From positions 682,001 to 746,000 of the forward strand of contig OW568866.1 in NCBI GenBank assembly GCA_938743325.2: DNA of 64,000 nucleotides, read 5' to 3'. Position numbers and translations under genes: made by a program. Under the pieces are notes generated by a model. It had not been told where the DNA came from, searched no databases, and was given only the letters and a program-made list of their open reading frames with translations. The DNA is from Pycnococcus provasolii (lineage: Eukaryota > Chlorophyta > Pseudoscourfieldiophyceae > Pseudoscourfieldiales > Pycnococcaceae). Below, in pieces: positions 1 to 64,000 of the stretch (positions within the stretch are counted from its first letter, which is position 1; each line of letters starts with the position of its first letter).

Positions 1-2151
1 TTCTTCCTGGGACGCGACGAAGAAGAAACAGGCGATGACGACGGCGACGACGACGACCTTGACTCGGACGACGACGGTGGTGATGCCAAGCGACCAAGGC
101 AGTACTCCGACAAGTCCACGAAGAGCAGCTTCATAACGAAAGAGGATATATACAAGGCAACCAAAAAGGGAACAGTCTCCTCCAAAAAGAAGAAGCAGAA
201 GAAGCTCGATCGTGCCGTGCGTTCCATGCAGAAGCAGGCAAAACGCGAGGAAGATGGCGATAATCTTGACGTGGCAACGGGCTCGCAGCCTCGCTTTGCG
301 GCTCTTGAGCTTCTACGTGACCCTCAGCAGTTCGCGGAGCGGCTCTTCAAGCGATGCACGCGCGGAGCATCGGGGGGGGCGGCGGCAGGTGGGTCCGCCG
401 CAGCGGGTGGACGCTTCGCCGCTGCCGACATTCCGGACGCCGTGGCGCCGTCGCCATCGTCGGCATCCGGCATAGGTGCGAACGTGCCCACGCGCCCTTT
501 GAGCTTTGCCGACCGGATGCTCTGCTTTCAGCTAGCATGTCGCGTGCTGGGAGTGCACAAGCTGCTGCTTCTCGGTGTCTACAGCTACACGATGAAGTAC
601 GCAAAGCCGCATCAGAAGGAGGTGACGATGCTGCTCACATCTGCCATCCACGCGACGCACGACCTTACGCCACCTGAGCATGTCGCACCGCTGCTTCGTC
701 ACATCGCCGACAATTTTGTGTCAGAAAGATCGTCTGGAGCTGCGATGGTCGTCGGCCTTCAGTCGGTGCGGGAACTTTGCGCCCGATGCCCGACAGCCAT
801 CGACGGGGATCTGCTGCGAGACCTTGTGGCCTACAAGGACTACAAGAAGGGCGAGAAAGGTATTGCCATGGCTGCGAAAGGTCTTCTCAGCCTCTATCGT
901 GATGTGGCGCCCGCGCTGCTTGAGCGCCGTGATCGTGGACTTGGTGCCGCGGCTGCCGCGGCTTCCAAGAAGCGCGAGGTGACGGCATCGATCGTCGCGT
1001 CGAAGCTTGGTGGTGACACTGAGGTTGACCCCGCGATGAAGCCAAGGTCGGAAATGACACTTGAAGAGAGGAGAATGCTCCGAGAAGCTAAGCGGCAGCG
1101 CAAGGCTTCCAAGCTGGAAATCGAGGAGGCGCTGGCGGCTAAGGCTCATGTGCGTCAGTACGGCGAGAAGTTCGTAGCTCACCGAATCGCAGGAGTCGAC
1201 ATGCTCGTCGACGAAAAGCGAAAGGAGGCGATGGAGGCAGCAACGTCAGATGATGATGGCGAAGAGGATGATGTGTTGGTTGGAGCAGATGGTGACGACC
1301 TGGATGGCAGCGACGACGATCTTGATGACGACGACGATCTTGATGACGACGACGATCTTGACGACGACGATCTTGATGATGACGACGATGATGATGACGA
1401 GGAGGAAGGTGATGATGATATTCAGGATGAGGAAAAACTTTCAGGTGGAAAGCAAATACAGTCAGATCCCATGAGTCTTCGTTCACTGAAAGCACAACTT
1501 GGTGCTGCAAAGTCTGCAGCAAATGCCGCTGACGGTGATGAAGATGCAGACGAGGCACACATACCGTACGAGGCGAAGCACATGCTCGATCAGAGCGACT
1601 TCCGCATGCTTCGCGATCTTCGAAAACGCTCTTTCATTCAAGAACATCTACGTCGCAATGGCCTGAATCCCGATGAAGAGGATGATGGCCACACGGCATC
1701 GGGTCGTATTTCAAAGCGCAAACGCGAGCGTTTGACGGAGGAGGCTGAGGAAGCTGCTCAGCAACTGCTATCGCGCGGAGGTCTTGCGGCACTCGCCACC
1801 GCGGGCAACTCGTCAGCTGCCGCAGGTGCCGTGATGGACTCGGGAGACGCACCAGGGCGCCGCATCGCAGCGGACGAGCTGCTGTCTGGTTACAAGGAAC
1901 GCGCACACAGCAAGAAAGACAGACTCGCGTCTGTGCACGCCGGTCGCGAGGATCGCGGTGAATTTGGTTCAAAGAGTAGTCGCAAGAAAATGGACAAGAC
2001 GGGTGGTCTGTCAAACAAGGCGAAGGACAAGAAGAAGAACATGCCAGTGTCGGCGCGAATTGCGAAGGCACGAAGCCGCGCGCTTGGGAAGCGCCCTCTC
2101 GGAAATAAAGGAGGGCGCAGGCAGCAGCGTGGAAAGAAGGCTTACAAATAG
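1..2151 (+). CDS. SDA1: SDA1 family protein, 5' end outside window (ribosome biogenesis)
   Basis: The frame is open from base 1 to a TAG at 2149-2151, so only the last 716 codons are present. SDA1 is a nucleolar/nuclear protein needed for 60S subunit maturation and export (family knowledge). The partial protein opens with FFLGRDEEE followed by an Asp-rich stretch, then a Lys-rich segment and the ALELLRDPQQFAERLF region typical of SDA1. The middle is an alpha-helical HEAT-like region. A long acidic Asp/Glu block near residues 415-475 is encoded by an imperfect GACGATCTTGATGAC-type repeat (about 1312-1410). The Lys/Arg-rich C-terminus (SSRKKMDKTGGLSNKAKDKKK) is characteristic of the family. The next gene converges on it 144 bp downstream. 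No frameshift or intron is needed within the visible part. Confidence 0.92.
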   Translation, partial: FFLGRDEEETGDDDGDDDDLDSDDDGGDAKRPRQYSDKSTKSSFITKEDIYKATKKGTVSSKKKKQKKLDRAVRSMQKQAKREEDGDNLDVATGSQPRFAALELLRDPQQFAERLFKRCTRGASGGAAAGGSAAAGGRFAAADIPDAVAPSPSSASGIGANVPTRPLSFADRMLCFQLACRVLGVHKLLLLGVYSYTMKYAKPHQKEVTMLLTSAIHATHDLTPPEHVAPLLRHIADNFVSERSSGAAMVVGLQSVRELCARCPTAIDGDLLRDLVAYKDYKKGEKGIAMAAKGLLSLYRDVAPALLERRDRGLGAAAAAASKKREVTASIVASKLGGDTEVDPAMKPRSEMTLEERRMLREAKRQRKASKLEIEEALAAKAHVRQYGEKFVAHRIAGVDMLVDEKRKEAMEAATSDDDGEEDDVLVGADGDDLDGSDDDLDDDDDLDDDDDLDDDDLDDDDDDDDEEEGDDDIQDEEKLSGGKQIQSDPMSLRSLKAQLGAAKSAANAADGDEDADEAHIPYEAKHMLDQSDFRMLRDLRKRSFIQEHLRRNGLNPDEEDDGHTASGRISKRKRERLTEEAEEAAQQLLSRGGLAALATAGNSSAAAGAVMDSGDAPGRRIAADELLSGYKERAHSKKDRLASVHAGREDRGEFGSKSSRKKMDKTGGLSNKAKDKKKNMPVSARIAKARSRALGKRPLGNKGGRRQQRGKKAYK

Positions 2152-2295
2152 TAAAAAAGCTGCATAAACTGTTGTAATAGTATTAACCGAAACATTCCGC
2201 CATAACTTACTACTACCATGTCCCAAGGTCAAGCCTACGGTGACCTTGTCTGTCCTGGTCAAAGAGAATCCATTGTACATTGTTTCTTTACAAGG

Positions 2296-4773
2296 TTACA
2301 AATGTTTTTGTTTCACCTTATCTTCCTTGAAGAGCAACTGCTGATCCAATAGCACCGCGGCTCGGCCAATCGCGCCGTGCAGCCGTGCAGCGCTCTCCTT
2401 AGCATCGCGTGAGCGTTCACTATGTCTTCTCCCAGCGTCTGCCGTGAAGTGAAGGTGCAGGTGCCGAGCAAGCGCAGCCTGCAGGTTACCGATGATGGGT
2501 GGATGGGAATCTGCATCCGTGGTGAATTTAGGAGGCGCCGGCACGAATGTCTTCTGCTCGTGCTCGGCGCTCACGGTTGTTATCTCCCCATGCAGCAACG
2601 CGTCCACGGCGAAGTCGGCAGCGTGTAGCACGAGTCGCGAAGGTGCAGGTGGCGGTGGAATCCCTGCGTCTGCAGCGTCCATAGCTGCCGCAGCGGCAGC
2701 CGCTGCCTGTGCATTGCTCGGCATCTCCGTCACTGTCCTCGGGATGTCCCAATATGGACTGTCGTGCTGCGCAGCGGCGATGTCACCGCCGCTTGATGTT
2801 GGCGAGTACGAAGCCATCGTACGTGACGAGTTGAACATGGGGTTTGCCTGAAGGCTCTCCAGACCTTCCATGTTCCCCGACTCAACCCCTCTCACACCTT
2901 CACCACCCGACTTTGGCTCGAGGCTTTCCAGGGCGAGCATAAAGCTGCTCGTCGCCTTGCCGCGCATTGCAGGCCCTGGGATGGCTGTTCCTATTCGCCC
3001 TTTGTTTGGAGTCGAGGCAAGTGAGCTATGCGCACTCTCCGATGCGACCGTGCGATCTGCCGGCACGCCGTTGTATGCTGTCGGGCTGTGAATGAAGGTC
3101 GAAACCTCGCTCATCTGATCCATTTGATCTTCCGCCAGGTACGATAGTCGCTCGACCATGCTAGATCCCGTGGACGATCCTCGCTTGTTTCCCTGCAGTC
3201 TCTGGGCAATGCTTAGGAATTGTGCGCTGCTCCCGTCCACTCCGCTCGGCATCACACGCTCGACGATGCTCGACGCGATCGTTCCGGTGGGTCCGAGGTC
3301 CGCCGTGCCGACATCTACGCGCGCAGGTTCCGAGAGCGCACCCGCGGCGGCAATGCGCGCTCTGAGCGCCATGGCACGTGGGTCGGCATCCGTCCCGCAC
3401 ATCGCCATCGAGCATCCTGCAGGCGGCGCAAGAGCTCCCGAAAGCTCAAGGCACTGTGCCGCAGTCCAGCGTCGTGCCGGGTCTTTCACCAGCACGCGTG
3501 CCACGAGTCGATGAAGTGCCGTGCTCCAATTTTCCGGCTCCCGCAGTGTTGGAGGCGCCTCGCGTGCGATGAGGAAGACAACGCGCATCGGCGCGTCGCC
3601 CCACCGAGGTGGCTCGCCCTCGCAAAGCTCGATGAGCGTGATGCCGAGCGCCCACAGGTCAACCGCGCTGCCGTAGGCACTCTCCTGCACCATCTCGGGA
3701 GCCATCCAGTGGGGCGTGCCAACGAAGGTACCTCGTCCTGGTGCAGTTGTGGACATGAATGCCGCTGTTCCAAAGTCCGCAAGTCTCACGCCGCCGTCGC
3801 GAGTCAGCAGAATGTTTCCGCACTTCAGGTCACGATGTATGATCCCGTTCGAATGCAGGTACGCAAGACCGTTCAGACATGCGCTCGCGACGTATGCAAC
3901 GAGCGCCTCGCCGTCGTGCTGCGTGCCGAGCGGTCGTCCCTCGCGGCGCATCAGCGCGAGCACAGAACCACCGGAGCAGAACTCCATGAGAATCCACACA
4001 GCTGGATTTGTTTTCGGCCCTGCCGCTCCAGCATCCGCGTCGTCACCGGTAATTTCCCCGCCGCCCGGAAGGCGCGGCGGCGCCTCCGCCACATCCTCGC
4101 GTACGCCGAGGCAGCGCACGACGTTCCCGTGCCTCGCCGCGCGTAGCAGAGCGAGTTCGGCGGCAGCTGCGCGCCGTTCCGCTGGATCGGATATGGGAAG
4201 GCTCTTGACGGCGAGAACGTCTCCCGTGACAGGATCGAGAGCACGGAATACCTGTCCGAAGCTTCCTCTTCCCAGCGGCGGGTGCAGCAGCACAGGCAGT
4301 GGGAGCGCCGACGCGCTGGTTGTTCTAGGATTGTTTGTGTTTTGTTCATCATAGTCCTGCTCGTCTGATTTCACTTTCAAGTTCGCCGCGGACGGCGGTA
4401 CGCCCTGAGTGCGGTACACGGGTTCTTCCTGACTATCATGACTCATAGCTGGATTGCCTTCAGCAGTACCAGGATCCCGTAAACCAACGGGCAAGGAAGG
4501 CAAAGGCGCATCAGCAACGAGTGGTGTCGCCTTTTCCCCCAAGGGTGTGGAGACTGCCATAGACGATGACGACGACGACGACACACCACCTGATTGCCGA
4601 CGATACACAGGTTCTTCCAAGTTACCCGAATGACCCGAATGACCCAAGTCACTATCATACTTCTTATTATTATTATGATTAGTATCACCACCATGAGCAT
4701 TAGCATCACCGACATCTGCAGTCTCTTGAGGTTTCACAGGACTATACCGCTTCGACAGCCAACGCGAGGACAT
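2296..4773 (-). CDS. STE20/MAP3K-like serine/threonine protein kinase
   Basis: 825-aa protein from the first ATG (4773); the open frame extends upstream but contains no earlier ATG. The kinase domain spans about residues 162-450: glycine loop GRGSFG at 168-173, ATP lysine K190 in AVKS, catalytic HRDLKCGN at 312-319, DFG at 332-334, and an activation segment ending in GTPHWMAPE (351-359). That last motif is typical of STE20/MEKK kinases. It probably acts in a cytosolic phosphorylation cascade; the substrate is unknown. The N-terminal 160 residues are low complexity and contain the short motif EEPVYRxQ twice (about 53-60 and 116-123). The C-terminal 370 residues are Ser/Ala-rich with no recognised domain. 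The gene is divergent from the PIN-like gene across 434 bp that contain a telomere-type repeat. Confidence 0.85.
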   Translation of the reverse strand: MSSRWLSKRYSPVKPQETADVGDANAHGGDTNHNNNKKYDSDLGHSGHSGNLEEPVYRRQSGGVSSSSSSSMAVSTPLGEKATPLVADAPLPSLPVGLRDPGTAEGNPAMSHDSQEEPVYRTQGVPPSAANLKVKSDEQDYDEQNTNNPRTTSASALPLPVLLHPPLGRGSFGQVFRALDPVTGDVLAVKSLPISDPAERRAAAAELALLRAARHGNVVRCLGVREDVAEAPPRLPGGGEITGDDADAGAAGPKTNPAVWILMEFCSGGSVLALMRREGRPLGTQHDGEALVAYVASACLNGLAYLHSNGIIHRDLKCGNILLTRDGGVRLADFGTAAFMSTTAPGRGTFVGTPHWMAPEMVQESAYGSAVDLWALGITLIELCEGEPPRWGDAPMRVVFLIAREAPPTLREPENWSTALHRLVARVLVKDPARRWTAAQCLELSGALAPPAGCSMAMCGTDADPRAMALRARIAAAGALSEPARVDVGTADLGPTGTIASSIVERVMPSGVDGSSAQFLSIAQRLQGNKRGSSTGSSMVERLSYLAEDQMDQMSEVSTFIHSPTAYNGVPADRTVASESAHSSLASTPNKGRIGTAIPGPAMRGKATSSFMLALESLEPKSGGEGVRGVESGNMEGLESLQANPMFNSSRTMASYSPTSSGGDIAAAQHDSPYWDIPRTVTEMPSNAQAAAAAAAAMDAADAGIPPPPAPSRLVLHAADFAVDALLHGEITTVSAEHEQKTFVPAPPKFTTDADSHPPIIGNLQAALARHLHLHFTADAGRRHSERSRDAKESAARLHGAIGRAAVLLDQQLLFKEDKVKQKHL

Positions 4774-5207
4774 GCTTCCGAATTTAATAAATGGCGCGCC
4801 TCCGACCGAATAATAATGGAGTAAGGAATTAGCACTGAAGCATTTGTATGGGACCTGGTGCAAGACCAGGGATGGGTCCCCACTCCCACGGAGGGTTTCC
4901 TACCTGGGCAAAACCTGGTCCCGGCAAAAACTGGGGCAGACTAAATTCAGTGGTTAGGGTTTTAGGTTAGGGTTAGGGTTAGGGCTAGGACTCGGGTTCG
5001 CAACGGGTTACCGTTACCCTTTTGGTCCTTCGAAGGTTGTCCTTCCCCCTGGCAGCCTGGTGCTCCCTCCTCTCCTCTCCGAAACGAAACGAACGGGTGG
5101 TTGCATCCTCGGCGGCGTCATTGGCGGCGTCACTCACTGTCCTGCCAAAGCTGTCATTCTCATCGATCTTCTTGTTCTCAGAAGAATAACTTCCTTGTGA
5201 GTGAAGG
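4774..5207. promoter_or_regulatory. Divergent intergenic region with telomere-type repeat
   Basis: Region between two divergent start codons. At about 4953-4988 it carries several TTAGGG/TTTAGG units on the plus strand, roughly 180 bp from the kinase ATG and 220 bp from the carrier ATG. Seven-base inverted arms (GACCAGG at 4864-4870, CCTGGTC at 4914-4920) flank a G/C-rich segment. No further gene is supported here. Confidence 0.5.
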
Positions 5208-6491
5208 ATGGTGAACGTGCACTTGGATGTCATCAGGTTATTATCCGCAAGTTTGTCCATCTACTTCTGCATCTTCGTAGGGATTCTCGCACACGTGTTG
5301 AAACTGTTTCAACCCATCCCTTCGCATGTTGTGCTCAAAACGCTCAACGCATACGTGATGAATATTGGTGTACCCGCTCTCGTCTTCCTCAGCCTCGCGG
5401 ATGCGGACTTCTCAGACGCAACGATGTACCTCTTCATCGCGGCGGACACGCTCGTCAAACTTATACTCGCACCTGGGCTGTGGGCCGTCCACAGCTTCCA
5501 ATTTCAGCGGAGACGGGCCGCCGCCGCCGCCGACGACGACGACAATGACCTTGAGGGTGATTTCTACACGAAATATTTGGCGGACTTCATGGTGATCGCA
5601 TTCCCAAACACGTTCGTAATAGGCATCCCGCTCTTGAGTGGATTCTTTGACCATGGACGTGTGGTAAGAGCCATGTCCGTCATAATGGCGGCGCAGGCAC
5701 TCCTCCTTTTCCCATTCTGCTTTGTGATTGGAGAGATGGCTGTACAGGCACGAAAGACTTCTGCAAGAGTCGTAGGGACAGAGGGCGAGGCGTCGTCCAC
5801 GGAAGCGAAGCTTCCGTGCAGCTGCTTGCCGCGGCCACTGCAAACCGCCTTGACGGCATTTCTACGCATCTCGCGTGGACCGGCGGCACTGGCTACATTT
5901 GGAGGAATAGCTTTTAGCCTCGTCTCAAGAAGCGCCGGCTTTAGGATAACTGATCACAACCTGAAGCCTATGCATGGCTGCTTTGACGCACTGGCGAGGT
6001 CGCTCTTTGGCGTTGCTCTCGTGTCGATGGGGCTATTCACCATCAATACCACATCGGAGGGTGATGGTATTGACGGCGACGATAAGGGCCGCGCAACAGA
6101 TAATTTGGTGTCGGAGCAGGACACCAGTGGAGGCGCAGGTGCATCGATTGGACCAATGGATGTGGAGTCGATCGTTCCGCCTTCTCGCAAATCGAGAAAT
6201 TGGTACGAGAGACTTTGCCTCCTCCCGTGGGAAAGTTTGCTGCTGCGCTTCGCCGTCGCACCGGCCATAGCTGTGATTGCAAGCCTCGTCGTCGGTTTGC
6301 GGGGCGAGGCATTCAAAATGTTTGTACTAATGTGGACCTTGCCTGTGGCAATTGTTGCGTTCAACATATCGGTTCTTTTTAATGCGCGCCCGAAGCTTTT
6401 GGAATTTGGGGTTACGATCGGAACAATTCTGTCAATCCCAATTTGTATCGCATATTATGTCATCCTCGAACTGGTGGCAGGACAAGTGTAA
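5208..6491 (+). CDS. PIN-like / auxin efflux carrier family membrane transporter
   Basis: 427-aa polytopic membrane protein beginning at ATG 5208. The N-terminal half has about five hydrophobic segments, including YVMNIGVPALVFLSLA (about 49-64) and the family hallmark NTFVIGIPLL (134-143), close to the N-x(3)-GIPLL element of plant PIN proteins. A hydrophilic central loop of about 190-330 separates it from a C-terminal half with four to five more hydrophobic segments, ending GTILSIPICIAYYVILELV. This is the Mem_trans (auxin efflux carrier/PILS-PIN) fold. In land plants the family exports indole-3-acetic acid; substrates in algae are less certain. A short poly-Ala/Asp insert lies at about 104-115. 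The downstream amine oxidase gene converges with a 90-bp gap. Confidence 0.82.
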   Translation: MVNVHLDVIRLLSASLSIYFCIFVGILAHVLKLFQPIPSHVVLKTLNAYVMNIGVPALVFLSLADADFSDATMYLFIAADTLVKLILAPGLWAVHSFQFQRRRAAAAADDDDNDLEGDFYTKYLADFMVIAFPNTFVIGIPLLSGFFDHGRVVRAMSVIMAAQALLLFPFCFVIGEMAVQARKTSARVVGTEGEASSTEAKLPCSCLPRPLQTALTAFLRISRGPAALATFGGIAFSLVSRSAGFRITDHNLKPMHGCFDALARSLFGVALVSMGLFTINTTSEGDGIDGDDKGRATDNLVSEQDTSGGAGASIGPMDVESIVPPSRKSRNWYERLCLLPWESLLLRFAVAPAIAVIASLVVGLRGEAFKMFVLMWTLPVAIVAFNISVLFNARPKLLEFGVTIGTILSIPICIAYYVILELVAGQV

Positions 6492-6581
6492 ACTTCAAAT
6501 ACCACGTATCATTACGTCTGTACGCGCACCCTTGAAGCATATCCTCCCCCTCTGAAAATGTCAACATCTACACCTTCCCAC

Positions 6582-8756
6582 CTACTTCGCAGTTGCCGTC
6601 GCGTGACACACCTGAGTGCTAGTAGCCAATGTCGCGGCGGCAGCGACCCCACGAGCAGCAACTCCTATCGCCGTCGTCGTCTTCATCTTTCCGCTGTCAG
6701 CACCCCATGCCACCTGCCGACGATACATGCGATTCAAAGTCACGTCGTCGCCAAGGCCGCTTGCACGCACGCTGTCGTTCAAGTCGGCAAGAATGTACGA
6801 GTGTTCTGATGCGCTGGCGCCAGGAGCATGACCGTCAACCTCGAGATTGTAATATTGTGCCACGAATCGCTTTTCGATTCGACCTGCGATCAGTCCCTGC
6901 TCGATCGCTGTGCGAGACTCGAGCCAAGCTCCACCAACCTTGATCGGGTGGGTCAACGACGCCACCACATCCTTCGCGCCGCCGGTAAGAACCGCGACAT
7001 CCACCGTGCGGCCAACGGGATGCACGAGAACCTCCGTGACGACGGAAGTCGCGTCAGTGTCGTCGCCAGCTCGGATGACATCGCCCACCTTCATCTCGTC
7101 CAGACGACGTGGCGCCTCGTCACCAGGCATCGCAATGCGCGTTTCGCCCAAGAAGCAGAGATGCTCGTCGTCTGATCCGCCTCCTCCCCCCAAGACGGGC
7201 CCCACGCTCTCCTCCTCGCACTTCTTCGATTGCGTCTGCGCCACGATCTGGCGACCTTCCGAGACGGTAAAGTTCCACGGCGACTCGATGCCATAGCGCA
7301 GCTTGAGAACCGCATCGGCGTGCTGCAGCGAACCTTCGGCCCAACCCTGCACGTTGGAGAACGCCTCGTTGATGACGTCGATGTTCAGCGATTCGGGGAA
7401 GGGGAACTTCGCCGTGCTGACGCGATCGAGATCCGTCCAGCCGTGCCAGCCGCCGCCGCTGCCGACGGTGGCAATGTTCCACGTGGCGAGCACCGCGAAC
7501 TCCGGCGGCGCTCTTGCGCGACTCAGCTTCTTGTTAATCTCGTACTGCGGCAGGGAGATCGTTCCCGCAGGCAGCGCCGAGTGGTAATCCATCAAGCGCT
7601 TGTGCGCGTGCTCGAGGAAGATGCGACCCTCCGCCGTGTTGTTCGACACGATCGTTACCGGCTCCGGACGATCCTCCTGGAAGCGGCGGAAATACATGCT
7701 CGTCTCGCCCGCGTAGTCGTGGATGTACGTCGACAGCAGAAAGCCGTCGCATCCCGTTCGCTTGACAGGGTCTGCGCACTTGACGTGTCCGTCGTGGTAC
7801 CTCCCCTTCAGCGGCATATTCGTCGCGTCTCCCTCATCAGCAAACTCGCCATTCGTCAGGCCGAGGTCGTACCACCAAGCGTTCGGGTAGTAGAGGTACA
7901 CCTTCGCAACCATCTCCGTCTGCACGGCGTGTGCGCCGCTGTATGCCTCCTTTGCCTGCTCGGGCGTGAGCAGGCTCTCGCTGCCACGTAGCACCTCGAG
8001 CAGCGGGCGCTGTGGAATGTTGAGGAACACGCGCCCAGCCGCCGCGTTGATGCCATTCTCGAAGTGCAGGTGAGTGCTGGACTCAACCTTGGTCATCGAA
8101 ACGAGCTTGTGTGTTGGGAAGTAGCGAACACCGGCATCCGTCACGCGGCGCATCATTTCCTCTGGCATCGTCGCAAATCCAGCCTTGTTGCCATCCTTGT
8201 CGATGATGTTGAACTTCTCGCACGGATCCTCGTCTTCGTAGCACTCGACCCCGAGGCCGAGCACTTCGGTGATGAGCGCGTGCGTAACTGGCGTGAACCG
8301 AGGCCACGTTCGGTAGCCTCCAGCATCGACGCTGAGATCTCCATTCTTTCCGAGGCCACGCAGCGAGTAGAGGCGTCCACCCACGCGGCTCGTTGCCTCG
8401 AAGACGCAGATGTCGCTCGCGGGAACGGTCTTGGTGTCGATAAGGCGCATTGCCACGTACGCGCCACCTGTACCTGCACCGATGATGCTGACCGGGCACG
8501 ATATGGGCGCGGTGTAGTCGGACGCGGTGGTTTTCATCGCGGGAAACTCCACTGGACACTGGCCAGGCGTGTTCGTGATGGCCTTGCACTCTTCGACGAC
8601 GTCGTTAACGAGCGAGTTGGGAAGTTCGACGGTGATGGTGTCCGTGCAGCTCTGCGCACGCGCCACCACCATGAGCGACGAGACGGCCGTCATCACGACG
8701 AGAGCTGCCGTCGAGAGCGTCAACAGCTGCATGATTACGTTCGACGAGGTGGCCAT
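6582..8756 (-). CDS. Secreted FAD-dependent amine/amino-acid oxidase with C-terminal Hint domain
   Basis: 724 aa from ATG 8756 (the open frame extends upstream without an ATG). Residues 1-36 form a signal peptide ending near ARAQS, implying secretion or ER entry. The FAD Rossmann motif GAGTGG is at 93-98 and RVGGRL at 124-129, as in flavin amine oxidases and L-amino-acid oxidases; the last part of the oxidase domain includes EAFSNVQGWAEGS. After a Gly/Asp linker, a Hint module begins at Cys534 (CFLGETRI), with the TxxH-like block SLTHPIKV (His603) and a final strand YNLEVDG...HSYILAD (about 636-658). This resembles the Hint domains of hedgehog/intein-type autoprocessing proteins. About 65 further residues follow, ending in an Ala/Thr-rich hydrophobic stretch. 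The substrate is not deducible; the FAD oxidase call is firm and Hint activity is inferred. Confidence 0.85.
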   Translation of the reverse strand: MATSSNVIMQLLTLSTAALVVMTAVSSLMVVARAQSCTDTITVELPNSLVNDVVEECKAITNTPGQCPVEFPAMKTTASDYTAPISCPVSIIGAGTGGAYVAMRLIDTKTVPASDICVFEATSRVGGRLYSLRGLGKNGDLSVDAGGYRTWPRFTPVTHALITEVLGLGVECYEDEDPCEKFNIIDKDGNKAGFATMPEEMMRRVTDAGVRYFPTHKLVSMTKVESSTHLHFENGINAAAGRVFLNIPQRPLLEVLRGSESLLTPEQAKEAYSGAHAVQTEMVAKVYLYYPNAWWYDLGLTNGEFADEGDATNMPLKGRYHDGHVKCADPVKRTGCDGFLLSTYIHDYAGETSMYFRRFQEDRPEPVTIVSNNTAEGRIFLEHAHKRLMDYHSALPAGTISLPQYEINKKLSRARAPPEFAVLATWNIATVGSGGGWHGWTDLDRVSTAKFPFPESLNIDVINEAFSNVQGWAEGSLQHADAVLKLRYGIESPWNFTVSEGRQIVAQTQSKKCEEESVGPVLGGGGGSDDEHLCFLGETRIAMPGDEAPRRLDEMKVGDVIRAGDDTDATSVVTEVLVHPVGRTVDVAVLTGGAKDVVASLTHPIKVGGAWLESRTAIEQGLIAGRIEKRFVAQYYNLEVDGHAPGASASEHSYILADLNDSVRASGLGDDVTLNRMYRRQVAWGADSGKMKTTTAIGVAARGVAAAATLATSTQVCHATATAK

Positions 8757-10013
8757 GGCTGATTGATTCTTCAAGGGGACCAGAGAAGGTTCGACGAAGA
8801 TGACGAATGATGATGATGATGGCGAGGAAATGGCGACGAGTAACGATACCACCACCTAAGTTACCCACCTACAGGAGAAAAGGTGCGCGAGAAAACGAAC
8901 AACGAACAACGACGAGGTGGAACAAGTTGAAGGACAGAGGAGGCTTCTTTCGAGTGAGTGAGTGAGTGGAGGACGTTTTACAGGACAAGTTGAGGTGGTT
9001 TGGGCATAAGAATAACTCGCAGAAGTGACGTCGATGATGATCATCAGCTGACCGATCACGTGAAATCGCGCTTGCTCAAGCCGAGGCTCAAGGCGTTTAC
9101 TACTGACTACATTGGCAGGCAAAAAACAACACACGTCTCTCTGATTTTAGCATAACCTTGTATGAGTCGTCTGCGGCAAGCATGGTGGAGCCCTGATACA
9201 CGTCTTTTGTCTTGTGTGACGTTTCACAGCCATCAAGCGCCATCAACGCGCTTGAGACGGACGGTTTTCCAGAAAGATGTTTCCAGACATTCTCAAATAA
9301 ATGCCAGATCCTGATAAACGCCAGAAGAAAAGATCGGATTCGTTTGTTCACTTTCCGACACGGCGCTTTTCGAGACGCCACCTGAGAAAATATCACGGTA
9401 GGGTAACATTTTACCGTGATAGAGGTAAATTAAACCGCTTCGCAGCGGAATGTGGCACTTGCCAGTAAAAAGACTCCCTTGCAAGTGGCCACCTGCAGTC
9501 ACTAGTGCCCTTGCAAGTGACATTTAAAGTTTACAGTGGGTACCGGGTACAGAAAGAAAAAATGGCAAGGGGCAACCGAAAAATGCAAAAAAAAACAAAA
9601 AAGGGATGAAAAAGTTGCATGGGGTGATTTCTCGACGACGGAAGGAATTCCTCGGTCTGTCGGTGTGATGGGAGGGGAACCAGGGGGAACCCATCACGCG
9701 ATTAAGCCATGCAACGCGCTCCCGCACGCGCCACCACGTACTTCCTACCGTCGTGTCGCGATCGTCCCGTCCCGTAGGTCCCTCGTGACGTTTCGTCCCC
9801 ACCAAAGGCACGCACCAAAGGTCGCGCGCGACGCGTTGTGCGTTAACGTTAGGAAGAAAGACCGTGTCGTTAAGACCCCCTTGCTGCTTGTACCCCAGGG
9901 CTTGCTTTGTTGTTAAGTCCCATCACAACACACCTCTCGCATATCGAGGACGTCATTCTCAACATTCTTCACACTCCCTATAGCGAGGCGTGAAGAACTC
10001 TACTGACTTGTTG
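8757..10013. other. 1.26-kb divergent intergenic region, no gene supported
   Basis: Separates the divergent oxidase and alliinase-like genes. It holds a perfect 9-bp stem hairpin (ATCACGGTA at 9392-9400, TACCGTGAT at 9412-9420) and two copies of CCCTTGCAAGTG (9477-9488, 9508-9519). An A-rich tract lies at about 9555-9605. Open frames here are short, lack domain similarity and look incidental. Promoters of both flanking genes must lie here, but no telomere-type repeat is present. Confidence 0.4.
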
Positions 10014-12630
10014 ATGTCTGCTAACCTTAGGCTTGCGACCTTAGGCCTGCTTGCTACGGCGATCCCACTTGCGGCGGCGGATAACTGCCCAATCGACCCA
10101 GAGGCGACTGGAACTTTCAGCCTTGTGGGAATCAAGCAAATCAAGTTCACGGGAGGTGTGAAGCCGAACATTCTTCAACCAAAGAAGGGTAAGTTTCCCA
10201 TACTTGCTTGCTTTGAAAACTATGCACAACAGGCCAACTCACTGACGATGCGCCTTTCACCTCTTGCAACGCACACCTCACCCACCAACTCCTTCAATTC
10301 AACCATTCAATACAGGTACGCCTGAGCTCAAGGTTACGTCCTCGTCGACCAAGTTCACGTTCACCAAGGAGGGAGACGTGCTCACAGTTTCGCCATCTAA
10401 GTGCTCGTCGACTTCGCCGACGACCGCTGCGCCAGGCCCCCCCGTTCCTGCTCCTACGACCGGTGCGCCTGCTACTACCGCTGCGCCTGCTACTACCGCT
10501 GCGCCGAGCAAGACTCCCAGCAGCACACCTGCTACTACTACCAAGGCTACTTCTGGAGCAATCGCCATGCTTGCCACCGCTTTTGTTCCCGCGCGCGCCG
10601 CGCTCACCCTCGCACTCGCCGCCTACCTTGCAGTGGGCGCCAGTGCGCAGAGTTGCGATTCCGTCATGACCATTGAGACTGCGGGCATGGCCGAACCCCT
10701 CATCAACGCGGAAATGAAGACTGGTAAGTCCGATCCGTGCCCCGCCGAGACGATGTACTGGGAGCACCCGCCCAGCGTGTACGGCGGATACAAGGGATGC
10801 GTGGGTGAGAACGGACTCCTTCCCTGCGCGAACAACGGCTTCGCAGGCATGAGCGCCGCCACGGAACGAAGCAAGAAGTACACCTTCGACGAGGCGACAG
10901 GCAAGTGTGTCGACACGGGCAAAACGATCGCGGACGAGAAGCTGTGGATCCTCTGGGGACACCCGATGGACAAGAAGGAGCTCGTGGCTCGCACCGGCCA
11001 GGAGCCCGTGGTGACTTTTCCGCTGTCACGCATGCCGTACCCGTCGTACTTCGCGGATGGAGGCCACGGCGACGACGCCGCTGACCTCGGGCCGAAGCTG
11101 AAGGAGTTCCAGGAATACCTCGGAGCGTTCACGAAGGATGAGCTGACCAAGTTCGAGGTGATGCCGACTGAGGGTGCTGAGCAGGGCATGATTGGCCTGT
11201 TTGCGTACATGGCGCTCAAGATCGCGATGACCACGTGCAATCGCGACATCTACCACTTCGTCGAGTCGCCCAACTACGGATACGACAATCCCGAGTCTGC
11301 ACGTCTCGCGAACATGTTCAGTTCTAAATTTAATAAGGGATGCTCGAACGAGACCAATGCCAAGGCCGTGACAATTACTACGGTTGGCTGGGCGCCTGGT
11401 ATGGATCTCCCAGTTAAGATGGGCGGCGACGGCAAGCCTTACACCGTCACCAGCACGTCGTCGCAGAGCCCTTGGTTCGAGAGCCTCGTCTTCCCGGAGA
11501 ACCCGACCGGCACCATCAAGAAGGTGAAGGTGCCCGACGCCGGACGCCGCGTCTGCGACGGTGTCTACCTCTACCCTACGTACTTTGGACATCCTGATGC
11601 GAATGGCGTGCCGACATACAAGATTCCCACGGCCGACAAGCCAGATTGCGATGCTTGGGCATTCTCGATCACGAAGATCTACAGTGCCGCAGTTCGAGGT
11701 GGCACAGTCATGATCAAGAATGACGGCTCTGACTACATGGTCCCAGTGATGAATGAAACGACAAAGGAACCTGTCAAGGATGAGAATGGTGATGAAGTAA
11801 TGAAGCTTGGGAGCCCTGGGCCCTACCAAACGTATTCGCTATATGCGGCGTCGGTAATTTTCAAAGATCAGGTGACCAAGATGAAGAACGGACTTTACAG
11901 CGAATGGATGTGGTGGGGCCAAATCCAGATCATGGACATCGTCATGGAGAAGCCGCTGAGCGACCCGACCAGCTGGGTGACCGCATACAGCGGCCTCATG
12001 AAGGAAAAGTGGGAGGCCGTCATCGATGGCTTCAAGGACTGCCCGGTGGTCGAACTTACCAACGGTCACAAGGGAGCGTACGCCTTCTTCAAGTTCTTGC
12101 CGCCCTACATTGGTGGACTCGGAAATACCGGGGGCGATGCATGGTTCGATAAGGTTCTCGGCGTTTCGACGACTCATTACAGTTGGGGATGGCGCTCCAC
12201 AAATCTGCTTGGGTCTGCTTGGGAGCTGGGTCCTGCTGCCTACTTCGGAGAGGGTTACACTCGAATGGATTTCCAGCGCATGCAGCTTTACCGCGATCTA
12301 TCTGTCTACAAGGAGGTGGGACGCCGCGCAAAGATTGTCTGCTCAGGCGGTAAGCTCCCGGGTCTGAATAGCACGGACGAGTGGATGGCCGGACTTGACG
12401 CCAAATCTGGATCGCGCCGTGCACTTGTTGAGGCCCACAAGGAAATGGCAGAGGACGTTCACAAGGCGCACGCGAATCGCAACAAGTACTCCGAGTTCAT
12501 CCAAGACGTCATCGCGAAAACAAAGAATTTTGAGGACGAGTGTGGCCCTCATTTCGATATGGACTGCGTAATGGAGTACATGGGGAGGCACGGATCTGAC
12601 GTGCCTCTCGAGACCACGACCAAGGCGTAA
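10014..12630 (+). CDS. Secreted alliinase / tryptophan-aminotransferase-related PLP enzyme
   Basis: Two exons, 10014-10188 and 10316-12630, joined across a 127-nt GTAAGT...ACAG intron; the join keeps frame and gives 829 aa. Exon 1 encodes a signal peptide (MSANLRLATLGLLATAIPLAAA) and a short Cys-containing module; a Thr/Pro/Ala mucin-like linker follows. The bulk (about 175-800) matches the alliinase C-terminal/TAR family of fold-type I PLP enzymes: ENPTGTI at 453-459 (the NPxG substrate/PLP motif), then CDGVYLYPTYFGHP and AFSITKIYSAAVRGG, with Schiff-base lysine K512. Members are cysteine-sulfoxide lyases or tryptophan aminotransferases (family knowledge). Oddity: a second signal-peptide-like stretch begins at Met143 (ATG 10567), so two proteins fused in frame, or an alternative start giving 687 aa, are possible. 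Reaction specificity cannot be read from the sequence. Confidence 0.75.
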
Positions 12631-13003
12631 ATGATGCAACAAGAAAAAAAATGCAACAAGATGATAGCCAACAAGATGAAGATCACAAGATCATTGGCAC
12701 ACGAAACCATCTTTTAATCAAGGGAAATCGTGAAATCAAATAAATCAGAAAGTGATTGAATGAAGGGTGTTTATACATGCATTGACACGAGTAACGAAGC
12801 AAAGAAGACTTGCTCTAATTTTCAACCCTGCACCGTTGGTGGCGATGGCGACGACGTCAATGACAACAATCGCAAGTGGAGCTCTCACTCCGGACGCCAG
12901 CGAAAAGCGGCCTGCCTGTAGCTTCGAAATCACCAGCGCCATAAAGGTATACAATCGCGCTGCTAGATGGCGCCGCTGAATGGGCTGAATGGTGAAAGTG
13001 AAT
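12631..13003. other. Convergent 3' region, no gene supported
   Basis: Between the stop of the alliinase-like gene and the 3' end of the minus-strand membrane protein. It contains A-rich repeats of AACAAGATGA type just after the plus-strand stop (about 12638-12680) and a run of ATGGTG/AATGG imperfect repeats near 12980-13012. No coding potential beyond short frames. Confidence 0.35.
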
Positions 13004-13046
13004 GGTGTGAATGGGACGACCGGTGGACAAAGTAAAGCACGAGCCA
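13004..13046 (-). repeat. Copy D of a shared 3'-end element
   Basis: Read on the minus strand, this starts directly after the TGA of the membrane-protein gene. Its core, CTTTACTTTGTCCACCGG, matches copies at about 29.8, 35.8 and 51.2 kb, followed by GTCGTCC and CATTCACACC. The orientation is sense relative to the upstream gene, as in the other three copies. No known family recognised. Confidence 0.7.
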
Positions 13047-13988
13047 TCAAATGCGTGCGGCGGCGGCATGCAGAACGACGGCGCACGTCTTGACGGCGTT
13101 TGCCATGCTAATGCCCGTTGAAGCTGCGCCGGATCGCGCGACGGCGGCAGACAGGTTAGCATGGGCTGCCGCGATGACTCCATTCGACAAGATGAGTGCA
13201 AACGCGGTCGCACGTGTCCACTTCAGCGAGCGCAGAGGTTCGTCGACCCACTCTTCCCAGCGCGGCAGCACCACAAGTGCCACGTATAGTCCAACGCAAG
13301 CTGCCGCGCTTGCTGTGAGATTTGCAACCACGACAGTGCGCGGCAGCTGGCGAAGGCGTTTGTGTCTGTGCAACGCTCCAACGGCGGCAAAGGCTGCAGC
13401 TTGTCCAAGACTGTACGCAGTTCCCAAGGCGGCGTCCCTGCTCGCGTGCGGCATTTCGTTGGTATTTAGGGCAACGGCGGCGGCGATGGTAGCGGCGGCA
13501 GCGGCGTACTGGTTGAACTTGCCGTCAAGAAGTTGGGCCAAAACCACGCCCGCGGTTGCGACGACAGCCTGGTGCAGCGCTACTCCCGCCGTCCTGGACG
13601 CTTGCGAAGCGAAAGCGATGGCGCAGACGTGCAATAGTGCCTGGACCGAGACGAGCAGACGCTGGTCACTCTGCAAGTGTATTTTGTATTCGCGCCGCTG
13701 CCTCTCCCACGTGAACATGCCGTGCGCAACAAGGGCTTGAACGCCCGTCGTGACGAGAACGGATAGGCCGCTTCGGCTTGGTATGTTGCGCGACGCCGCT
13801 CGGTGCGTGTTTGAAAGTGTGAATCCGGATAACGCAAGTGCGGCGACGAGTACGTGATTTTTCACTCTGCTTCGCGGACTTCTTCCCACTGCAAGCTGTT
13901 TTGTTCCTGAATCTCTTGTTGCGTTTGAATGATCCCCTTCGTCCAGCTTGGAGGGTGTTGGCGAATCATCATCACCGTGCTTGTGCAT
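13047..13988 (-). CDS. Polytopic membrane protein, DMT/nucleotide-sugar-transporter-like
   Basis: 313 aa from ATG 13988. A hydrophilic N-terminus of about 45 residues is followed by roughly nine to ten hydrophobic segments rich in Ala/Val (for example LVAALALSGFTLSNTH, VVATAGVVLAQLL, AAAATIAAAVALN, ANLTASAAACVGLYVALVVL). The length and an even spread of ten short helices resemble the drug/metabolite transporter superfamily, which includes nucleotide-sugar transporters, but no diagnostic motif is clear. A Golgi or plastid location is possible. The stop codon abuts the shared 3'-end element. It could equally be an unrelated small integral membrane protein; function unassigned. Confidence 0.55.
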   Translation of the reverse strand: MHKHGDDDSPTPSKLDEGDHSNATRDSGTKQLAVGRSPRSRVKNHVLVAALALSGFTLSNTHRAASRNIPSRSGLSVLVTTGVQALVAHGMFTWERQRREYKIHLQSDQRLLVSVQALLHVCAIAFASQASRTAGVALHQAVVATAGVVLAQLLDGKFNQYAAAAATIAAAVALNTNEMPHASRDAALGTAYSLGQAAAFAAVGALHRHKRLRQLPRTVVVANLTASAAACVGLYVALVVLPRWEEWVDEPLRSLKWTRATAFALILSNGVIAAAHANLSAAVARSGAASTGISMANAVKTCAVVLHAAAARI

Positions 13989-14610
13989 GACCAAAGACTG
14001 CAGAGACCTTAACTTACCTATTAAGAGTACGGTACTCTTATCTTACTGTACTGTTAAGGGAAAGGGAAAGGCTGGAGAATATCTTTAGGCTAAAGGTAAG
14101 AACTATGCATAGGAGGATCATGGGCCGCACATCAATGATCAAGCCATTGATGATGCCGTGCGGTGCCGTGCGGTGCGGTGCGGTCGACCGGGAAGAGATT
14201 CTTGTGTTTTAAAAAGGACCCGTTAGAATACAGTAGAACCTTGCACAAGAGTTTAAAAAATAACGTTGGGGAATTTAAGGCTAAGAGAGTTTTTTTCGTT
14301 TTGCGTTTTGATTTTTGACCATCCGAAAGTCCTTAAAGTCCTTAAAGTACCACCTTAAAGTACCACCTTAACTTTACATATGTCACCACATGTGGGACAT
14401 TTTGGGCGAAAATACATATTATACACTGTATATGTACGGGTCACGAATTTTCTTACATGATAGTGGTGTCCATAGTACAGTATCATATACTACGGTGTGC
14501 AACTTTATCTCTTTTTTAAAAATGGTTCTAACGTGACCGCTGCAACTAACCAAATTTTATTGTGGATAGTAAAATTATCAATAATATGTATGTAAACTCA
14601 ACAATATATA
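13989..14610. other. AT-rich intergenic region with palindromes
   Basis: Promoter side of the membrane-protein gene and 3' side of the LEA2-like gene. From about 14210 the base composition becomes clearly more AT-rich than anywhere else in the window. It contains a hairpin with 8-bp arms (CATCAATG 14130-14137, CATTGATG 14145-14152), GTGCGGTGCC-type tandem repeats (about 14158-14184), tandem CTTAAAGTACCAC units (about 14340-14368) and palindromic ATACACTGTAT (about 14420-14430). No gene seen. Confidence 0.4.
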
Positions 14611-16464
14611 TCAGCCGAATAAGAAGCCCCATAATGCATCAGCTGGGCTGCTCGGAGCAGCCGCTTCCGTTCCTGCATTCGGAGTGACGTTGTCGCGCGT
14701 CGTGGTGTTTCGGAGGCTCAGCATTGTGGAATGCTCCGCGTCGGATCCACAATGGTACACGCATAGGCACTTGCCCTGCGCTAAGCTCAATGCGATATCG
14801 TACGCAGACCCTTTCGATCCCAGCTCCAGCTCCGACTGCTGCGCAAGCGCTCGGCGGTGGGTGCCGCCCATAGCCGAGCTGAATTCCTCATCCATCTCAC
14901 TCGCGATCACCGGAGTTTCTTTAATGTTGATGGTGAATTCTGTGGTGAGCATCGCAATGTCAATTTGTCCGGTGACATTCATGCGAAGCCTGCCCTCAAG
15001 CAGTTTGGATGCCACCGCTGTAGCCTCTGACGCTGGTACGGATGCGCGGAACACTAAGAGTTCGGTGTAATTCGAGGGCACGATTATCGAGTCTGCTAGC
15101 CGTGCAACAGTAGCGCCGTCGTCGTGAATCATGCGAACCTGCGCATATTGCACAACCACTGGAAATGCCGTCGGATTATGAAGTGCGATGGTCCCGTCGA
15201 GCTCCACGTCCACGCCTGAATCTGAATTGCCCATGACGCTTCCGATCATGCTCGTGAGAGTGCTCGCGACGGAGTTGGTGAAGTAGATGCCACACACGAA
15301 CACGGTGGGTAAGTCGAAGTGCAAGTCCGTGGTGCCGGGGCACTTGGCCGTATTCCCAAAGAAATCGTTGTTGTTGTTGTTTGCGACAATTCCCAGAGGC
15401 GCTGGCGGCGGCGGCATGGCACCCGGCGGCAAGTAGCTCGGGTGCAGCGTGGTGGGCGCAAGCACGAGGTCAGTCGTTTCGTCCATCTTGAAGTCGCGAA
15501 TGCCCAGCACGTTGACCCTTGCCATTGCGCGCTGCTTGAGGTTCACCTTGTACCCGTCCAGATATGCCTGCATGCTTCGTCCTAGCACGGTGTCCTTGAG
15601 GAAGATGGTGCAAGTCGCCGCGACGAGATTGTCTCCCTTTTTGACGCGAATCGAGGGCACTTCGCACTCCATCACGCGCGCGCTGAGGTCCTTAAGCTTC
15701 AACGCAAGCGCGTTGTCAGAACCCACGGGAATCTCCGGCGTCGCATCGATGTGAACGACAGTGTTGACGATGCGTGCTTCATACGGGTTGGGATTGTACA
15801 CGGTCACGGCAGCGTACACCTTACCTGTGCCGTCGCGCGTGCTTTCCTCGAACGACTTTGCGCAAGAAAACGAAGCGTCGTTGGCAACCTCCGCAAAGCG
15901 CGTGATATTTCCCATATCAATGATCTTTGCGTCTGACACCTCCACGCCGTGGTCGCATACGTTGATCCAGCACGAGCGGAAGTCTTTCACCTGTTTAATC
16001 GTCGACCATATGGCCACGATGGTGACGACCGCTGCGACGGCGAGGAAGCTCACAACACCGCAAACCGACAAGGTGACGAGTCTCGTTTTTCGCGATACTT
16101 CCGGCCCGGCACAGCCGCAGAATAGTCGCACACGTTCTTGTGCGGCCTGTGGCGGTTTCGGCGTCGCCTCAAGCTCGGATATCTTCGCCAGCTCTTCGTC
16201 GTCGTCGTCGTCGTTCACGTTGCCGTAACTTTTGTTTTCTGCTACAGGTTCGTTACGGGTACCTTCTTCTCCTCCAACGGCATTCATCTTTGCTGTTGAT
16301 GATGATGCGTGATGTTGTTCGACTTCAGAGAGTCGAATGACGTGCGAATCAGCTGCAGAAATACTTCGGGAACTACTATCACCGGCCGGTGATGGTCCAG
16401 AATCACCACCTCCACCTGGACCTGGGGAGAATGAGAATGAGAATGAAGGAGAAGGAGGAGCCAT
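14611..16464 (-). CDS. Single-pass membrane protein with LEA2-like (WHy-type) domains
   Basis: 617 aa from ATG 16464. The N-terminal 128 residues are Ser/Gly/Asp-rich and probably cytosolic. One strong transmembrane segment lies at about 129-153, after a basic PEVSRKTR stretch. The large C-terminal part would be lumenal or extracellular and contains two regions resembling LEA2/water-stress domains: VYAAVTVYNPNPYEARIV (about 220-240), with the typical NPNPY signature, and VELDGTIALHNPTAFPVVV (about 425-445). Related single-pass LEA2 proteins in plants include NDR1/HIN1-like proteins (family knowledge). No catalytic motif is seen. It is divergent from the nitrile hydratase gene across 703 bp. 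The exact role is unknown. Confidence 0.65.
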   Translation of the reverse strand: MAPPSPSFSFSFSPGPGGGGDSGPSPAGDSSSRSISAADSHVIRLSEVEQHHASSSTAKMNAVGGEEGTRNEPVAENKSYGNVNDDDDDEELAKISELEATPKPPQAAQERVRLFCGCAGPEVSRKTRLVTLSVCGVVSFLAVAAVVTIVAIWSTIKQVKDFRSCWINVCDHGVEVSDAKIIDMGNITRFAEVANDASFSCAKSFEESTRDGTGKVYAAVTVYNPNPYEARIVNTVVHIDATPEIPVGSDNALALKLKDLSARVMECEVPSIRVKKGDNLVAATCTIFLKDTVLGRSMQAYLDGYKVNLKQRAMARVNVLGIRDFKMDETTDLVLAPTTLHPSYLPPGAMPPPPAPLGIVANNNNNDFFGNTAKCPGTTDLHFDLPTVFVCGIYFTNSVASTLTSMIGSVMGNSDSGVDVELDGTIALHNPTAFPVVVQYAQVRMIHDDGATVARLADSIIVPSNYTELLVFRASVPASEATAVASKLLEGRLRMNVTGQIDIAMLTTEFTINIKETPVIASEMDEEFSSAMGGTHRRALAQQSELELGSKGSAYDIALSLAQGKCLCVYHCGSDAEHSTMLSLRNTTTRDNVTPNAGTEAAAPSSPADALWGFLFG

Positions 16465-17167
16465 GATTAAGCTGGCCTAAACCTTAAAAAAATGAGAATG
16501 ACCGAGCAAGCCAAGCAAAGTGCACTACGGGTACAGTACAATGGGGAATTAATGGGGGCGTGCGCCGTTTAGGAAACAACGGCAAAGAGCGACACGTGCA
16601 AGAAACTGCAAGAAACAGGGGAACGAACAACGAAGTCTCACTGATGATCAACCCATCAGGATGATGATTAGGGTAGGACTACGATAGGAACTCGGAGCAA
16701 CCTAATAATGTTGTCTCATCACACTGATCATCCTAAGGCAACCTCACTCATCACCATAGAGAACTACTTTGACTATCGTGGGCCACGATGGTAGCGACAT
16801 CATATGCCATCATGCCATCATGCCATCATGCCATCATGCCATCATGCCATCGTGCCATCATGGGATCAAAGACGACCTTTAGACGACCTTTATAGAGAAG
16901 TACCACCTGGGTGGCAAAGAAAGACTCTTTTGTGGCAAACGTCAAGGTATTCCTAAAGGTATGCGCGTGGCAACTCCTACATAACCCCTAACCGTAACAA
17001 AACTCCCCCTAACCCCTAACCCCTAGGAAGTACACTGAAATCTAACCTTTGAGGGCATAGGATCCTCAAGTGTTCTCCCCCCTAGCCTGATTTGATTGTC
17101 ACACCATCTGTTATTTTTCTACCCTTAAGGTTACCGTTCTTGTATTCGGATTGGTGTGTCTGATATC
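16465..17167. promoter_or_regulatory. Divergent intergenic region with 8-bp tandem repeat and telomere-like repeats
   Basis: Contains about seven tandem copies of GCCATCAT (16805-16862) and, nearer the nitrile hydratase ATG, degenerate CCCCTAA/CCTAACC repeats at about 16982-17026 (142 bp upstream of the ATG). Short TGATCATC-type inverted motifs occur around 16640-16735. No gene is supported. Confidence 0.5.
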
Positions 17168-18604
17168 ATGCCGTCGTTAGGCGCGCACGACGTTGCCTCC
17201 CTTCCTGACTTGGGTGGCTTGGGTGACTTGGGTGACTTGGGTGACGATCCTGTATCTGCTTCTTCCTTTTACTCATTGATTTCCTCAGCTCGTTCTGGAA
17301 TGAATTCCGAGTCGTGTGTTTTCTTGTGGGAGAAACAAGTTGACGCTTTATGTATCATCGCGATGTCCTCGAAACCTCCCCTTATGACGGTCGACGAACT
17401 GAGACGGCGGATTGAAAGTCTTGAGCCGTCTGCACAAACGCACTTGTCGTATTATGCAAAGTGGGCCTGTGCGCTCCTTGGATGCCTTCGAGAACGGGGA
17501 CTTGTGAAAGAGGAGGATATCGCGAGAGAACTTGGTATCACGAAAGCATCGGAGACGGGTGCTCGTGAAACGCCGTTCGCAAAAAATGATACGGTGCGTG
17601 TGAAGTCTTTCGACTTTGCGTGCACTTGGCGCAAGCCGCACTTGCGTACACCAGGCTACATCTTTGGCCAGCGTGGAGTCGTGGAAGAGTTCATAGGCTG
17701 CTATGCCAACCCAGAGCTCGTCGCTTTCGCGGACCCGAAGGTGGCGAGCCCAAAGTGCCGACTGTATCGCGTGCGATTCCTTATGCGCGATATCTGGACT
17801 CCAAAAGGCGCAGACTTCGGCGGCGAAGACAGTATCACCGCGGAGGTGTACGAGCCTTGGTTGGAACTAGACGATGGAAGTGCCACGCACGGCGACGACG
17901 GCGCGCCAGCCCCGAAGCGAACCAAGGTGCATCATCATCACGAACATCATGACCATGGCGATCACAAGCACGTGTCTCCCGCCGAGACGGAGGAAAACGC
18001 CGTCAATCGCGAGGGGGCGCCCAAGGCTGGACAGCATCTGGCCGAGGCAACCATACGCCTTGCCGTGGATGTCGCCAACCTTGCCACGAAGGAAACTCTC
18101 CGCGCTGCGATTGAGCGAACCGAGAGCGCTGGTCAGTCGACGCTTGGTGCACGCATCGTGGCAAAGGCGTGGTGTTCACCTGAATTTAAGGCACGACTTC
18201 TCGAAGATGCACCATCTGCCATCAAGGAAGCTTTTGGAGCGGAAACGAGCAACGACACAGCCCCGACGAAGCTAATTGTCGTCGCGAATTCGCCGAACGT
18301 TCGCCATCTCGTCGTTTGCACTCTCTGTTCGTGCTACCCTCGCACGGTGCTCGGTCATTCTCCAAGCTGGTACCGAAGTCGTCACTATCGCGCGCAGGCT
18401 GCGCGCGATCCGCGTGCAATTCTCCGCATGTTCGGATCGGAACCTGACGCATCTACGCGCGTTGAGGTTCACGACGCGACGGCGGACTGCCGTTTCCTCG
18501 TCCTCCCAGAGCGCCCTTCGAACACAGAGGAGATGAGCGAGGACGAGCTGAGCAAATTGGTGACGCGCGACAGCATGATTGGTGTTGCACTGTGTTGTTT
18601 GTAA
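17168..18604 (+). CDS. Nitrile hydratase, fused beta-alpha subunits, cobalt type
   Basis: 478 aa from ATG 17168. The enzyme hydrates nitriles to amides. Residues 1-250 match the beta subunit: an HDVASLPDLGGL start, then TPGYIFGQRGVVEEF, CRLYRVRFLMRDIW and EVYEPWLE. A linker of about 45 residues contains HHHHEHHDHGDHKH. Residues about 290-478 match the alpha subunit, with KAWCSPEFKARLL, the metal-binding claw CTLCSC at 384-389 followed by YPRTVLG, and the C-terminal VTRDSMIGVA. Thr as the second residue of the claw is the cobalt-type signature. Bacteria encode the subunits separately; single-chain beta-alpha forms with a His-rich linker are known in a few eukaryotes such as choanoflagellates. 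No activator gene lies nearby. No targeting peptide is obvious, so a cytosolic location is inferred. Confidence 0.93.
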   Translation: MPSLGAHDVASLPDLGGLGDLGDLGDDPVSASSFYSLISSARSGMNSESCVFLWEKQVDALCIIAMSSKPPLMTVDELRRRIESLEPSAQTHLSYYAKWACALLGCLRERGLVKEEDIARELGITKASETGARETPFAKNDTVRVKSFDFACTWRKPHLRTPGYIFGQRGVVEEFIGCYANPELVAFADPKVASPKCRLYRVRFLMRDIWTPKGADFGGEDSITAEVYEPWLELDDGSATHGDDGAPAPKRTKVHHHHEHHDHGDHKHVSPAETEENAVNREGAPKAGQHLAEATIRLAVDVANLATKETLRAAIERTESAGQSTLGARIVAKAWCSPEFKARLLEDAPSAIKEAFGAETSNDTAPTKLIVVANSPNVRHLVVCTLCSCYPRTVLGHSPSWYRSRHYRAQAARDPRAILRMFGSEPDASTRVEVHDATADCRFLVLPERPSNTEEMSEDELSKLVTRDSMIGVALCCL

Positions 18605-18729
18605 GTGTCCTAATAATCGTTTTTTGTTTGAAGAGATGATTTTTGTAAATGTTTTTTTGTCTTTTTACACGCTAGGTGTGTAAAATCCCAATCTCTAATC
18701 CCCACAGCAAATCACTTGTCTCTTCAAAT

Positions 18730-20859
18730 TTACAGAGACTTGGCGGCAGCCACGACGGCCTCCACCGTGATGCCGAACTTTTTGTAGAGAGCCGGAGCCG
18801 GCGCGGAGGCACCGAAGCCGTCAATGCCGACGTGCGCGTTGGAGTACGCGCCCCAGCCGAACGAGGACGCCGCCTCGCAGGACACGATGGCGGAAACCGA
18901 GGGGTCGATCACCGACTTCTTGTAGTCGGCCGACTGCTCCTCGAAGAGCTCCACGCAGGGCATGGACACGACGCGAACCTTCTTGCCCTCACCCTCGAGC
19001 TCCTTCGCGGCATCCACGCACATCTCCACCTCAGAGCCAGTTCCGATGAGGATGACGTCGCACGACTCGCCGGCGGCGACGCCGTACACAACGTACGCGC
19101 CCTTCTCGACACCCGCGATCGAGGTGGTGTCCATGTTGGGCATGCCCTGGCGCGAGAGCGCGAGCGTTGACGGCATGTTGCGGCGCTCGACGGCCACCTT
19201 GTAGGCTCCCGCCGTCTCGTTTCCGTCGCACGGGCGGAACACGAGCATGTTGGGCATGCAGCGGAACGACGCGAGGTGCTCAATAGGCTGGTGCGTCGGG
19301 CCATCCTCTCCAAGTCCGATGGAGTCGTGCGTCATGACGTGGATCACGCCAGCCTCGCTGAGCGCGGCCACACGCATGGCGCCGCGCATGTAGTCCGTGA
19401 AGATGAAGAAGGTGGCGCAGTACGGGATGAGTCCGCTGTTGTGCAGCGCAATGCCGTTGCAGATGGCACCCATGCCGTGCTCGCGAACTCCGAATCGCAG
19501 GTTGCGCTCCGCCGGCGAGTCCTTCTGGAAGTCTCCGTGCGCCTTCATGAGCGTCATGTTCGACGGCGCAAGATCCGCCGATCCGCCGATGAAGCCGGGG
19601 AGCACCTCGCAGAGCGCGTTGAGCATCGTCTGCGAGTGCAGGCGCGTGGCAATGCCCTTGTCCTCCGACGTGTACGTCGGCAGCGCCTTCTCCCATCCCG
19701 CGGGCAGCTCGCGCGAGATGAGCTGCTTGAACACCTTGGCGTCCTCGGGGAACTCCTTCTCGTACTTGGCGAGCGTCGCCTCCCACTCAGCCTCGAGCGC
19801 GGCGCCCTTCTCCGACTTGTCCATCTGGCCGCTCACCTCCTCCGGCACCTCGAACTCGGAGTAGTTCCAGTTGAGGTTGGCGCGCGTGGCCGCCACCTCG
19901 TCCGGTCCGAGCGCGGCTCCGTGCACGTCGTGGCTGTCAGCCTTGTTGGGCGAACCGTATCCGATGATGGTGGACACCTTGATGAGCGACGGCTTGTCCG
20001 TCACCTTCTTCGCCTCCTCGATCGCCTTGCGGATACCCTCGAGGTCCGTGTTTCCGTCCTCGACGTGCTGCGTGTGCCAGCCGTACGCCGCGTAGCGGGC
20101 GGACACATCCTCCGTGAACGAGATGTCCGTGTGTCCGTCGATGGAGATCTTGTTGTCGTCGTAGAAGACGATGAGCTTGCCAAGTCCCCAGTGGCCGGCG
20201 AGGGACGCCGCCTCTCCGGAGACACCCTCCATGTTGCAGCCGTCACCCATGATGCAGTAGGTGTAGTGGTCCACCACCTCGCAGCCGGGCTTGTTGAAGC
20301 GCGCGGCGAGGTGCGCCTCGGCGAGCGCAAGTCCAACGGCATTGCAGATACCCTGTCCGAGCGGTCCGGTCGTCACCTCGCAACCAGCCGTCATGAAGTT
20401 CTCGGGGTGTCCGGGCGTCTTGGAGTCGAGCTGGCGGAAGCTCATGAGGTCCTCCTTGGCGACGCTGTCGTAGCCCGTGAGGTGGAGCATGCTGTAGATG
20501 AGCATGGAGCCGTGTCCGGCGGACAGCACGAAGCGGTCGCGGTTGAACCAATCCGGGTTCTTCGGGTTGAACTTCATCACCTCGTCCCAGAGGATGAAGG
20601 ACATGGGCGCGCATCCCATCGGCAGTCCGGGGTGTCCGGAGTTGGCCTTCTCCACGCCATCGATGGCGAGGAAGCGGATGGCGTTGATGCACTGCGTCGC
20701 GAGTTCCGTGGACGCGGGCGCGATGGTCGTCGCAGCCGAGACGCGGGGGGAGCGCGAGGAGCGGGCCACACCACGGGCAGAGCGCACGGAGCGCACCGCA
20801 GAGGCCGAGCTTCGGGCGGCAGACAGAGAGCTGCTACGGGAGGTAACAATAGGCGCCAT
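18730..20859 (-). CDS. TKT: Transketolase, plastid-type
   Basis: 709 aa. Transfers two-carbon ketol units in the Calvin cycle and pentose phosphate pathway using thiamine diphosphate. The N-terminal 48 residues are Ser/Arg/Ala-rich without acids, a typical chloroplast transit peptide. The first transketolase signature, [21 protein letters not shown], is at 62-82; [16 protein letters not shown] follows; the ThDP-binding GDGCNMEG is at 205-212; the pyrimidine-domain region [20 protein letters not shown]-like segment lies further on, and [19 protein letters not shown] is present. Length is normal for plastid transketolases. Codon use is strongly biased to C/G at third positions, more than in neighbouring genes, consistent with high expression. 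That bias also leaves a 1.8-kb open frame on the opposite strand, which is an artefact. Confidence 0.97.
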
Positions 20860-21900
20860 ACTTATCTCTTATATCGTAGAGAAAGATATGAGAGGGACCG
20901 GACCGATCGAGGGGCCTCGAGAGGACGAGGACGAGGACGAGAGGGGGAGGGGAGAACAGGGCCTGAGAGGTTGTGCCGCCTGGCTGCGAGGGAAGGGAAC
21001 CACCCACCAGGAGGACTGGAATCACTCGGGGATAATTCTAGCCGAAGAGGGATAACCCTTCGTCGAACAACCACCATGCATGGGACGTGAAGGCCAGAGA
21101 GAGGAGAGGAGAGGAGACTCCGGAGGTTGTATATGCGGTCCACAGGGGTTCTGAAAAGCATTATCCACCGCACACCCCCTTGTTGGGGAATCGGTCAGGG
21201 AATCGGAGATATATCTTCACGGCATGGGTCCCGCATGCTGGGACCTCAAAAGAAAAGAGGTATCCCCTCCTATGGGGACTTCTCGAAAAAAAAGGGGGGG
21301 AGGGCCTTCTGCCTTGGGAGGCTCTTTCTTGCAGGGGCTCTGGGCTCTGGGCTCAAGCCTTGAACTTGGGCACTTGGCACGAAGTGCCACGAACCTTGCA
21401 CGACGTCTGGCACCACCTTGGTTGGCCCTTCACGAGTCACGAGTCACGAGTCACTTTTTAGTACTACTGTATGTAAGGGTTATGGTTAGGGATTTTTGCG
21501 GACTTTCGTGCTTTCGCCTGTCGTCCGTTTCCTGAACAACAGGTGGGACCCGGGCGGTGTTGTTTGCGTTGCCCTCCCTCCCTCTCCTTCTCTCCTTCGC
21601 AAGAAAGAAGAACTCTGGTATCTGTCTGGGGAGATCACGCGAACCGGCCTGCGTATGTTAGCTCTTATGTATGTATGTAACCCCTGACGAGGCAGTTGGT
21701 TCCCATCCCTACGGTACCTAACCGTGCAGTACGCCTTAGGATACTAGACATACTACGACAGTCTGTCGGTGTATAGTAGTACTACGTACACACACATGTA
21801 TGAAATGCAAATCAGATAAAAACATGATAGACTATCAGTGTGGTGGTGGTGGTGGTACTACGATAGCTAGTACTATGTAGGTTTTGTGTGTTGTTAAACA
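20860..21900. other. Transketolase upstream region, no gene supported
   Basis: Contains purine-rich GAGGACGAG repeats close to the transketolase ATG (about 20925-20955), a short inverted repeat GGTCCC/GGGACC (about 21226-21244), triple CACGAGT (21429-21450), a degenerate TAAGGGTTATGGTTAGGG telomere-like stretch (about 21472-21490) and a GGTGGT tract (about 21840-21855). The many short open frames have no recognisable protein features. Confidence 0.4.
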
Positions 21901-24192
21901 TTAAACAAGGTTCGCCTTCTTCATGCTGACGCCGCCTCCGCTCATCGCCGAGCTGGTGTCGTCGCCCGCCGTCTTCTCCACGCTCTTCACAGCCTGCATG
22001 AACTCGCTCATCTTACGGGTACCGTCCGCACCTCGCCCGCTTGAAGGGCCTCCTGTCCCTTGTCCAGGCGTCGCGAGCCCGCTCGTCATCGCGCTCGTTC
22101 CCTTGCCGCTCTGTGACAGCGGCGTCTTTGGCGTAATGCCGAGCCCGAGGCTCGCACCGCCGCCCTGCTGCGACATCTGCATCTGGTACAGCTTGCTCAT
22201 CACGTTGCCGTGCAGAGCCGCCTGATCGAGTCGACTTCGCCAGTCGCTCGACATCGGCATGTTCGCACCACCGAACGTTTGGCCGGCGCGTACTGCCATC
22301 TTGCCGATGGAATGCGCAGTTCTCAACGCCACAGCCGCGTTGAACCCGCCAGACATCGTGCCACTTCGGTGCCTTCGCATGTCCGAGCCCGTGTGCGCCT
22401 CCACCTCGTCCATCAGAATCTGGTAAGGCACCGGATGCTTCAGCTTCGCCAGCAGCATTTTCATCTCCGTCGAGCTCACTCCTAACTCCTCCTTCAAGAA
22501 AATCACGACGCGCTGCGCCTCGGGGCACGCGAAGTCCTCCTTCTTCATGCTCATCAGCAGCTCCGCAAACTCGCGCATGCCAAACCCGTCGCCGCGCTCG
22601 ATGGCATGCTTGATGTTGTCCAGAAGGTGACGCTCCGCCGGGCTCGCGAAGCGACCGCCGTGCGTGATGACTCGAAGCAGGCGGCCGTACCACGGATGCT
22701 TCTGTATCGCACCCAGCTGGTTGCGAAGACGTTGCTGCTCGCTGCGCAGGCGCCACTCCTCCGCATGGAAGTGACCCGTGGCGTTCGACGTGATCTCGTC
22801 GAAAGCCGCGCTCTTCGCACGCGCGGCGGAAACGCGCTCCGCCGTCAGGTTCATCAGGTCCTTGCGAAGTTTGCGGTTCAGAAGCTCGCGCGTCGCGTCG
22901 AACCGAATGACGTATTCGTCCAGTCCCTTGTGCGGCTTCAAAAATTCGTTCGCAACGGCGTCACCTCCTCCCGAGGGATCACCGCCGCCCACATTGTTAG
23001 GGATGGAATTTTCCCACTCCACGAAGCCGGCGGGAGCCATGAGCTCCGTGCCGTCGAGGTACATCGCCGCCTCGGACCGGATCATGTCGCGCGTTCCCAT
23101 CGCCCCGCCCTCGAACATGAGCTGAGACTCGATCTCCTCTCTCCGCATCGGTGTGCTCACGTACCCCGCGCCCGACGCGTCGAAGCCACCCGTCGAGTCG
23201 CGAAGCGCGTCGTTGCGACGATTGTGCCAAGGCAGGTACGTCTTCTCACGTGCGCGGAAGTCGCGCACGATGAGGTCCACCTCCGGCTGCGCGCTCTTCG
23301 AGCGGGGTGGATGCGGATCGGGAAGCTCGCCACCACGCGGTGTCCTCGCGGCGGAAGGAGTGGCATTGACGTCGTCCTTCGTCGTCGAGCTGTCGTCCGC
23401 AGCCTTGCCTGTGCCAAACGTGATGTGGCTGTGGCTTAACCGCTCTCTTCCCATCCTTGCAGGGCTTGGCAACGCGCCAACCTTCGCCGGCGACTTTCTG
23501 ACTGGTCGTGGGCTCCGCGCCGCCGCCTCCTGTAGCGCCTTGTGCTCGGTATTGACAATGTCGACGAAGCTGCCACCACTCTTGCACTGCAGGCAGCGCT
23601 GCCTCGCCTTGCCAACCGCCTGGCGAAGCAGGTTGTATCCGTTTCCTCGTGTACGCTCCGGCAGGCGTGGCTCGTTGCTCACAAACGTCTGCAGCTCCTC
23701 GTCGTGCCCCGACACGTCGATGCCTGCCGCTCCTCGTGTTCCTGGCGGCATGCCTGAAGCGTTTGTTCCCGGAAGTGGGCCCGACCTCGCCTCCACGCCT
23801 CCACGTACGCCATCCTTGTCAGGACGTATGTCTCGCGCACCGCCGAACGGCGGCACCTCATCCTTTGCAACCTTTGCAACGCTTCCCTTCGGACGCACGA
23901 GGTCCGGCGTTCCGAGTGGCCGATATGCGCGGTCCGGCGCACTCGCCCACCCAGTCTCCTGTCTCTTCTGTATCCGTCTTTTGATTTCCTTCTGCTCCGG
24001 CGAGAGCGTCTGAGGGGGTATCGCCGGCCCGCGTTGCTTGAGCGACAAGCTCACGCTCCCTCTTCGCTCGATGGTGTTTCGACGCTCAATTGACGTCCGT
24101 CTCTCCGCCGCGATGCGTTCGTGCAGTAGAGCGACGGTGTGCAGTCCGAGCTTGCCAAGTACCTCGCCGGCGCTAGCCTGCCTTCTGTCCAT
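21901..24192 (-). CDS. Unrecognised 763-aa hydrophilic protein
   Basis: Start taken at ATG 24192, the first Met in the open frame. I do not recognise a family. Visible features: an IERRxxIERRGS repeat near the N-terminus (about 36-50); a long Pro/Arg/Gly-rich, probably disordered region (about 60-330) with a basic RPVRKSPAKV segment; a more ordered, probably helical region of about 380-620, including RKLRKDLMNLTAERVSAARAKSA and HPWYGRLLRVITHGGRFASP; then a Gly/Ser/Met-rich tail. There is no signal peptide, membrane segment or catalytic signature. The codon bias and absence of stops over 2.3 kb support a real gene. It may be a cytoskeletal or ciliary protein judged by composition only, which is weak evidence. 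Confidence 0.7.
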   Translation of the reverse strand: MDRRQASAGEVLGKLGLHTVALLHERIAAERRTSIERRNTIERRGSVSLSLKQRGPAIPPQTLSPEQKEIKRRIQKRQETGWASAPDRAYRPLGTPDLVRPKGSVAKVAKDEVPPFGGARDIRPDKDGVRGGVEARSGPLPGTNASGMPPGTRGAAGIDVSGHDEELQTFVSNEPRLPERTRGNGYNLLRQAVGKARQRCLQCKSGGSFVDIVNTEHKALQEAAARSPRPVRKSPAKVGALPSPARMGRERLSHSHITFGTGKAADDSSTTKDDVNATPSAARTPRGGELPDPHPPRSKSAQPEVDLIVRDFRAREKTYLPWHNRRNDALRDSTGGFDASGAGYVSTPMRREEIESQLMFEGGAMGTRDMIRSEAAMYLDGTELMAPAGFVEWENSIPNNVGGGDPSGGGDAVANEFLKPHKGLDEYVIRFDATRELLNRKLRKDLMNLTAERVSAARAKSAAFDEITSNATGHFHAEEWRLRSEQQRLRNQLGAIQKHPWYGRLLRVITHGGRFASPAERHLLDNIKHAIERGDGFGMREFAELLMSMKKEDFACPEAQRVVIFLKEELGVSSTEMKMLLAKLKHPVPYQILMDEVEAHTGSDMRRHRSGTMSGGFNAAVALRTAHSIGKMAVRAGQTFGGANMPMSSDWRSRLDQAALHGNVMSKLYQMQMSQQGGGASLGLGITPKTPLSQSGKGTSAMTSGLATPGQGTGGPSSGRGADGTRKMSEFMQAVKSVEKTAGDDTSSAMSGGGVSMKKANLV

Positions 24193-25327
24193 GTCGACGT
24201 CGAGCAATACAAGAATGCGCCGGAAAGAAAAAGAAAAGAAAGAAAAGAAAAGCGGGTTTGGGAACTTCTTCTTAAGAGGACACCCTTCTTCGCCCCCCTC
24301 TTCTGAGTTCGGAGTTCACGTGAAGGCCGCGAGAACGGGAGCGTTGGTCCCAGAGGGTTGGTTGCAACTTAACTTGCAAGAGACTTGCCGAACAAGAACA
24401 GGAACAGGAAAATAATAGAGGAAAGGAAGTTGGTTCATTCAAGTGGGCCAACACCACCACCACATGGAGAGACCACTGGTCACCACCACCTGGAGAGGCG
24501 GCCTGGAGAGTCCGGACAGTTTGGTGCCTGTGGTGCAATATGGGTGCATGCAGTTGACGAGAGGTGGTGCGAAAGTTCATTTAGTCCTCTGGACTCGTTG
24601 AACTACGATACCCGTAGTTGTCTCGTCTCGTTCTTCCGTGATAGCGTTCTTCCGCATTTAGTAGTTCTTAGACTAACGTTCTTGCTCACCCACCTGGCTG
24701 CCAGTTCTGGCTGCCTGGCCATGCGTGCTTTCTTCGGCATTCTCCTGGCAGCCTCCATTGGGCATGAGAGACGGACGCAGATGGCAGAAGAAGAGACAAA
24801 ATCAACCTTTTACCGGCGCTTGCATGGAGCCATGGACCTCATCACCATGCCCACATGGTAGGCAGACAGGGTTGGTGCACGGATGCAGTGCAGCAGAGCA
24901 GTACAGTAGAGCACATCAGCACAGTTTACAAGTGTGGGTCTACAGTAGCACATGTGTGTGGGCGGTGGGCCTCACACAGTGTGTGTTTCGCACACACCTA
25001 ACCGCCCCTTTTTGGCTTTTTTTATTAGGGCCACAGAGGAGCTAGCACAACAGAAGAAGCACAGAGCCCAGACCAGTGCCCAGACCTCACATAGAAGAAG
25101 ACAGCCTCATGCTGTCTTCTACATATGGGAGGAGCTCCGGAGGCCGGGAGCTCGAGCTCGACGGGAAAAAACTCAAAAAAGGAAAAAAGGTGACAAAAGC
25201 TTGATCATCAGGCTGCTACCGTAGGTCAACATCAGGGGCAAAAAAGCAAACCCCGAATAATAATTCCGTAATTCCGTTTGTTTCGGGGTTAGGAAAGATC
25301 CCGTTGGATCTTTCGTCATTTGTCGTC
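24193..25327. other. 1.1-kb intergenic region with two stem-loops
   Basis: No coding gene is supported. Two structures stand out. A nested stem-loop has outer arms GGGCGGT (24960-24966) and ACCGCCC (25001-25007) and a 7-bp inner stem (24979-24985 with 24991-24997) around a TTTCG loop; it is followed by T-runs at 25009-25022. A 10-bp perfect hairpin has arms AGAAGACAGC (25096-25105) and GCTGTCTTCT (25111-25120). The ankyrin/membrane gene promoter must lie at the right end; it shows no telomere-type repeat. Confidence 0.4.
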
Positions 25328-27631
25328 ATGGAGGAGACCTCTCATGGAGCTCTGAGTATGAACTCGGGTGCGTCGTCGTCGTCGTCGTCGTCGAATACGA
25401 GTACGTCGGAGTTGGATGCTCTAGGAGGCGAGACCTTGCCCTCATCACACATCTCTTCGCGTTCAGATGGGGGTGATGAGAGAGGGGGTGATGACGATGA
25501 CGATGGAAACGCCGATGGGACCCGTGATGATGTTGTGATCCTCATATATAAACCCGACGACGTGTGCAAATTTGCAGGCACAGGAGATGCCATAAATCTT
25601 GCAAAGGCGTTCGCGCAAGATAACACGCTCGTCAACGCGCGAGACGCAAACAGAGGCGCGTCGCCACTGCAGTGGGCATGCCTCAACGGACATAACGAAT
25701 GCATCGCAGCCATTCTAGAGCTTCCTGACGTCGACGTTTCGCAAACTGATAACGAGGGACAGACAGCTGTGCACTGGGCCGTCATCAACGTCGCAACGCC
25801 GTACCCGCTCATCCAACTGCTCCAAAAAGCAAAGGGAATCAAGCCGAACGAAATGACGGACGCTCTGGCATACACGCCTTTCCACGTCGCGGCGCAGTAC
25901 GGCAACGAGGCGGCGCTCGCGCTCCTAGTCAGTCACTTCGTCAGGATGCAGCTGAGCCAAACAGAAGCTCAGTCGCTGCCGTGGTGCGAGGGTGATGCCA
26001 AGCAGCGAACTCCCCTCCACTGGGCAGCTTTCAAAGGACACGCGAACGTCGCAACTCTGCTCTCAAGGATTGGGTGCCCTGAGCAGGCACTTGACGACGG
26101 CGGACTTACCGCGCTTGACTGGGCATGCGCGCGCGGCGCCTCCGCGGTTGTTATGGTGCTGATTCACTACCACGTGGGAAGGCACATGCGCATGCTCACG
26201 CGCGAATCGTACGCGGCTGACGATATTGACAGCTCAAACGCTGGTGGCATGAACGTGCCAATGCCGCCACGTCCTGACTCCGACGACGAGGCAACAACAC
26301 CTCGCCCGGCGAACGGGATGCACACGTTTCGCCATCTGCTGACGCGCGTCGGCGGCGAGGGGATGACACCGAGGCAGTACATCCACCGCCTGATGTCGTT
26401 CCCGCAGGCGGCGCAGGCGGCGAAAGCCATGGATGGTGCGTTGGAGTCTGCGTCGTCGTCGCTTGCTTGGCGCGCTTGGGACACGTACGAGGATGGAACG
26501 GCGCGTGGCGAGACGATTCGCCGCGCGGCAAGGCTGCGTAACGCAGCGCCGTGGATTCCTATCGAGTTTGCGCGCGTCGCGTGTGCCGCACTCGAGTTGA
26601 TTCCGTGGCGAATACTTGCCGCGCCTGCACCGCGCGCCTCCTCTGCCGCCAAGACGACGTGGGATCGCATGGTGAGCGCCGTGGCGCATCGTTGGTATCT
26701 CGTCACGCGGCACCCCAAGGTGTCTAACAGGTGCGTGCTTCTACCCATTCTACTGATTGTGATTGTCGGGCATGCCATCATACCCACGCTGAGTGCCATT
26801 TCGAATGCGAAGAATGGGCACGTGCACGTCGTGGACGACGCGCACTTAGCCTTGCTGTTCACGTCGCCACGTGCGCTCGCGGGAATGATTTGTGTCATTG
26901 TCGCGGGAGTCGCGTTCGCGATACATGGTGCCATGCGCGCTCGATCCATCGCCAGCTGCACCGTGCGCGATGCCCTGCGTCGCGCGGAGGCGTCGGATAG
27001 GCTCGCGTGCGTGCCTGGTCTGAATCCGCTGAGCGCGGCGGAGGTGCGAGACGAGTGCCGACTCGCGCTGAGAGGTTCCGATCGTTGGAGGCAGGCTTGG
27101 ATCGACTCGGGCGGGGGTGACGACTCCGCGAAGGGTGATGGCGATGCTGACAACGACAACGACAACGACAACGGCGAGATGGCCCTCGAGCTCTCTGGGA
27201 AGACGGAGGTGGCTCGCCTCGGCATTTCTCTTGATGACTTCGGTTATCACCACCCTCTGCTCGACGTGCCGGTGACGAAGAGCAACGCTCGCGAGGTGAT
27301 GTGCGTGCATGCCGGCCTTGCGCTGGTGTGCCTGTCGAGTGCGCTGCTTCAGCTCAATAGTCTCGTTTACGTGGAGCCTCTGACCGCCTCCGGCTTGGGC
27401 CTTCGCAACGCCGCGTCTTCGATGCACCACCACCACTCTCACCACCTGCATGGCGACGACGTCGTTCCCCCGCCCCTGTCCCCCTTCACCCTTCCTCACT
27501 CGCAGCCGCTCGCGTTCGTGCTTACGCTGCTGTGCATGCTGTGCTTTGCGTGCGCGTTTGCGATTGACTACGTCTCCGTGGTGCGTCGCGGCGTGAGCGT
27601 GCGTCAGTTGGCGTACCGAGGAGGAATGTAA
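25328..27631 (+). CDS. Ankyrin-repeat protein with four transmembrane segments (DHHC-transferase-like layout, no DHHC)
   Basis: 767 aa from ATG 25328. An acidic, Ser-rich N-terminus is followed by about five ankyrin repeats (roughly 95-270; for example GASPLQWACLNGHNECIAAIL, RTPLHWAAFKGHANVATLL). The second half has two hydrophobic segments (LLPILLIVIVGHAIIPTL; LAGMICVIVAGVAFAI), a hydrophilic loop of about 115 residues, and two more (HAGLALVCLSSALLQL; LAFVLTLLCMLCFACAFAI). Ankyrin repeats followed by four membrane helices is the layout of HIP14/Akr1 palmitoyltransferases, but the loop between helices 2 and 3 lacks a DHHC cysteine-rich motif. It may be a catalytically dead relative or an unrelated ankyrin membrane protein. 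The loop includes an Asp/Asn repeat (DNDNDNDN). Confidence 0.72.
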   Translation: MEETSHGALSMNSGASSSSSSSNTSTSELDALGGETLPSSHISSRSDGGDERGGDDDDDGNADGTRDDVVILIYKPDDVCKFAGTGDAINLAKAFAQDNTLVNARDANRGASPLQWACLNGHNECIAAILELPDVDVSQTDNEGQTAVHWAVINVATPYPLIQLLQKAKGIKPNEMTDALAYTPFHVAAQYGNEAALALLVSHFVRMQLSQTEAQSLPWCEGDAKQRTPLHWAAFKGHANVATLLSRIGCPEQALDDGGLTALDWACARGASAVVMVLIHYHVGRHMRMLTRESYAADDIDSSNAGGMNVPMPPRPDSDDEATTPRPANGMHTFRHLLTRVGGEGMTPRQYIHRLMSFPQAAQAAKAMDGALESASSSLAWRAWDTYEDGTARGETIRRAARLRNAAPWIPIEFARVACAALELIPWRILAAPAPRASSAAKTTWDRMVSAVAHRWYLVTRHPKVSNRCVLLPILLIVIVGHAIIPTLSAISNAKNGHVHVVDDAHLALLFTSPRALAGMICVIVAGVAFAIHGAMRARSIASCTVRDALRRAEASDRLACVPGLNPLSAAEVRDECRLALRGSDRWRQAWIDSGGGDDSAKGDGDADNDNDNDNGEMALELSGKTEVARLGISLDDFGYHHPLLDVPVTKSNAREVMCVHAGLALVCLSSALLQLNSLVYVEPLTASGLGLRNAASSMHHHHSHHLHGDDVVPPPLSPFTLPHSQPLAFVLTLLCMLCFACAFAIDYVSVVRRGVSVRQLAYRGGM

Positions 27632-27806
27632 CTAACCATAGTACTTGACCTGTGTGACCGACAATTGAGTATTGACGAATCCAAAAGAGGTAAATGATAA
27701 TGGGTTCTAGGGCGGATCCCCTGACCCCCCCTTTTCCTCCTCCCCCCGTTTCCTGCCCCTTTCCCCTTTCCCCTTTCATTCTGTTTTGGTTTGTGGATAG
27801 GCCGCC

Positions 27807-27848
27807 ATGTCCATGTCCACGTCCGTCACTCCGAGGATGCGTGTTCAG

Positions 27849-27900
<52 letters not shown>

Positions 27901-29738
27901 GCAGTCACCATCTTGGTGGCTTGGTCTTGGTGGCTCGTCTTGGTGCGTTTGGTGGTTTGCCTTATCGTCGTCGTCCCTCTCCAAATTATCGTCGTCCCTC
28001 TCATAATAATGTTACGTTCATGTTCGGGCGGGGTGTTCAGGGTGGTGGTGGTGGTGGTGGCACTGCTTTATCCGCCTTGCCGGACTCAGAAGGGTCTTCA
28101 GGGTCTTCAGATTCGGCTGATGATTCGGAGTCTTCTTCAGCATCGGACATCAAAAATGTCGACGTCGCTGAGACGCCTCTGTCACCGTCCTCAAAAGAGA
28201 ATTCCCTGGAAGGGGAAGGCGAGGAGGATAAGGAGAGTAACATAGCAGCACCGCCATCTGCGTCGTTTGCGCAACCCATCACGTCCGACCAGCTCGACGC
28301 CATCGAGCAAGGGGAAGCGACGCTGGCGCCTGTGTCGTTATCACTCACGGACAAGGCGGAGCTGCTGAACGGACGCCTCGCCATGGTTGGCTTCGTCGCG
28401 GCGCTGGGAGCGGAGACGAAGTATCCTCAGCTTGAAAGCATCAGGCAGCAGTTCTACACTGACCCTTGGCTCATTCTCGCCTTTGTGGCAATAACGACCG
28501 GACTCACCTTTTACCTGCCTGTCGTCCTTGCCGAACGCGGTCTTGTCGGAGTCGACGCCTCAGCTGACAAACAGCAGCAGGCTCTATCGCAAGGCACCGT
28601 TGCTGGCGAATACGGCGACCTCATACGCGCCGAGCGCCTGAACGGAAGGCTGGCGATGCTAGCATTTGCGCTCGTCTTCAGCATAGAGAACCTACGCAAC
28701 GGCCAGGAGGCGTTTCCATTTCTTGAGGACTTGTTCACGTACTTCCTCCCTCGCGCATTCGTCGGAGAGGCCATCGACGTCTTTTTCAACATTCGCGCGC
28801 ATCACACGTCAAACATCGAGGACGCATATCTGCTGCTACTGACCGCCGCAAGCTTGTTTTGCCTCGGTCAGATGACCACGACACCGCGAAAGAGCAGAAG
28901 TATCGGAACTGACATTCACATTGCGACTGGAGCGCTTCAATTTGTGCTCGCTCTGTACGCCGTGCTTCTTCAGCGAGTCTACCGCGAGGTCCCAGGTTGG
29001 GACTGGCACTGGATGAGCCTCGCAGCATGCCTGGCGTCATGCGCCACCGTGGGCCCGTTGATGAAGTACTACAAAGGACCACGCGTGTACCAGACACTCT
29101 TCAAATTAGGTCAAGACTTTGTGATTTCATTTCAAGGAATTCAGCTCACGGCATGGAGCGCGAGACCTGATGCACCCGAGTGGATGTACTGGGCAGTTCA
29201 GCCGTTCTGGTTCTGGAGCATCCTGAAGCTGTACACTTCGGCGCAGTACGCCTTTGCACTTTCGCCGATGGAGTGGTTTGGACTCGACGAGACGACAGCC
29301 GATAGGAGCAAGCAAGGCGAGAACGTGAATGCCGGCCCGCTCGGCAGCTTCGCGCTGAAATGTCGATCACAACTAGATGGGATGCAAAGAGATGCGCCCA
29401 CCTACATCTATGTCGGTCTGAATACCGCCGCGGCGCTGTTCGACAATGCATGGATGTTTTTGTACACCGTGAAAGGTCCGGAGGCATTCTGGCAGTACTC
29501 CCGGCTCTATGCACCAAACGACCTCTCGCTCTCTCTCATCAAGCCTGCAGCGGGAAGTCTCACCGTGAGCGCCGTGGTGTTTTTGGGAACGCTTGCGGCG
29601 CGGAGGAAGGTGCCAGCATGGCTTGCCGGTGCACTAAACGTCATGTTGGCGTCCGTCGGTCCCTGGCTCATCCTCTTCTGGCATCGCCTGGTTGATCCAA
29701 GTGAAGCATGGTTTCCTCAGTTTATGCCGTTGCCATAA
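27807..29738 (+). CDS. ELIP/LHC-like three-helix domain fused to polytopic membrane domain
   Basis: 643 aa from ATG 27807, in an excellent start context (GCCGCCATG). The N-terminus is a plastid-type leader containing a (Ser-His)n tract encoded by a TCACTC repeat, then a Ser/Asp-rich segment. Two chlorophyll-binding helix motifs are clear: AELLNGRLAMVGF (about 184-196) and AERLNGRLAMLAF (275-287), with a hydrophobic helix (221-240) between them. Together they give the three-helix layout of early-light-induced and related stress proteins, which bind pigments and protect thylakoids (family knowledge). Unusually, about 345 more residues follow, with seven or eight hydrophobic segments (for example IATGALQFVLALYAVLLQ, MYWAVQPFWFWSILKLY, VSAVVFLGTLAA). 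I do not recognise that domain. A shared 3'-end element lies downstream. Confidence 0.8.
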
Positions 29739-29739
29739 A

Positions 29740-29778
29740 AATAAGCTAAGTTCGCTCAAAATAAGCTAAGTTCGCTCA
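29740..29778 (+). repeat. Tandem 20-bp direct repeat at a 3' end
   Basis: AATAAGCTAAGTTCGCTCA occurs twice in tandem (29740-29758 and 29760-29778), starting right after the stop codon of the ELIP-like gene and running into the shared 3'-end element. Probably a local duplication of 3'-UTR sequence. Confidence 0.8.
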
Positions 29779-29829
29779 TTCAGTAATGGAATGTACTTTA
29801 CTTTGTCCAACGGTCGTCCATCGTTCTCC
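29774..29829 (+). repeat. Copy A of a shared 3'-end element
   Basis: Sense-oriented copy downstream of the ELIP-like gene. Contains TCATTCAGTAATGGAATG followed by TACTTTACTTTGTCCAACGG and TCGTCCATC. Copies B (35758-35813), C (51231-51280) and D (13004-13046, minus) share the same order of blocks. Confidence 0.8.
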
Positions 29830-29883
29830 CCATGATCGATTCTAGGAAAATACACATGTTACATAAAGTAATACAACAAGGGG

Positions 29884-30755
29884 TCACACAAGGGCAGCTT
29901 CGACACCGCCATCTTCCGCTACCGCGATCGTGCACGCTTCTCCCACGCCCCAGCCGTCCTGTGCGAGATTGCACGTGCACGTAAAAACGCACACCGCACT
30001 CCACGCCCAGTCGTCTGGTGGCGCTATCGCATGTGGGCCTGTGCAGCGCCCCGGCCACTCGCGCGCATCGCTGAGATGCCCGATGAGTGCGGGGCACAGC
30101 TGCAGCTCAAACTGCATCGTCGCACCGCAGTGGGCGCACGGTGGAGGTGTGGGAGGCAGCTCACGATCCGGATACGGCCAGAGGGGCGTCGCCTGCACCT
30201 CCGGCGATGCCGTGGGTGCATGATACCGTGCGCACTGTCCTGGCACGCGCATGAGGCGTTTGTGGAATCGAAGGCTCTTGCCCATCGCAGCAGCAAGGCG
30301 AGGATGCGCGAGTGTATCGCGCTCGTATCCTTCTTTTGGATCCCCAGACGGCTGTTGCGCTGCCGAACCGTTGTCTTTCTGCTGCGTATGCTCATACTCA
30401 TGTGCTGCCGCATCGTCTTGTTTCTGCTGCGCACGCTCATACTCACAGAGGAGCTCCTTCGCGCGCCGTGCCGCGCTGTCCTCAACATTTGCATTTGAGG
30501 TTGGTTCCTCAACGGCGAATAGATGAAATTCCGCGAAGCACGGTGCACTGCTCACCGCCTCGTGACCTTCGACGTCGCGTACGCTGTGCTCGTCGCCCTT
30601 CCTTGTCTTGGCTGTTTTGGCGGTTGTTGTTGTTGTTGTGGTGGTGGTGGTGATGTGTTGCGCAGGTTGCGTCTCTGCGATAGTAGCCTGCTTCTGAAAC
30701 TCTGTGGCGAGCGCACCCCAGTCCTCCTCCGTTTGTTCTCCGCCGCCGCCCCAGC

Positions 30756-30786
<31 letters not shown>

Positions 30787-31303
30787 CCAGCTGGCATCGT
30801 CATCGTTCGCACCAAAGAAGTTGCCGTCGTCACCTCCCCAGGATTCATTTCCCGGTGGTACCGTTGTGGACGCGTCTTCTTCCCACGAAGCACTCTCGTC
30901 GTGCTGTGTTGACGACGAGAATTCCGGCTTTTGTTTCGCGTCGTTGCCGTCGCTCTTCTGCCATCTCACCGCTTTCCACACGCCCGCACCCTTATTCGCC
31001 GACGCGCACGCGGGTGTGACGCAAGTGTACACGAGAAGCAGTCTGCGTGCACATTGCTGAACGGGTGCATATCCTTGTAGTACCAGAGCAAGCGGTGACG
31101 AGCACAAGGAGCACAAGGGCTCTAACAAGGAGGCAGGCGCATCACGAGAATCAGACATCACTAGATCAGATAACGAGGAGGGGTCGTCACTGAAGGAGGG
31201 ACGGCCCCCGATTTTCGTCGAGTAGGAGGTACAGGAGGAGGAGGAGGAGGTCACCATGTCGCCAGGCACGCACACGCACGACGGGCGCGACGCATGGCAC
31301 CAT

Positions 31304-31334
<31 letters not shown>

Positions 31335-31338
31335 GCAT
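29884..31338 (-). CDS. PDCD2-like protein (ribosomal protein uS5 chaperone family)
   Basis: 484 aa from ATG 31338. PDCD2/PDCD2L/Tsr4 proteins are dedicated chaperones of ribosomal protein uS5 (family knowledge). The N-terminal part shows the TKIGGRPSF start and a zinc-binding segment, LCSLCSSPLALVLQGYAPV, then LLLVYTCVTPACA. The C-terminal PDCD2_C domain (about 375-475) has RYHAP...PLWPYP, PPCAHCGATMQFELQLCPALIGHL and a final VCVFTCTCNL. The middle is low complexity: a Gly-Trp-rich repeat (ASWGGGG), a Thr run of ten and Gln/Asp-rich segments. The upstream Met at 31338 precedes a Ser-rich stretch; a later start nearer the TKIGG motif is possible. It is convergent with the ELIP-like gene. Confidence 0.85.
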
Positions 31339-31475
31339 CTGTCAACGACGACTGATAGAACTACGATATCCCTCCCCGGTTGTTCGGGTTTCAACTTTCA
31401 ACTCCTGGGGCGCCCTCCCCCCCCCCTCTGATCTCACGTGATGTGATGGGAAGACTACGTAGTTTTACTAATTAC

Positions 31476-32876
31476 TTACTCGCTCTCGCTCTTGTGCCAG
31501 CGCGACAACACTTCTGCAGCGCCTTCCACTTCTGCAGCAGGCAATTGGCTGGTTGGCGGGTCGCTCTGCAGGCTCGTCAACACCTCACGCCTCTCAGCTG
31601 CGCGGCGCTCGTCCGCCATCGCGCGGATGCGCTTGTTGCGTTGCGTCGGGCTATTCATCGCGCGTCGCTCCGCGTACGTCACCTCGCGGTACGACAAGCC
31701 TCGTGCCGCCGCGATTTCCCACGGCGTGCGAATTGAAGAGAGTCCCTTGAACACAGCCTTCACCATGTTCGTCTTATTTCTGCTGCCGCGCGTCTTCACG
31801 TTGATGTCCGAGATGCCGAAGCAGTCCATGATCTGCATGACGGTCTTGTTGCATCGCAGGCCGGTGAACTGGCTGCCTGGCCACATCTCCACCTTCGACG
31901 CGCTCACCTTAGCCTTTGCTGGAAAGAATATGGTGTTGTCGCCTGGGAACAGAGGCTTGGGGTAGAAGTATCTCTCAACGTAGAACGGGTTCGCCTTTGC
32001 TTTGCGGAAAGCCTTGGACACCGCGTCGGACATCTCCTCCGCTCGCGCCTTGCCGTAACTCGCCGTGCCGTTTCCGTCTCCCGCGACGACGAGTGCAGAG
32101 ACTCGCATCACGCCGCCTCGTTTCGTCACCTTGATGACGCGACGCACGTCGATGATATGCACGGTCCACCCCTTGCGAACGTCATCCTCCTGTGTGAGTT
32201 CCTCCTTGAGGTCGAAGATCTGGCCCGCGTCAGTGAGGTAGTCGGTAACCTGTTGCCTCCACTGTCGGGTGGGTAACGTTCCTATGTGGTCCGCTTTGTC
32301 GTCCAGCCTCTGCTGCAGCACCTTGAGTCGTTCAGTTCGTTGCCTTCTATCCTCGTCCTCCTCGCCGTCGCCCCTTCTCTTGTCGTCGTCCCTTTTCGGC
32401 CGACGCCGTCCACCGCCTCCGCCACGCATTCCCCCTCCTCCTCGTCCTCCCCCGTCGCCCGCCCCCGCGGCTGACGCCGCGAACGTCCTTCTGCAGCTGT
32501 CTGGAGAAGAGCGTGTGCGTGAGAGATCCGCAGCATCCGCACCCCGCATCTCCCTCCCCTCCCCCCAGGGACGTGATGAGGACGCTCTCAGGGCGACACC
32601 AGAAAGAAACTGTGAAAACTGTCGCTTATAGAATGGCGAATGAGCAGGAAGCACTGAATGAGGAGCACCGCCACCACTCCAAGAGCAAGCACGAGAGACG
32701 CCACCACTCCAAGAGCAGATGCCCCCCTGCCCCTGAGAGAGTCTGGAGAAAGGCTGGACAAAGGCTTGACGAGATAGAGATGCATGGAACATCATGGAAC
32801 CCGAGATTCTGGGGAGATTCGCCGCCGCTGCTGCTGCTGCTGAGAACAAAGAACAAGGGACCAAGGGGGCGGCCAT
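31476..32876 (-). CDS. MRPS5: Organellar ribosomal protein uS5 (probably mitochondrial)
   Basis: 466 aa, against about 165 for bacterial S5. Component of the small ribosomal subunit decoding region. A long N-terminal extension (about 1-150) has an Ala/Ser/Arg composition suited to organelle import, followed by Gly-rich and charged stretches. The S5 N-terminal RNA-binding domain is at about 235-300 (VHIIDVRRVIKVTKRGGVMRVSALVVAGDGNG...YGKARAEE). The C-terminal domain (about 300-375) includes ALVV..., PAKAKVSASKVEMWPG and the MQIMDCFGISDINVKTRGSRNKTNMVKAVFKGL segment. A basic C-terminal tail follows. The divergence from bacterial sequence and the long extensions favour mitochondria over plastid. 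It is divergent from the Lon-N gene over 220 bp. A PDCD2-like gene, whose family assists cytosolic uS5, lies next door, probably by coincidence. Confidence 0.83.
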   Translation of the reverse strand: MAAPLVPCSLFSAAAAAAANLPRISGSMMFHASLSRQAFVQPFSRLSQGQGGICSWSGGVSRACSWSGGGAPHSVLPAHSPFYKRQFSQFLSGVALRASSSRPWGEGREMRGADAADLSRTRSSPDSCRRTFAASAAGAGDGGGRGGGGMRGGGGGRRRPKRDDDKRRGDGEEDEDRRQRTERLKVLQQRLDDKADHIGTLPTRQWRQQVTDYLTDAGQIFDLKEELTQEDDVRKGWTVHIIDVRRVIKVTKRGGVMRVSALVVAGDGNGTASYGKARAEEMSDAVSKAFRKAKANPFYVERYFYPKPLFPGDNTIFFPAKAKVSASKVEMWPGSQFTGLRCNKTVMQIMDCFGISDINVKTRGSRNKTNMVKAVFKGLSSIRTPWEIAAARGLSYREVTYAERRAMNSPTQRNKRIRAMADERRAAERREVLTSLQSDPPTSQLPAAEVEGAAEVLSRWHKSESE

Positions 32877-33096
32877 GGCTTAAGCAAACTCTCCCAGGGG
32901 CAAAAACGCGAGGCCACGGGGGAGGGGGAGGAGGACGAAACCAAGCGACAAGACAAGCCTAATAACCCTAATCCGAAAGCAAACCCTAACCCCAACGTAA
33001 ACCCTAACCCTAACGTAAACCCCCTTGGAAAAAACCTATGGGGATCCCCCCTTGCACTAAACTTGCGTCCTCTTGCAGTCCTGTCCACAGAAATCT
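32877..33096. promoter_or_regulatory. Short divergent promoter with telomere-type repeats
   Basis: 220 bp between the uS5 and Lon-N start codons. At 32960-33022 it carries four or more CCCTAA/CCTAACCC units interspersed with GTAAAC (for example AACCCTAACCCTAACG). The array lies about 75 bp from one ATG and 85 bp from the other, so it could serve both genes. Confidence 0.6.
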
Positions 33097-34440
33097 ATGC
33101 TATGTGAGCGTATCTTCCTTCCCCTTTGTTTGTGTGGCACCTCCGTTCATCCCTCCTTCATCACTGCTATTTCACTCGGTATGATGTCAGCATCAATGTT
33201 TCAGACTACTCCTGTGTCCAAGGGTTACTCCTGTGGGATCCATGTCCAGTCTACCTATAGAAAGATGTCGTCGCCTTTCAAGAAAAAGACGTTTCAAAGA
33301 GGAGCTTGCAAGGGACCTAATCTTAGGTGTGTTTCCTCGTCAGCTGGGGCAGCAGGACAGCAGCCAGGAGGACCTGAGAGCGAGCTTGCAGGCCTGCCCG
33401 GATGGGCGGACGTCGAATGGCTCGCGCCGCTCGACCGATTCGCACCTGACGAAACAGAAACAAATGCGGCGGGAGACTCCGCGGCGGACGGAGGGGGTGT
33501 CGTGGACCTAGACGCACCGCCGCCAACGGCAAACATGAACACCATACCGCTCTTCCCGCTGGGCAGCCAACCCTACCTGCCGAATAGCGAGCAGGTTCTC
33601 AACATATTCGAGCCGAGGTACCGAGCGCTGTACGACAACATTCTCATGAACGGAAGTAGAAGGTTCGCCGTCCCGCTCGTGCGCCCTGTCGACGACGATA
33701 TTCTCAGCGGCGGTGGAGGCCTGCAGCTCGCCGTAACCTGCCCCGTATTCTACCTCGAGACGCTCAAGGAAGTGTCCGAGCAGACGAATGACAGCGTCAA
33801 GTACGTCTGCGTGCACAAGGTGCTCGACCGGCGCGTGAAGCTCAAGAGGGTGTTGAATCCGTCGCGTTGGTTCGATCGGTCGTCGTACCTCGTCGCTGAG
33901 TACGAAGAGTGCGAGGACACCGACGACGACGTGGACACGAGCGAGGAGGAGGCGCGCGTCATGGCGCTCTGGAACGAGGTGCACTCTCTGCAGTCGAAGA
34001 GCGAGGAGGAGGTGCGTCTCGCGGAGGGTGTTGTCGGCTCCGACGTTTCCATGTCACGAGGTGGCGACATGGGAAGCCTGTGGAGGTCGCTGAGCATCTG
34101 GTACGAGCTTGTCACGCAGCGATGCTCTCGCAAGCAGTCCGCGATGGAGGCACGCATTCAGGAAATCCTTCGCAACCACTTCATCGGTGGAGGCGAGGGT
34201 GTTCCGTCTAGTGTCGCGTTCGCCGACCTTCCGGAGAGCGTGAAGACGGAGATCATGCGCATCCAGGAGGAGTTCAAGGACGAGGTTCCCGACGAAATCA
34301 CAAACCTCGTGACGAGTTTTTCTTGGATGGCGACGCACGACTCGCACGCGGGTCGTCTGGGCGTGTTTGAGACTGTTCTTGAGTCGGAGCGCAAGCGTTT
34401 GGCAGCCCGTGCGAGTTTGAAGGCGTTGTTTGAAAAATAA
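33097..34440 (+). CDS. Lon N-terminal (LAN) domain protein, probably plastid-targeted
   Basis: 447 aa from the first ATG, 33097. The N-terminal 75 residues are rich in Ser, Thr and Lys with few acids, suggesting an organelle transit peptide, probably plastid. The Lon substrate-binding-like domain starts at IPLFPLGSQPYLPNSEQVLNIFEPRYR (about 150-175) and continues through RRFAVPLV and a conserved strand region up to about 290. The rest is helical (SLWRSLSIWYELVTQR; SFSWMATHDSHAGRLGVFETVLESE). Free-standing LAN proteins lack the AAA+ and protease parts of Lon; several are found in plastids, where their role is unclear. There is an acidic insertion (about 258-275). Met residues further in (for example the MMSASMFQ stretch) are alternative starts. 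Confidence 0.82.
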   Translation: MLCERIFLPLCLCGTSVHPSFITAISLGMMSASMFQTTPVSKGYSCGIHVQSTYRKMSSPFKKKTFQRGACKGPNLRCVSSSAGAAGQQPGGPESELAGLPGWADVEWLAPLDRFAPDETETNAAGDSAADGGGVVDLDAPPPTANMNTIPLFPLGSQPYLPNSEQVLNIFEPRYRALYDNILMNGSRRFAVPLVRPVDDDILSGGGGLQLAVTCPVFYLETLKEVSEQTNDSVKYVCVHKVLDRRVKLKRVLNPSRWFDRSSYLVAEYEECEDTDDDVDTSEEEARVMALWNEVHSLQSKSEEEVRLAEGVVGSDVSMSRGGDMGSLWRSLSIWYELVTQRCSRKQSAMEARIQEILRNHFIGGGEGVPSSVAFADLPESVKTEIMRIQEEFKDEVPDEITNLVTSFSWMATHDSHAGRLGVFETVLESERKRLAARASLKALFEK

Positions 34441-34784
34441 CACCAAGATTGCAGCAATAATAAGCCAATAGACTAACAACAACGCAACGCAACGCCTGAT
34501 ACCTGAACGTGAAACGTCAAAAGTGATATAACCATACCAACTTATAACCCTAAAGTGCTTCCCCCCCCTTTTAAAACCCTAACCCGAATGGTTTGTGTTA
34601 TTTTTTTTGGGGGTTTGGGGTTTGGGTTTGGGGTTTGGGCTACGACCGTGTACCCGTACGGCCGTACCGTGTGTCGTGGTATGGCGTTATTCTAAAATCT
34701 TCCGCCTCCTCCTCCGCTTCGCTCCTCCGCTCCTCCGCTCCTCCGCTCCTCCGCTCCGCACCTTCGTTCGTTCAGCTGGATCCT
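34441..34784. promoter_or_regulatory. Intergenic region with telomere-like and TTTGGGG repeats
   Basis: Between two plus-strand genes. It contains TAACCCTAAA (about 34545-34554), AAAACCCTAACCC (34573-34585), a TTTGGGGTTTGGG array (about 34613-34640) and a CTCCGCTCCTCCGCTCC tract (about 34715-34757) just before the ATG at 34785. No gene is supported. Confidence 0.5.
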
Positions 34785-35729
34785 ATGGTGGACACAACTC
34801 ATGGCTTCCACCCTCTGACGCCTCACGACGCTCCGTCGTTCATGGCGTACAAGCGCTTGAATTTGATTCGAAACCTGATCATAATTTTGATTTTGTTCGT
34901 CTTCTTTAATGTCGTGGCTCTCTCCTTGGCTGTCTCTTCTGCACCATCTGTTTCTGCTCTCGATGGTCTCGCCCCTGCGGGCTCCGCGCGGATCCTCTGC
35001 GCCGTTATGCTCGCGTTATGCTCGTGCGTTGTGCTCTCGGACGTTACCGTGGGCGCATTTCCGTACCTCGACAAACACAAGTTTCACGTCACGAACACGC
35101 CGCTCGGAAGCCTCACCTATCTCACATTTGAGGGTGTCACGTCGCAGTTTGTGTGCTACACGTCCAACGCCATCGCGGAGGTGGCACTTGCGGCGAGCGG
35201 GTGCGACACCAAAGGGAGTGGGTCGTTGGCGGAACAGTCCGAATGGCTTTGCCCCAGTGCAAGGCGCGTTGTGTTCCTCACACACGCCGCCGCCACTTTT
35301 GCTGGTGCCTTGGGGTGCATTGTTAGTATTTTGTTCTTCGTGCTTGTGTGGAATGGGCCAGACTTCAAGGCTGTGCGCAGGTATTGGGATAAGCACGTTG
35401 GCGGGTTTTCCGAAAACATGATCAGAGGACACGTTCCTCCGTTGCTGCTCGCCATCGTCGACATCACCGTCGTCAAGCGACGCGCGCTGCTTTCGTCTAT
35501 CCCTGTCAACGACACTGTCATCGCGATGTGCTTCGCGCTCGCCTACCTCATCCTCGTCAACACCGTCTCTTACCTTAACGGAGGGTATTACCCATACCCA
35601 TTCATGACTGAGTTTCTCGGACGCAAGCCGCTGCGATGGATCGTTTTCTACTTCGCGGTAACAGGCTTTGCGCTGAGCGTGACCGCGGCATTGAAGATGT
35701 TGAGCCGCCACTACACAATTTGGCCATAG
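34785..35729 (+). CDS. AIG1/FAR-17a (ADTRP)-like integral membrane protein
   Basis: 314 aa from the first ATG, 34785. Six hydrophobic segments are visible, for example NLIIILILFVFFNVVALSLAV, ILCAVMLALCSCVVLSDVTV, VVFLTHAAATFAGALGCIVSILFFVLV and WIVFYFAVTGFALSVTAALKML. SLTYLTFEGVTSQFVCYT (about 109-126) resembles the conserved Thr-containing segment, and MIRGHVPPLLLAIVDI the conserved His-containing segment, of AIG1/ADTRP proteins. Those are threonine hydrolases of fatty-acid esters of hydroxy fatty acids (family knowledge). YYPYPFMTEF near the C-terminus also fits the family. The assignment rests on these motifs only. A shared 3'-end element follows the stop by about 30 bp. Confidence 0.55.
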   Translation: MVDTTHGFHPLTPHDAPSFMAYKRLNLIRNLIIILILFVFFNVVALSLAVSSAPSVSALDGLAPAGSARILCAVMLALCSCVVLSDVTVGAFPYLDKHKFHVTNTPLGSLTYLTFEGVTSQFVCYTSNAIAEVALAASGCDTKGSGSLAEQSEWLCPSARRVVFLTHAAATFAGALGCIVSILFFVLVWNGPDFKAVRRYWDKHVGGFSENMIRGHVPPLLLAIVDITVVKRRALLSSIPVNDTVIAMCFALAYLILVNTVSYLNGGYYPYPFMTEFLGRKPLRWIVFYFAVTGFALSVTAALKMLSRHYTIWP

Positions 35730-35757
35730 GTTTCGTGTGTTGTAATAGACTATGTTT

Positions 35758-35813
35758 GCTCATTCAGTAATGGAATGTACTTTACTTTCGTCAAGCGGTC
35801 ATCCGTTCACACA
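35758..35813 (+). repeat. Copy B of a shared 3'-end element
   Basis: Sense-oriented copy 29 bp after the AIG1-like stop codon. It shares GCTCATTCAGTAATGGAATG and TACTTTACTTT with copy A, then diverges slightly (CGTCAAGCGGTCATCCGTTC) and ends ACAC like copies C and D. Confidence 0.8.
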
Positions 35814-35992
35814 TCTTTGGCAAAAAGGAGCTTGACAAGAAGTTTTCAACCGAATTTTTGCACAAGAGCAGTAGGATAAGAATTTTTTGTTACCAGTTTG
35901 CAAAGGGTGGTGGCGTCCAACAAAGCACCCGCCGTTCACCAAACAACAACTTTGGGCTCAAATGAGCGTCCTGAGCACTTCCATCCGACTCT

Positions 35993-38056
35993 TCACTCGA
36001 TCGGCGGCAGTTCGATAGGTAGCTCGAATGTTGGCCCCTCAAGCCCATATTCACAAAGTGCATCCGCAACACTGCTCATGCCTCGCACGACGGGTCCTCC
36101 TACGTCCGCATTCTCGGGAGGAGCGAACGGCTCGCCGTCGAAAGGCACCCAGGGCACACCGCCACCCGGATGGCTCGGGCGCCCGAGGGTGCCATGCGAA
36201 GGAGTTCCAAGGCTCACCTTTCGCAGTAATGCGCTCTGAGGTTGCGATGGCACAGGCAAGAGCGTGGGAACGGGATCCAGAACAGGGACCGTCGATGCTG
36301 CATCTGCCACCGCATCCGTGGCGGGAAATATGAGGGGCATGGCCGTGGCAACTTTTGCTAGTTGCCGTGAACGCTTCGGAGAGACGGGCGAGTCATCGTC
36401 ACTTGGCTCGAGAGCTCGTTTGGCCGGCGGATGATCCAAAGGCAGTGTTGTCCGTCCCATGGCGAGATCATCTGAGTCATCCTCTGGCTCGGAATCTTCG
36501 TCGTCGTCCTCGTCGTCGTCGTCGTCGTCCTCCTCCTCTTCGTCGTCCTCCTCGTCGTCGTCCTCCTGCTCGGAGTCAGGTTCACCATAGACGCGGCCAA
36601 ATGGAGGCAATGACGGCAAACCCCTGGCAGATCCCATGACTGGCATTTCGCAAACTTCATACGCTTCTTCCTCGTCGTCGTCGTCAGAGGAGGAGGGTGC
36701 ATCGAAATGAGCTCCGTGGTGATTCATCATGGCATGAACGTTGTGGTGGTCGTGGTCAAAGTGGTCGTCATCGATAAAGTTGTCATCATCATCGTCGTCG
36801 TCGTCGTCGTCGCTATTGCCGCTAAGCGCTAGCACACCTGCGCGTGGCCTTCGCACAGGCTTTCGAGAGCGCGAGCGATGGATTCCCCACGCGTCGGGTA
36901 CTCGCACCCAAACTGCCATCCCGTCATCCTCGGCGGGTGGTGGTGGCGGCGGAGCCGCCATGGCACCGTCGAGACTTTCCGTTGTGCCGGTTGGCGACGT
37001 ACGCGGAATGCGCCTGTACCGGCGCTCGTCGTAGATGCCAAATCGACGATCCTCGTCAACACCTGTGGGATTTGCCGCCGCACGCACGACACGGGTGACA
37101 CGTGGTGGCGGAACCTCGGCCACGACAGCTTCGTGCACTGACACTGACACGGCTGCGTCCTCCGCGTAGTTGCGTCGACCCTGCGTGGCGATGCGCGTAC
37201 TCTTGCGCGTTGCCGGAGGATCCTGCTGCTTGCCCACTATCCCTTGCGTGCTCCCGCTGCTGTCGTTCTGCTGTTGCTGTGAAGGCGCTGATCCCTCGGA
37301 CGTGGTCTTCATTTCATCGACAGCAGCAACACCCGCCGTCACGAGAAGACGTTTGAGCGCCATTGCGTTGCGTTTGATGTTCTCCTCACGCTCGACTTCG
37401 ATGGGTGCGAGCTGCGGAGGAGGTGCAGGCGGCTCAGTGGCACTTGGCGAGGCTGGTGCAGAGCCAGCCGCCGAGCCGGAGTTGCCTGCACTGACGCTGT
37501 TAATCTTTGGACGTGGCTTTCGCTGCGCTGGCGCCTTCGCAGGCTTGTTGGCAAGCGGTCCAGCTCTGCTCTTCTTTTTGCTTTGAACCGGCTGCGCTGC
37601 GACAGTGGCGTTGGTGGTGGTCGTGGTGGTGGTCGTGGCTGCCGCCGTCGCGGCGGCGTTGGTGGTGGTGATTGTCGCAAAGCAGAAGTCTGCAGGGCTG
37701 ATGTGGTTGAACTTGATGAGGTTGCGCCACTTGTCCTTGAGCTGAACGCCGCTGCGTAGCCTGATTTCGTTTTCGTGTGGACGTGGGAAGTGGTGTGAGC
37801 ACAGGTGCGAATATTTATTTCCTAGGTAAGCTTCCACCATGTCTCCGTGTTGACGTTTTCACGGCTGTTCAGTTCAAAAAACGCACTTGAGTGTTGGAAA
37901 GTCCGTGTCTTGTCGCATCACCTCCCAGCTGCTGACGCCGTGTTTCCGCACAGCCGAGCAAAGCACGGAGACCTCGTGTGCGCTCCACACGCGGTAGCCG
38001 CGCGCGGCCGAACCGTCGTTTGCGGCACGCCGCCGGTCTCCTCCGCCGCCGGGCAT
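35993..38056 (-). CDS. N-terminal single-Myb protein, TRB/telomere-repeat-binding type
   Basis: Two exons: 38056-37887 and 37760-35993, with a 126-nt intron (GTGCGT...ATCAG). Splicing restores a complete Myb domain and gives 645 aa. Residues about 22-72 read WSAHEVSVLCSAVRKHG...SW...FPTLKLRSGVQLKDKWRNL. The LKDKWRN third helix is the signature of telobox-binding Myb domains, and its N-terminal position is as in plant TRB/SMH proteins; the H1/H5-like domain of those proteins is not seen. The rest is low complexity: Thr/Ala runs, basic RKSTRIATQGRRNYAEDAA, two poly-Asp/Glu blocks (about 370-470) and a Pro/Gly-rich end. Predicted nuclear DNA-binding protein. A start further upstream is excluded by lack of an ATG. 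Confidence 0.78.
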
Positions 38057-39990
38057 GTCAAGGGGGGGGGGGAGAGAGAGATATTTCGAGTGGGTGTGCG
38101 GGGCCGGTGTTTTGTTTTGTGCGTCAAGTCCGAACGGCGCCGCCCTTTCCTGTTCCCGCCGTGGGCTGCACTGAGGGGGATGCGCCCGAGGGATAGATAG
38201 ATATCCGACTATCCCTCCGAGTACCCGTCCGTCCCGCCTCTGCTCAACAGCCGCCACCGCCCGCGGCCGTCACCGCCTGCCACCCGCGCGAGGCCTCGTG
38301 CCTAGCTCGCGTCGCTCGTTCGTGCGTTAGATGGCTGAGGCTGATGGCAGCGCAGCTCCGTGCGTCGAGCTACGTACGGTACGGTCTCCCCGTGCGCCAG
38401 CCGGCCGACGAGGCACACGTACGTACGTGTGTATGTCTCGTTGGACGAGGCGAGGCCGGTATGTCGGCAGTATGCCGTTTGCGTGTGTGGGCGTGTGCTG
38501 AGTATGTACTACCGCACCGCTGGAGGGCCGCCTTGCACGACCCGTGCAGTGGTTGCAACGCTACCGTCTGTCTGTCCGTCTTTCTGTCTGCTGCGCTCCC
38601 TGTCGTCCCACGGTGTCTGCTTTCGCCTAAACTTGACAAGTCTGTCTGCTTTGTACCAGAGGCAGAGTGCTGCAACCAGGCAACCAGCCACTTTGCTGCT
38701 TCGAAGCGTTGCTTTGCCACTTTGCTGTTCCGTTGCCTGGAGCCCTGCTGATGCTGATCAGAATGAAATGCCAAAGATGAAATGATCAAACAAATCCACT
38801 CGCAGATCCTATTCGCGTATGTTATCATTAGCATGGGGGGACTGAGCAGGGCGATCGGCCTCGTTGCATCGTGCCGTTGTCGTCAGTGATGTGGGCTCAC
38901 GGATGGTCGGATGCATCTGTCGATCGCCTCTATGAAAAGAAAAGCCAGACAAAGTTTTGATTCTTTCTTCCCAAAGGAGCCTCGGGTGTCGGGGGAGGGG
39001 TTGCAAGCAGCACCTTACGGAGGGTACAGTGGTCCTAAACGGGTCGGATATTTACCCGCATGCTCGCTAGGGTTATTCGCGAATATTCGAAAACAAATCG
39101 TGCGTGTTTCGTCTCGTGTTTTTTCTCGTATTGCATCATGGCTCATGGACAATTCTCTGGCTTGCAAGCCGGACTGTCGGGTTTCCGAGATAATGTCTTC
39201 GGAAAGTCAGCAGCGTTTTAACTACTTGTCCGATGATAGCCTATTCGAGTCGATTATTACGATTTTGGTAGCATTTTTTTTTTGGTCGGCCGCCACACTT
39301 GTCGATGAGCGGGGATATTCTTCCCAGCTGGCATTTCGCAAACCGTGAAAAAAGTGAGTGGCAAAATTCACTTTTCAGTGTCGCAGCACTAAGATACTGT
39401 ACTTCCTACCAGGCGAAGGTTGAAGCCAAAAACACAAAGGCAACGGCGGAAACCGCCGAATACAAACCTGAAGCCTTCCAAAGGCCAAGTCTACAATGGA
39501 ACGTTTTCCTTCTTGTTCACGGGGATCACACCCTGGTCCACGCAAAGAGTAGCGACAGAGCACTTCATCACTGCATTCACAGGCTAATACTTGACAAAAT
39601 AGTCGAAAGTCGACTCTCTACAAAAGGTTGAGTCAATTTTACCAGGTACACCATTTTTTTTAACTCCCGAGGCAGCCCAAACTCAAACAGCCAAAGCAAG
39701 ACCAGGACAACGGAAAACCCAAACATCCAAAACCCTAATAAACCCCCCAAACCCTAAACCCCCAAACCCTAAACTTGAGGAAGAGTTAACAATAATCCGA
39801 ACCCTGATCGCAGTCAGGCGGCGCGGAACAAACAGCACCCATTTCGGGGATCCCTCCTAGAACCCGTTTTCGTCCCCTGCTCGGCCTGCTTCGCGCACCT
39901 CTCAGCTCCGTTCGCGCCCCCTTCCCCTCTTCTCCTCATTTTCACGCTCCACACACGCCTGCCTGTGCAGATACAATACCTGTAGCGACC
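38057..39990. other. 1.9-kb intergenic region, no gene supported
   Basis: The largest non-coding stretch in the window, between the divergent Myb and importin genes. It contains CGTACGTACGTGTG and TCTGTCTGTCCGTC microsatellite-like tracts (about 38418-38595), an 8-bp stem (AAAAGTGA/TCACTTTT at about 39350-39377) and, 214 bp before the importin ATG, an AACCCTAA/CCCCAAACCCTAAAC array at 39730-39775. Open frames of up to 145 codons lack any protein-like feature. A degenerate transposon is conceivable but nothing identifiable remains. Confidence 0.4.
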
Positions 39991-42900
39991 ATGGCGGAAG
40001 CTCCACAACAGGCACAGCAGCAGACCGGCGGCGCTCCAAGTCAGCAGCCCTCCGTCTTCGAAGTCACGGCGGTAAGTTCTTCGTCTTTTCATGTTTATAT
40101 GTGCTTTTATACGCGCTTCTATGTATCTCCATATGCGTGTGGTTGGTACCAGACCACGCCAGTTTCGTTTTTGGGGATGGGCATCTCAGCGTGCAGGATG
40201 TGTGCTTGCCGAGTCAGAGACGTCCCTAACCCCGCCTCATCCGTGCTTTGCGATGGCCAGTATGCGGATCGGGCGCGATGTGGGGTGTAGCTCCTGTATA
40301 AGTGACCACCGGCGGTTGAGAGGATGCCGCCGCTGTGCTCATCTCGTGGTGGATCTTGCCTTCTCCATCGGACACACGGGTTTTGTTGGGACATCTATCT
40401 TCTCAGGCACGCAAACTCACAACACACACGACACACACACGATCCACCTTTCTTGCTTTGTTTTTTTTCTTGCAGATGCTACAACAAGCGCAGTCCGCGG
40501 AACCCGTCACGCGAAAGGCGGCGGAAGATCAAATAAGACAGTTCCAGGAAGCGCAGTATCCATCCTTCTTCATCTCAATGACGGCGGAGCTCGCGAACGA
40601 AACGAAGCCTCTCGCTGGACGACGACTCGCCTCGCTCATCCTTAAGAACGTGCTCGACGCCAAGGAGGCGACGAGGAAGGCGGCGTTCGAACAGCTGTAC
40701 CTTCAGCTGCCAGCCAACGTCACCGCACACGTCAAAGGCCAGCTCGTCACCACTCTGGCTTCCGCAGCACACGAGGCGGCGCTTGGCGCTGCACAGGTGA
40801 TCGGCAAGATGGCAGCTGTCGAGGTTCCCAAGGGCACCTGGCCAGACCTCATCGACAGTCTTCTTAACCACATGCGATCGCCAGGAGCAAGCGCCGTTCT
40901 CAGGCGAGCGACGCTCGAGTGCCTCGGCTTCGTCTGCGAGGAGCTCGAGCCGGAGCACCTCGAGCCGGCGCAGGTCAACGCGGTCCTCACCGCGGTGGTT
41001 GGTGGAATGGCTGCCACGGAGGTGATGGAGGTGCGCATCGCGGCGTGCACCGCGCTGAGCAACGCGCTGCAGTTCGCGTCCGCCAACTTCGAAAAGGAGA
41101 ACGAGAGGGACGTCATCATGCAGACGCTGTGCGAAGGGTGCGTGGCGGCTGACGCAAGGCTCAGGCAAACGTCGCTTGAGGCGATCGTCGACGTTTGCGC
41201 CGAGTACTACAAGGTTATGCCCAAGTACATCGTGGAGCTGTTCAATATCACGGGCAAGATTACCCGACAAGACCAGGAGGAGGTTGCACTGCAGGCAATT
41301 GAGGTGTGGAGCACCATCTGCGACGAGGAGATCGCGCTGCAGGAGGAGATTGATGAGGCAACGAGTGACGGCAGCTCACATAGCGTCGTTCACCACTACT
41401 TCATTCAGCAGGCACTTCCAGGGCTCGTGCCACTCCTGCTCGAGACGATGATGAAGCAGGAGGAGGACCAAGTTGAGGACGACGGCGCGTGGAATCTGTC
41501 GATGGCCGCGGGCTGCTGCCTGCAGCTCGCTGCCGCCACGGTGCGCGACCAGATTGTCGACCCTGTGATGGAGTTTGTCAAAATGCACATCACGGGCGCG
41601 GAATGGAGGCAGCGCGAGGCGGCAACGTTCGCCTTCGGGTCAATCCTCGAGGGGCCTAGACGCGAGAAACTCAAGCCTCTCGTGGCGATGGGCCTCGACT
41701 TCCTTCTCACCGCGCTCAAGTCTGACACGAACTACAACGTCAAGGACACCACAGCGTGGGCGATTTCGCGCATATGCGAGCTGCTGCACGGGACGAACTA
41801 CGATGCCGATGCGGAAGAGCTGTTGGACGACGCGGCGAGCAATCCCGCGGGTGCCGCCGGCTCGACGTCCACAACGGGTGCGCCAGGAAGTGGCGCGGAC
41901 AGCGCGTCGAGCGGCGTCATTAATGCCGAGAACCTGCCACGCGTCGTGAACGCGTTGCTCGAGTGCGCCGTCGATCGGCCCCACATCGCGGAGCGCGTGT
42001 GCTGCGCTCTGGCGCACCTCGCGTCCGGCTTCGGCGACGACTGCGATAAGCCCTCCGGCGCGCTTTCGCCGTACAACCAGATGATCATCGCCGCACTGCT
42101 TCAGACGGGTGCGCGAACCGACGCCGGCCAACAAGCGACGAAGCTGCGCGTTTCGGCGTACGAGGCGCTCAATGAGGTGGTGCGCAGCGCCGCGAACGAC
42201 CAGCTGCCCGTCATCACGCAGCTCGTGCCTGTGGTTCTGCAGAAGCTGAATGAGGTTGCCCAGAGGATGCAGGCTGCGGAGAGTGGCACACCGGTAGCGC
42301 TGGAGCCCAACGTCTCGGCACAGATGGAGGCGCAGCGTAACATGGAGGTGCAGGGGCTGCTCTGCGGCACGCTGCAGGTGATTATGACGCGGCTGGCAGA
42401 GAAGGACGACACGATCATTTATTTGAAGCAATTTGCTGACCACATCATGGCGTCGTTCCTGCAGGTGTTGCAGCTGACCTCGAAGGGCTTGCTTGACGGA
42501 TCGCAGCCCGCCGCAGTGAATGGTGATGACAAGAGCCAGCCGACCGTACACGAGGAGTGCATGCTCGCGATTGGAACGCTCGCGTCTGTCGTCGGGCCGG
42601 AGTTCGAGAAGTACCTTTCGCACCTGTTCGTGTACATTGACGCGGGTCTGAAGAACATTCGCGACAAAGACGTTTGCACTGTCACGGTTGGCGTGGTTGG
42701 TGACATATGCCGAGCCATGGAGGACAAGATTCTGCCATTCTGCGACAAGATTATGCTCGTGCTGCTGGAAGATCTGCGATCCCCGGATTTGCATCGAAGC
42801 GTCAAGCCTGGAATGCTCTCGTGCTTTGGGGAAATTGCTCTTGCGGTTGGCCCCAACTACGAGAAGTATCTGCCGTACGCGCTTCCCGTCCTCACATCTG

Positions 42901-43361
42901 CCGCGATGATGTGTGGATCGCCAACGAGGCACAGGGAGCTCGCGGCGAGCGAGACGGAGGATGACGAGGACGTCGCGGAGTACGCCAACAATCTCCGCGT
43001 TGGTGTGTTGGAGGCGTACAGTGGCATGATGCAAGGATTCAAGCCTAAGCCGGGCGAGCCGGAGAAGCCTAATCCTTTCTTTAGGCCAGAAATTGTGTCG
43101 TACCTGAACGAATACTTCAAATTCTGCGAGGATGTTGCGATGGACTCGGAAAAGACTCACGAGGTCGCGAAGACACTGGCGGGTTCGCTTGGTGACAGTG
43201 CCGACTGCCTCAAGCCGCATATCGCGACTGCATTCAAGCAGAAACGTTTCTGGCAAGGATTTCTTCAGGATTGCATCACCGGCAGCCTTAGTGTCGACGA
43301 TAGAGTGAACTCTACGGCGCAGTGGGCACAAAGCATCATTGTTCCTCTCGTCTCGTCATGA
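39991..43361 (+). CDS. KPNB1: Importin subunit beta-1 (karyopherin beta)
   Basis: Two exons: 39991-40071 (27 codons, MAEAPQQAQQ...FEVTA) and 40476-43361, separated by a 404-nt GTAAGT...TTGCAG intron; 988 aa in total. It carries importin-alpha/NLS cargo through the nuclear pore and releases it on Ran-GTP. The protein is an all-helical HEAT-repeat solenoid. Diagnostic importin-beta segments include LAGRRLASLILKNVLDAK, EVALQAIEVWSTICDEE, ALPGLVPLLLETMMKQEE with the acidic loop EEDQVEDDGAWN, and WRQREAATFAFGSILEGP. It is longer than human importin beta (about 876 aa), partly through a Gly/Ser/Ala insert (about 517-545) and the N-terminal Gln-rich extension. The short first exon could be missed by ORF-based annotation. 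Confidence 0.93.
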
Positions 43362-43480
43362 GATGCAGACGAAAGTCTATAATGAGAAGACATTTGGCCA
43401 ATGGGCGTATGGCCACTAAAAGGGATTGAAGACACCCCCCCACACACACCCACACACCCTTCCCATTTACCACACACTCC

Positions 43481-43482
<2 letters not shown>

Positions 43483-43550
<68 letters not shown>
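43483..43550. repeat. (AC)n microsatellite
   Basis: An uninterrupted AC dinucleotide run of about 34 units in the convergent gap between the importin and HIT-finger genes, flanked by shorter CACACC tracts (43437-43480). Likely length-polymorphic. Confidence 0.95.
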
Positions 43551-43552
<2 letters not shown>

Positions 43553-43611
43553 CCTCTGCCCATCAATTGTGTAATTGCACATATGTGCTTTCTCAAAACA
43601 TAATGCTTACA

Positions 43612-44742
43612 TTACAGTAGTACAGAAATGAGAGCCTGCTCAGCCTCCGCATGCCATGCATCGACATCTATGGCATGTGCAACGACGCTGGATAGAAAGG
43701 CAATGCGTCGATGCAGTGCATTGGCACGACGTCGCCTCGCCCGGCGCAGCGGCACACTGTTCATGCTATCACCGTGCGTGGCGAGAACGGCGCTGCACGC
43801 ATCGCTCGCGTGATTAAGCATACGCAGCAAGGCGCCGCGGCCAATGGCAAGGATGGCTAGCGCGCCGTGCTGTGCCACAAGAATAGCAAAGGACCGACGT
43901 TGTGCGTCGTCATTAGTTGCAACTGGTGAGACGCATGCGTTGGCACCAATGCAGAGGCAATGCTCCCATGCCGCAGACGCCGAGCGCACGACGAGGGAAG
44001 GAGAACCGCTTGCCGACTTCCCCTCCACGGCTTCGCAGACGGCCCAAAGAATGTCTACAACATCATGCGCAAGCTCTGCGATGGCTCCCCCCACCGCCTC
44101 GTATGCGACACAGTACGCATATGTGACGACTGTGACCTGATGGCGCACGCTCGGGTGCGGTGTGATGCCGCCGTTCGACAGCTGCGCGACGGGTGCTGGT
44201 GGCACCGGCGGTGCTGGCGGCACGGATGCGTATGTATCAATATTGTCGGCATCGTCACTCTGCGGTGACGTGAAGCCGTCAACATCGACCACAAGCGCCC
44301 CTCCTCTTGCGCCCACGCTGCAGTCTGCGCGCGCACTCGGACGAGCCCACCAGGGTCTTGCGACATGCACGCCGCTTTGGTGCACAGACTTTATGATTGT
44401 TTCGAGCTCGTTGTCGTCACCAGGTGCGACATCATCATCTTCAGATGATGAACCGTCCTCTGAGTGAACACCGCCCACGTCATTGTGCTGACGCACGTGA
44501 CGCCCAAGGAGTTGTCGAAACGCGTCACGTTCGCTTTCGGTCGTGACTTGGGCTGCGAGCGCGTCGGCCTGTTGTTGCGCGTGTGACGTGGTGTGCTGCA
44601 GGTAGCACTTGCCTTGGTTGTGTGCTCGGTAGCACGCGAGCGAGCACGTTTGTCGCTCGCACGCGGGGCACGTGTACTTGGGCGCGGACGTCGAGCACGC
44701 CGCGCAGAGCTCCAAGGACGTCACAGGAAACGAGTCCGCCAT
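43612..44742 (-). CDS. HIT-type zinc-finger protein (ZNHIT2-like)
   Basis: 376 aa from ATG 44742. The N-terminus has a complete HIT zinc finger, LCAACSTSAPKYTCPACERQTCSLACYRAHNQGKC split over about residues 12-46 (Cys-Cys, Cys-Cys, Cys-Cys, His-Cys pairs). HIT-finger proteins such as ZNHIT2/3/6 act with R2TP and box C/D snoRNP or spliceosome assembly factors (family knowledge). The middle is acidic and the remaining 200 residues are helical and Ala-rich, ending with Arg/Ala-rich helices. Length and a C-terminal helical domain after an N-terminal finger fit ZNHIT2 best, but that is inferred. It shares a 99-bp divergent promoter with the sirtuin gene. Confidence 0.75.
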   Translation of the reverse strand: MADSFPVTSLELCAACSTSAPKYTCPACERQTCSLACYRAHNQGKCYLQHTTSHAQQQADALAAQVTTESERDAFRQLLGRHVRQHNDVGGVHSEDGSSSEDDDVAPGDDNELETIIKSVHQSGVHVARPWWARPSARADCSVGARGGALVVDVDGFTSPQSDDADNIDTYASVPPAPPVPPAPVAQLSNGGITPHPSVRHQVTVVTYAYCVAYEAVGGAIAELAHDVVDILWAVCEAVEGKSASGSPSLVVRSASAAWEHCLCIGANACVSPVATNDDAQRRSFAILVAQHGALAILAIGRGALLRMLNHASDACSAVLATHGDSMNSVPLRRARRRRANALHRRIAFLSSVVAHAIDVDAWHAEAEQALISVLL

Positions 44743-44841
44743 GGGCCTAGGCCATCGAGAATATGTGCGGCGGGGGGGGCTAACCCTAACCCTAATGGTG
44801 GCACGGGGGCTCCGCTTTCCCTGTTTCACTCAGCCGTGCGC
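44743..44841. promoter_or_regulatory. 99-bp bidirectional promoter with telo-box
   Basis: The entire space between two divergent ATGs. At 44781-44796 it contains TAACCCTAACCCTAAT, 39 bp from one start and 46 bp from the other. Such a short shared region implies a bidirectional core promoter. Confidence 0.6.
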
Positions 44842-45798
44842 ATGCCCAGCGTCGCCGCTCCGTCATGGCGTGCTGCTGGCGCTGCTGGAGTTGCTGGTCT
44901 CGCTGCTCGCCGCTGGGCTCGCCGCTGCGCGTCCTCACTATCAACGCCCTCGCCTTCGTCGCACGAAGCTGTGCGCGCAACCTCGCGCGTCCTGAAAAAG
45001 CTACTCGACGAACAAACGAAAGGTGGGGTCGTCGTGCTGCTTGGAGCAGGCGCTTCAGCATCTGCAGGATTACCTGACTTTCGCACTCCAGGTACGGGGC
45101 TCTACGACAATCTCCAAGAGTACAACTTACCGTTCGCAGAGGCAATCTTTGACTTGCAATTCTACAGGCAAAACGCAGAGCCGTTCAACAGACTCGCACG
45201 AGAGCTGTACCCCGGCGGAGTCAAACCAACTGCTATGCATCGCTTCGTTAGCCTTCTCGACGAGCACCAGCTTCTCACTCGATGTTTTACGCAAAATATT
45301 GATAGCCTCGAGACTGCAGCAGGCTTAAGGAAGTCCATGGTAGTCGCTGCTCATGGTAACTTTGATACAGCTAGCTGCATCGACTGCGGCGCGCCTGCGC
45401 AGGAAGATCTTGTGAGACAGTCGCTGTGCGAAGGGGCGGAACCTCAGCAGCCTACTTGTTCAGCGTGCGGCGGCAAGGTCAAGCCAGGCATCGTCTTCTT
45501 CGGCGAGGCTCTTCCTGAGCGATTCTTCGCACTCGCACCTGAGATACGCGAATGTCGCTTGCTCATCATCGCGGGAACGTCGCTCACGGTCCACCCTTTC
45601 GCATCGTTGCCAACGCTCGCGAGTCCGCAGTCTCTCCGCGTGCTGGCTAATCGCGAGCTTGTTGGTCAGGAGCTCGGATTGCGCTATGTTGACGACGTTG
45701 GCAAGAACAACGACGTGGGTGACATCGCATTCCTCGGCGACACGGATGCCTTTGCCAAAGCTGTGGCGTTGGAAGTATTCGGTTTGGAAGATTTGTAG
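44842..45798 (+). CDS. Sirtuin, SIR2-type NAD-dependent protein deacylase (class I-like)
   Basis: 318 aa from ATG 44842. Uses NAD+ to remove acyl groups from lysines. The N-terminal 40 residues (Ala/Arg/Ser, no acids) look like a mitochondrial presequence. NAD-binding GAGASASAGLPDFRTPGTGLYDNL is at 68-91, TQNIDSLE at 150-157 and catalytic His171 in HGNF. The zinc site uses Cys179/Cys182 and Cys206/Cys209, and PGIVFFGE at 215-222 closes the active site. These match the SIRT1-3 class. Canonical GAGIS has Ala here (GAGAS), a minor change. Upstream in-frame sequence has no ATG. It is followed by hairpin repeats and a convergent desaturase gene. Confidence 0.93.
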   Translation: MPSVAAPSWRAAGAAGVAGLAARRWARRCASSLSTPSPSSHEAVRATSRVLKKLLDEQTKGGVVVLLGAGASASAGLPDFRTPGTGLYDNLQEYNLPFAEAIFDLQFYRQNAEPFNRLARELYPGGVKPTAMHRFVSLLDEHQLLTRCFTQNIDSLETAAGLRKSMVVAAHGNFDTASCIDCGAPAQEDLVRQSLCEGAEPQQPTCSACGGKVKPGIVFFGEALPERFFALAPEIRECRLLIIAGTSLTVHPFASLPTLASPQSLRVLANRELVGQELGLRYVDDVGKNNDVGDIAFLGDTDAFAKAVALEVFGLEDL

Positions 45799-45872
45799 GA
45801 AAAGAATTGTAATTTTAAAAGGCTCGAATACACATAATTTGTATTATATATATACTAATCTCACTTTATTCC

Positions 45873-46024
45873 TCTCGGCCCACGCCGAGAACGTCTATCT
45901 GGAATTAGAAATTCTATAATAAATACACACCAGTTGTGGTGTAGTTTTGTACTCATATATACCATCTCTATATTCGAGACTCTCGGCCCAGGCCGAGAAC
46001 TCTCTTATTCTCTCGGCCCAGGCC
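45873..46024. repeat. Three TCTCGGCCCA-GGCCGAGA hairpin repeats between convergent genes
   Basis: Near-palindromes at 45873-45890 (TCTCGGCCCACGCCGAGA), 45981-45998 (TCTCGGCCCAGGCCGAGA) and a half copy at 46011-46024 lie in the 250 bp between the sirtuin and desaturase stop codons. An AT-rich TATATA segment separates them. They could form RNA hairpins in the 3' ends of both transcripts. Confidence 0.75.
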
Positions 46025-46048
46025 TTTCGAGTTTGCGTAGACTTTTGT

Positions 46049-47893
46049 CTATTCGCTTCGCGTGGCGCCCGCGCACTGGCCAAGCGTGATGATCACCTCG
46101 CGATTCGCCTCGTAGAAGGAAATCGCGTGGTACTCAAGACCAAGCTTCGAGCAGAGAGCCTCCACGTGAGTGGAGGCTGCACGAAGGTGACGTCGACTCA
46201 AGCGCGGGTACAGGTGGTGCTCGATCTGGAACTGAAGGCCGCCGTAGAGCCAGTCCCACGCGCGAGATGTGGCGTAGTTCAGCGTGCCGCTCAGCTGAAG
46301 CTTCACCCAGTTCGTGAGCTCCGCGCACGGGCGTCCGTTGTACATGTCCCGCGAGAAATGGCTCGCGCTGATCATCGTGTGCAGCATAAGCCCGCAGACG
46401 ACGTGCGACGTGAGCACGCACGCGAACCGAAGCTCGGCTCCAGGAACTTGGCTCATGACAGCAGTAACCCAAGCAAAGTATCCCATGAACGTCAGCAGAC
46501 GAGCAATCAGGTGCGTTTTCGAGACAATGGCATTCGGGACACTCGACGCGGGCGCGGGTGCCGCCGGCCTCGGCGCCAACGCGCTGTGCTCAAACTCCGG
46601 CTCCGGCGCGGGCGCGGGCGCCAGCTCCTGTCTTGGCGAGCGTTTCGCGACGGAGGTAACCTTGCTGCTCTTTGGTGCTTTGGTCGGCGTGGCCAAGAAG
46701 GCGTGGTAATGCTGCAACGCGATGTGGCACAAGCTCTGCACGTAAAGGTTGAAGCGCGCGACGGCCATCAGCGGGTAGAAGTACACGTGCTGGTAGCGCG
46801 TGATCGCACGCGATATGGCGTCGAACGGCATGAAACGCATGTGGTAGAACGAGTAGTTTTCGCCGTCGCAGAAGCGCTCGTCGAGAGCAAGCACGGGCAG
46901 GTGCTGGATGTCCGGGTCGTAGTGCACGCTGTTCACAGCCACGTGGTGAACGTTGTGCGTGCTCTTCCACCAGTCGATGTCGATGCCGTTGAGCAGATTC
47001 CCCACGACGATGCCAAGCCAGAATTCTGAGCCACGATCCCTCATCACGCTGTTGTGCCCGCAGTCGTGGCCGACGAAGGCAACCTGCTGCCAGAAAACGC
47101 CCAGCAGCACGGCACCAAAGAGGCGCACGATCGCGGGCGACTGCTCGTGCACGAGGAGCGTGATGGACGTGCCGAGCAGCACGGCAAGCCTTGCGAGCAA
47201 GGCGGCGTAGTACACCGGCTCTTTCTCGTACCAGCCCCACTTCTCAAATTCGCGATCCAGGTCGTGGAACGCCTGCGCGGTTTCGTCAACCTCGACACTG
47301 TCGTCTTCACCTTTCTTATTGTCTTGGTTGCCGCGCACGAGCGTTCCAATGCGAAAGGACGGCAGCATTTTGCGAACCTTCTCTGGGTGCATGAGCCTGA
47401 ACGACTCGGATGCGTCGCGTCCGGCAGTGGCGAGCAACGTGCGCGGTCCTCCAGGGTGTCGTGCGAGGAATGCCGTGACGTCGTACACATCTCCGTCAAT
47501 GGCGATCCAGCTGGATGCCGGTGAGTCGTGCAACGCGAGCTCCGCCTGCGTGATCAACACGTCGTCATCGTCGTCGTTTCTTTTCTGAGAAACCTTCTTA
47601 TTATTATCCACGAAAGACTTCTTCTTTTTTCCTCCAACTGAAGATGACTCAAGAAGTTTACCCTGAGAGCGCGCAGGGGGGGACGGCGAGCGCATTAAGG
47701 CGTCCTTTCCAGGACCTTTCTTAGAAGCACGAGCCCCAGTAACTGTAGTCTTACGAGATCTACCAGCCGCGAGATCATCCAAGTCGAGAGCCGAGGACGG
47801 AGGTGCCACCACCCCCTCCGCCGCTGGGACCCCCTCTTTCACGAGAGGAGCGGGAGCCTCCATGAGAGGAGACGTGGATGCAGCTGCCACCAT
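46049..47893 (-). CDS. Cytochrome b5-fused front-end fatty-acid (or sphingolipid) desaturase
   Basis: 614 aa. A membrane enzyme of the ER introducing a cis double bond between an existing bond and the carboxyl end (delta-5/6/8 type, family knowledge). The N-terminal 110 residues are an unusual low-complexity, basic extension. The cytochrome b5 domain has the heme motif HPGG at 146-149. Three histidine boxes follow: HDCGH (276-280), HNVHH (313-317) and QIEHH (556-560), where Gln in box three is the front-end signature. Hydrophobic helices flank the boxes. A Pro/Ala/Glu-rich insert of about 60 residues (400-458) separates boxes two and three and is atypical. Regioselectivity cannot be predicted. 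ATG 47893 is the only Met consistent with the open frame. Confidence 0.92.
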   Translation of the reverse strand: MVAAASTSPLMEAPAPLVKEGVPAAEGVVAPPSSALDLDDLAAGRSRKTTVTGARASKKGPGKDALMRSPSPPARSQGKLLESSSVGGKKKKSFVDNNKKVSQKRNDDDDDVLITQAELALHDSPASSWIAIDGDVYDVTAFLARHPGGPRTLLATAGRDASESFRLMHPEKVRKMLPSFRIGTLVRGNQDNKKGEDDSVEVDETAQAFHDLDREFEKWGWYEKEPVYYAALLARLAVLLGTSITLLVHEQSPAIVRLFGAVLLGVFWQQVAFVGHDCGHNSVMRDRGSEFWLGIVVGNLLNGIDIDWWKSTHNVHHVAVNSVHYDPDIQHLPVLALDERFCDGENYSFYHMRFMPFDAISRAITRYQHVYFYPLMAVARFNLYVQSLCHIALQHYHAFLATPTKAPKSSKVTSVAKRSPRQELAPAPAPEPEFEHSALAPRPAAPAPASSVPNAIVSKTHLIARLLTFMGYFAWVTAVMSQVPGAELRFACVLTSHVVCGLMLHTMISASHFSRDMYNGRPCAELTNWVKLQLSGTLNYATSRAWDWLYGGLQFQIEHHLYPRLSRRHLRAASTHVEALCSKLGLEYHAISFYEANREVIITLGQCAGATRSE

Positions 47894-48264
47894 AATCTTA
47901 AGATGAAGATGACAAACTTTGGAGAATGAGAATGAAAGCGTGTGGTGGTATGGCCCGGGGGGTAAGCTACTTTACCGGTACCCTGAAAAAAAGGCTTTTT
48001 TTATTTTTTTTGCTTTTTTTTCAAGTTTTGTTCTGGTTTTTTCTGAACAAAAAAAGAAGAATCTTTTCCCTGGCCCTGGCTGCCTGGGGGCGAAACGATG
48101 CCTAGAGGGGACGTTTTTGGGTTCGTTGCCGACGCCAGACACCGCACAGACTAAGGGCATCATCAGGGCCACGGGTACATTTGAGGGGAAAAAAAACTCT
48201 GTTCATAGTGTTTTCCGTGGAACGGTCGAATTGAACTGTTACATGGTCACAAGGGCGTGTCCAT
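47894..48264. other. Desaturase upstream region bordering the transposon
   Basis: T-rich and G-rich low-complexity sequence (T-runs at about 47995-48035) between the desaturase ATG and the candidate left end of the Harbinger-like element. The desaturase promoter must lie here. No gene is supported. Confidence 0.35.
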
Positions 48265-49622
48265 GAACAGTGTTCATTTCGTATTTCCATGGGGTATCCC
48301 CTCCCTGTCCTCCTCTCCCTCCCTTGTTCTCCATGCTCTTCCTTGGGGGGAGCAGTTCCTTCGTATCCCGCGCCCTTCGCCCTTTCGCATTTCAAACTTG
48401 CAATTGAAAGGTATTAAATGGCGTCGCCTGTTGTTTGGCCTCAACCAGAGAAGATGCTTCTGTCTCTTCTTGTGGAAGAGGAGAAGCTGCTGCGTGAGGA
48501 GGAGGAAGAAGACGCAGCTCGGAAGAAACTCACCACGGTGGTGCTCCTCACCGCCGCGCTCATCCTTTGCGATGACGACGACGCCACAGCGAAACGGGTG
48601 CTCGACGAAGTGCGCCTCTGGGGTGGCAGCCGCCTCGGACGCAAGTATTCAGTGCCTAAGTGGCTGTCGCACTGGGTGAACATCGAGGCGAAGCTCGCCA
48701 CCTTGAACACCGCGAACTGGAAGTTGCAATTCGGCGTGTCGAAGGAGCTCTTCAGCAGGCTCGTAAGCGACCTCACGCCCGCGCTGCGGCCGCGTTCCGC
48801 AGCCTTCAGACACCCCGTCCCTCCGTCTCTTTCGGTTGCTGTGGCTTTGGTGCGCTTTCGCTTCGGGCACAGCTTCGCGGTTTGTGCGTCGTGGTTTGGC
48901 ATCGGCTATGCCACCGCGCGGAACTGCGTGTTGGAGGTCATGCACGCCATTTCCGTCGTCTACCACGACGTCATCAGGCTTCCGACGGGTGACGACGTGA
49001 AGGCGGATATGCAGCTCATGGACGCGAAAGGCCTGCCGCAGTGCGGCTGGGCATTGGATGGCACTGAAGTTCCAGTGCGGGCGCGTGCGACGGAAGTTGT
49101 CGCGAAGCGCAACAGGAAAGGGATCGTCAGCGACAAGGTCCTCATCATGGTGAACGACAAGCTCCTCATCAGGTTCGCGCAGATCGGCATGGCCGGGAGC
49201 AACGGCGACGGCAGGGCGTTCGCGTACAGCACGCTGCAGGCTGCAATTGAGGACGGCACGTGGCCTCCGTCAGGTTTCGACAAAGAAATCTTAGGCGTGA
49301 GCGTGCCGCCGCAGGTTCTCATCGACGCAGCGTTCCCTGCGACTAACAACACCGTGAAACCGTTCTCAGGAGACACGACCGCGGCGGCAGAGAGGGAGTT
49401 CAATTTTCTCCACAGCTCTCTGCGCATGTGCGTGGAGCGCGCGAACGGTGTCCTGAAGCGCAAAGCTCACCGCACGCCATTAAAACGATAAAACGACGGA
49501 AGCAATGAGAACGTGGCAAACCTTCCTGGTCTTCCTTTGCGTTTCGGAGAAACTCCGGAGGGGGGGGGGGGGGGGGGGGGGAACAGGTATCCCCAGCAGG
49601 CTCGGCGAAGTGAACATTGTTC
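48265..49622 (+). mobile_element. Candidate PIF/Harbinger-type DNA transposon with imperfect inverted repeats
   Basis: Flanks the transposase gene. The left GAACAGTGTTCATTTCG (48265-48281) and the reverse complement of the right CGAAGTGAACATTGTTC (49606-49622) match at 15 of 17 bases. Both are followed inward by a GGGGTATCCC-like block. The true ends may lie further out; no target-site duplication was established. Confidence 0.45.
48418..49491 (+). CDS. Harbinger/HARBI1-like DDE transposase, C-terminally short
   Basis: 357 aa from ATG 48418. The N-terminal half contains a helix-turn-helix-like region (about 105-185; VSKELFSRLVSDL, SFAVCASWFGIGYATARNCV). The DDE_4-type nuclease core has WALDGTEVPV (Asp214), MAGSNGDGRAFAYS (Asp264) and RMCVERANGVLK (Glu340), so all three acidic residues are present. 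Harbinger transposases normally continue 50-80 residues beyond the Glu motif; here the frame ends 17 residues later at HRTPLKR, suggesting truncation or decay at the 3' end. A 22-base G run follows (49560-49581). No partner Myb-like Harbinger protein is seen next to it. It could be a domesticated gene, but the flanking inverted repeats favour a transposon. Confidence 0.8.
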   Translation: MASPVVWPQPEKMLLSLLVEEEKLLREEEEEDAARKKLTTVVLLTAALILCDDDDATAKRVLDEVRLWGGSRLGRKYSVPKWLSHWVNIEAKLATLNTANWKLQFGVSKELFSRLVSDLTPALRPRSAAFRHPVPPSLSVAVALVRFRFGHSFAVCASWFGIGYATARNCVLEVMHAISVVYHDVIRLPTGDDVKADMQLMDAKGLPQCGWALDGTEVPVRARATEVVAKRNRKGIVSDKVLIMVNDKLLIRFAQIGMAGSNGDGRAFAYSTLQAAIEDGTWPPSGFDKEILGVSVPPQVLIDAAFPATNNTVKPFSGDTTAAAEREFNFLHSSLRMCVERANGVLKRKAHRTPLKR

Positions 49623-50356
49623 AATTCGTTGGACAAGCTTTTTCCCTCGTCCAGGTTTTTGGACAATGTTCATCCCCAGAATCCCCTTTTGGACAGTTGG
49701 TCTGATGTCAAAAACCAGGAATTTCCCCATTTTTCCCCCAAAACAGGCAGTTTTGGACGAATGTGATGTGGGGCTAACTTACCGCAGTACCGCAGGGTAT
49801 GTATGACGGGAGTGAACGGAATAAGCGGTGCCCGTTGCCGACTTTAAAGTCCGAAGCTCATCACCCTCGAGAATCGAGAGCGAGATCGATGACGTATTCG
49901 CTTTCCTGAATTCGACGGGCTCACGGGCAATCAAGTCGCAACTCGCAACGAACGAAATATCACACTGGCCTTGCACTGGCGGAAAAAAATAGTACTACCT
50001 ATACCCGGTACAGTGCGCCGCGAACAATGATAACGGAGCGAAGAAGAGAACTGGCTATCTATATAAGGTCCACTACGAGAGCCGAGGGACATGCAAGACA
50101 TCACGAGTGACATCACGAGCATGACTACGATAGAGGTATTGGAACTATAGGTAAAACGAACCCTAACCCTAACCCCGAACAAACCCGAGGAAAGGAAATG
50201 GAGTAAAGGACACTTATAGATGTTTGTTTGGAAATGGGGATCCACCCTGAGACGAATTCTTATCACCAACGCGTTAAATCCGCAACCCCCTTTTCTTTCT
50301 TGGCGCGCACCCCAACCCGGTTAACCCATCCCATCCTGCCAGCACAGCACAGCGCG
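49492..50356. other. Intergenic region with poly-G run and telomere-type repeat
   Basis: Contains a run of 22 G (49560-49581), the candidate right transposon end, TGTTCATCCCCAGAATCCCC-type sequence, and CCCTAACCCTAACCCC (about 50159-50176) 180 bp before the chosen F-box-like ATG (57 bp before the alternative ATG 50234). No gene is supported. Confidence 0.45.
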
Positions 50357-51208
50357 ATGGCCACGTCCACGTCCGCGTCACACGTGCTTGCCTCCCACTC
50401 CCACTCCCACTCCCACTCCAACTCCAGTGGTGCCTTCTTCTTCGGTGACTACCTTCCCGAGTCTTTGTATCATGTCGTCTTCTCGTGCCTATTGACTTCA
50501 AAAGACACTGTTGTTGATGCCTCTTGTCTTGGTAACGATTCTACGTCCTCCTCCTCGTCGTCGTCGTCGTCGACATTAAAGTCAATACAGGCTCTGCTGA
50601 CAGCTTCCACGGTGTGCAAGCGCTGGCGCTCGTGGATTCTTAATAACGAAGCCCTGTGGAAACAAGCGGCACAAATCAGGTGGAAAGATAAAGCACAACC
50701 GCTCTCGCCCTCAAAAGCAAAGTTGAAGGCACAGAGCGATGACTCAGCAGACTGCTCAGACGACGACACAAGCTGCTGGTGGAGGCCACTGAACGACGAA
50801 ACGTGGTACGACGCATTTCGACGCGTGGAAAGCGACGCAAGGCGAGTCTCCATCACAAGAGAAGAACTCGCAGCCACGACGTGGAAGTTCAAATTCCAGG
50901 TTGACCACGAGATGCTTTTCAGAAGGCCGGAGGACCCTAACCCGCCACGACCCGCGGAATGGGAATGCGTCTTCACCGCTGACAGCATGTTCGTCTCGAA
51001 CGTCCCACATGCACCAAGCACGCGAAGGCCGCTCAAGTGGAGCTGGGTGGTTGACAGCGCTTGCGAAGCAGCCGACGACGCGGCGACGCGAGTCGTCGTT
51101 GGCCCATACCCACCACTAAAGGTGAGCCGCCGCGAAGACTGGTCGTGGGTGCTCGAGAACCAGTTTGTGCGAATCACGAACCCTCCCTCCACCGCACTGT
51201 TGCTGTAA
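50357..51208 (+). CDS. F-box-like protein
   Basis: 283 aa from ATG 50357 (good context GCGCGATGG; an earlier in-frame ATG at 50234 would add 41 residues). A Ser-His repeat near the N-terminus (ASHSHSHSHSHS) is encoded by CCACTC repeats. An F-box-like region follows: YLPESLYHVVFSCLL..., then a Ser-rich insertion, then SIQALLTASTVCKRWRSWILNNEALWKQAAQIRW (about 75-110). The VCKRWR...ALWK pattern is typical of the second half of an F-box. The remainder (ETWYDAFRRVESDARR; FKFQVDHEMLFR) resembles helices and strands following F-boxes in uncharacterised proteins. It would recruit substrates to an SCF ubiquitin ligase (inferred). A shared 3'-end element follows. Confidence 0.65.
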   Translation: MATSTSASHVLASHSHSHSHSNSSGAFFFGDYLPESLYHVVFSCLLTSKDTVVDASCLGNDSTSSSSSSSSSTLKSIQALLTASTVCKRWRSWILNNEALWKQAAQIRWKDKAQPLSPSKAKLKAQSDDSADCSDDDTSCWWRPLNDETWYDAFRRVESDARRVSITREELAATTWKFKFQVDHEMLFRRPEDPNPPRPAEWECVFTADSMFVSNVPHAPSTRRPLKWSWVVDSACEAADDAATRVVVGPYPPLKVSRREDWSWVLENQFVRITNPPSTALLL

Positions 51209-51230
51209 ATACAATTTTAACTAAGATCAA

Positions 51231-51280
51231 CTCGTTATGGAGTGTACTTTACTTTGTCCAACGGTCGTCCATCCACACCG
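51231..51280 (+). repeat. Copy C of a shared 3'-end element
   Basis: Sense-oriented copy 23 bp after the F-box-like stop. It has CTCGTTATGGAGTG, then TACTTTACTTTGTCCAACGG and TCGTCCATCCACACCGG. It matches copy A almost perfectly over about 37 nt. Confidence 0.8.
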
Positions 51281-51364
51281 GCGACAAACTGACGAGTAGT
51301 GCTGTTGTAGCTTTTTGCATTTTTCTAATTAAAGATGTCCCAAAAACAATGTGTGTCATCCCTC

Positions 51365-53140
51365 TCAACCCAATTGTTTGAGCATTTTGTCCGCATTCTT
51401 CGCAAGCTCGCGCTCCGCCAGCACATACGCAGGCAGCGGCGCACGGTCCAGGATGTAGTCAGCAAGGAACATGCCCGGGTCATCCGGACGAACGCGAACG
51501 CACTCCTTCATGCCCGCGTGCAATATTGGCATCACGCCCGTCGACTCCAGGTACTCGCTGAAGGGCACCGAAAGCTGTGCGGCGCCCTCGCCACTTGCGC
51601 GAAGGGCACTCGGTTGGAAACTTGCGAGGTCCATGTCAGCCCCTCGCGCGCGGTTGCGGATCGCTTCCTGTAGCCTTCCAAAAGCCTCGGCAGGCTCATC
51701 AGGTCGCCAGGCAGCCAGTTTTGCAAGTCCCGCGCGAACGCACGGTCTCAGATTCACTGACACGTACTCGTACGCTGCCGGTGCGCCGGGCCGTGGTGCC
51801 CAACCACGCGCCACTGCGCTGGTTGCTTCGTCCGTCGCGGCTGTGCGCGGTGTCGCAGCTGCAGCTGCAACCTCGGGTGCACTGATGGGAGCCGGACGCT
51901 CCGCTGGTGCCGGTGCAGGTGCCGGTGCCGGCGCTGGTGCAGGTGCAGGCGCAGGCTCCGGTGCTGGCGTCGGTTCTGGTTCTGGTTCTGGTTCTGGTGC
52001 AGCTTCAGGTTCCGGCGCCGCTTCCGGCTCCGGCTCCGGTGCTGGCGCCGGTTCTGGTTCTGGTTCTGGTTCTGGTGCAGCTTCAGGCTCCGGCGCCGCT
52101 TCCGGAACTGGCTCCTCGTTAGGTGCAGGTGCCGCATCTGTCTTCGGAAGCTCAACCGAACCTTGCAGAGGTTCGTCTTCCGCGAATGACTCTTCTGCAT
52201 ACTCCTCCTGCGCTGGCGCTTCCTCGGCAGGTGCCTCTGGTTCCGGTGCAGTTTCTGCCGTTTCGTCGAAAGACTCATCGGCGTAGCCTGCATCCTCGTC
52301 GGCAGGTGGAGCCTCCTCCGCCTCGGCCGACTCCTTCACATGCTCGATTGCCGCCTGTGTCAACGTGTGCGCCGCTTCGGCTGCTCCGGCTGATGATATT
52401 GCCGCCTGTGTCAACGTGTGCGCCGCTTCGGCTGCATCATCAGCCGGAGCGGCCTCCTCCGCTGGTGCAGCCTCCTCCGCTGGCGCGGCCTCCTCCGCTG
52501 GTGCAGTCTCCTCGGCAGGCGCGGCCTCCTCTGCTGGTGCAGCCTCCTCCGCTGGCGCAGCCTCCTCCGCTGGCGCAGCCTCCTCGGCAGGCGCGGCCTC
52601 CTCGGCAGGCGCAGCCTCCTCGGCTGGTGCAGCCTCCTCCGCTGGCGCAGCCTCCTCCGCTGGCGCAGCCTCCTCTGCAGGCGCGGCCTCCTCCGCTGGT
52701 GCAGCCTCTTCGGCTGGTGCAGCCTCCTCCGCTGGCACATCCTCAGCCGGCGCTTCCTCTGGCGCAGCCTCCTCGGCAGGCGCGGCCTCCTCGGCTGGTG
52801 CAGCCTCCTCCTCTGGTGCAGCCTCCTCTGCAGGCGCGGCCTCCTCCGCTGGTACATCCTCAGCCGGCGCTTCCTCTGGTGTAGCCTCCTCGGCAGGCGC
52901 GGCCTCCTCGGCAGGCGCGGCCTCCTCGGCTGGTGCAGCCTCCTCCTCTGGTGCAGCCTCCTCTGCAGGCGCGGCCTCCTCCGCTGGCACATCCTCAGCC
53001 GGCGCTTCCTCTGGCGCAGCCTCCTCGGCAGGCGCGGCCTCCTCCGCTGGCACATCCTCAGCCGGCGCTTCCTCTGGTGCAGCCTCCTCGGGTGGCGCCT
53101 CCTCAGTTGTCTCTGGTGTGGTGTCTTCCGCGTCCGCCAT
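51365..53140 (-). CDS. Ala/Glu/Pro repeat protein with C-terminal Dpy-30-like motifs
   Basis: 591 aa from ATG 53140. Residues about 10-245 are a near-perfect run of the hexapeptide AEEAAP and variants ([12 protein letters not shown]); about 345-420 are Pro/Glu/Ala repeats. Two short repeats [31 protein letters not shown] lie between them. The C-terminal 140 residues are ordered: [24 protein letters not shown] (about 464-487) and [35 protein letters not shown] (split across about 530-564). Both resemble the Dpy-30/RIIa-like dimerisation motif found in ciliary (radial spoke, adenylate-kinase-associated) and COMPASS proteins (family knowledge). A ciliary scaffold role is plausible but inferred. 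It is convergent with the F-box-like gene. Confidence 0.7.
52441..53100. repeat. Coding 18-bp minisatellite
   Basis: About 36 tandem 18-bp units of the type GCGGCCTCCTCCGCTGGT (plus strand), encoding AEEAAP on the minus strand. Higher-order blocks containing ACATCCTCAGCCGGCGCTTC recur near 52737, 52854, 52988 and 53051, indicating block duplication. Periodicity in threes also leaves the opposite strand open. Confidence 0.92.
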
Positions 53141-53940
53141 GTTCACGAGAGTTGTTGTTGGCTCGTGCCCGATGTTCGTGAGCAAGAAGAGGGCGTTGCG
53201 GGTCGCGCAAGGGTCGTTTCCAAGGCGTCGTCGCGCGGGCCGGCAATAAGAAAGGAGGGGAGGGACCCAGTGCTGACCCCAATAGTTGTTTTCTGTTCTG
53301 TTCTTTTCGGGCTCGCGAATAAATGCCCAAACTTCTGCTCCCCTACCCTACCTATGGGCTATGGCAACGGGCCTCATCATTCATCAACGTTGACTTAACA
53401 ACAACAACAACATGCCCACTCTGCCACTGGCCACTGGCACCTGGAGGGAGGACCCCATTCCCTTCCCTTCCCTTCCCTTCCCTTCCCTTCCCTTCCCTTC
53501 CTCCTCACGCCTTCTCTGGAGGCCTTGCCTTGGCCCCCCTCTTTGTCTTTGCCAGGGTGAGGAGAGGAGGAGCCTGTCCTGTTCTCTGTCCTCCTCTTCG
53601 TCTCCTCGTCTCTTCACCGTTCAGCGCATTTTCTTCGAAGTTCGAACGCCTCCTTTGAGTGGGGGAAGGAAAGGGTTGTTGGGCTGCCCTCTGCTGGCAT
53701 GGGAATTCAAGCTCGAAGCGCCAAACATGGCGCCTTCGAGGTTTGAATCAGGGAGGGTTAGGGTTTACCCTAACCCTAAGGGTTAGGGTTAGGGTTAGGG
53801 TTAGGGCAAAGGGACTCCGCCTCTTCCTTCCCCTGCCCTGCCAGCCTGAGCGCCTTCCACCGTGGCACATTTAATTTGGTTTGATTCACTTTTCCCACCC
53901 GTCAGCCACGTACCTCTCTTCTCTTCTCGCTCGCTCCGCC
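53141..53940. promoter_or_regulatory. Divergent region with CCCTT repeat and inverted telomere-type repeats
   Basis: Between two divergent starts. It holds a (CCTTC)n microsatellite at 53460-53501 and, at 53755-53806, both orientations of telomere-type repeat: GGTTAGGG then ACCCTAACCCTAA then four or more TTAGGG units. The array ends 135 bp before the thiolase ATG. No gene is supported. Confidence 0.55.
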
Positions 53941-55296
53941 ATGCCGCCCGCCTCTTACACGTGCACGTCCCTGTCTCTGTGCCCTGCGTCCACTGCGATC
54001 AATAGACTCTCCATATTAGCAGCGCACATATCGACTTCGCGGCAATCCTGCACCTCACAACCAACTCGCTCGCTCACGTCACACGCATCCTCAGACACGA
54101 AACATGTGTACATCCTCGCGGCTGTGCGCACGCCCATGGGCGCATTCCAAGGCGCGCTCAGCCACTTGTCCGCGCCTGAGCTAGGCGCACGCGCGATCGA
54201 GGAGGCTGTTAAGCGCGCACGAGTGAAAACGGAGGACGTGGATACGTGCGTCATGGGAAACGTGCTGTCCGCCGGTGTGGGGCAGGCACCCGCAAGACAG
54301 GCGGCGCTGCTGGCAAAATTACCCGCGAGCGTATGCTGCACGACTGTCAACAAGGTGTGCGCGAGCGGAATCAAGGCGCTGACGATGTGCGCTCAGGCAA
54401 TAAGGCTCGGCGAGTCGCGCCTTGCGGTTGCGGGAGGTTTCGAAAGCATGACGAACGCGCCTTATCTCCTACCGTCTGCGCGCAGCGGGTGGAGAATGGG
54501 ACACAGGGTGGCAGAGGACGCCATGATACGCGACGGGCTCTGGGATCCGCTCGGGGATAGGCACATGGGCGCTATTGCCGAGGCGACGGCGCGGCAGAGG
54601 GGGATCAGCAGGGAGGAGCAGGATGCACACGCTACTCGCTCGTTCGAGCGTGCACGTGCCGCTGTCGCTCGAGGCGACTTTGAGGGTGAAATTGTCGGCG
54701 TACCAGCAAAGGTTGACAAGAAAGGGCAAGCCGCATCCGCAGACGTTATGCTCGTAACGCACGACGAGCCTCCGGATGCGGTAGATCTCGCGAAGCTTGC
54801 TAAGCTCAAGCCTGCATTCGCCAAGGATGGCACGGTCACCGCAGGAAATGCAAGCGTGATCGCTGACGGAGCCGCAGCTCTCTTGCTAGGCGGCGACGAC
54901 GCGCCGGTCGATCCCTCGCGTCGCATTGCGCGCGTTCTGGCATGGGCAGATGCCGAGCTGCAGCCAGGCGACTTCCCCATCGCACCAGCGAGCGCGGTAA
55001 AGCTCGCACTCGAGCGCGCGAATCTCGGCGTGGAGGATATCGACGCCTGGGAAATCAACGAGGCGTTCTCGGCGGTCGACCTTGCGAACAAGCAGCTGCT
55101 GGGCTTGCCCGCAGATGCGGTGCACGTGAACGCGGATGGCGGCGGCGTAGCGCTGGGCCACCCAATTGGCGCGTCCGGCGCGCGCATTCTTGTCACGCTG
55201 CTCGGCGTGCTTAGACGCCGTGGTGGTCGACGCGGAGTGGCAGCCATCTGCAATGGCGGTGGTGGCGCCACGGCAGTAGTTGTACAGCTTATGTGA
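53941..55296 (+). CDS. ACAT: Acetyl-CoA C-acetyltransferase (thiolase II)
   Basis: 451 aa from ATG 53941. Condenses two acetyl-CoA to acetoacetyl-CoA or the reverse, in isoprenoid precursor synthesis, ketone or amino-acid metabolism. The N-terminal 50 residues (Ser/Thr/Arg-rich, few acids) suggest mitochondrial import. AVRTPMGAFQGALS (61-74) is the family start, and acyl-accepting Cys140 sits in NKVCASGIKA. NEAFS, GGGVALGHPIGASGAR and the C-terminal active-site Cys in ICNGGGGATAVV are all present. Length without the presequence (about 400) is typical. The stop lies only 18 bp from the stop of the convergent ankyrin gene, so the 3' ends of the two transcripts almost certainly overlap. Confidence 0.95.
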   Translation: MPPASYTCTSLSLCPASTAINRLSILAAHISTSRQSCTSQPTRSLTSHASSDTKHVYILAAVRTPMGAFQGALSHLSAPELGARAIEEAVKRARVKTEDVDTCVMGNVLSAGVGQAPARQAALLAKLPASVCCTTVNKVCASGIKALTMCAQAIRLGESRLAVAGGFESMTNAPYLLPSARSGWRMGHRVAEDAMIRDGLWDPLGDRHMGAIAEATARQRGISREEQDAHATRSFERARAAVARGDFEGEIVGVPAKVDKKGQAASADVMLVTHDEPPDAVDLAKLAKLKPAFAKDGTVTAGNASVIADGAAALLLGGDDAPVDPSRRIARVLAWADAELQPGDFPIAPASAVKLALERANLGVEDIDAWEINEAFSAVDLANKQLLGLPADAVHVNADGGGVALGHPIGASGARILVTLLGVLRRRGGRRGVAAICNGGGGATAVVVQLM

Positions 55297-55314
55297 TTAA
55301 GAGTCATATTTCAT

Positions 55315-56508
55315 TTACACGTTGAGCGCACTCATAATCTCCTGGACAATCGTCTCGTCGTCAAGTTCCTCAGCCAACATCTTGGGAGTCTCGCCGTCCT
55401 CGTTTTCTTTCGAGACATCGGCGCCGCGGTCGACGAGAGTTTTGACGATACTCGCGTGCCCCTCAGAGGCGGCGAAGTGGAGAGCTGTCCACCCCTCGCC
55501 GTCTGCAGCATTCACGTCAGCCCCTGCTTCAAGCGACGCTTCGACAGCTTCAGCGTCACCGCTTTCGCATGCTGACCTCAGCCTCTCGGAGGGAGGCACG
55601 GAAGCGGCTGAAAGCATTTCGGCCACATCTTCGTTTTCCTCCTCCTCTGCCAATGCCGCGGGCGTCTGCGCCTTGTCGTCGTTGCTCTTTACGGCGGCAT
55701 CGCATCCGGCACGGAGCAGCGCCTTGACCATATCCTTGTCTCCAGTAGCCGCGGCATAGTGTAAAGGCGTCCATCCGTTGGCGTCGTGCGCGCTCTTTGG
55801 CGCACCAGCCTTGACGAGCGCAAGAGCCGCCTGCACGAAGCCCAATTGTGCCGCTAAACACAGTCGTTTCGTCAAGGCTGCCGGTTTCGCCGCTTTCTCG
55901 AGCGAGTCGACGCACTTCGGCGCAGATTCTTTCGCGCGTGCAAGTGCGGTATACCCCTCGTCGTCTTTCGCGGCGATATCCGCGAGTGCGCGTTCGATGA
56001 GCGCGTCGCAATTTGCGGCACTGTTGGACGCGCGCACGGCTGCGTGTAGTGGCGTTTCCTTTTTGTCGTTTTGCACATCGGCTGCGTATGCGTTTGCGTG
56101 TTTGATGAGGAAGTCAACGAGCTTTGATGTTTCGCTTGACGAAGCCGCCTCGTGGAAAGGTGTATTTCCCGCGGAGTCACGGAGATATGCCGCCGCAGTT
56201 CGTTCCGATGCGGATCTCATGGACTTGAAGAGGAACTCCAGTACGTCGGTTGACCCTGCTCTGCACGCGAGGTGGAATGCGGACGCGCCTGACTCGTCGC
56301 GCACGTTCGCGACGTCCTTGGGCATGTTGGCGCGCACGCCGCCCTCGTCGCCGGCGAGACACGCGTCGAGGAAGTCGGCGTCCATCGGAGCAACCTCAAA
56401 GGTGCCACCACGATCGGGCAGGCTGCAGGGGGGGGGAGTTGCGGCGGCGGCAAAAATGGGGGTTTGTTTGCCCGCAGGGGATTGTTGTTTGGGGTTTCTA
56501 CCTTGCAT
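55315..56508 (-). CDS. Ankyrin-repeat protein
   Basis: 397 aa from ATG 56508; Met43 (56382, context PMDADFLDACLAGDEGG) is an attractive alternative start because the ankyrin fold begins there. Two ankyrin blocks are visible: about 43-200 (for example GASAFHLACRAGSTDVLEFL, NTPFHEAASSSETSKLVDFL, ETPLHAAVRASN) and 220-395 (GWTPLHYAAATGDKDMVKALLRAG, GWTALHFAASEGHASIVKTLVDRGADV). The last part carries DGETPKMLAEELDDE. The protein is acidic, without membrane or catalytic domains; presumably a cytosolic protein-interaction scaffold. The 42-residue N-terminal extension is Pro/Gln-rich. Function unknown. Confidence 0.88.
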   Translation of the reverse strand: MQGRNPKQQSPAGKQTPIFAAAATPPPCSLPDRGGTFEVAPMDADFLDACLAGDEGGVRANMPKDVANVRDESGASAFHLACRAGSTDVLEFLFKSMRSASERTAAAYLRDSAGNTPFHEAASSSETSKLVDFLIKHANAYAADVQNDKKETPLHAAVRASNSAANCDALIERALADIAAKDDEGYTALARAKESAPKCVDSLEKAAKPAALTKRLCLAAQLGFVQAALALVKAGAPKSAHDANGWTPLHYAAATGDKDMVKALLRAGCDAAVKSNDDKAQTPAALAEEEENEDVAEMLSAASVPPSERLRSACESGDAEAVEASLEAGADVNAADGEGWTALHFAASEGHASIVKTLVDRGADVSKENEDGETPKMLAEELDDETIVQEIMSALNV

Positions 56509-57382
56509 TTCTACATACCTATCGGGGTTTGTGCCCTCGAAGACCCTTGGTCCTTGCTTGGAGGCTCGCCCATGAGGCTCCGTGGAATCCAGGTGGGAGT
56601 GCCCTCCGCGTGACCGCGTAAAGGTAGTTCTTACCCTATGCGTTCCCGGTTATGTAGAAAATTTGGGCAGGGGAGCAGAGCAGGCCAGAACGGTGCGAAA
56701 ATTGTGCGTCTCCAACCAGCCGAACGTCGAACGAACGTTGCCACACAGTTGCAGCGGTAGGGTAGCGTTTAATAACTGGGAAAAGGACATCAATCAGGTG
56801 GCTCACCCAGCACAACCTCATCAACGAATTAAGTTTTTACCTCACAGTAGGCTTCCTAGGTGCGCCTCGCACCTTTGCCGTCTTCTTCCTACACCTTGAA
56901 TAATGAGGAGAGCCAGGATGTTGGGCCGCGTTGCCCACCTGTTGCCTGTACAGTAGTCCTAGTCCTATTGTTTCCTGCCGGCCGGGGTTCCCGCTTGGGC
57001 CTTGGGGGGAGGCTTTGGCCTTTGGGTGCGCGTGCAAGGGGCAAGGGGCAAGGGGGGTCGCACCCTGCGCAAGGTGGCCTGCATGCCTTGCCTTGCCTTG
57101 CCTTGCCTTGCCGGCGTGCTTGAGTGAAGTCCTTCTGAGCGTGTTCAGGCTCCTCCTCCAGTCCTCCTCCTCCTCCTCGGGGTCCCGTCCCGTCCCCGGC
57201 CCCCGGCCGCGCCACTTCCAAGCTCTCCCCCTGGTGAGGGCTCTTCTCTTCGCGCGAAACAGGCACCGCGTCGGAAGCGCTGGCGTGCGTCGCGTTCGTC
57301 ATATCTTAAGACGTTCACGAACGCTTGCGACACCGTAGTCACAAACTAAAAACACGCAGAGCATACATCGAGGCTCAGCAGC
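56509..57382. other. Divergent intergenic region, no gene supported
   Basis: Contains a (CCTTG)n repeat at about 57085-57112, GCAAGGGGCAAGGGG (about 57036-57050) and TCCTCCTCC tracts (57150-57180) shortly before the EF-hand gene. No telomere-type repeat is seen. Open frames here are short and compositionally biased. Confidence 0.35.
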
Positions 57383-58122
57383 ATGACGACGGCGGCGGCG
57401 CGCGAAAAGTACGCCAAGAAAAACGAAGCGGAGGACCTGCGACGCGCCTTCAACAACTTGGACACCAAGGTACGTCCATCGAAGGAGAAGGAGGGTGGAG
57501 GTGTGCGTGTACACGCAAGGCCTGCCCATCGAACTCTCTGCCTGTTTGTGCTTGTGCTTTTGTGTGTTCTGCACGACAGCCGGAGGATGGGGCGTTGCAA
57601 ATATCGAACCAACAACTAACTGAAAACCACCCACGTTGTTCCCTATGTCAGGGTGATGGCAAAATCGATGCGGAGGAGCTGAACGCGGTGTTCACGAAGC
57701 TAGGCCATAAGACGAAGCGCAACGACATCGTCGATATGATCTGGGAGGTTGACGAGGACTGCGACGAGCAGGTGAGCTGGCAGGAGTTTCAGGCGATGTA
57801 CCAGCGGTGCCGAAACGACAAAACAGGCTTCGAGCCACGCCGCCTCTTCAACGTGGTGGAGTTCCTAATCAACGATAAGGACAACTCCGGTACCGTAAGC
57901 CTCGAGGAGGCTATGCAAATTCTCTACCTGCGCTTCGGCCGCGAGAAGCTCGACAGCCAGCTGCAGGACATTTTCGGAACTTCCGATACGAACAGCGACA
58001 AAAACCTGACACTGACCGAGTTCCTGCACTGCCTGAACGTGTCTCAGGTGAAGCAGCTGCGGTCAAAGGTGACGGCGAAGACATACAAGCCGCCAGCGCC
58101 TTCGCAGAAGAGGAAATCGTAA
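57383..58122 (+). CDS. Four-EF-hand calcium-binding protein
   Basis: Two exons: 57383-57469 (29 codons) and 57652-58122, with a 182-nt intron (GTACGT...GTCAG). Splicing reconstitutes the first EF-hand loop, DTKGDGKIDAEE, across the junction. 185 aa. Further loops are DEDCDEQVSWQE, DKDNSGTVSLEE and DTNSDKNLTLTE. Loop 3 is fully canonical; loops 2 and 4 have weaker ligands, so perhaps only two sites bind Ca2+ tightly. A helical N-terminus (AREKYAKKNEAEDLRRAFNNL) and a basic tail (KTYKPPAPSQKRKS) flank the domain. The size suggests a calmodulin/centrin-like regulator. A ciliary role is possible but not shown by the sequence. Confidence 0.88.
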
Positions 58123-58411
58123 GTATTTTATGTGGTGCAGGGTAGTAACACGCACAGTTTACACCAACCTACTACCTTGCCCGCCTTGCACGAGACTCAG
58201 TTGTCAGTTGTCAGTTTCGGGCTGGCAACGAGCTCTCTCGCGCGAAGGCGAGGTGGTCGCCGACGCGCCGACGCGGCCGTCGACGCGGCGCCACCGGCCA
58301 CCGCCCTAAGGCTTCAGCTTACCATCCATAGTCCTACCAAATACATCGACTATAAATACAAGATATATCGATATTCTTAAATTGCTTCGTATACACTTTG
58401 AACACAAGATG

Positions 58412-60178
58412 TCAGTCGAGCTTGGCCCTGAGAATCTTGAAGCGTTCCTCACGCTCTATGTCGCCTCGAGCGCGATCTGGATGGAACTGCAGTGCAGCGC
58501 GCCGAAATGCCGCGCGAATCTGCGTTGCTGATGGTGCATCTCCTCCGTCCACTTGAATGCCAAACTTTCTTAATGTGGCACACAAAGTCATATCCTTTGT
58601 TTCGCGCTCGAGACGTTCCGCAATCACGTCGCGATCGACCTCTGTCGGCGAAGATGAAGAAGATGAATCGTGTGGCGATGCGAACGGGGAAGTTGAGTTT
58701 GGTGCACGGTCAGAAGGCTGTGGTGGAGGCGGTGGAGGCGGTGGCACACCTTGCTCCGTCTCAGAAAAGGATGGTGATGGTCGCGAAGGACCATACGACC
58801 AGGGCTGGCTAGCAGCTGTAGGCTTTTTTGGTCGGGTTGCCTGTGGATTGCGACTTGGCCCTGTGTTGGCGTTCTGCGTGCGTGCACCGTCCACCCCCGC
58901 CGCGCTCCGTCGAGCACGTTCCGTACGCGATGTGTCGTCATTTTTGGACGTTTTTCCAGATGATCGCCACGCGCCTCGCTGCGCTTCGAAAGTTGCAGTA
59001 CACGCATTGACGTCACCTCCGCAAGCAGTAAGCAAGGCTGCCGCATCTCGGAGTGGAAGTGCAAGGCGCTCTCGCAGCTCCAGTGCGCCAAGTACGTGCT
59101 CGATTCCATGCTCATCAAGTTGCCCTCGCAACCACTCGTGATCTTCGACGGGAAGCGCAAACGCCTCCGCGAGATGAAGCATCTGCTTTGCACTGTCATT
59201 CTCCTGCATTTCTGGAGCAGGTGGCTCAGCCGCCGCCAGCATAGCGAGGTGGCGCACTGCACTTCCGGTTCGCAGCGTGCCAGGTACTGCCATGAGATCG
59301 ATGAAGTGCTCGTCATCGCGACTCTCGCCATCCGTCGTGTTGTCTGCTGGCACGTGTTCGGGAGGCAGGCACACGTGCGCGGATGTCTCGTCCCCTACAT
59401 AATAGAAGCCGCGCACGAGGCGGCACGGAACATTCGCTGCGTGACTAAGCGCCTTGAAGAGCAGCGCGCGATGGCGCTGGCATCCTACCGTCAGACGCAG
59501 GAGGTCAATCACGCAGCTGGGCGAGCCGTCCTGCGAGGGCAGACGCGCCTTCGTGGCGGCGGAGTGGTAGCGCGTTTGCAGTGCGAGATCATCGCTCGCC
59601 TCGCCACCCAAAGCCTCAGCCACTGTATTGGCGAGCGCCACGGCACGCGTGATGACGTCCGAGTCAGCCAAATTCCCTATGTCCGTTGCGACGCGCAAGA
59701 GTCTTTTTGCGGCGCTGGGCGTGTTGTCATCGAAGAGAGAACGGACAAGAACAGCCTCTCTCGTTGGCGCGGGCGGACAAAGGAGCACTGCATCGAAGTA
59801 CGGGAAATCTTCGGCCGTCTCAGGCGAGTCTCCTCCCGCGACGTCGCCCCACAAGCTCACAAAGTTGTCGGCAAGTGGTGCGTCCGCCTCGTCAAGTACA
59901 CCCATAAGCCAGAAGCGCTTGCTCTGCGCGTGTGCGTGAGCGGCTGGCCTTTGCAAGAGCTGCGCTTGTCTCTGCGCGTTCGTCGCGTTCAGCGCCTGTA
60001 ACCTTGCGTACTCTTGTTGCTGCAGTAGCAAGGCCATCTGCGCGTCACGCTGCGACGGCGTTGACGGCGTTGACGTCTCACCACTATACCCATCTTGGTT
60101 CTGCCTTCGCCTCGTCGTCGTCGCAGAGCTGCCTGCTCCGGCATCGCTGCCTGGGTATCGTGACGGCGCCGCTCCCAT
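58412..60178 (-). CDS. EDR1-domain protein with C-terminal J-like domain
   Basis: 588 aa from ATG 60178. The N-terminus MGAAPSRY fits the N-myristoylation consensus (Gly2, Ser6). After a Gln-rich region, residues about 85-305 match the EDR1/CTR1-type N-terminal domain (transglutaminase-like fold): RFWLMGVLDEADAPLADNFVSLWG, SPSCVIDLLRLTVGCQRHRALLFKALSHAANVPCRLVRGFYYV and AHVCLPPEHV...DEHFIDLMAVPGTL. A short UBA-like segment follows (LRDAAALLTACGGDVNACTATFEA, about 378-401). The C-terminus (about 530-588) is J-domain-like with an intact HPD (566-568) in AAFRRAALQFHPDRA. Plant EDR1 proteins carry a Raf-like kinase instead; none is present here. The J segment ends soon after helix III begins. Confidence 0.78.
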   Translation of the reverse strand: MGAAPSRYPGSDAGAGSSATTTRRRQNQDGYSGETSTPSTPSQRDAQMALLLQQQEYARLQALNATNAQRQAQLLQRPAAHAHAQSKRFWLMGVLDEADAPLADNFVSLWGDVAGGDSPETAEDFPYFDAVLLCPPAPTREAVLVRSLFDDNTPSAAKRLLRVATDIGNLADSDVITRAVALANTVAEALGGEASDDLALQTRYHSAATKARLPSQDGSPSCVIDLLRLTVGCQRHRALLFKALSHAANVPCRLVRGFYYVGDETSAHVCLPPEHVPADNTTDGESRDDEHFIDLMAVPGTLRTGSAVRHLAMLAAAEPPAPEMQENDSAKQMLHLAEAFALPVEDHEWLRGQLDEHGIEHVLGALELRERLALPLRDAAALLTACGGDVNACTATFEAQRGAWRSSGKTSKNDDTSRTERARRSAAGVDGARTQNANTGPSRNPQATRPKKPTAASQPWSYGPSRPSPSFSETEQGVPPPPPPPPQPSDRAPNSTSPFASPHDSSSSSSPTEVDRDVIAERLERETKDMTLCATLRKFGIQVDGGDAPSATQIRAAFRRAALQFHPDRARGDIEREERFKILRAKLD

Positions 60179-60562
60179 AGCGTGAAGAACGTGACGTGCC
60201 GCGCCCACCCACGTGCACAACGCCTGGCGCGTTGCCTACCACGACGGTGAAGTATTGCTTGCGCGTGTTTGATGGCGGTGGCGAAGGGTGCGGGATGGGT
60301 TACGCAACTCGCACGCACGCGTTGGCGTCGACCACGTGGAACAGCGCCCGGGCACCTGATACCACCTCATGGCCAGCCGAGTGATGCCCGCGCGTCGCCA
60401 GATGGGATCCGCCCGCCTCTTGACCGCCTCTTGGACGCCTTGCGCTCGACCATTCGCATGGAATGAAGAGGTGGTCAACCACGTCCCGCGGGACGCGTTG
60501 CGGCGCATCTCTCCTCTGCTCTTGTTGGCTCTCTCCCTCTCTGCTTGCGTTACGCCCCGTGC
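60179..60562. other. Divergent intergenic region, no gene supported
   Basis: 384 bp between the EDR1-like start and the first ATG of the demethylase-like gene. Nothing recognisable; no telomere-type repeat. The frame of the downstream gene is open for a few codons before its ATG, so a slightly longer N-terminus via an unseen exon is possible. Confidence 0.3.
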
Positions 60563-61756
60563 ATGACCGGCATCACGCCGATGATGTCGGCGAACCGCAC
60601 AAGATACCAAGGCACCACCTGTAAAGGTGGGCGACCAGAATGCAAACATGCCACACCAAAGAAGAAACACACGCGCGCACTTAAGACACAGAGAAGGCGT
60701 GGCCTTCCGCGCACTCAACCTAATAATGCGAGGTCTGCGGATTCTGGAGAAGGTGACACCTTTACGCCGACATCGACGCCTGCAGTCACATCATGGCTGG
60801 CTTCTGGAGAAACCCAAACAGTGCACCCGTCGAAGAGGCGTCTACTCGCGTCGCTCGCTCTCCTCGGAGAGAAAGAGAGAGGCGAGTGTTGGCTTTTACC
60901 TGACGAACTCGCGAGCCGCGAGTTGACGTTAAAGCGGCAGATTCTTGACGATGAAAACACAAAGTATAAGCACGTTGTCGCACGCAGCTGGTCTTTGCCG
61001 GCTGCGGTGGAAGCATCGGAGCTCATCGTGGCGGCAGTCGCACGGCACGTCGGCGATGACGTGCCCGATGGGTACGCACGAGCGAGCGACGGAAGTCTTG
61101 TGAAACGAGACCTTTTCGAAGACGCTCCGTTGGAGTTCGCCGCGCGACTCATGCAGGAGGACGTGGCGCTGCTACGCTACGACCCAAATAAAAAAATGCA
61201 CGTATTCGACGCAGCTTGCGTGTGCTTCAGCTTCGACCGCGTTCCCGAGCGGCTTGGCCTACCCATGTCCGCCGTGCACGAGCGTGTCGGTGACTATGAG
61301 CGTGACCTCGAACGTGCCGTGGAGAATATTATTGCGAAACTAAAGCCAGAGCGGCCATTGTATCGTACCAACTGGGCGTTGGCATGGTCGGACGATCTCA
61401 TGCACACACCAGATCGCTATCCATGGAGGGACGGAGCAGATGAAGACGAAATGGCGCGCGTGGCGTTGAAGCGCCTCGAGGATCGCGGGGTGGGCAATGC
61501 GCTCTTTTTGAAGGTTGAGTACCAAACGCTTATTCGCCTCGAGCAAAACAGCGATGCTCTCCTCTTCACCGTCCGCGTGCTCGTCGAGCCCCTTGCAGAT
61601 AGCGTGAGCCGTGCTACGCGTGAGGGTGAGCGCGTTGCCCGCAATCTGCATCGTCAAATCGCGAACTTGCCCGATGCGTATGCCAAATATAAGGGCCTGG
61701 GCGACGCGCGCGTAAGACGCGAGGTGCTCGCTTACTTGCAGGCGCACTACGAGTGA
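60563..61756 (+). CDS. Heme-dependent oxidative N-demethylase-like protein (DUF3445)
   Basis: 397 aa from ATG 60563. The first 80 residues are basic and Thr/Ser-rich and may be an organelle-targeting leader. The rest matches the DUF3445/HDOD family: QEDVALLRYD (about 199-208), VFDAACVCFSFDRVPERLGLPMSAVHERV (split over about 214-242), RPLYRTNWALAW (about 265-276), LFLKVEYQTLIRLEQNSDALLFTVRV (about 313-338) and a helical C-terminus. In bacteria the family includes dimethylamine monooxygenase components and heme-dependent N-demethylases; fungal and algal members are largely uncharacterised (family knowledge). The heme ligand cannot be assigned from sequence alone. An amine-related role would echo other nitrogen-handling genes in this window, but that is inference. 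Confidence 0.8.
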   Translation: MTGITPMMSANRTRYQGTTCKGGRPECKHATPKKKHTRALKTQRRRGLPRTQPNNARSADSGEGDTFTPTSTPAVTSWLASGETQTVHPSKRRLLASLALLGEKERGECWLLPDELASRELTLKRQILDDENTKYKHVVARSWSLPAAVEASELIVAAVARHVGDDVPDGYARASDGSLVKRDLFEDAPLEFAARLMQEDVALLRYDPNKKMHVFDAACVCFSFDRVPERLGLPMSAVHERVGDYERDLERAVENIIAKLKPERPLYRTNWALAWSDDLMHTPDRYPWRDGADEDEMARVALKRLEDRGVGNALFLKVEYQTLIRLEQNSDALLFTVRVLVEPLADSVSRATREGERVARNLHRQIANLPDAYAKYKGLGDARVRREVLAYLQAHYE

Positions 61757-62185
61757 TTGATACGCTCACAACTGTAAGACTAGTGTGTATAACGCATATA
61801 ATATAGCCGGACGGCGGGGGAGAGAGAGGCCACGAAAGATTGCGTTCTGTCTTTGCGCTGCTATCCATCCCCGCGTCGTAGTGCTTGCACAAGCCTAGTA
61901 CGAGTAGGTCGTACTCGCCGGGCTTTGGGAGCTTCGTGCGAGTCATCCATCCGCGACGGAAAGTGGGCAGCATGACACGAGCCCTCGCACCACTATGTGA
62001 CACGACACAACCGGTGTCCCAAAAAGTCCCCTTTAGGTATTTTGGTTCCACGAGGGATCCCCAATATCGCGTTCCGGGGCAATTTGCGCAACTTCAAAAC
62101 TTGCCCCCGCGCAGGTCCCCCGCGCTCGCTCATTTTGTTCCCTGAGAATTCCGTGTCGTCGTCGTCGTCGTCGTCGTGTGTTACC
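61757..62185. other. Intergenic region upstream of SYS1, no gene supported
   Basis: 429 bp between two plus-strand genes. It includes a (GTC)n tract (about 62157-62176) directly before the SYS1 ATG and G/C-rich GGGATCCCC-like sequence around 62052-62080. No telomere-type repeat is present. Nothing else recognised. Confidence 0.3.
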
Positions 62186-62797
62186 ATGTGGTACGGCGCG
62201 ACCATCTTCGACCCGTCCTTGATCCTCGCGCAGATGATGTGCATGCAGTCCGTCCTCTATCTCGCCATGGGCGCGCTCGTCTTCACCCTTCGGATATTCG
62301 CCTGGCCGTACATCATTCGTGTCAAACACAAACACAACGACGCAGGAGAACACACAGGACCGCCCGCAGCCTGCGCGAGAGCACTGCCCATGGTGCTGGA
62401 CCCGGCGTGCACAAACGCAACATCCGCAGAAGGCTGGCTCATCATTGGAGCGTGGGTCGTCACCGCCGTCATCTTGGCATTCGCGCTCGTTCCCATAATC
62501 GAGCGCGCAAAAAAGTGCCTTGACTTTGTCGCCACGGCGTACGGCATACACTTCGTCGTCGCCAGCATCTACGCGCACAAGCTACCCAACACCGTCGCTT
62601 TTTACTGCACGCAGATCTTTTGCATCGTCCTGAGCGCCGTTCTTGGCGAGTGGCTGTGTTTGAGCAGGGAGTTGCAAGAAATTCCCATAGCAGCACCGCC
62701 TTCAGAATTACTGCCACTCACCTCCGAGCCTGCGGGTGAGGCTCCAGCATATGGGGGGAGGCGCTCGCCATTCGGTGGCGCGGCAGCAAAACGATAA
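62186..62797 (+). CDS. SYS1: SYS1 homologue, Golgi membrane protein
   Basis: 203 aa from ATG 62186. SYS1 is a four-helix Golgi membrane protein that recruits the GTPase ARFRP1/Arl3 to the trans-Golgi (family knowledge). Characteristic segments are FDPSLILAQMMCMQSVLYLAMG (split over about 8-29) at the first helix, WLIIGAWVVTAVILAFALV, KKCLDFVATAYGIHFVVASIYAHKLPN and the C-terminal ICIVLSAVLGEWLCL-type helix followed by RELQEIPI. All four helices are visible. A cytosolic tail of about 45 residues extends beyond the usual end, rich in Pro/Ala/Glu. The stop lies 47 bp from the stop of the convergent MCM8 gene. Confidence 0.9.
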   Translation: MWYGATIFDPSLILAQMMCMQSVLYLAMGALVFTLRIFAWPYIIRVKHKHNDAGEHTGPPAACARALPMVLDPACTNATSAEGWLIIGAWVVTAVILAFALVPIIERAKKCLDFVATAYGIHFVVASIYAHKLPNTVAFYCTQIFCIVLSAVLGEWLCLSRELQEIPIAAPPSELLPLTSEPAGEAPAYGGRRSPFGGAAAKR

Positions 62798-62844
62798 GAA
62801 AACGTATGCAATTTCTGTACTGTAGTTCATAATTTTTACAACAA

Positions 62845-64000
62845 TCAAGCGAGCTTCCACTTGCCCACGCCAGCCTTGAGAAGCTCACCTCCTTCGTTTA
62901 GCATCTCAAGAAAGTCGCGAAAGCGCTCGCCGGCGTCTAGCACAAGGCCTATGCCCTCAGCCAGGTTACGCAAATCGTTCGTCTCGAAGACTTGCGGTTC
63001 TCCGCGAAATCCACCCGCAGACGTTCCAAGTTCGCGCCGACGAACTTCATTAAGCATGGCAGCAATGAAAGCCTTGCGGCGACCACTTTTAGACTTCCCA
63101 CCAGCCTGCACACGCCCAAAGTCGAGGCACCCACGCTCGTCCACGCAGCTATCGTACAGAGAATCGGACAGTAGACTGATGGCATCGCGCGCATCCGCCT
63201 CCGTGGCAACCGAGCGTAGCTCGCATCTCGCCCGCGCCTCCGTCAGGCGCACGAGGCTCTCCAGTTGCCGAGCTGTGATGGGCATACCCGCTGACATTGC
63301 CGCCGCCGCGCCCGTTCCGCTCGTCACTGCCGCCGCCCTTGCCGCGGCACGCTGGCGAAGGTCGACGTAGAAGTCGCTGAGCAGCGCCATTGCTCCCTGG
63401 GTCAGCTCTGGGAAGACGTACCGGCGTGCGTACGCAACAAGCTTGCGGTACAATTCCACTGGTAAGTTCTCGTAGGGATTCGTGGCTGCCGGGGCATCTT
63501 GATCACCTGAAGCGGTGGCAACTGCCGCGGCACCACGCAGCGCGAGCGCCTCCTCCGCGGTGTATGCCAGAGTCTCCACGAGACTTGGCCCATCCTGGCC
63601 AGGCACGGGTGCCATAGCAGCGTTTGCGACAAGGCCGAATGCCGCATCGGATGCACGCCCACGCCTCTCGCGCTCGGCACGTACCGCCTCGACGACATCA
63701 GGCATGTGCAGGCTAGCCTGTGCCCGGCGAGACGTGCCTCCTGCGTCAGCATCGTGCGACACGCGACGGTGCTTTGCCATGACGTGGTCCATGAGAACCT
63801 CGTCACGGTGCCATCCTCCGGCACCAGCGCCTGCACCGCCCACGGCTCCTGCCACGGCACCACCATCGTCGTCGATGAGCACGAATGCAAGGTCGAAGCG
63901 GCTCAGAACGTTGTGAGCCACCTTCAGATTCTCGTGGACGCTTTTCGCTCGATTGTAGTGGCCATTGCACGGATTTGCCGCCGCGAATATGGCGCAGCGC
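62845..64000 (-). CDS. MCM8: MCM8 homologue, C-terminal part (5' end outside window)
   Basis: The frame is open through base 64000, giving about 384 codons of the C-terminal half. MCM8 is a DNA helicase acting with MCM9 in homologous recombination and interstrand crosslink repair. At the window edge the frame reads AIFAAANPCNGHYNRAKSVHENL, then the arginine-finger motif LSRFDLAFVLID. The GHYN-AK-V-ENL segment is specific to MCM8 among MCM proteins. Further on are YENLPVELYRKLVAYARRYVFPEL, ITARQLESLVRLTEARARCELR and the winged-helix-like C-terminus, ending GELLKAGVGKWKLA. Ala/Gly-rich inserts (GAVAGAVGGAGAGAGG; TSGTGAAAAMSAG) are algal additions. Walker A and B lie outside the window. Confidence 0.9.
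   Translation of the reverse strand, partial: RCAIFAAANPCNGHYNRAKSVHENLKVAHNVLSRFDLAFVLIDDDGGAVAGAVGGAGAGAGGWHRDEVLMDHVMAKHRRVSHDADAGGTSRRAQASLHMPDVVEAVRAERERRGRASDAAFGLVANAAMAPVPGQDGPSLVETLAYTAEEALALRGAAAVATASGDQDAPAATNPYENLPVELYRKLVAYARRYVFPELTQGAMALLSDFYVDLRQRAAARAAAVTSGTGAAAAMSAGMPITARQLESLVRLTEARARCELRSVATEADARDAISLLSDSLYDSCVDERGCLDFGRVQAGGKSKSGRRKAFIAAMLNEVRRRELGTSAGGFRGEPQVFETNDLRNLAEGIGLVLDAGERFRDFLEMLNEGGELLKAGVGKWKLA

Follow-up and report, generated by a model that had tools for sequence, protein, structure and literature searches.

Copies of the repeat and the genes they adjoin

The window analyzed here, a stretch of 64,000 nt from chromosome 6 of Pycnococcus provasolii (contig OW568866.1, positions 682,001 to 746,000), carries four copies of a short repeat, and all four are flanked by convergent gene pairs. 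With up to three mismatches, a 20-nt core of the repeat matched at three places in the window (0.00 expected from 100 shuffles) and passed over the copy at 35758, which has an indel. A profile of the repeat's left 75 nt, from which the window copies had been withheld, found all four (67.0, 53.4, 50.7, and 32.6 bits); the fifth-best match scored 3.5 bits, less than the best of ten first-order shuffles (6.3 bits). This confirms the places and strands of the four copies given in an initial annotation of the window.

Table 1. Repeat copies in the window and the reading frames upstream of them.
Feature	Positions	Strand	Remarks
Copy 1	12829..13047	-	profile match 13047-12993, 32.6 bits
Copy 2	29762..29829	+	~60-68 nt; profile match 29767-29822, 67.0 bits
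Copy 3	35750..35822	+	~63-73 nt; profile match 35751-35813, 50.7 bits
Copy 4	51217..51285	+	~60 nt; profile match 51228-51285, 53.4 bits
ORF, stop abuts copy 1	13047..13994	-	no Pfam match; low coding score
Gene upstream of copy 2	27807..29738	+	Chlorophyll a/b-binding domain, PF00504
Gene upstream of copy 3	34593..35729	+	no Pfam match
ORF upstream of copy 4	50228..51208	+	F-box-like, 22.5 bits (Pfam cut-off 24.3); low coding score

The copies differ in preservation. Copy 1 keeps its body to consensus position ~234 (C6:694829-695040, equal to window 12829-13040, aligns with consensus 28-234), while the left ~20-27 nt of the consensus are missing or eroded. A 20-nt unit holding the left border is directly duplicated ahead of copy 2, and the left border of copy 4 carries a small internal deletion. 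As for the upstream genes, the ELIP-like label proposed earlier agrees with the Pfam result, the AIG1-like label finds no match there, and the F-box-like label corresponds to a match that is visible but falls just below the cut-off. The window also contains one DDE transposase ORF. No Rfam family matched in the window.

A dispersed family with one fixed end

The initial annotation gave the repeat a size of 40-55 nt. A fixed module of this size was rejected, as longer copies exist: copy 1 itself runs to 12829, and three copies with both ends placed are 981-1,029 nt long. The block of 40-55 nt forms the left end of a dispersed repeat, ~1 kb at full length and apparently non-coding. Its left border, CTAAG/CTGAG-ATC(G/C)CTCATTCAGTAATG, lies upstream of the block described initially. 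In three long copies, no ATG frame exceeds 114 codons, the longest being on the strand first described, and a coding frame on the reverse strand of older copies was rejected because it is broken in the long copies.

The genome-wide core search that the initial annotation had called for located the core, with up to two mismatches, at 197 places (104 on the plus and 93 on the minus strand), compared with one for the reversed pattern. All copy counts are lower bounds, and we estimate the family at roughly a thousand copies. A set of 62 was examined individually: 50 chosen by core similarity or by the initial annotation (46 outside the window and the four within it; L005 and L006 proved to be the window's own copies again and were dropped), and 12 not chosen by the core (L049-L060), taken for length and score from 40 scored matches to the left piece. 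Their approximate lengths range from 51 to about 950 nt, with 36 of the 62 shorter than 135 nt.

Across the family, copies start from a fixed left border, and their right ends are cut back by graded amounts. In a younger subfamily, with up to one mismatch, the left 20-mer occurs at at least 147 places, compared with at least 45 for a 20-mer near +160. Probes of an older subfamily, with up to two mismatches, gave at least 292 (left), 197 (core), and 51 places (about +170), a drop that is overstated since the last probe misfits the younger subfamily. The 249-nt left piece returned at least 571 first-look candidates genome-wide, 40 of which were scored, and a body piece at least 51 matches. The last 202 nt gave 20 matches from 19 candidates; six come within 6 nt of the end, and the others stop at graded points.

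At the far end of full-length copies, ~22 nt of the left end recur in inverted orientation, so that these copies possess terminal inverted repeats; beyond these ~22 nt, the true inverted right end is a sequence different from the left end. Of nine right ends read, five carry the inverted sequence (L061, L062, L065, L066, and, in part, L069), as does L050. A younger-subfamily probe found at least 12 right-terminal matches, against hundreds of left ends. When the 1.2 kb next to each of the 62 left ends was scored for an inverted right end, L050 and L018 alone exceeded the null, and the latter was rejected, having proved to be a second left end. The facing copies in L016, and those in L018, were likewise rejected as one inverted-end element, each pair being two left ends, one per convergent gene. 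Some internally deleted copies retain both ends: at C1, left and right ends are about 120 nt apart, and at C10, a distal piece is 157 nt from a left end. Distal pieces at C5, C11, C20, and C34 have no adjoining body, and right-only copies are possible there.

Target-site duplications were sought in 52 of the 62 copies (10 were left out); repeats of 7 nt or longer numbered 0 (0.4 expected) and 6-mers five (1.5 expected). The flanks of copies show weak A-richness. An Rfam search of four loci, covering all but the last ~40 nt, found no Pol III or tRNA-like head and returned one sub-threshold match (E 0.54).

Sense placement at gene 3' ends

Genes around the copies were called with a purpose-built coding-potential caller, trained on 21 Pfam-supported ORFs, which ignores introns and misses low-scoring genes, including two of the four window genes. 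In 56 of the 62 copies, a called same-strand stop lay between -21 and +146 nt from the left border, with a median of 7, and in 51 of the 62 it lay within -21 to +48, where 1.7% would be expected for -25 to +50. The sense placement at gene 3' ends noted initially is thus real and extreme. Support is weaker for the remaining six copies, close to which a long sense ORF ends. Called genes contain none of the 62 copies.

Among the 51 copies with both neighbours called, 41 lie between convergent genes, nine between tandem genes, and none between divergent ones; the tandem-gene copies are all sense to the upstream gene. In the single (-,-) call, L010, a sense ORF of 1023 nt ends 84 nt upstream. Placement was similar among the 12 copies not chosen by the core, 10 of which have a called stop at -21 to +16 and one at +94; L055 has no called gene, and a 690-nt sense ORF ends 3 nt before its border. 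Eight extra profile matches in the flanks comprise four with a called sense gene at -21 to +42, three without a called left gene, and one partial match whose distance to a stop is 253 nt. Placement in the better-preserved subfamily is about as tight as among the other copies. In 44 copies, the distance from the other, non-fixed end to the convergent stop has a median of 97 nt and a minimum of 22, which indicates that the fixed border alone is anchored.

Border stop codons and the TGTAA signal

The border itself supplies stops in two frames (TAA/TGA at +2 and TAA at +19), and in 17 of the 62 copies the called gene's stop is a border stop. For two such genes, relatives (79% and 77% identity) end three and one residues later. 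The stop phases are distributed 13:4:0 (p = 0.0004), with an excess of the phase that alters the protein least; selection therefore shapes part of the placement pattern.

In the chlorophytes examined, with one exception, UGUAA is most frequent about 17 nt ahead of the cleavage site (PMC1868727). In element-free genes of P. provasolii, TGTAA follows the stop in 18 of 60 (5.5 expected); between -6 and +150 of element-free stops, it occurs in 33 of 77, overlapping the stop in 11. At element-bearing ends, it is rarer, 9 of 56 against those 33 of 77, a count that leaves out the six copies without a nearby called gene. Just before the element border, TGTAA occurs in 7 of 60 cases (1.25 expected; the 62 copies minus eight, plus six extra copies). 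Given the rarity of TGTAA at element-bearing ends, inserted copies may now supply 3'-end signals, although the relation is correlative.

Origin of the repeat

The initial annotation saw in the repeat a selected 3'-UTR element, a terminator module, or an RNA regulon, which we now regard as very improbable. Sense placement just after stops and the paucity of TGTAA at element-bearing ends would suit it, and the second of these keeps a 3'-end role possible; a selected regulon is unsupported. In the 12 copies selected independently of the core, the core shows the lowest conservation of any block (mean identity 0.83 at positions 26-50 vs. 0.86-0.95 in other bins), and in long copies similarity runs far past the block. 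The strand first described, the one folded, has no conserved fold (six pairs, -1.1 kcal/mol), and the search for compensatory changes gave a two-sided change in one sequence at one of the six pairs. Genes with Pfam matches share no common theme. A structured RNA element was rejected, given the empty Rfam result on the window, the one sub-threshold match on the four loci, and the negligible fold. The accompanying argument, which expects mobile DNA to insert in either orientation, starts from a wrong premise. The sequence is a dispersed repeat whose fixed end and graded loss at the other end are what retroposition leaves.

We consider it somewhat probable that the repeat is a SINE-like retroposon family whose cDNA is primed from the sense strand of genes, nicked in a putative poly(A) zone around stops. 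Read in reverse complement, the loss of right ends becomes a 3'-anchored, 5'-truncated series, as reverse transcription leaves. The element RNA would then be the reverse complement of the strand first described, ending 3' in ...GAGCGATCTTAG or ...GAGGGATCTCAG with no tail. Reverse transcriptase would start copying at the 3' end of this RNA, primed by the 3'-OH at a nick in the sense strand of the gene, and would often stop early, giving truncated copies. The nick zone may coincide with the zone of transcript cleavage and polyadenylation, where 3' UTRs would be very short and TGTAA stands at or just after the stop, and the choice of strand may arise because the non-template strand is exposed where transcripts end. 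Such an insert would displace the native 3' end, and its left part would then have to act as the new 3'-end region. The genome contains a LINE-1-type reverse transcriptase piece. The DNA after two other reverse transcriptase matches, which we take to be DIRS-like, lacks the element end, and an autonomous partner was not found. The retroposon reading is weakened by the absence of target-site duplications clearly above chance, by the ~22-nt inverted ends (a DNA-transposon feature), by the internally deleted copies keeping both ends (C1, C10), by the possible right-only pieces, by the lack of a Pol III or tRNA-like head in Rfam and of an autonomous partner, and by the share of the placement pattern that selection shapes.

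Several of these features would fit a DNA transposon or MITE that bears terminal inverted repeats of ~22 bp and favours the 3' ends of genes, most of its copies having lost the right half by deletion, an origin we consider rather unlikely. The inverted right ends in five of nine and in L050, the two-ended deleted copies, and the DDE transposase ORF in the window all speak for it, but the loss is strongly one-sided, L050 is the only one of the 62 left ends with an above-null inverted right end within 1.2 kb, and no fixed-length target-site duplication emerged from the 52 copies. Moreover, an element with nearly symmetric ends should show either of them at stop codons. Random retroposition, with purifying selection sparing only copies in the short stretch after stops and in the orientation that lets the left end act as a 3'-end signal, seems to us improbable. 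It would account for the 13:4:0 stop phases and for the rarer TGTAA at element-bearing ends, where the insert may supply the signal. However, other spacer and intergenic DNA should tolerate both orientations, and 0 of 51 copies are divergent; even the sole (-,-) copy has its sense ORF upstream, and better preservation brings no looser placement.

Comparison with known elements

The repeat resembles SINEs and truncated LINEs in its fixed end, graded far-end truncation, lack of a long frame, many copies, and diverged subfamilies. Unlike them, it has terminal inverted repeats at full length and one-orientation placement at gene 3' ends, and no poly(A) or simple-repeat tail, target-site duplication, or Pol III head was found. 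With TIR DNA transposons and MITEs it shares the ~22-nt inverted repeats, which are confined to full-length copies and a few with internal deletions; it differs in that most copies do not have two termini and that no fixed-length duplication is seen. Bacterial group IIC introns are placed after terminators and thus also tie retroelement placement to transcript ends, whereas the present repeat is eukaryotic and nuclear and has no Rfam intron match. R2, and Dictyostelium TRE3 downstream of tRNA genes, are site-specific retrotransposons with comparable specificity of orientation and position, but here the target comprises many sites of one class, where unrelated protein genes end, and the flanks show weak A-richness.

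Leishmania SIDER elements form large families of short degenerate retroposons, and SIDER2 are mostly located in 3' UTRs (PMC2323293); the likeness is one of description, and SIDER2 sit inside long 3' UTRs, while the border of our repeat is at the stop codon. Introners (PMC9860276) are non-autonomous repeats spread through genes, with TIRs in some families; of the present repeat, 0 of 62 copies fall inside a called gene.

Searches of titles and abstracts for such an element, algal SINEs, introners, and the organism gave none describing it among the matches listed, including the best 20 of 257 on introners and the best 20 of 42 on Pycnococcus provasolii. Some retroelements are known to insert at safe sites, namely rDNA, tRNA genes, and telomeres. 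It is conceivable, though at less than an even chance, that the repeat represents a eukaryotic retroposon coupled to RNA polymerase II transcript ends, with reverse transcription primed from the non-template (sense) strand in the zone where transcripts of almost any protein gene are cleaved or terminated, bringing ready-made stops in its border and replacing the 3' ends of a sizeable share of host genes. If so, the one-strand use of ordinary protein-gene 3' ends would link retroposition to 3'-end formation or termination, the insertions would mark out the poly(A) zone in nature, and the genome would be one that repeatedly exchanges its gene ends for mobile DNA.

Genomic Distribution and Anatomy of the Element

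The window spans C6:682001-746000, and the four copies of a short block marked there by the initial annotation proved real and above chance. A genome-wide search (46 contigs, 32.33 Mb, with C1 measuring 1,490,684 bases) using a 20-nt core of this block returned 197 places at up to two mismatches vs. 1 for the reversed control, split about equally between the two genome strands. The P. provasolii CCAP190/2 assembly is described as 44 chromosomes and two organelles, with a longest scaffold of 1,490,684 bp (PMC11130579). Profile matches numbered four in the window and six extra in 40 six-kb loci, besides the copies that had brought these loci in; this density suggests a genomic copy number of around a thousand.

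Aligned copies share a common start point, CTAAG/CTGAG-ATC (the border), and a very variable rightward extent, with approximate lengths of 51 to 952 nt and 36 of the 62 examined copies shorter than 135 nt. The three copies with both ends placed measure 981–1,029 nt, ATG frames in three long copies reach at most 114 codons, and long copies fall into at least two subfamilies. For the younger subfamily, a left 20-mer occurred at 147 places with up to one mismatch vs. 45 for a 20-mer at about +160; older-subfamily probes gave, from left to right, 292, 197 and 51 places at up to two mismatches, the last being an underestimate owing to a deletion in the younger subfamily at that point. First-look candidates numbered 571 for a 249-nt left piece, 51 for positions ~375–895 and 19 for the last 202 nt, where 6 of 20 matches extend to 6 nt or less from the end and the remainder break off at 94–188. 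Read in reverse complement, this graded right-side loss is the kind of ladder left when reverse transcription starts at a fixed RNA 3′ end and stops early. Its exceptions are internally deleted copies keeping both ends, on C1 and C10; in the one at C1:1264892-1265007 (-), some 120 nt separate a left end from a right-terminal sequence of the same strand. Four distal pieces without adjoining body (C5, C11, C20 and C34) are candidate exceptions.

The block had been proposed to be a post-transcriptional or 3′-end-forming element, part of a shared RNA regulon or a terminator-like module. In 12 copies that had not been picked through the core, pairwise identity in successive 25-nt bins averaged 0.92, 0.83, 0.95, 0.92, 0.91, 0.86, 0.89, 0.86, 0.88 and 0.93; the core falls in the 0.83 bin, the lowest of the ten, so its special conservation was not borne out, nor was a sense-strand fold conserved.

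Other features of the window
Feature	Position	Strand
Interstitial telomere-like TTAGGG/TTTAGGG runs	4955-4997, 32979-33023, 53759-53807	
Tandem 8-mer ATGCCATC array, upstream of ORF 14611-16464 (-)	16788-16875	
Beta-alpha nitrile hydratase fusion, single ORF with beta-N, beta-C and alpha domains	17156-18604	+
DDE_Tnp_4 transposase ORF, presumably Harbinger-type	48418-49491	+
18-nt coding repeats in Dpy-30-motif protein gene	52413-53122	

Placement at Gene Ends

Gene ends were assigned with a coding-potential caller. A sense-strand gene end lies −21 to +146 nt from the border in 56 of the 62 copies (median 7); at the remaining six (loci L010, L013, L021 and L055, plus two copies of the window) a sense ORF of 396–1023 nt ends −21 to +84 nt away, which is weaker evidence of a gene end given the low coding scores. 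The interval −21 to +48 holds 51/62 copies, while positions and strands −25 to +50 from a same-strand stop make up 1.7% by chance. None of the 62 copies lies inside a called gene (one covering border and core).

Neighbouring genes were convergent at 41 copies, tandem at nine, called (−,−) at one and divergent at none, with one neighbour uncalled at 11. The convergent share (41/50) differs little from that of element-free ends (35/53, p = 0.08); therefore, the target is the gene end and not the spacer type. The far end is unanchored, at a median of 97 nt (minimum 22) from the convergent stop in 44 copies. At loci L016 and L018, each of the two convergent genes bears a separate copy, oriented in that gene's sense. 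Left ends also face each other 77 nt apart at C18:538134(+) and C18:538211(-) and may represent two insertions at a single pair of convergent genes.

Two local arrangements were also seen. Just before the second window copy (29742-29781), a 20-nt unit, AAAATAAG plus the element's first 12 nt, is directly duplicated, perhaps by slippage or because a first attempt at copying was aborted. Loci L001 and L045 share, just right of their copies, another repeat of ~290 nt that is unrelated to the element and 78% identical between the two.

Stop Codons and 3′-End Formation

The element's own stops end the called gene in 17 copies, 13 at the border TAA/TGA (−4) and four at the TAA of +19 (−21); one further gene, at locus L019, ends at −9/−10. 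The third frame goes unused (13:4:0, p = 0.0004). Two proteins using border stops end 3 and 1 residues before relatives of 79% and 77% identity, and because of this shortening the insertion in these genes was probably just before the old stop, with terminal drift as the alternative.

Among element-free gene ends, TGTAA occurs within 60 nt after the stop in 18/60 (5.5 expected); in a set from the window and loci L009–L061 it occurs between −6 and +150 in 33/77, overlapping the TAA stop itself in 11/77, which suggests very short 3′ UTRs in P. provasolii. UGUAA is the reported poly(A) signal ~17 nt before cleavage in the chlorophytes examined except one, among which the cited passages do not name Pycnococcus (PMC1868727). 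With this spacing, cleavage is predicted at about +10 to +45, which overlaps the insertion zone. At element-bearing ends, TGTAA between −6 and +150 is rarer (9/56, Fisher p = 0.0012), yet the 30 nt before the border contain it more often than expected (7/60 vs. 1.25). From these motif counts, the insert may either replace the TGTAA signal or have displaced it.

Machinery and Mode of Spread

The genome contains 42 reverse transcriptase (RT) matches. Compared with solved structures, an ORF piece on C25 matches LINE-1 ORF2 (E about 2e-18), its best match being an unnamed RNA-directed DNA polymerase (1e-18). Two other matches are presumably DIRS-like, judging from their RT/RNase H context, and the element's end was absent downstream of both. 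At locus L026 (C2:1197501-1197686, -), an RT fragment that we also take to be DIRS-like sits some 200 nt from the copy and runs in the element's own sense.

The element works like a non-LTR retroposon. It is not filed as a SINE because tests for target-site duplications, run on the copies, and for a Pol III head were both negative. Over ~22 nt, the right end of full-length copies, CATTCAATATTGAATGAGCGATCCTAG, is an inverted copy of the left end; a TIR transposon is possible, albeit unlikely. The bias in stop phase shows that selection also acts; as the sole cause of the placement, selection appears improbable, since the better-preserved subfamily is also tightly placed and divergent spacers yielded no copy. 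On these two grounds, we lean towards targeted retroposition at gene 3′ ends over selection alone. The new point is the target itself: the 3′ ends of genes, on one strand.
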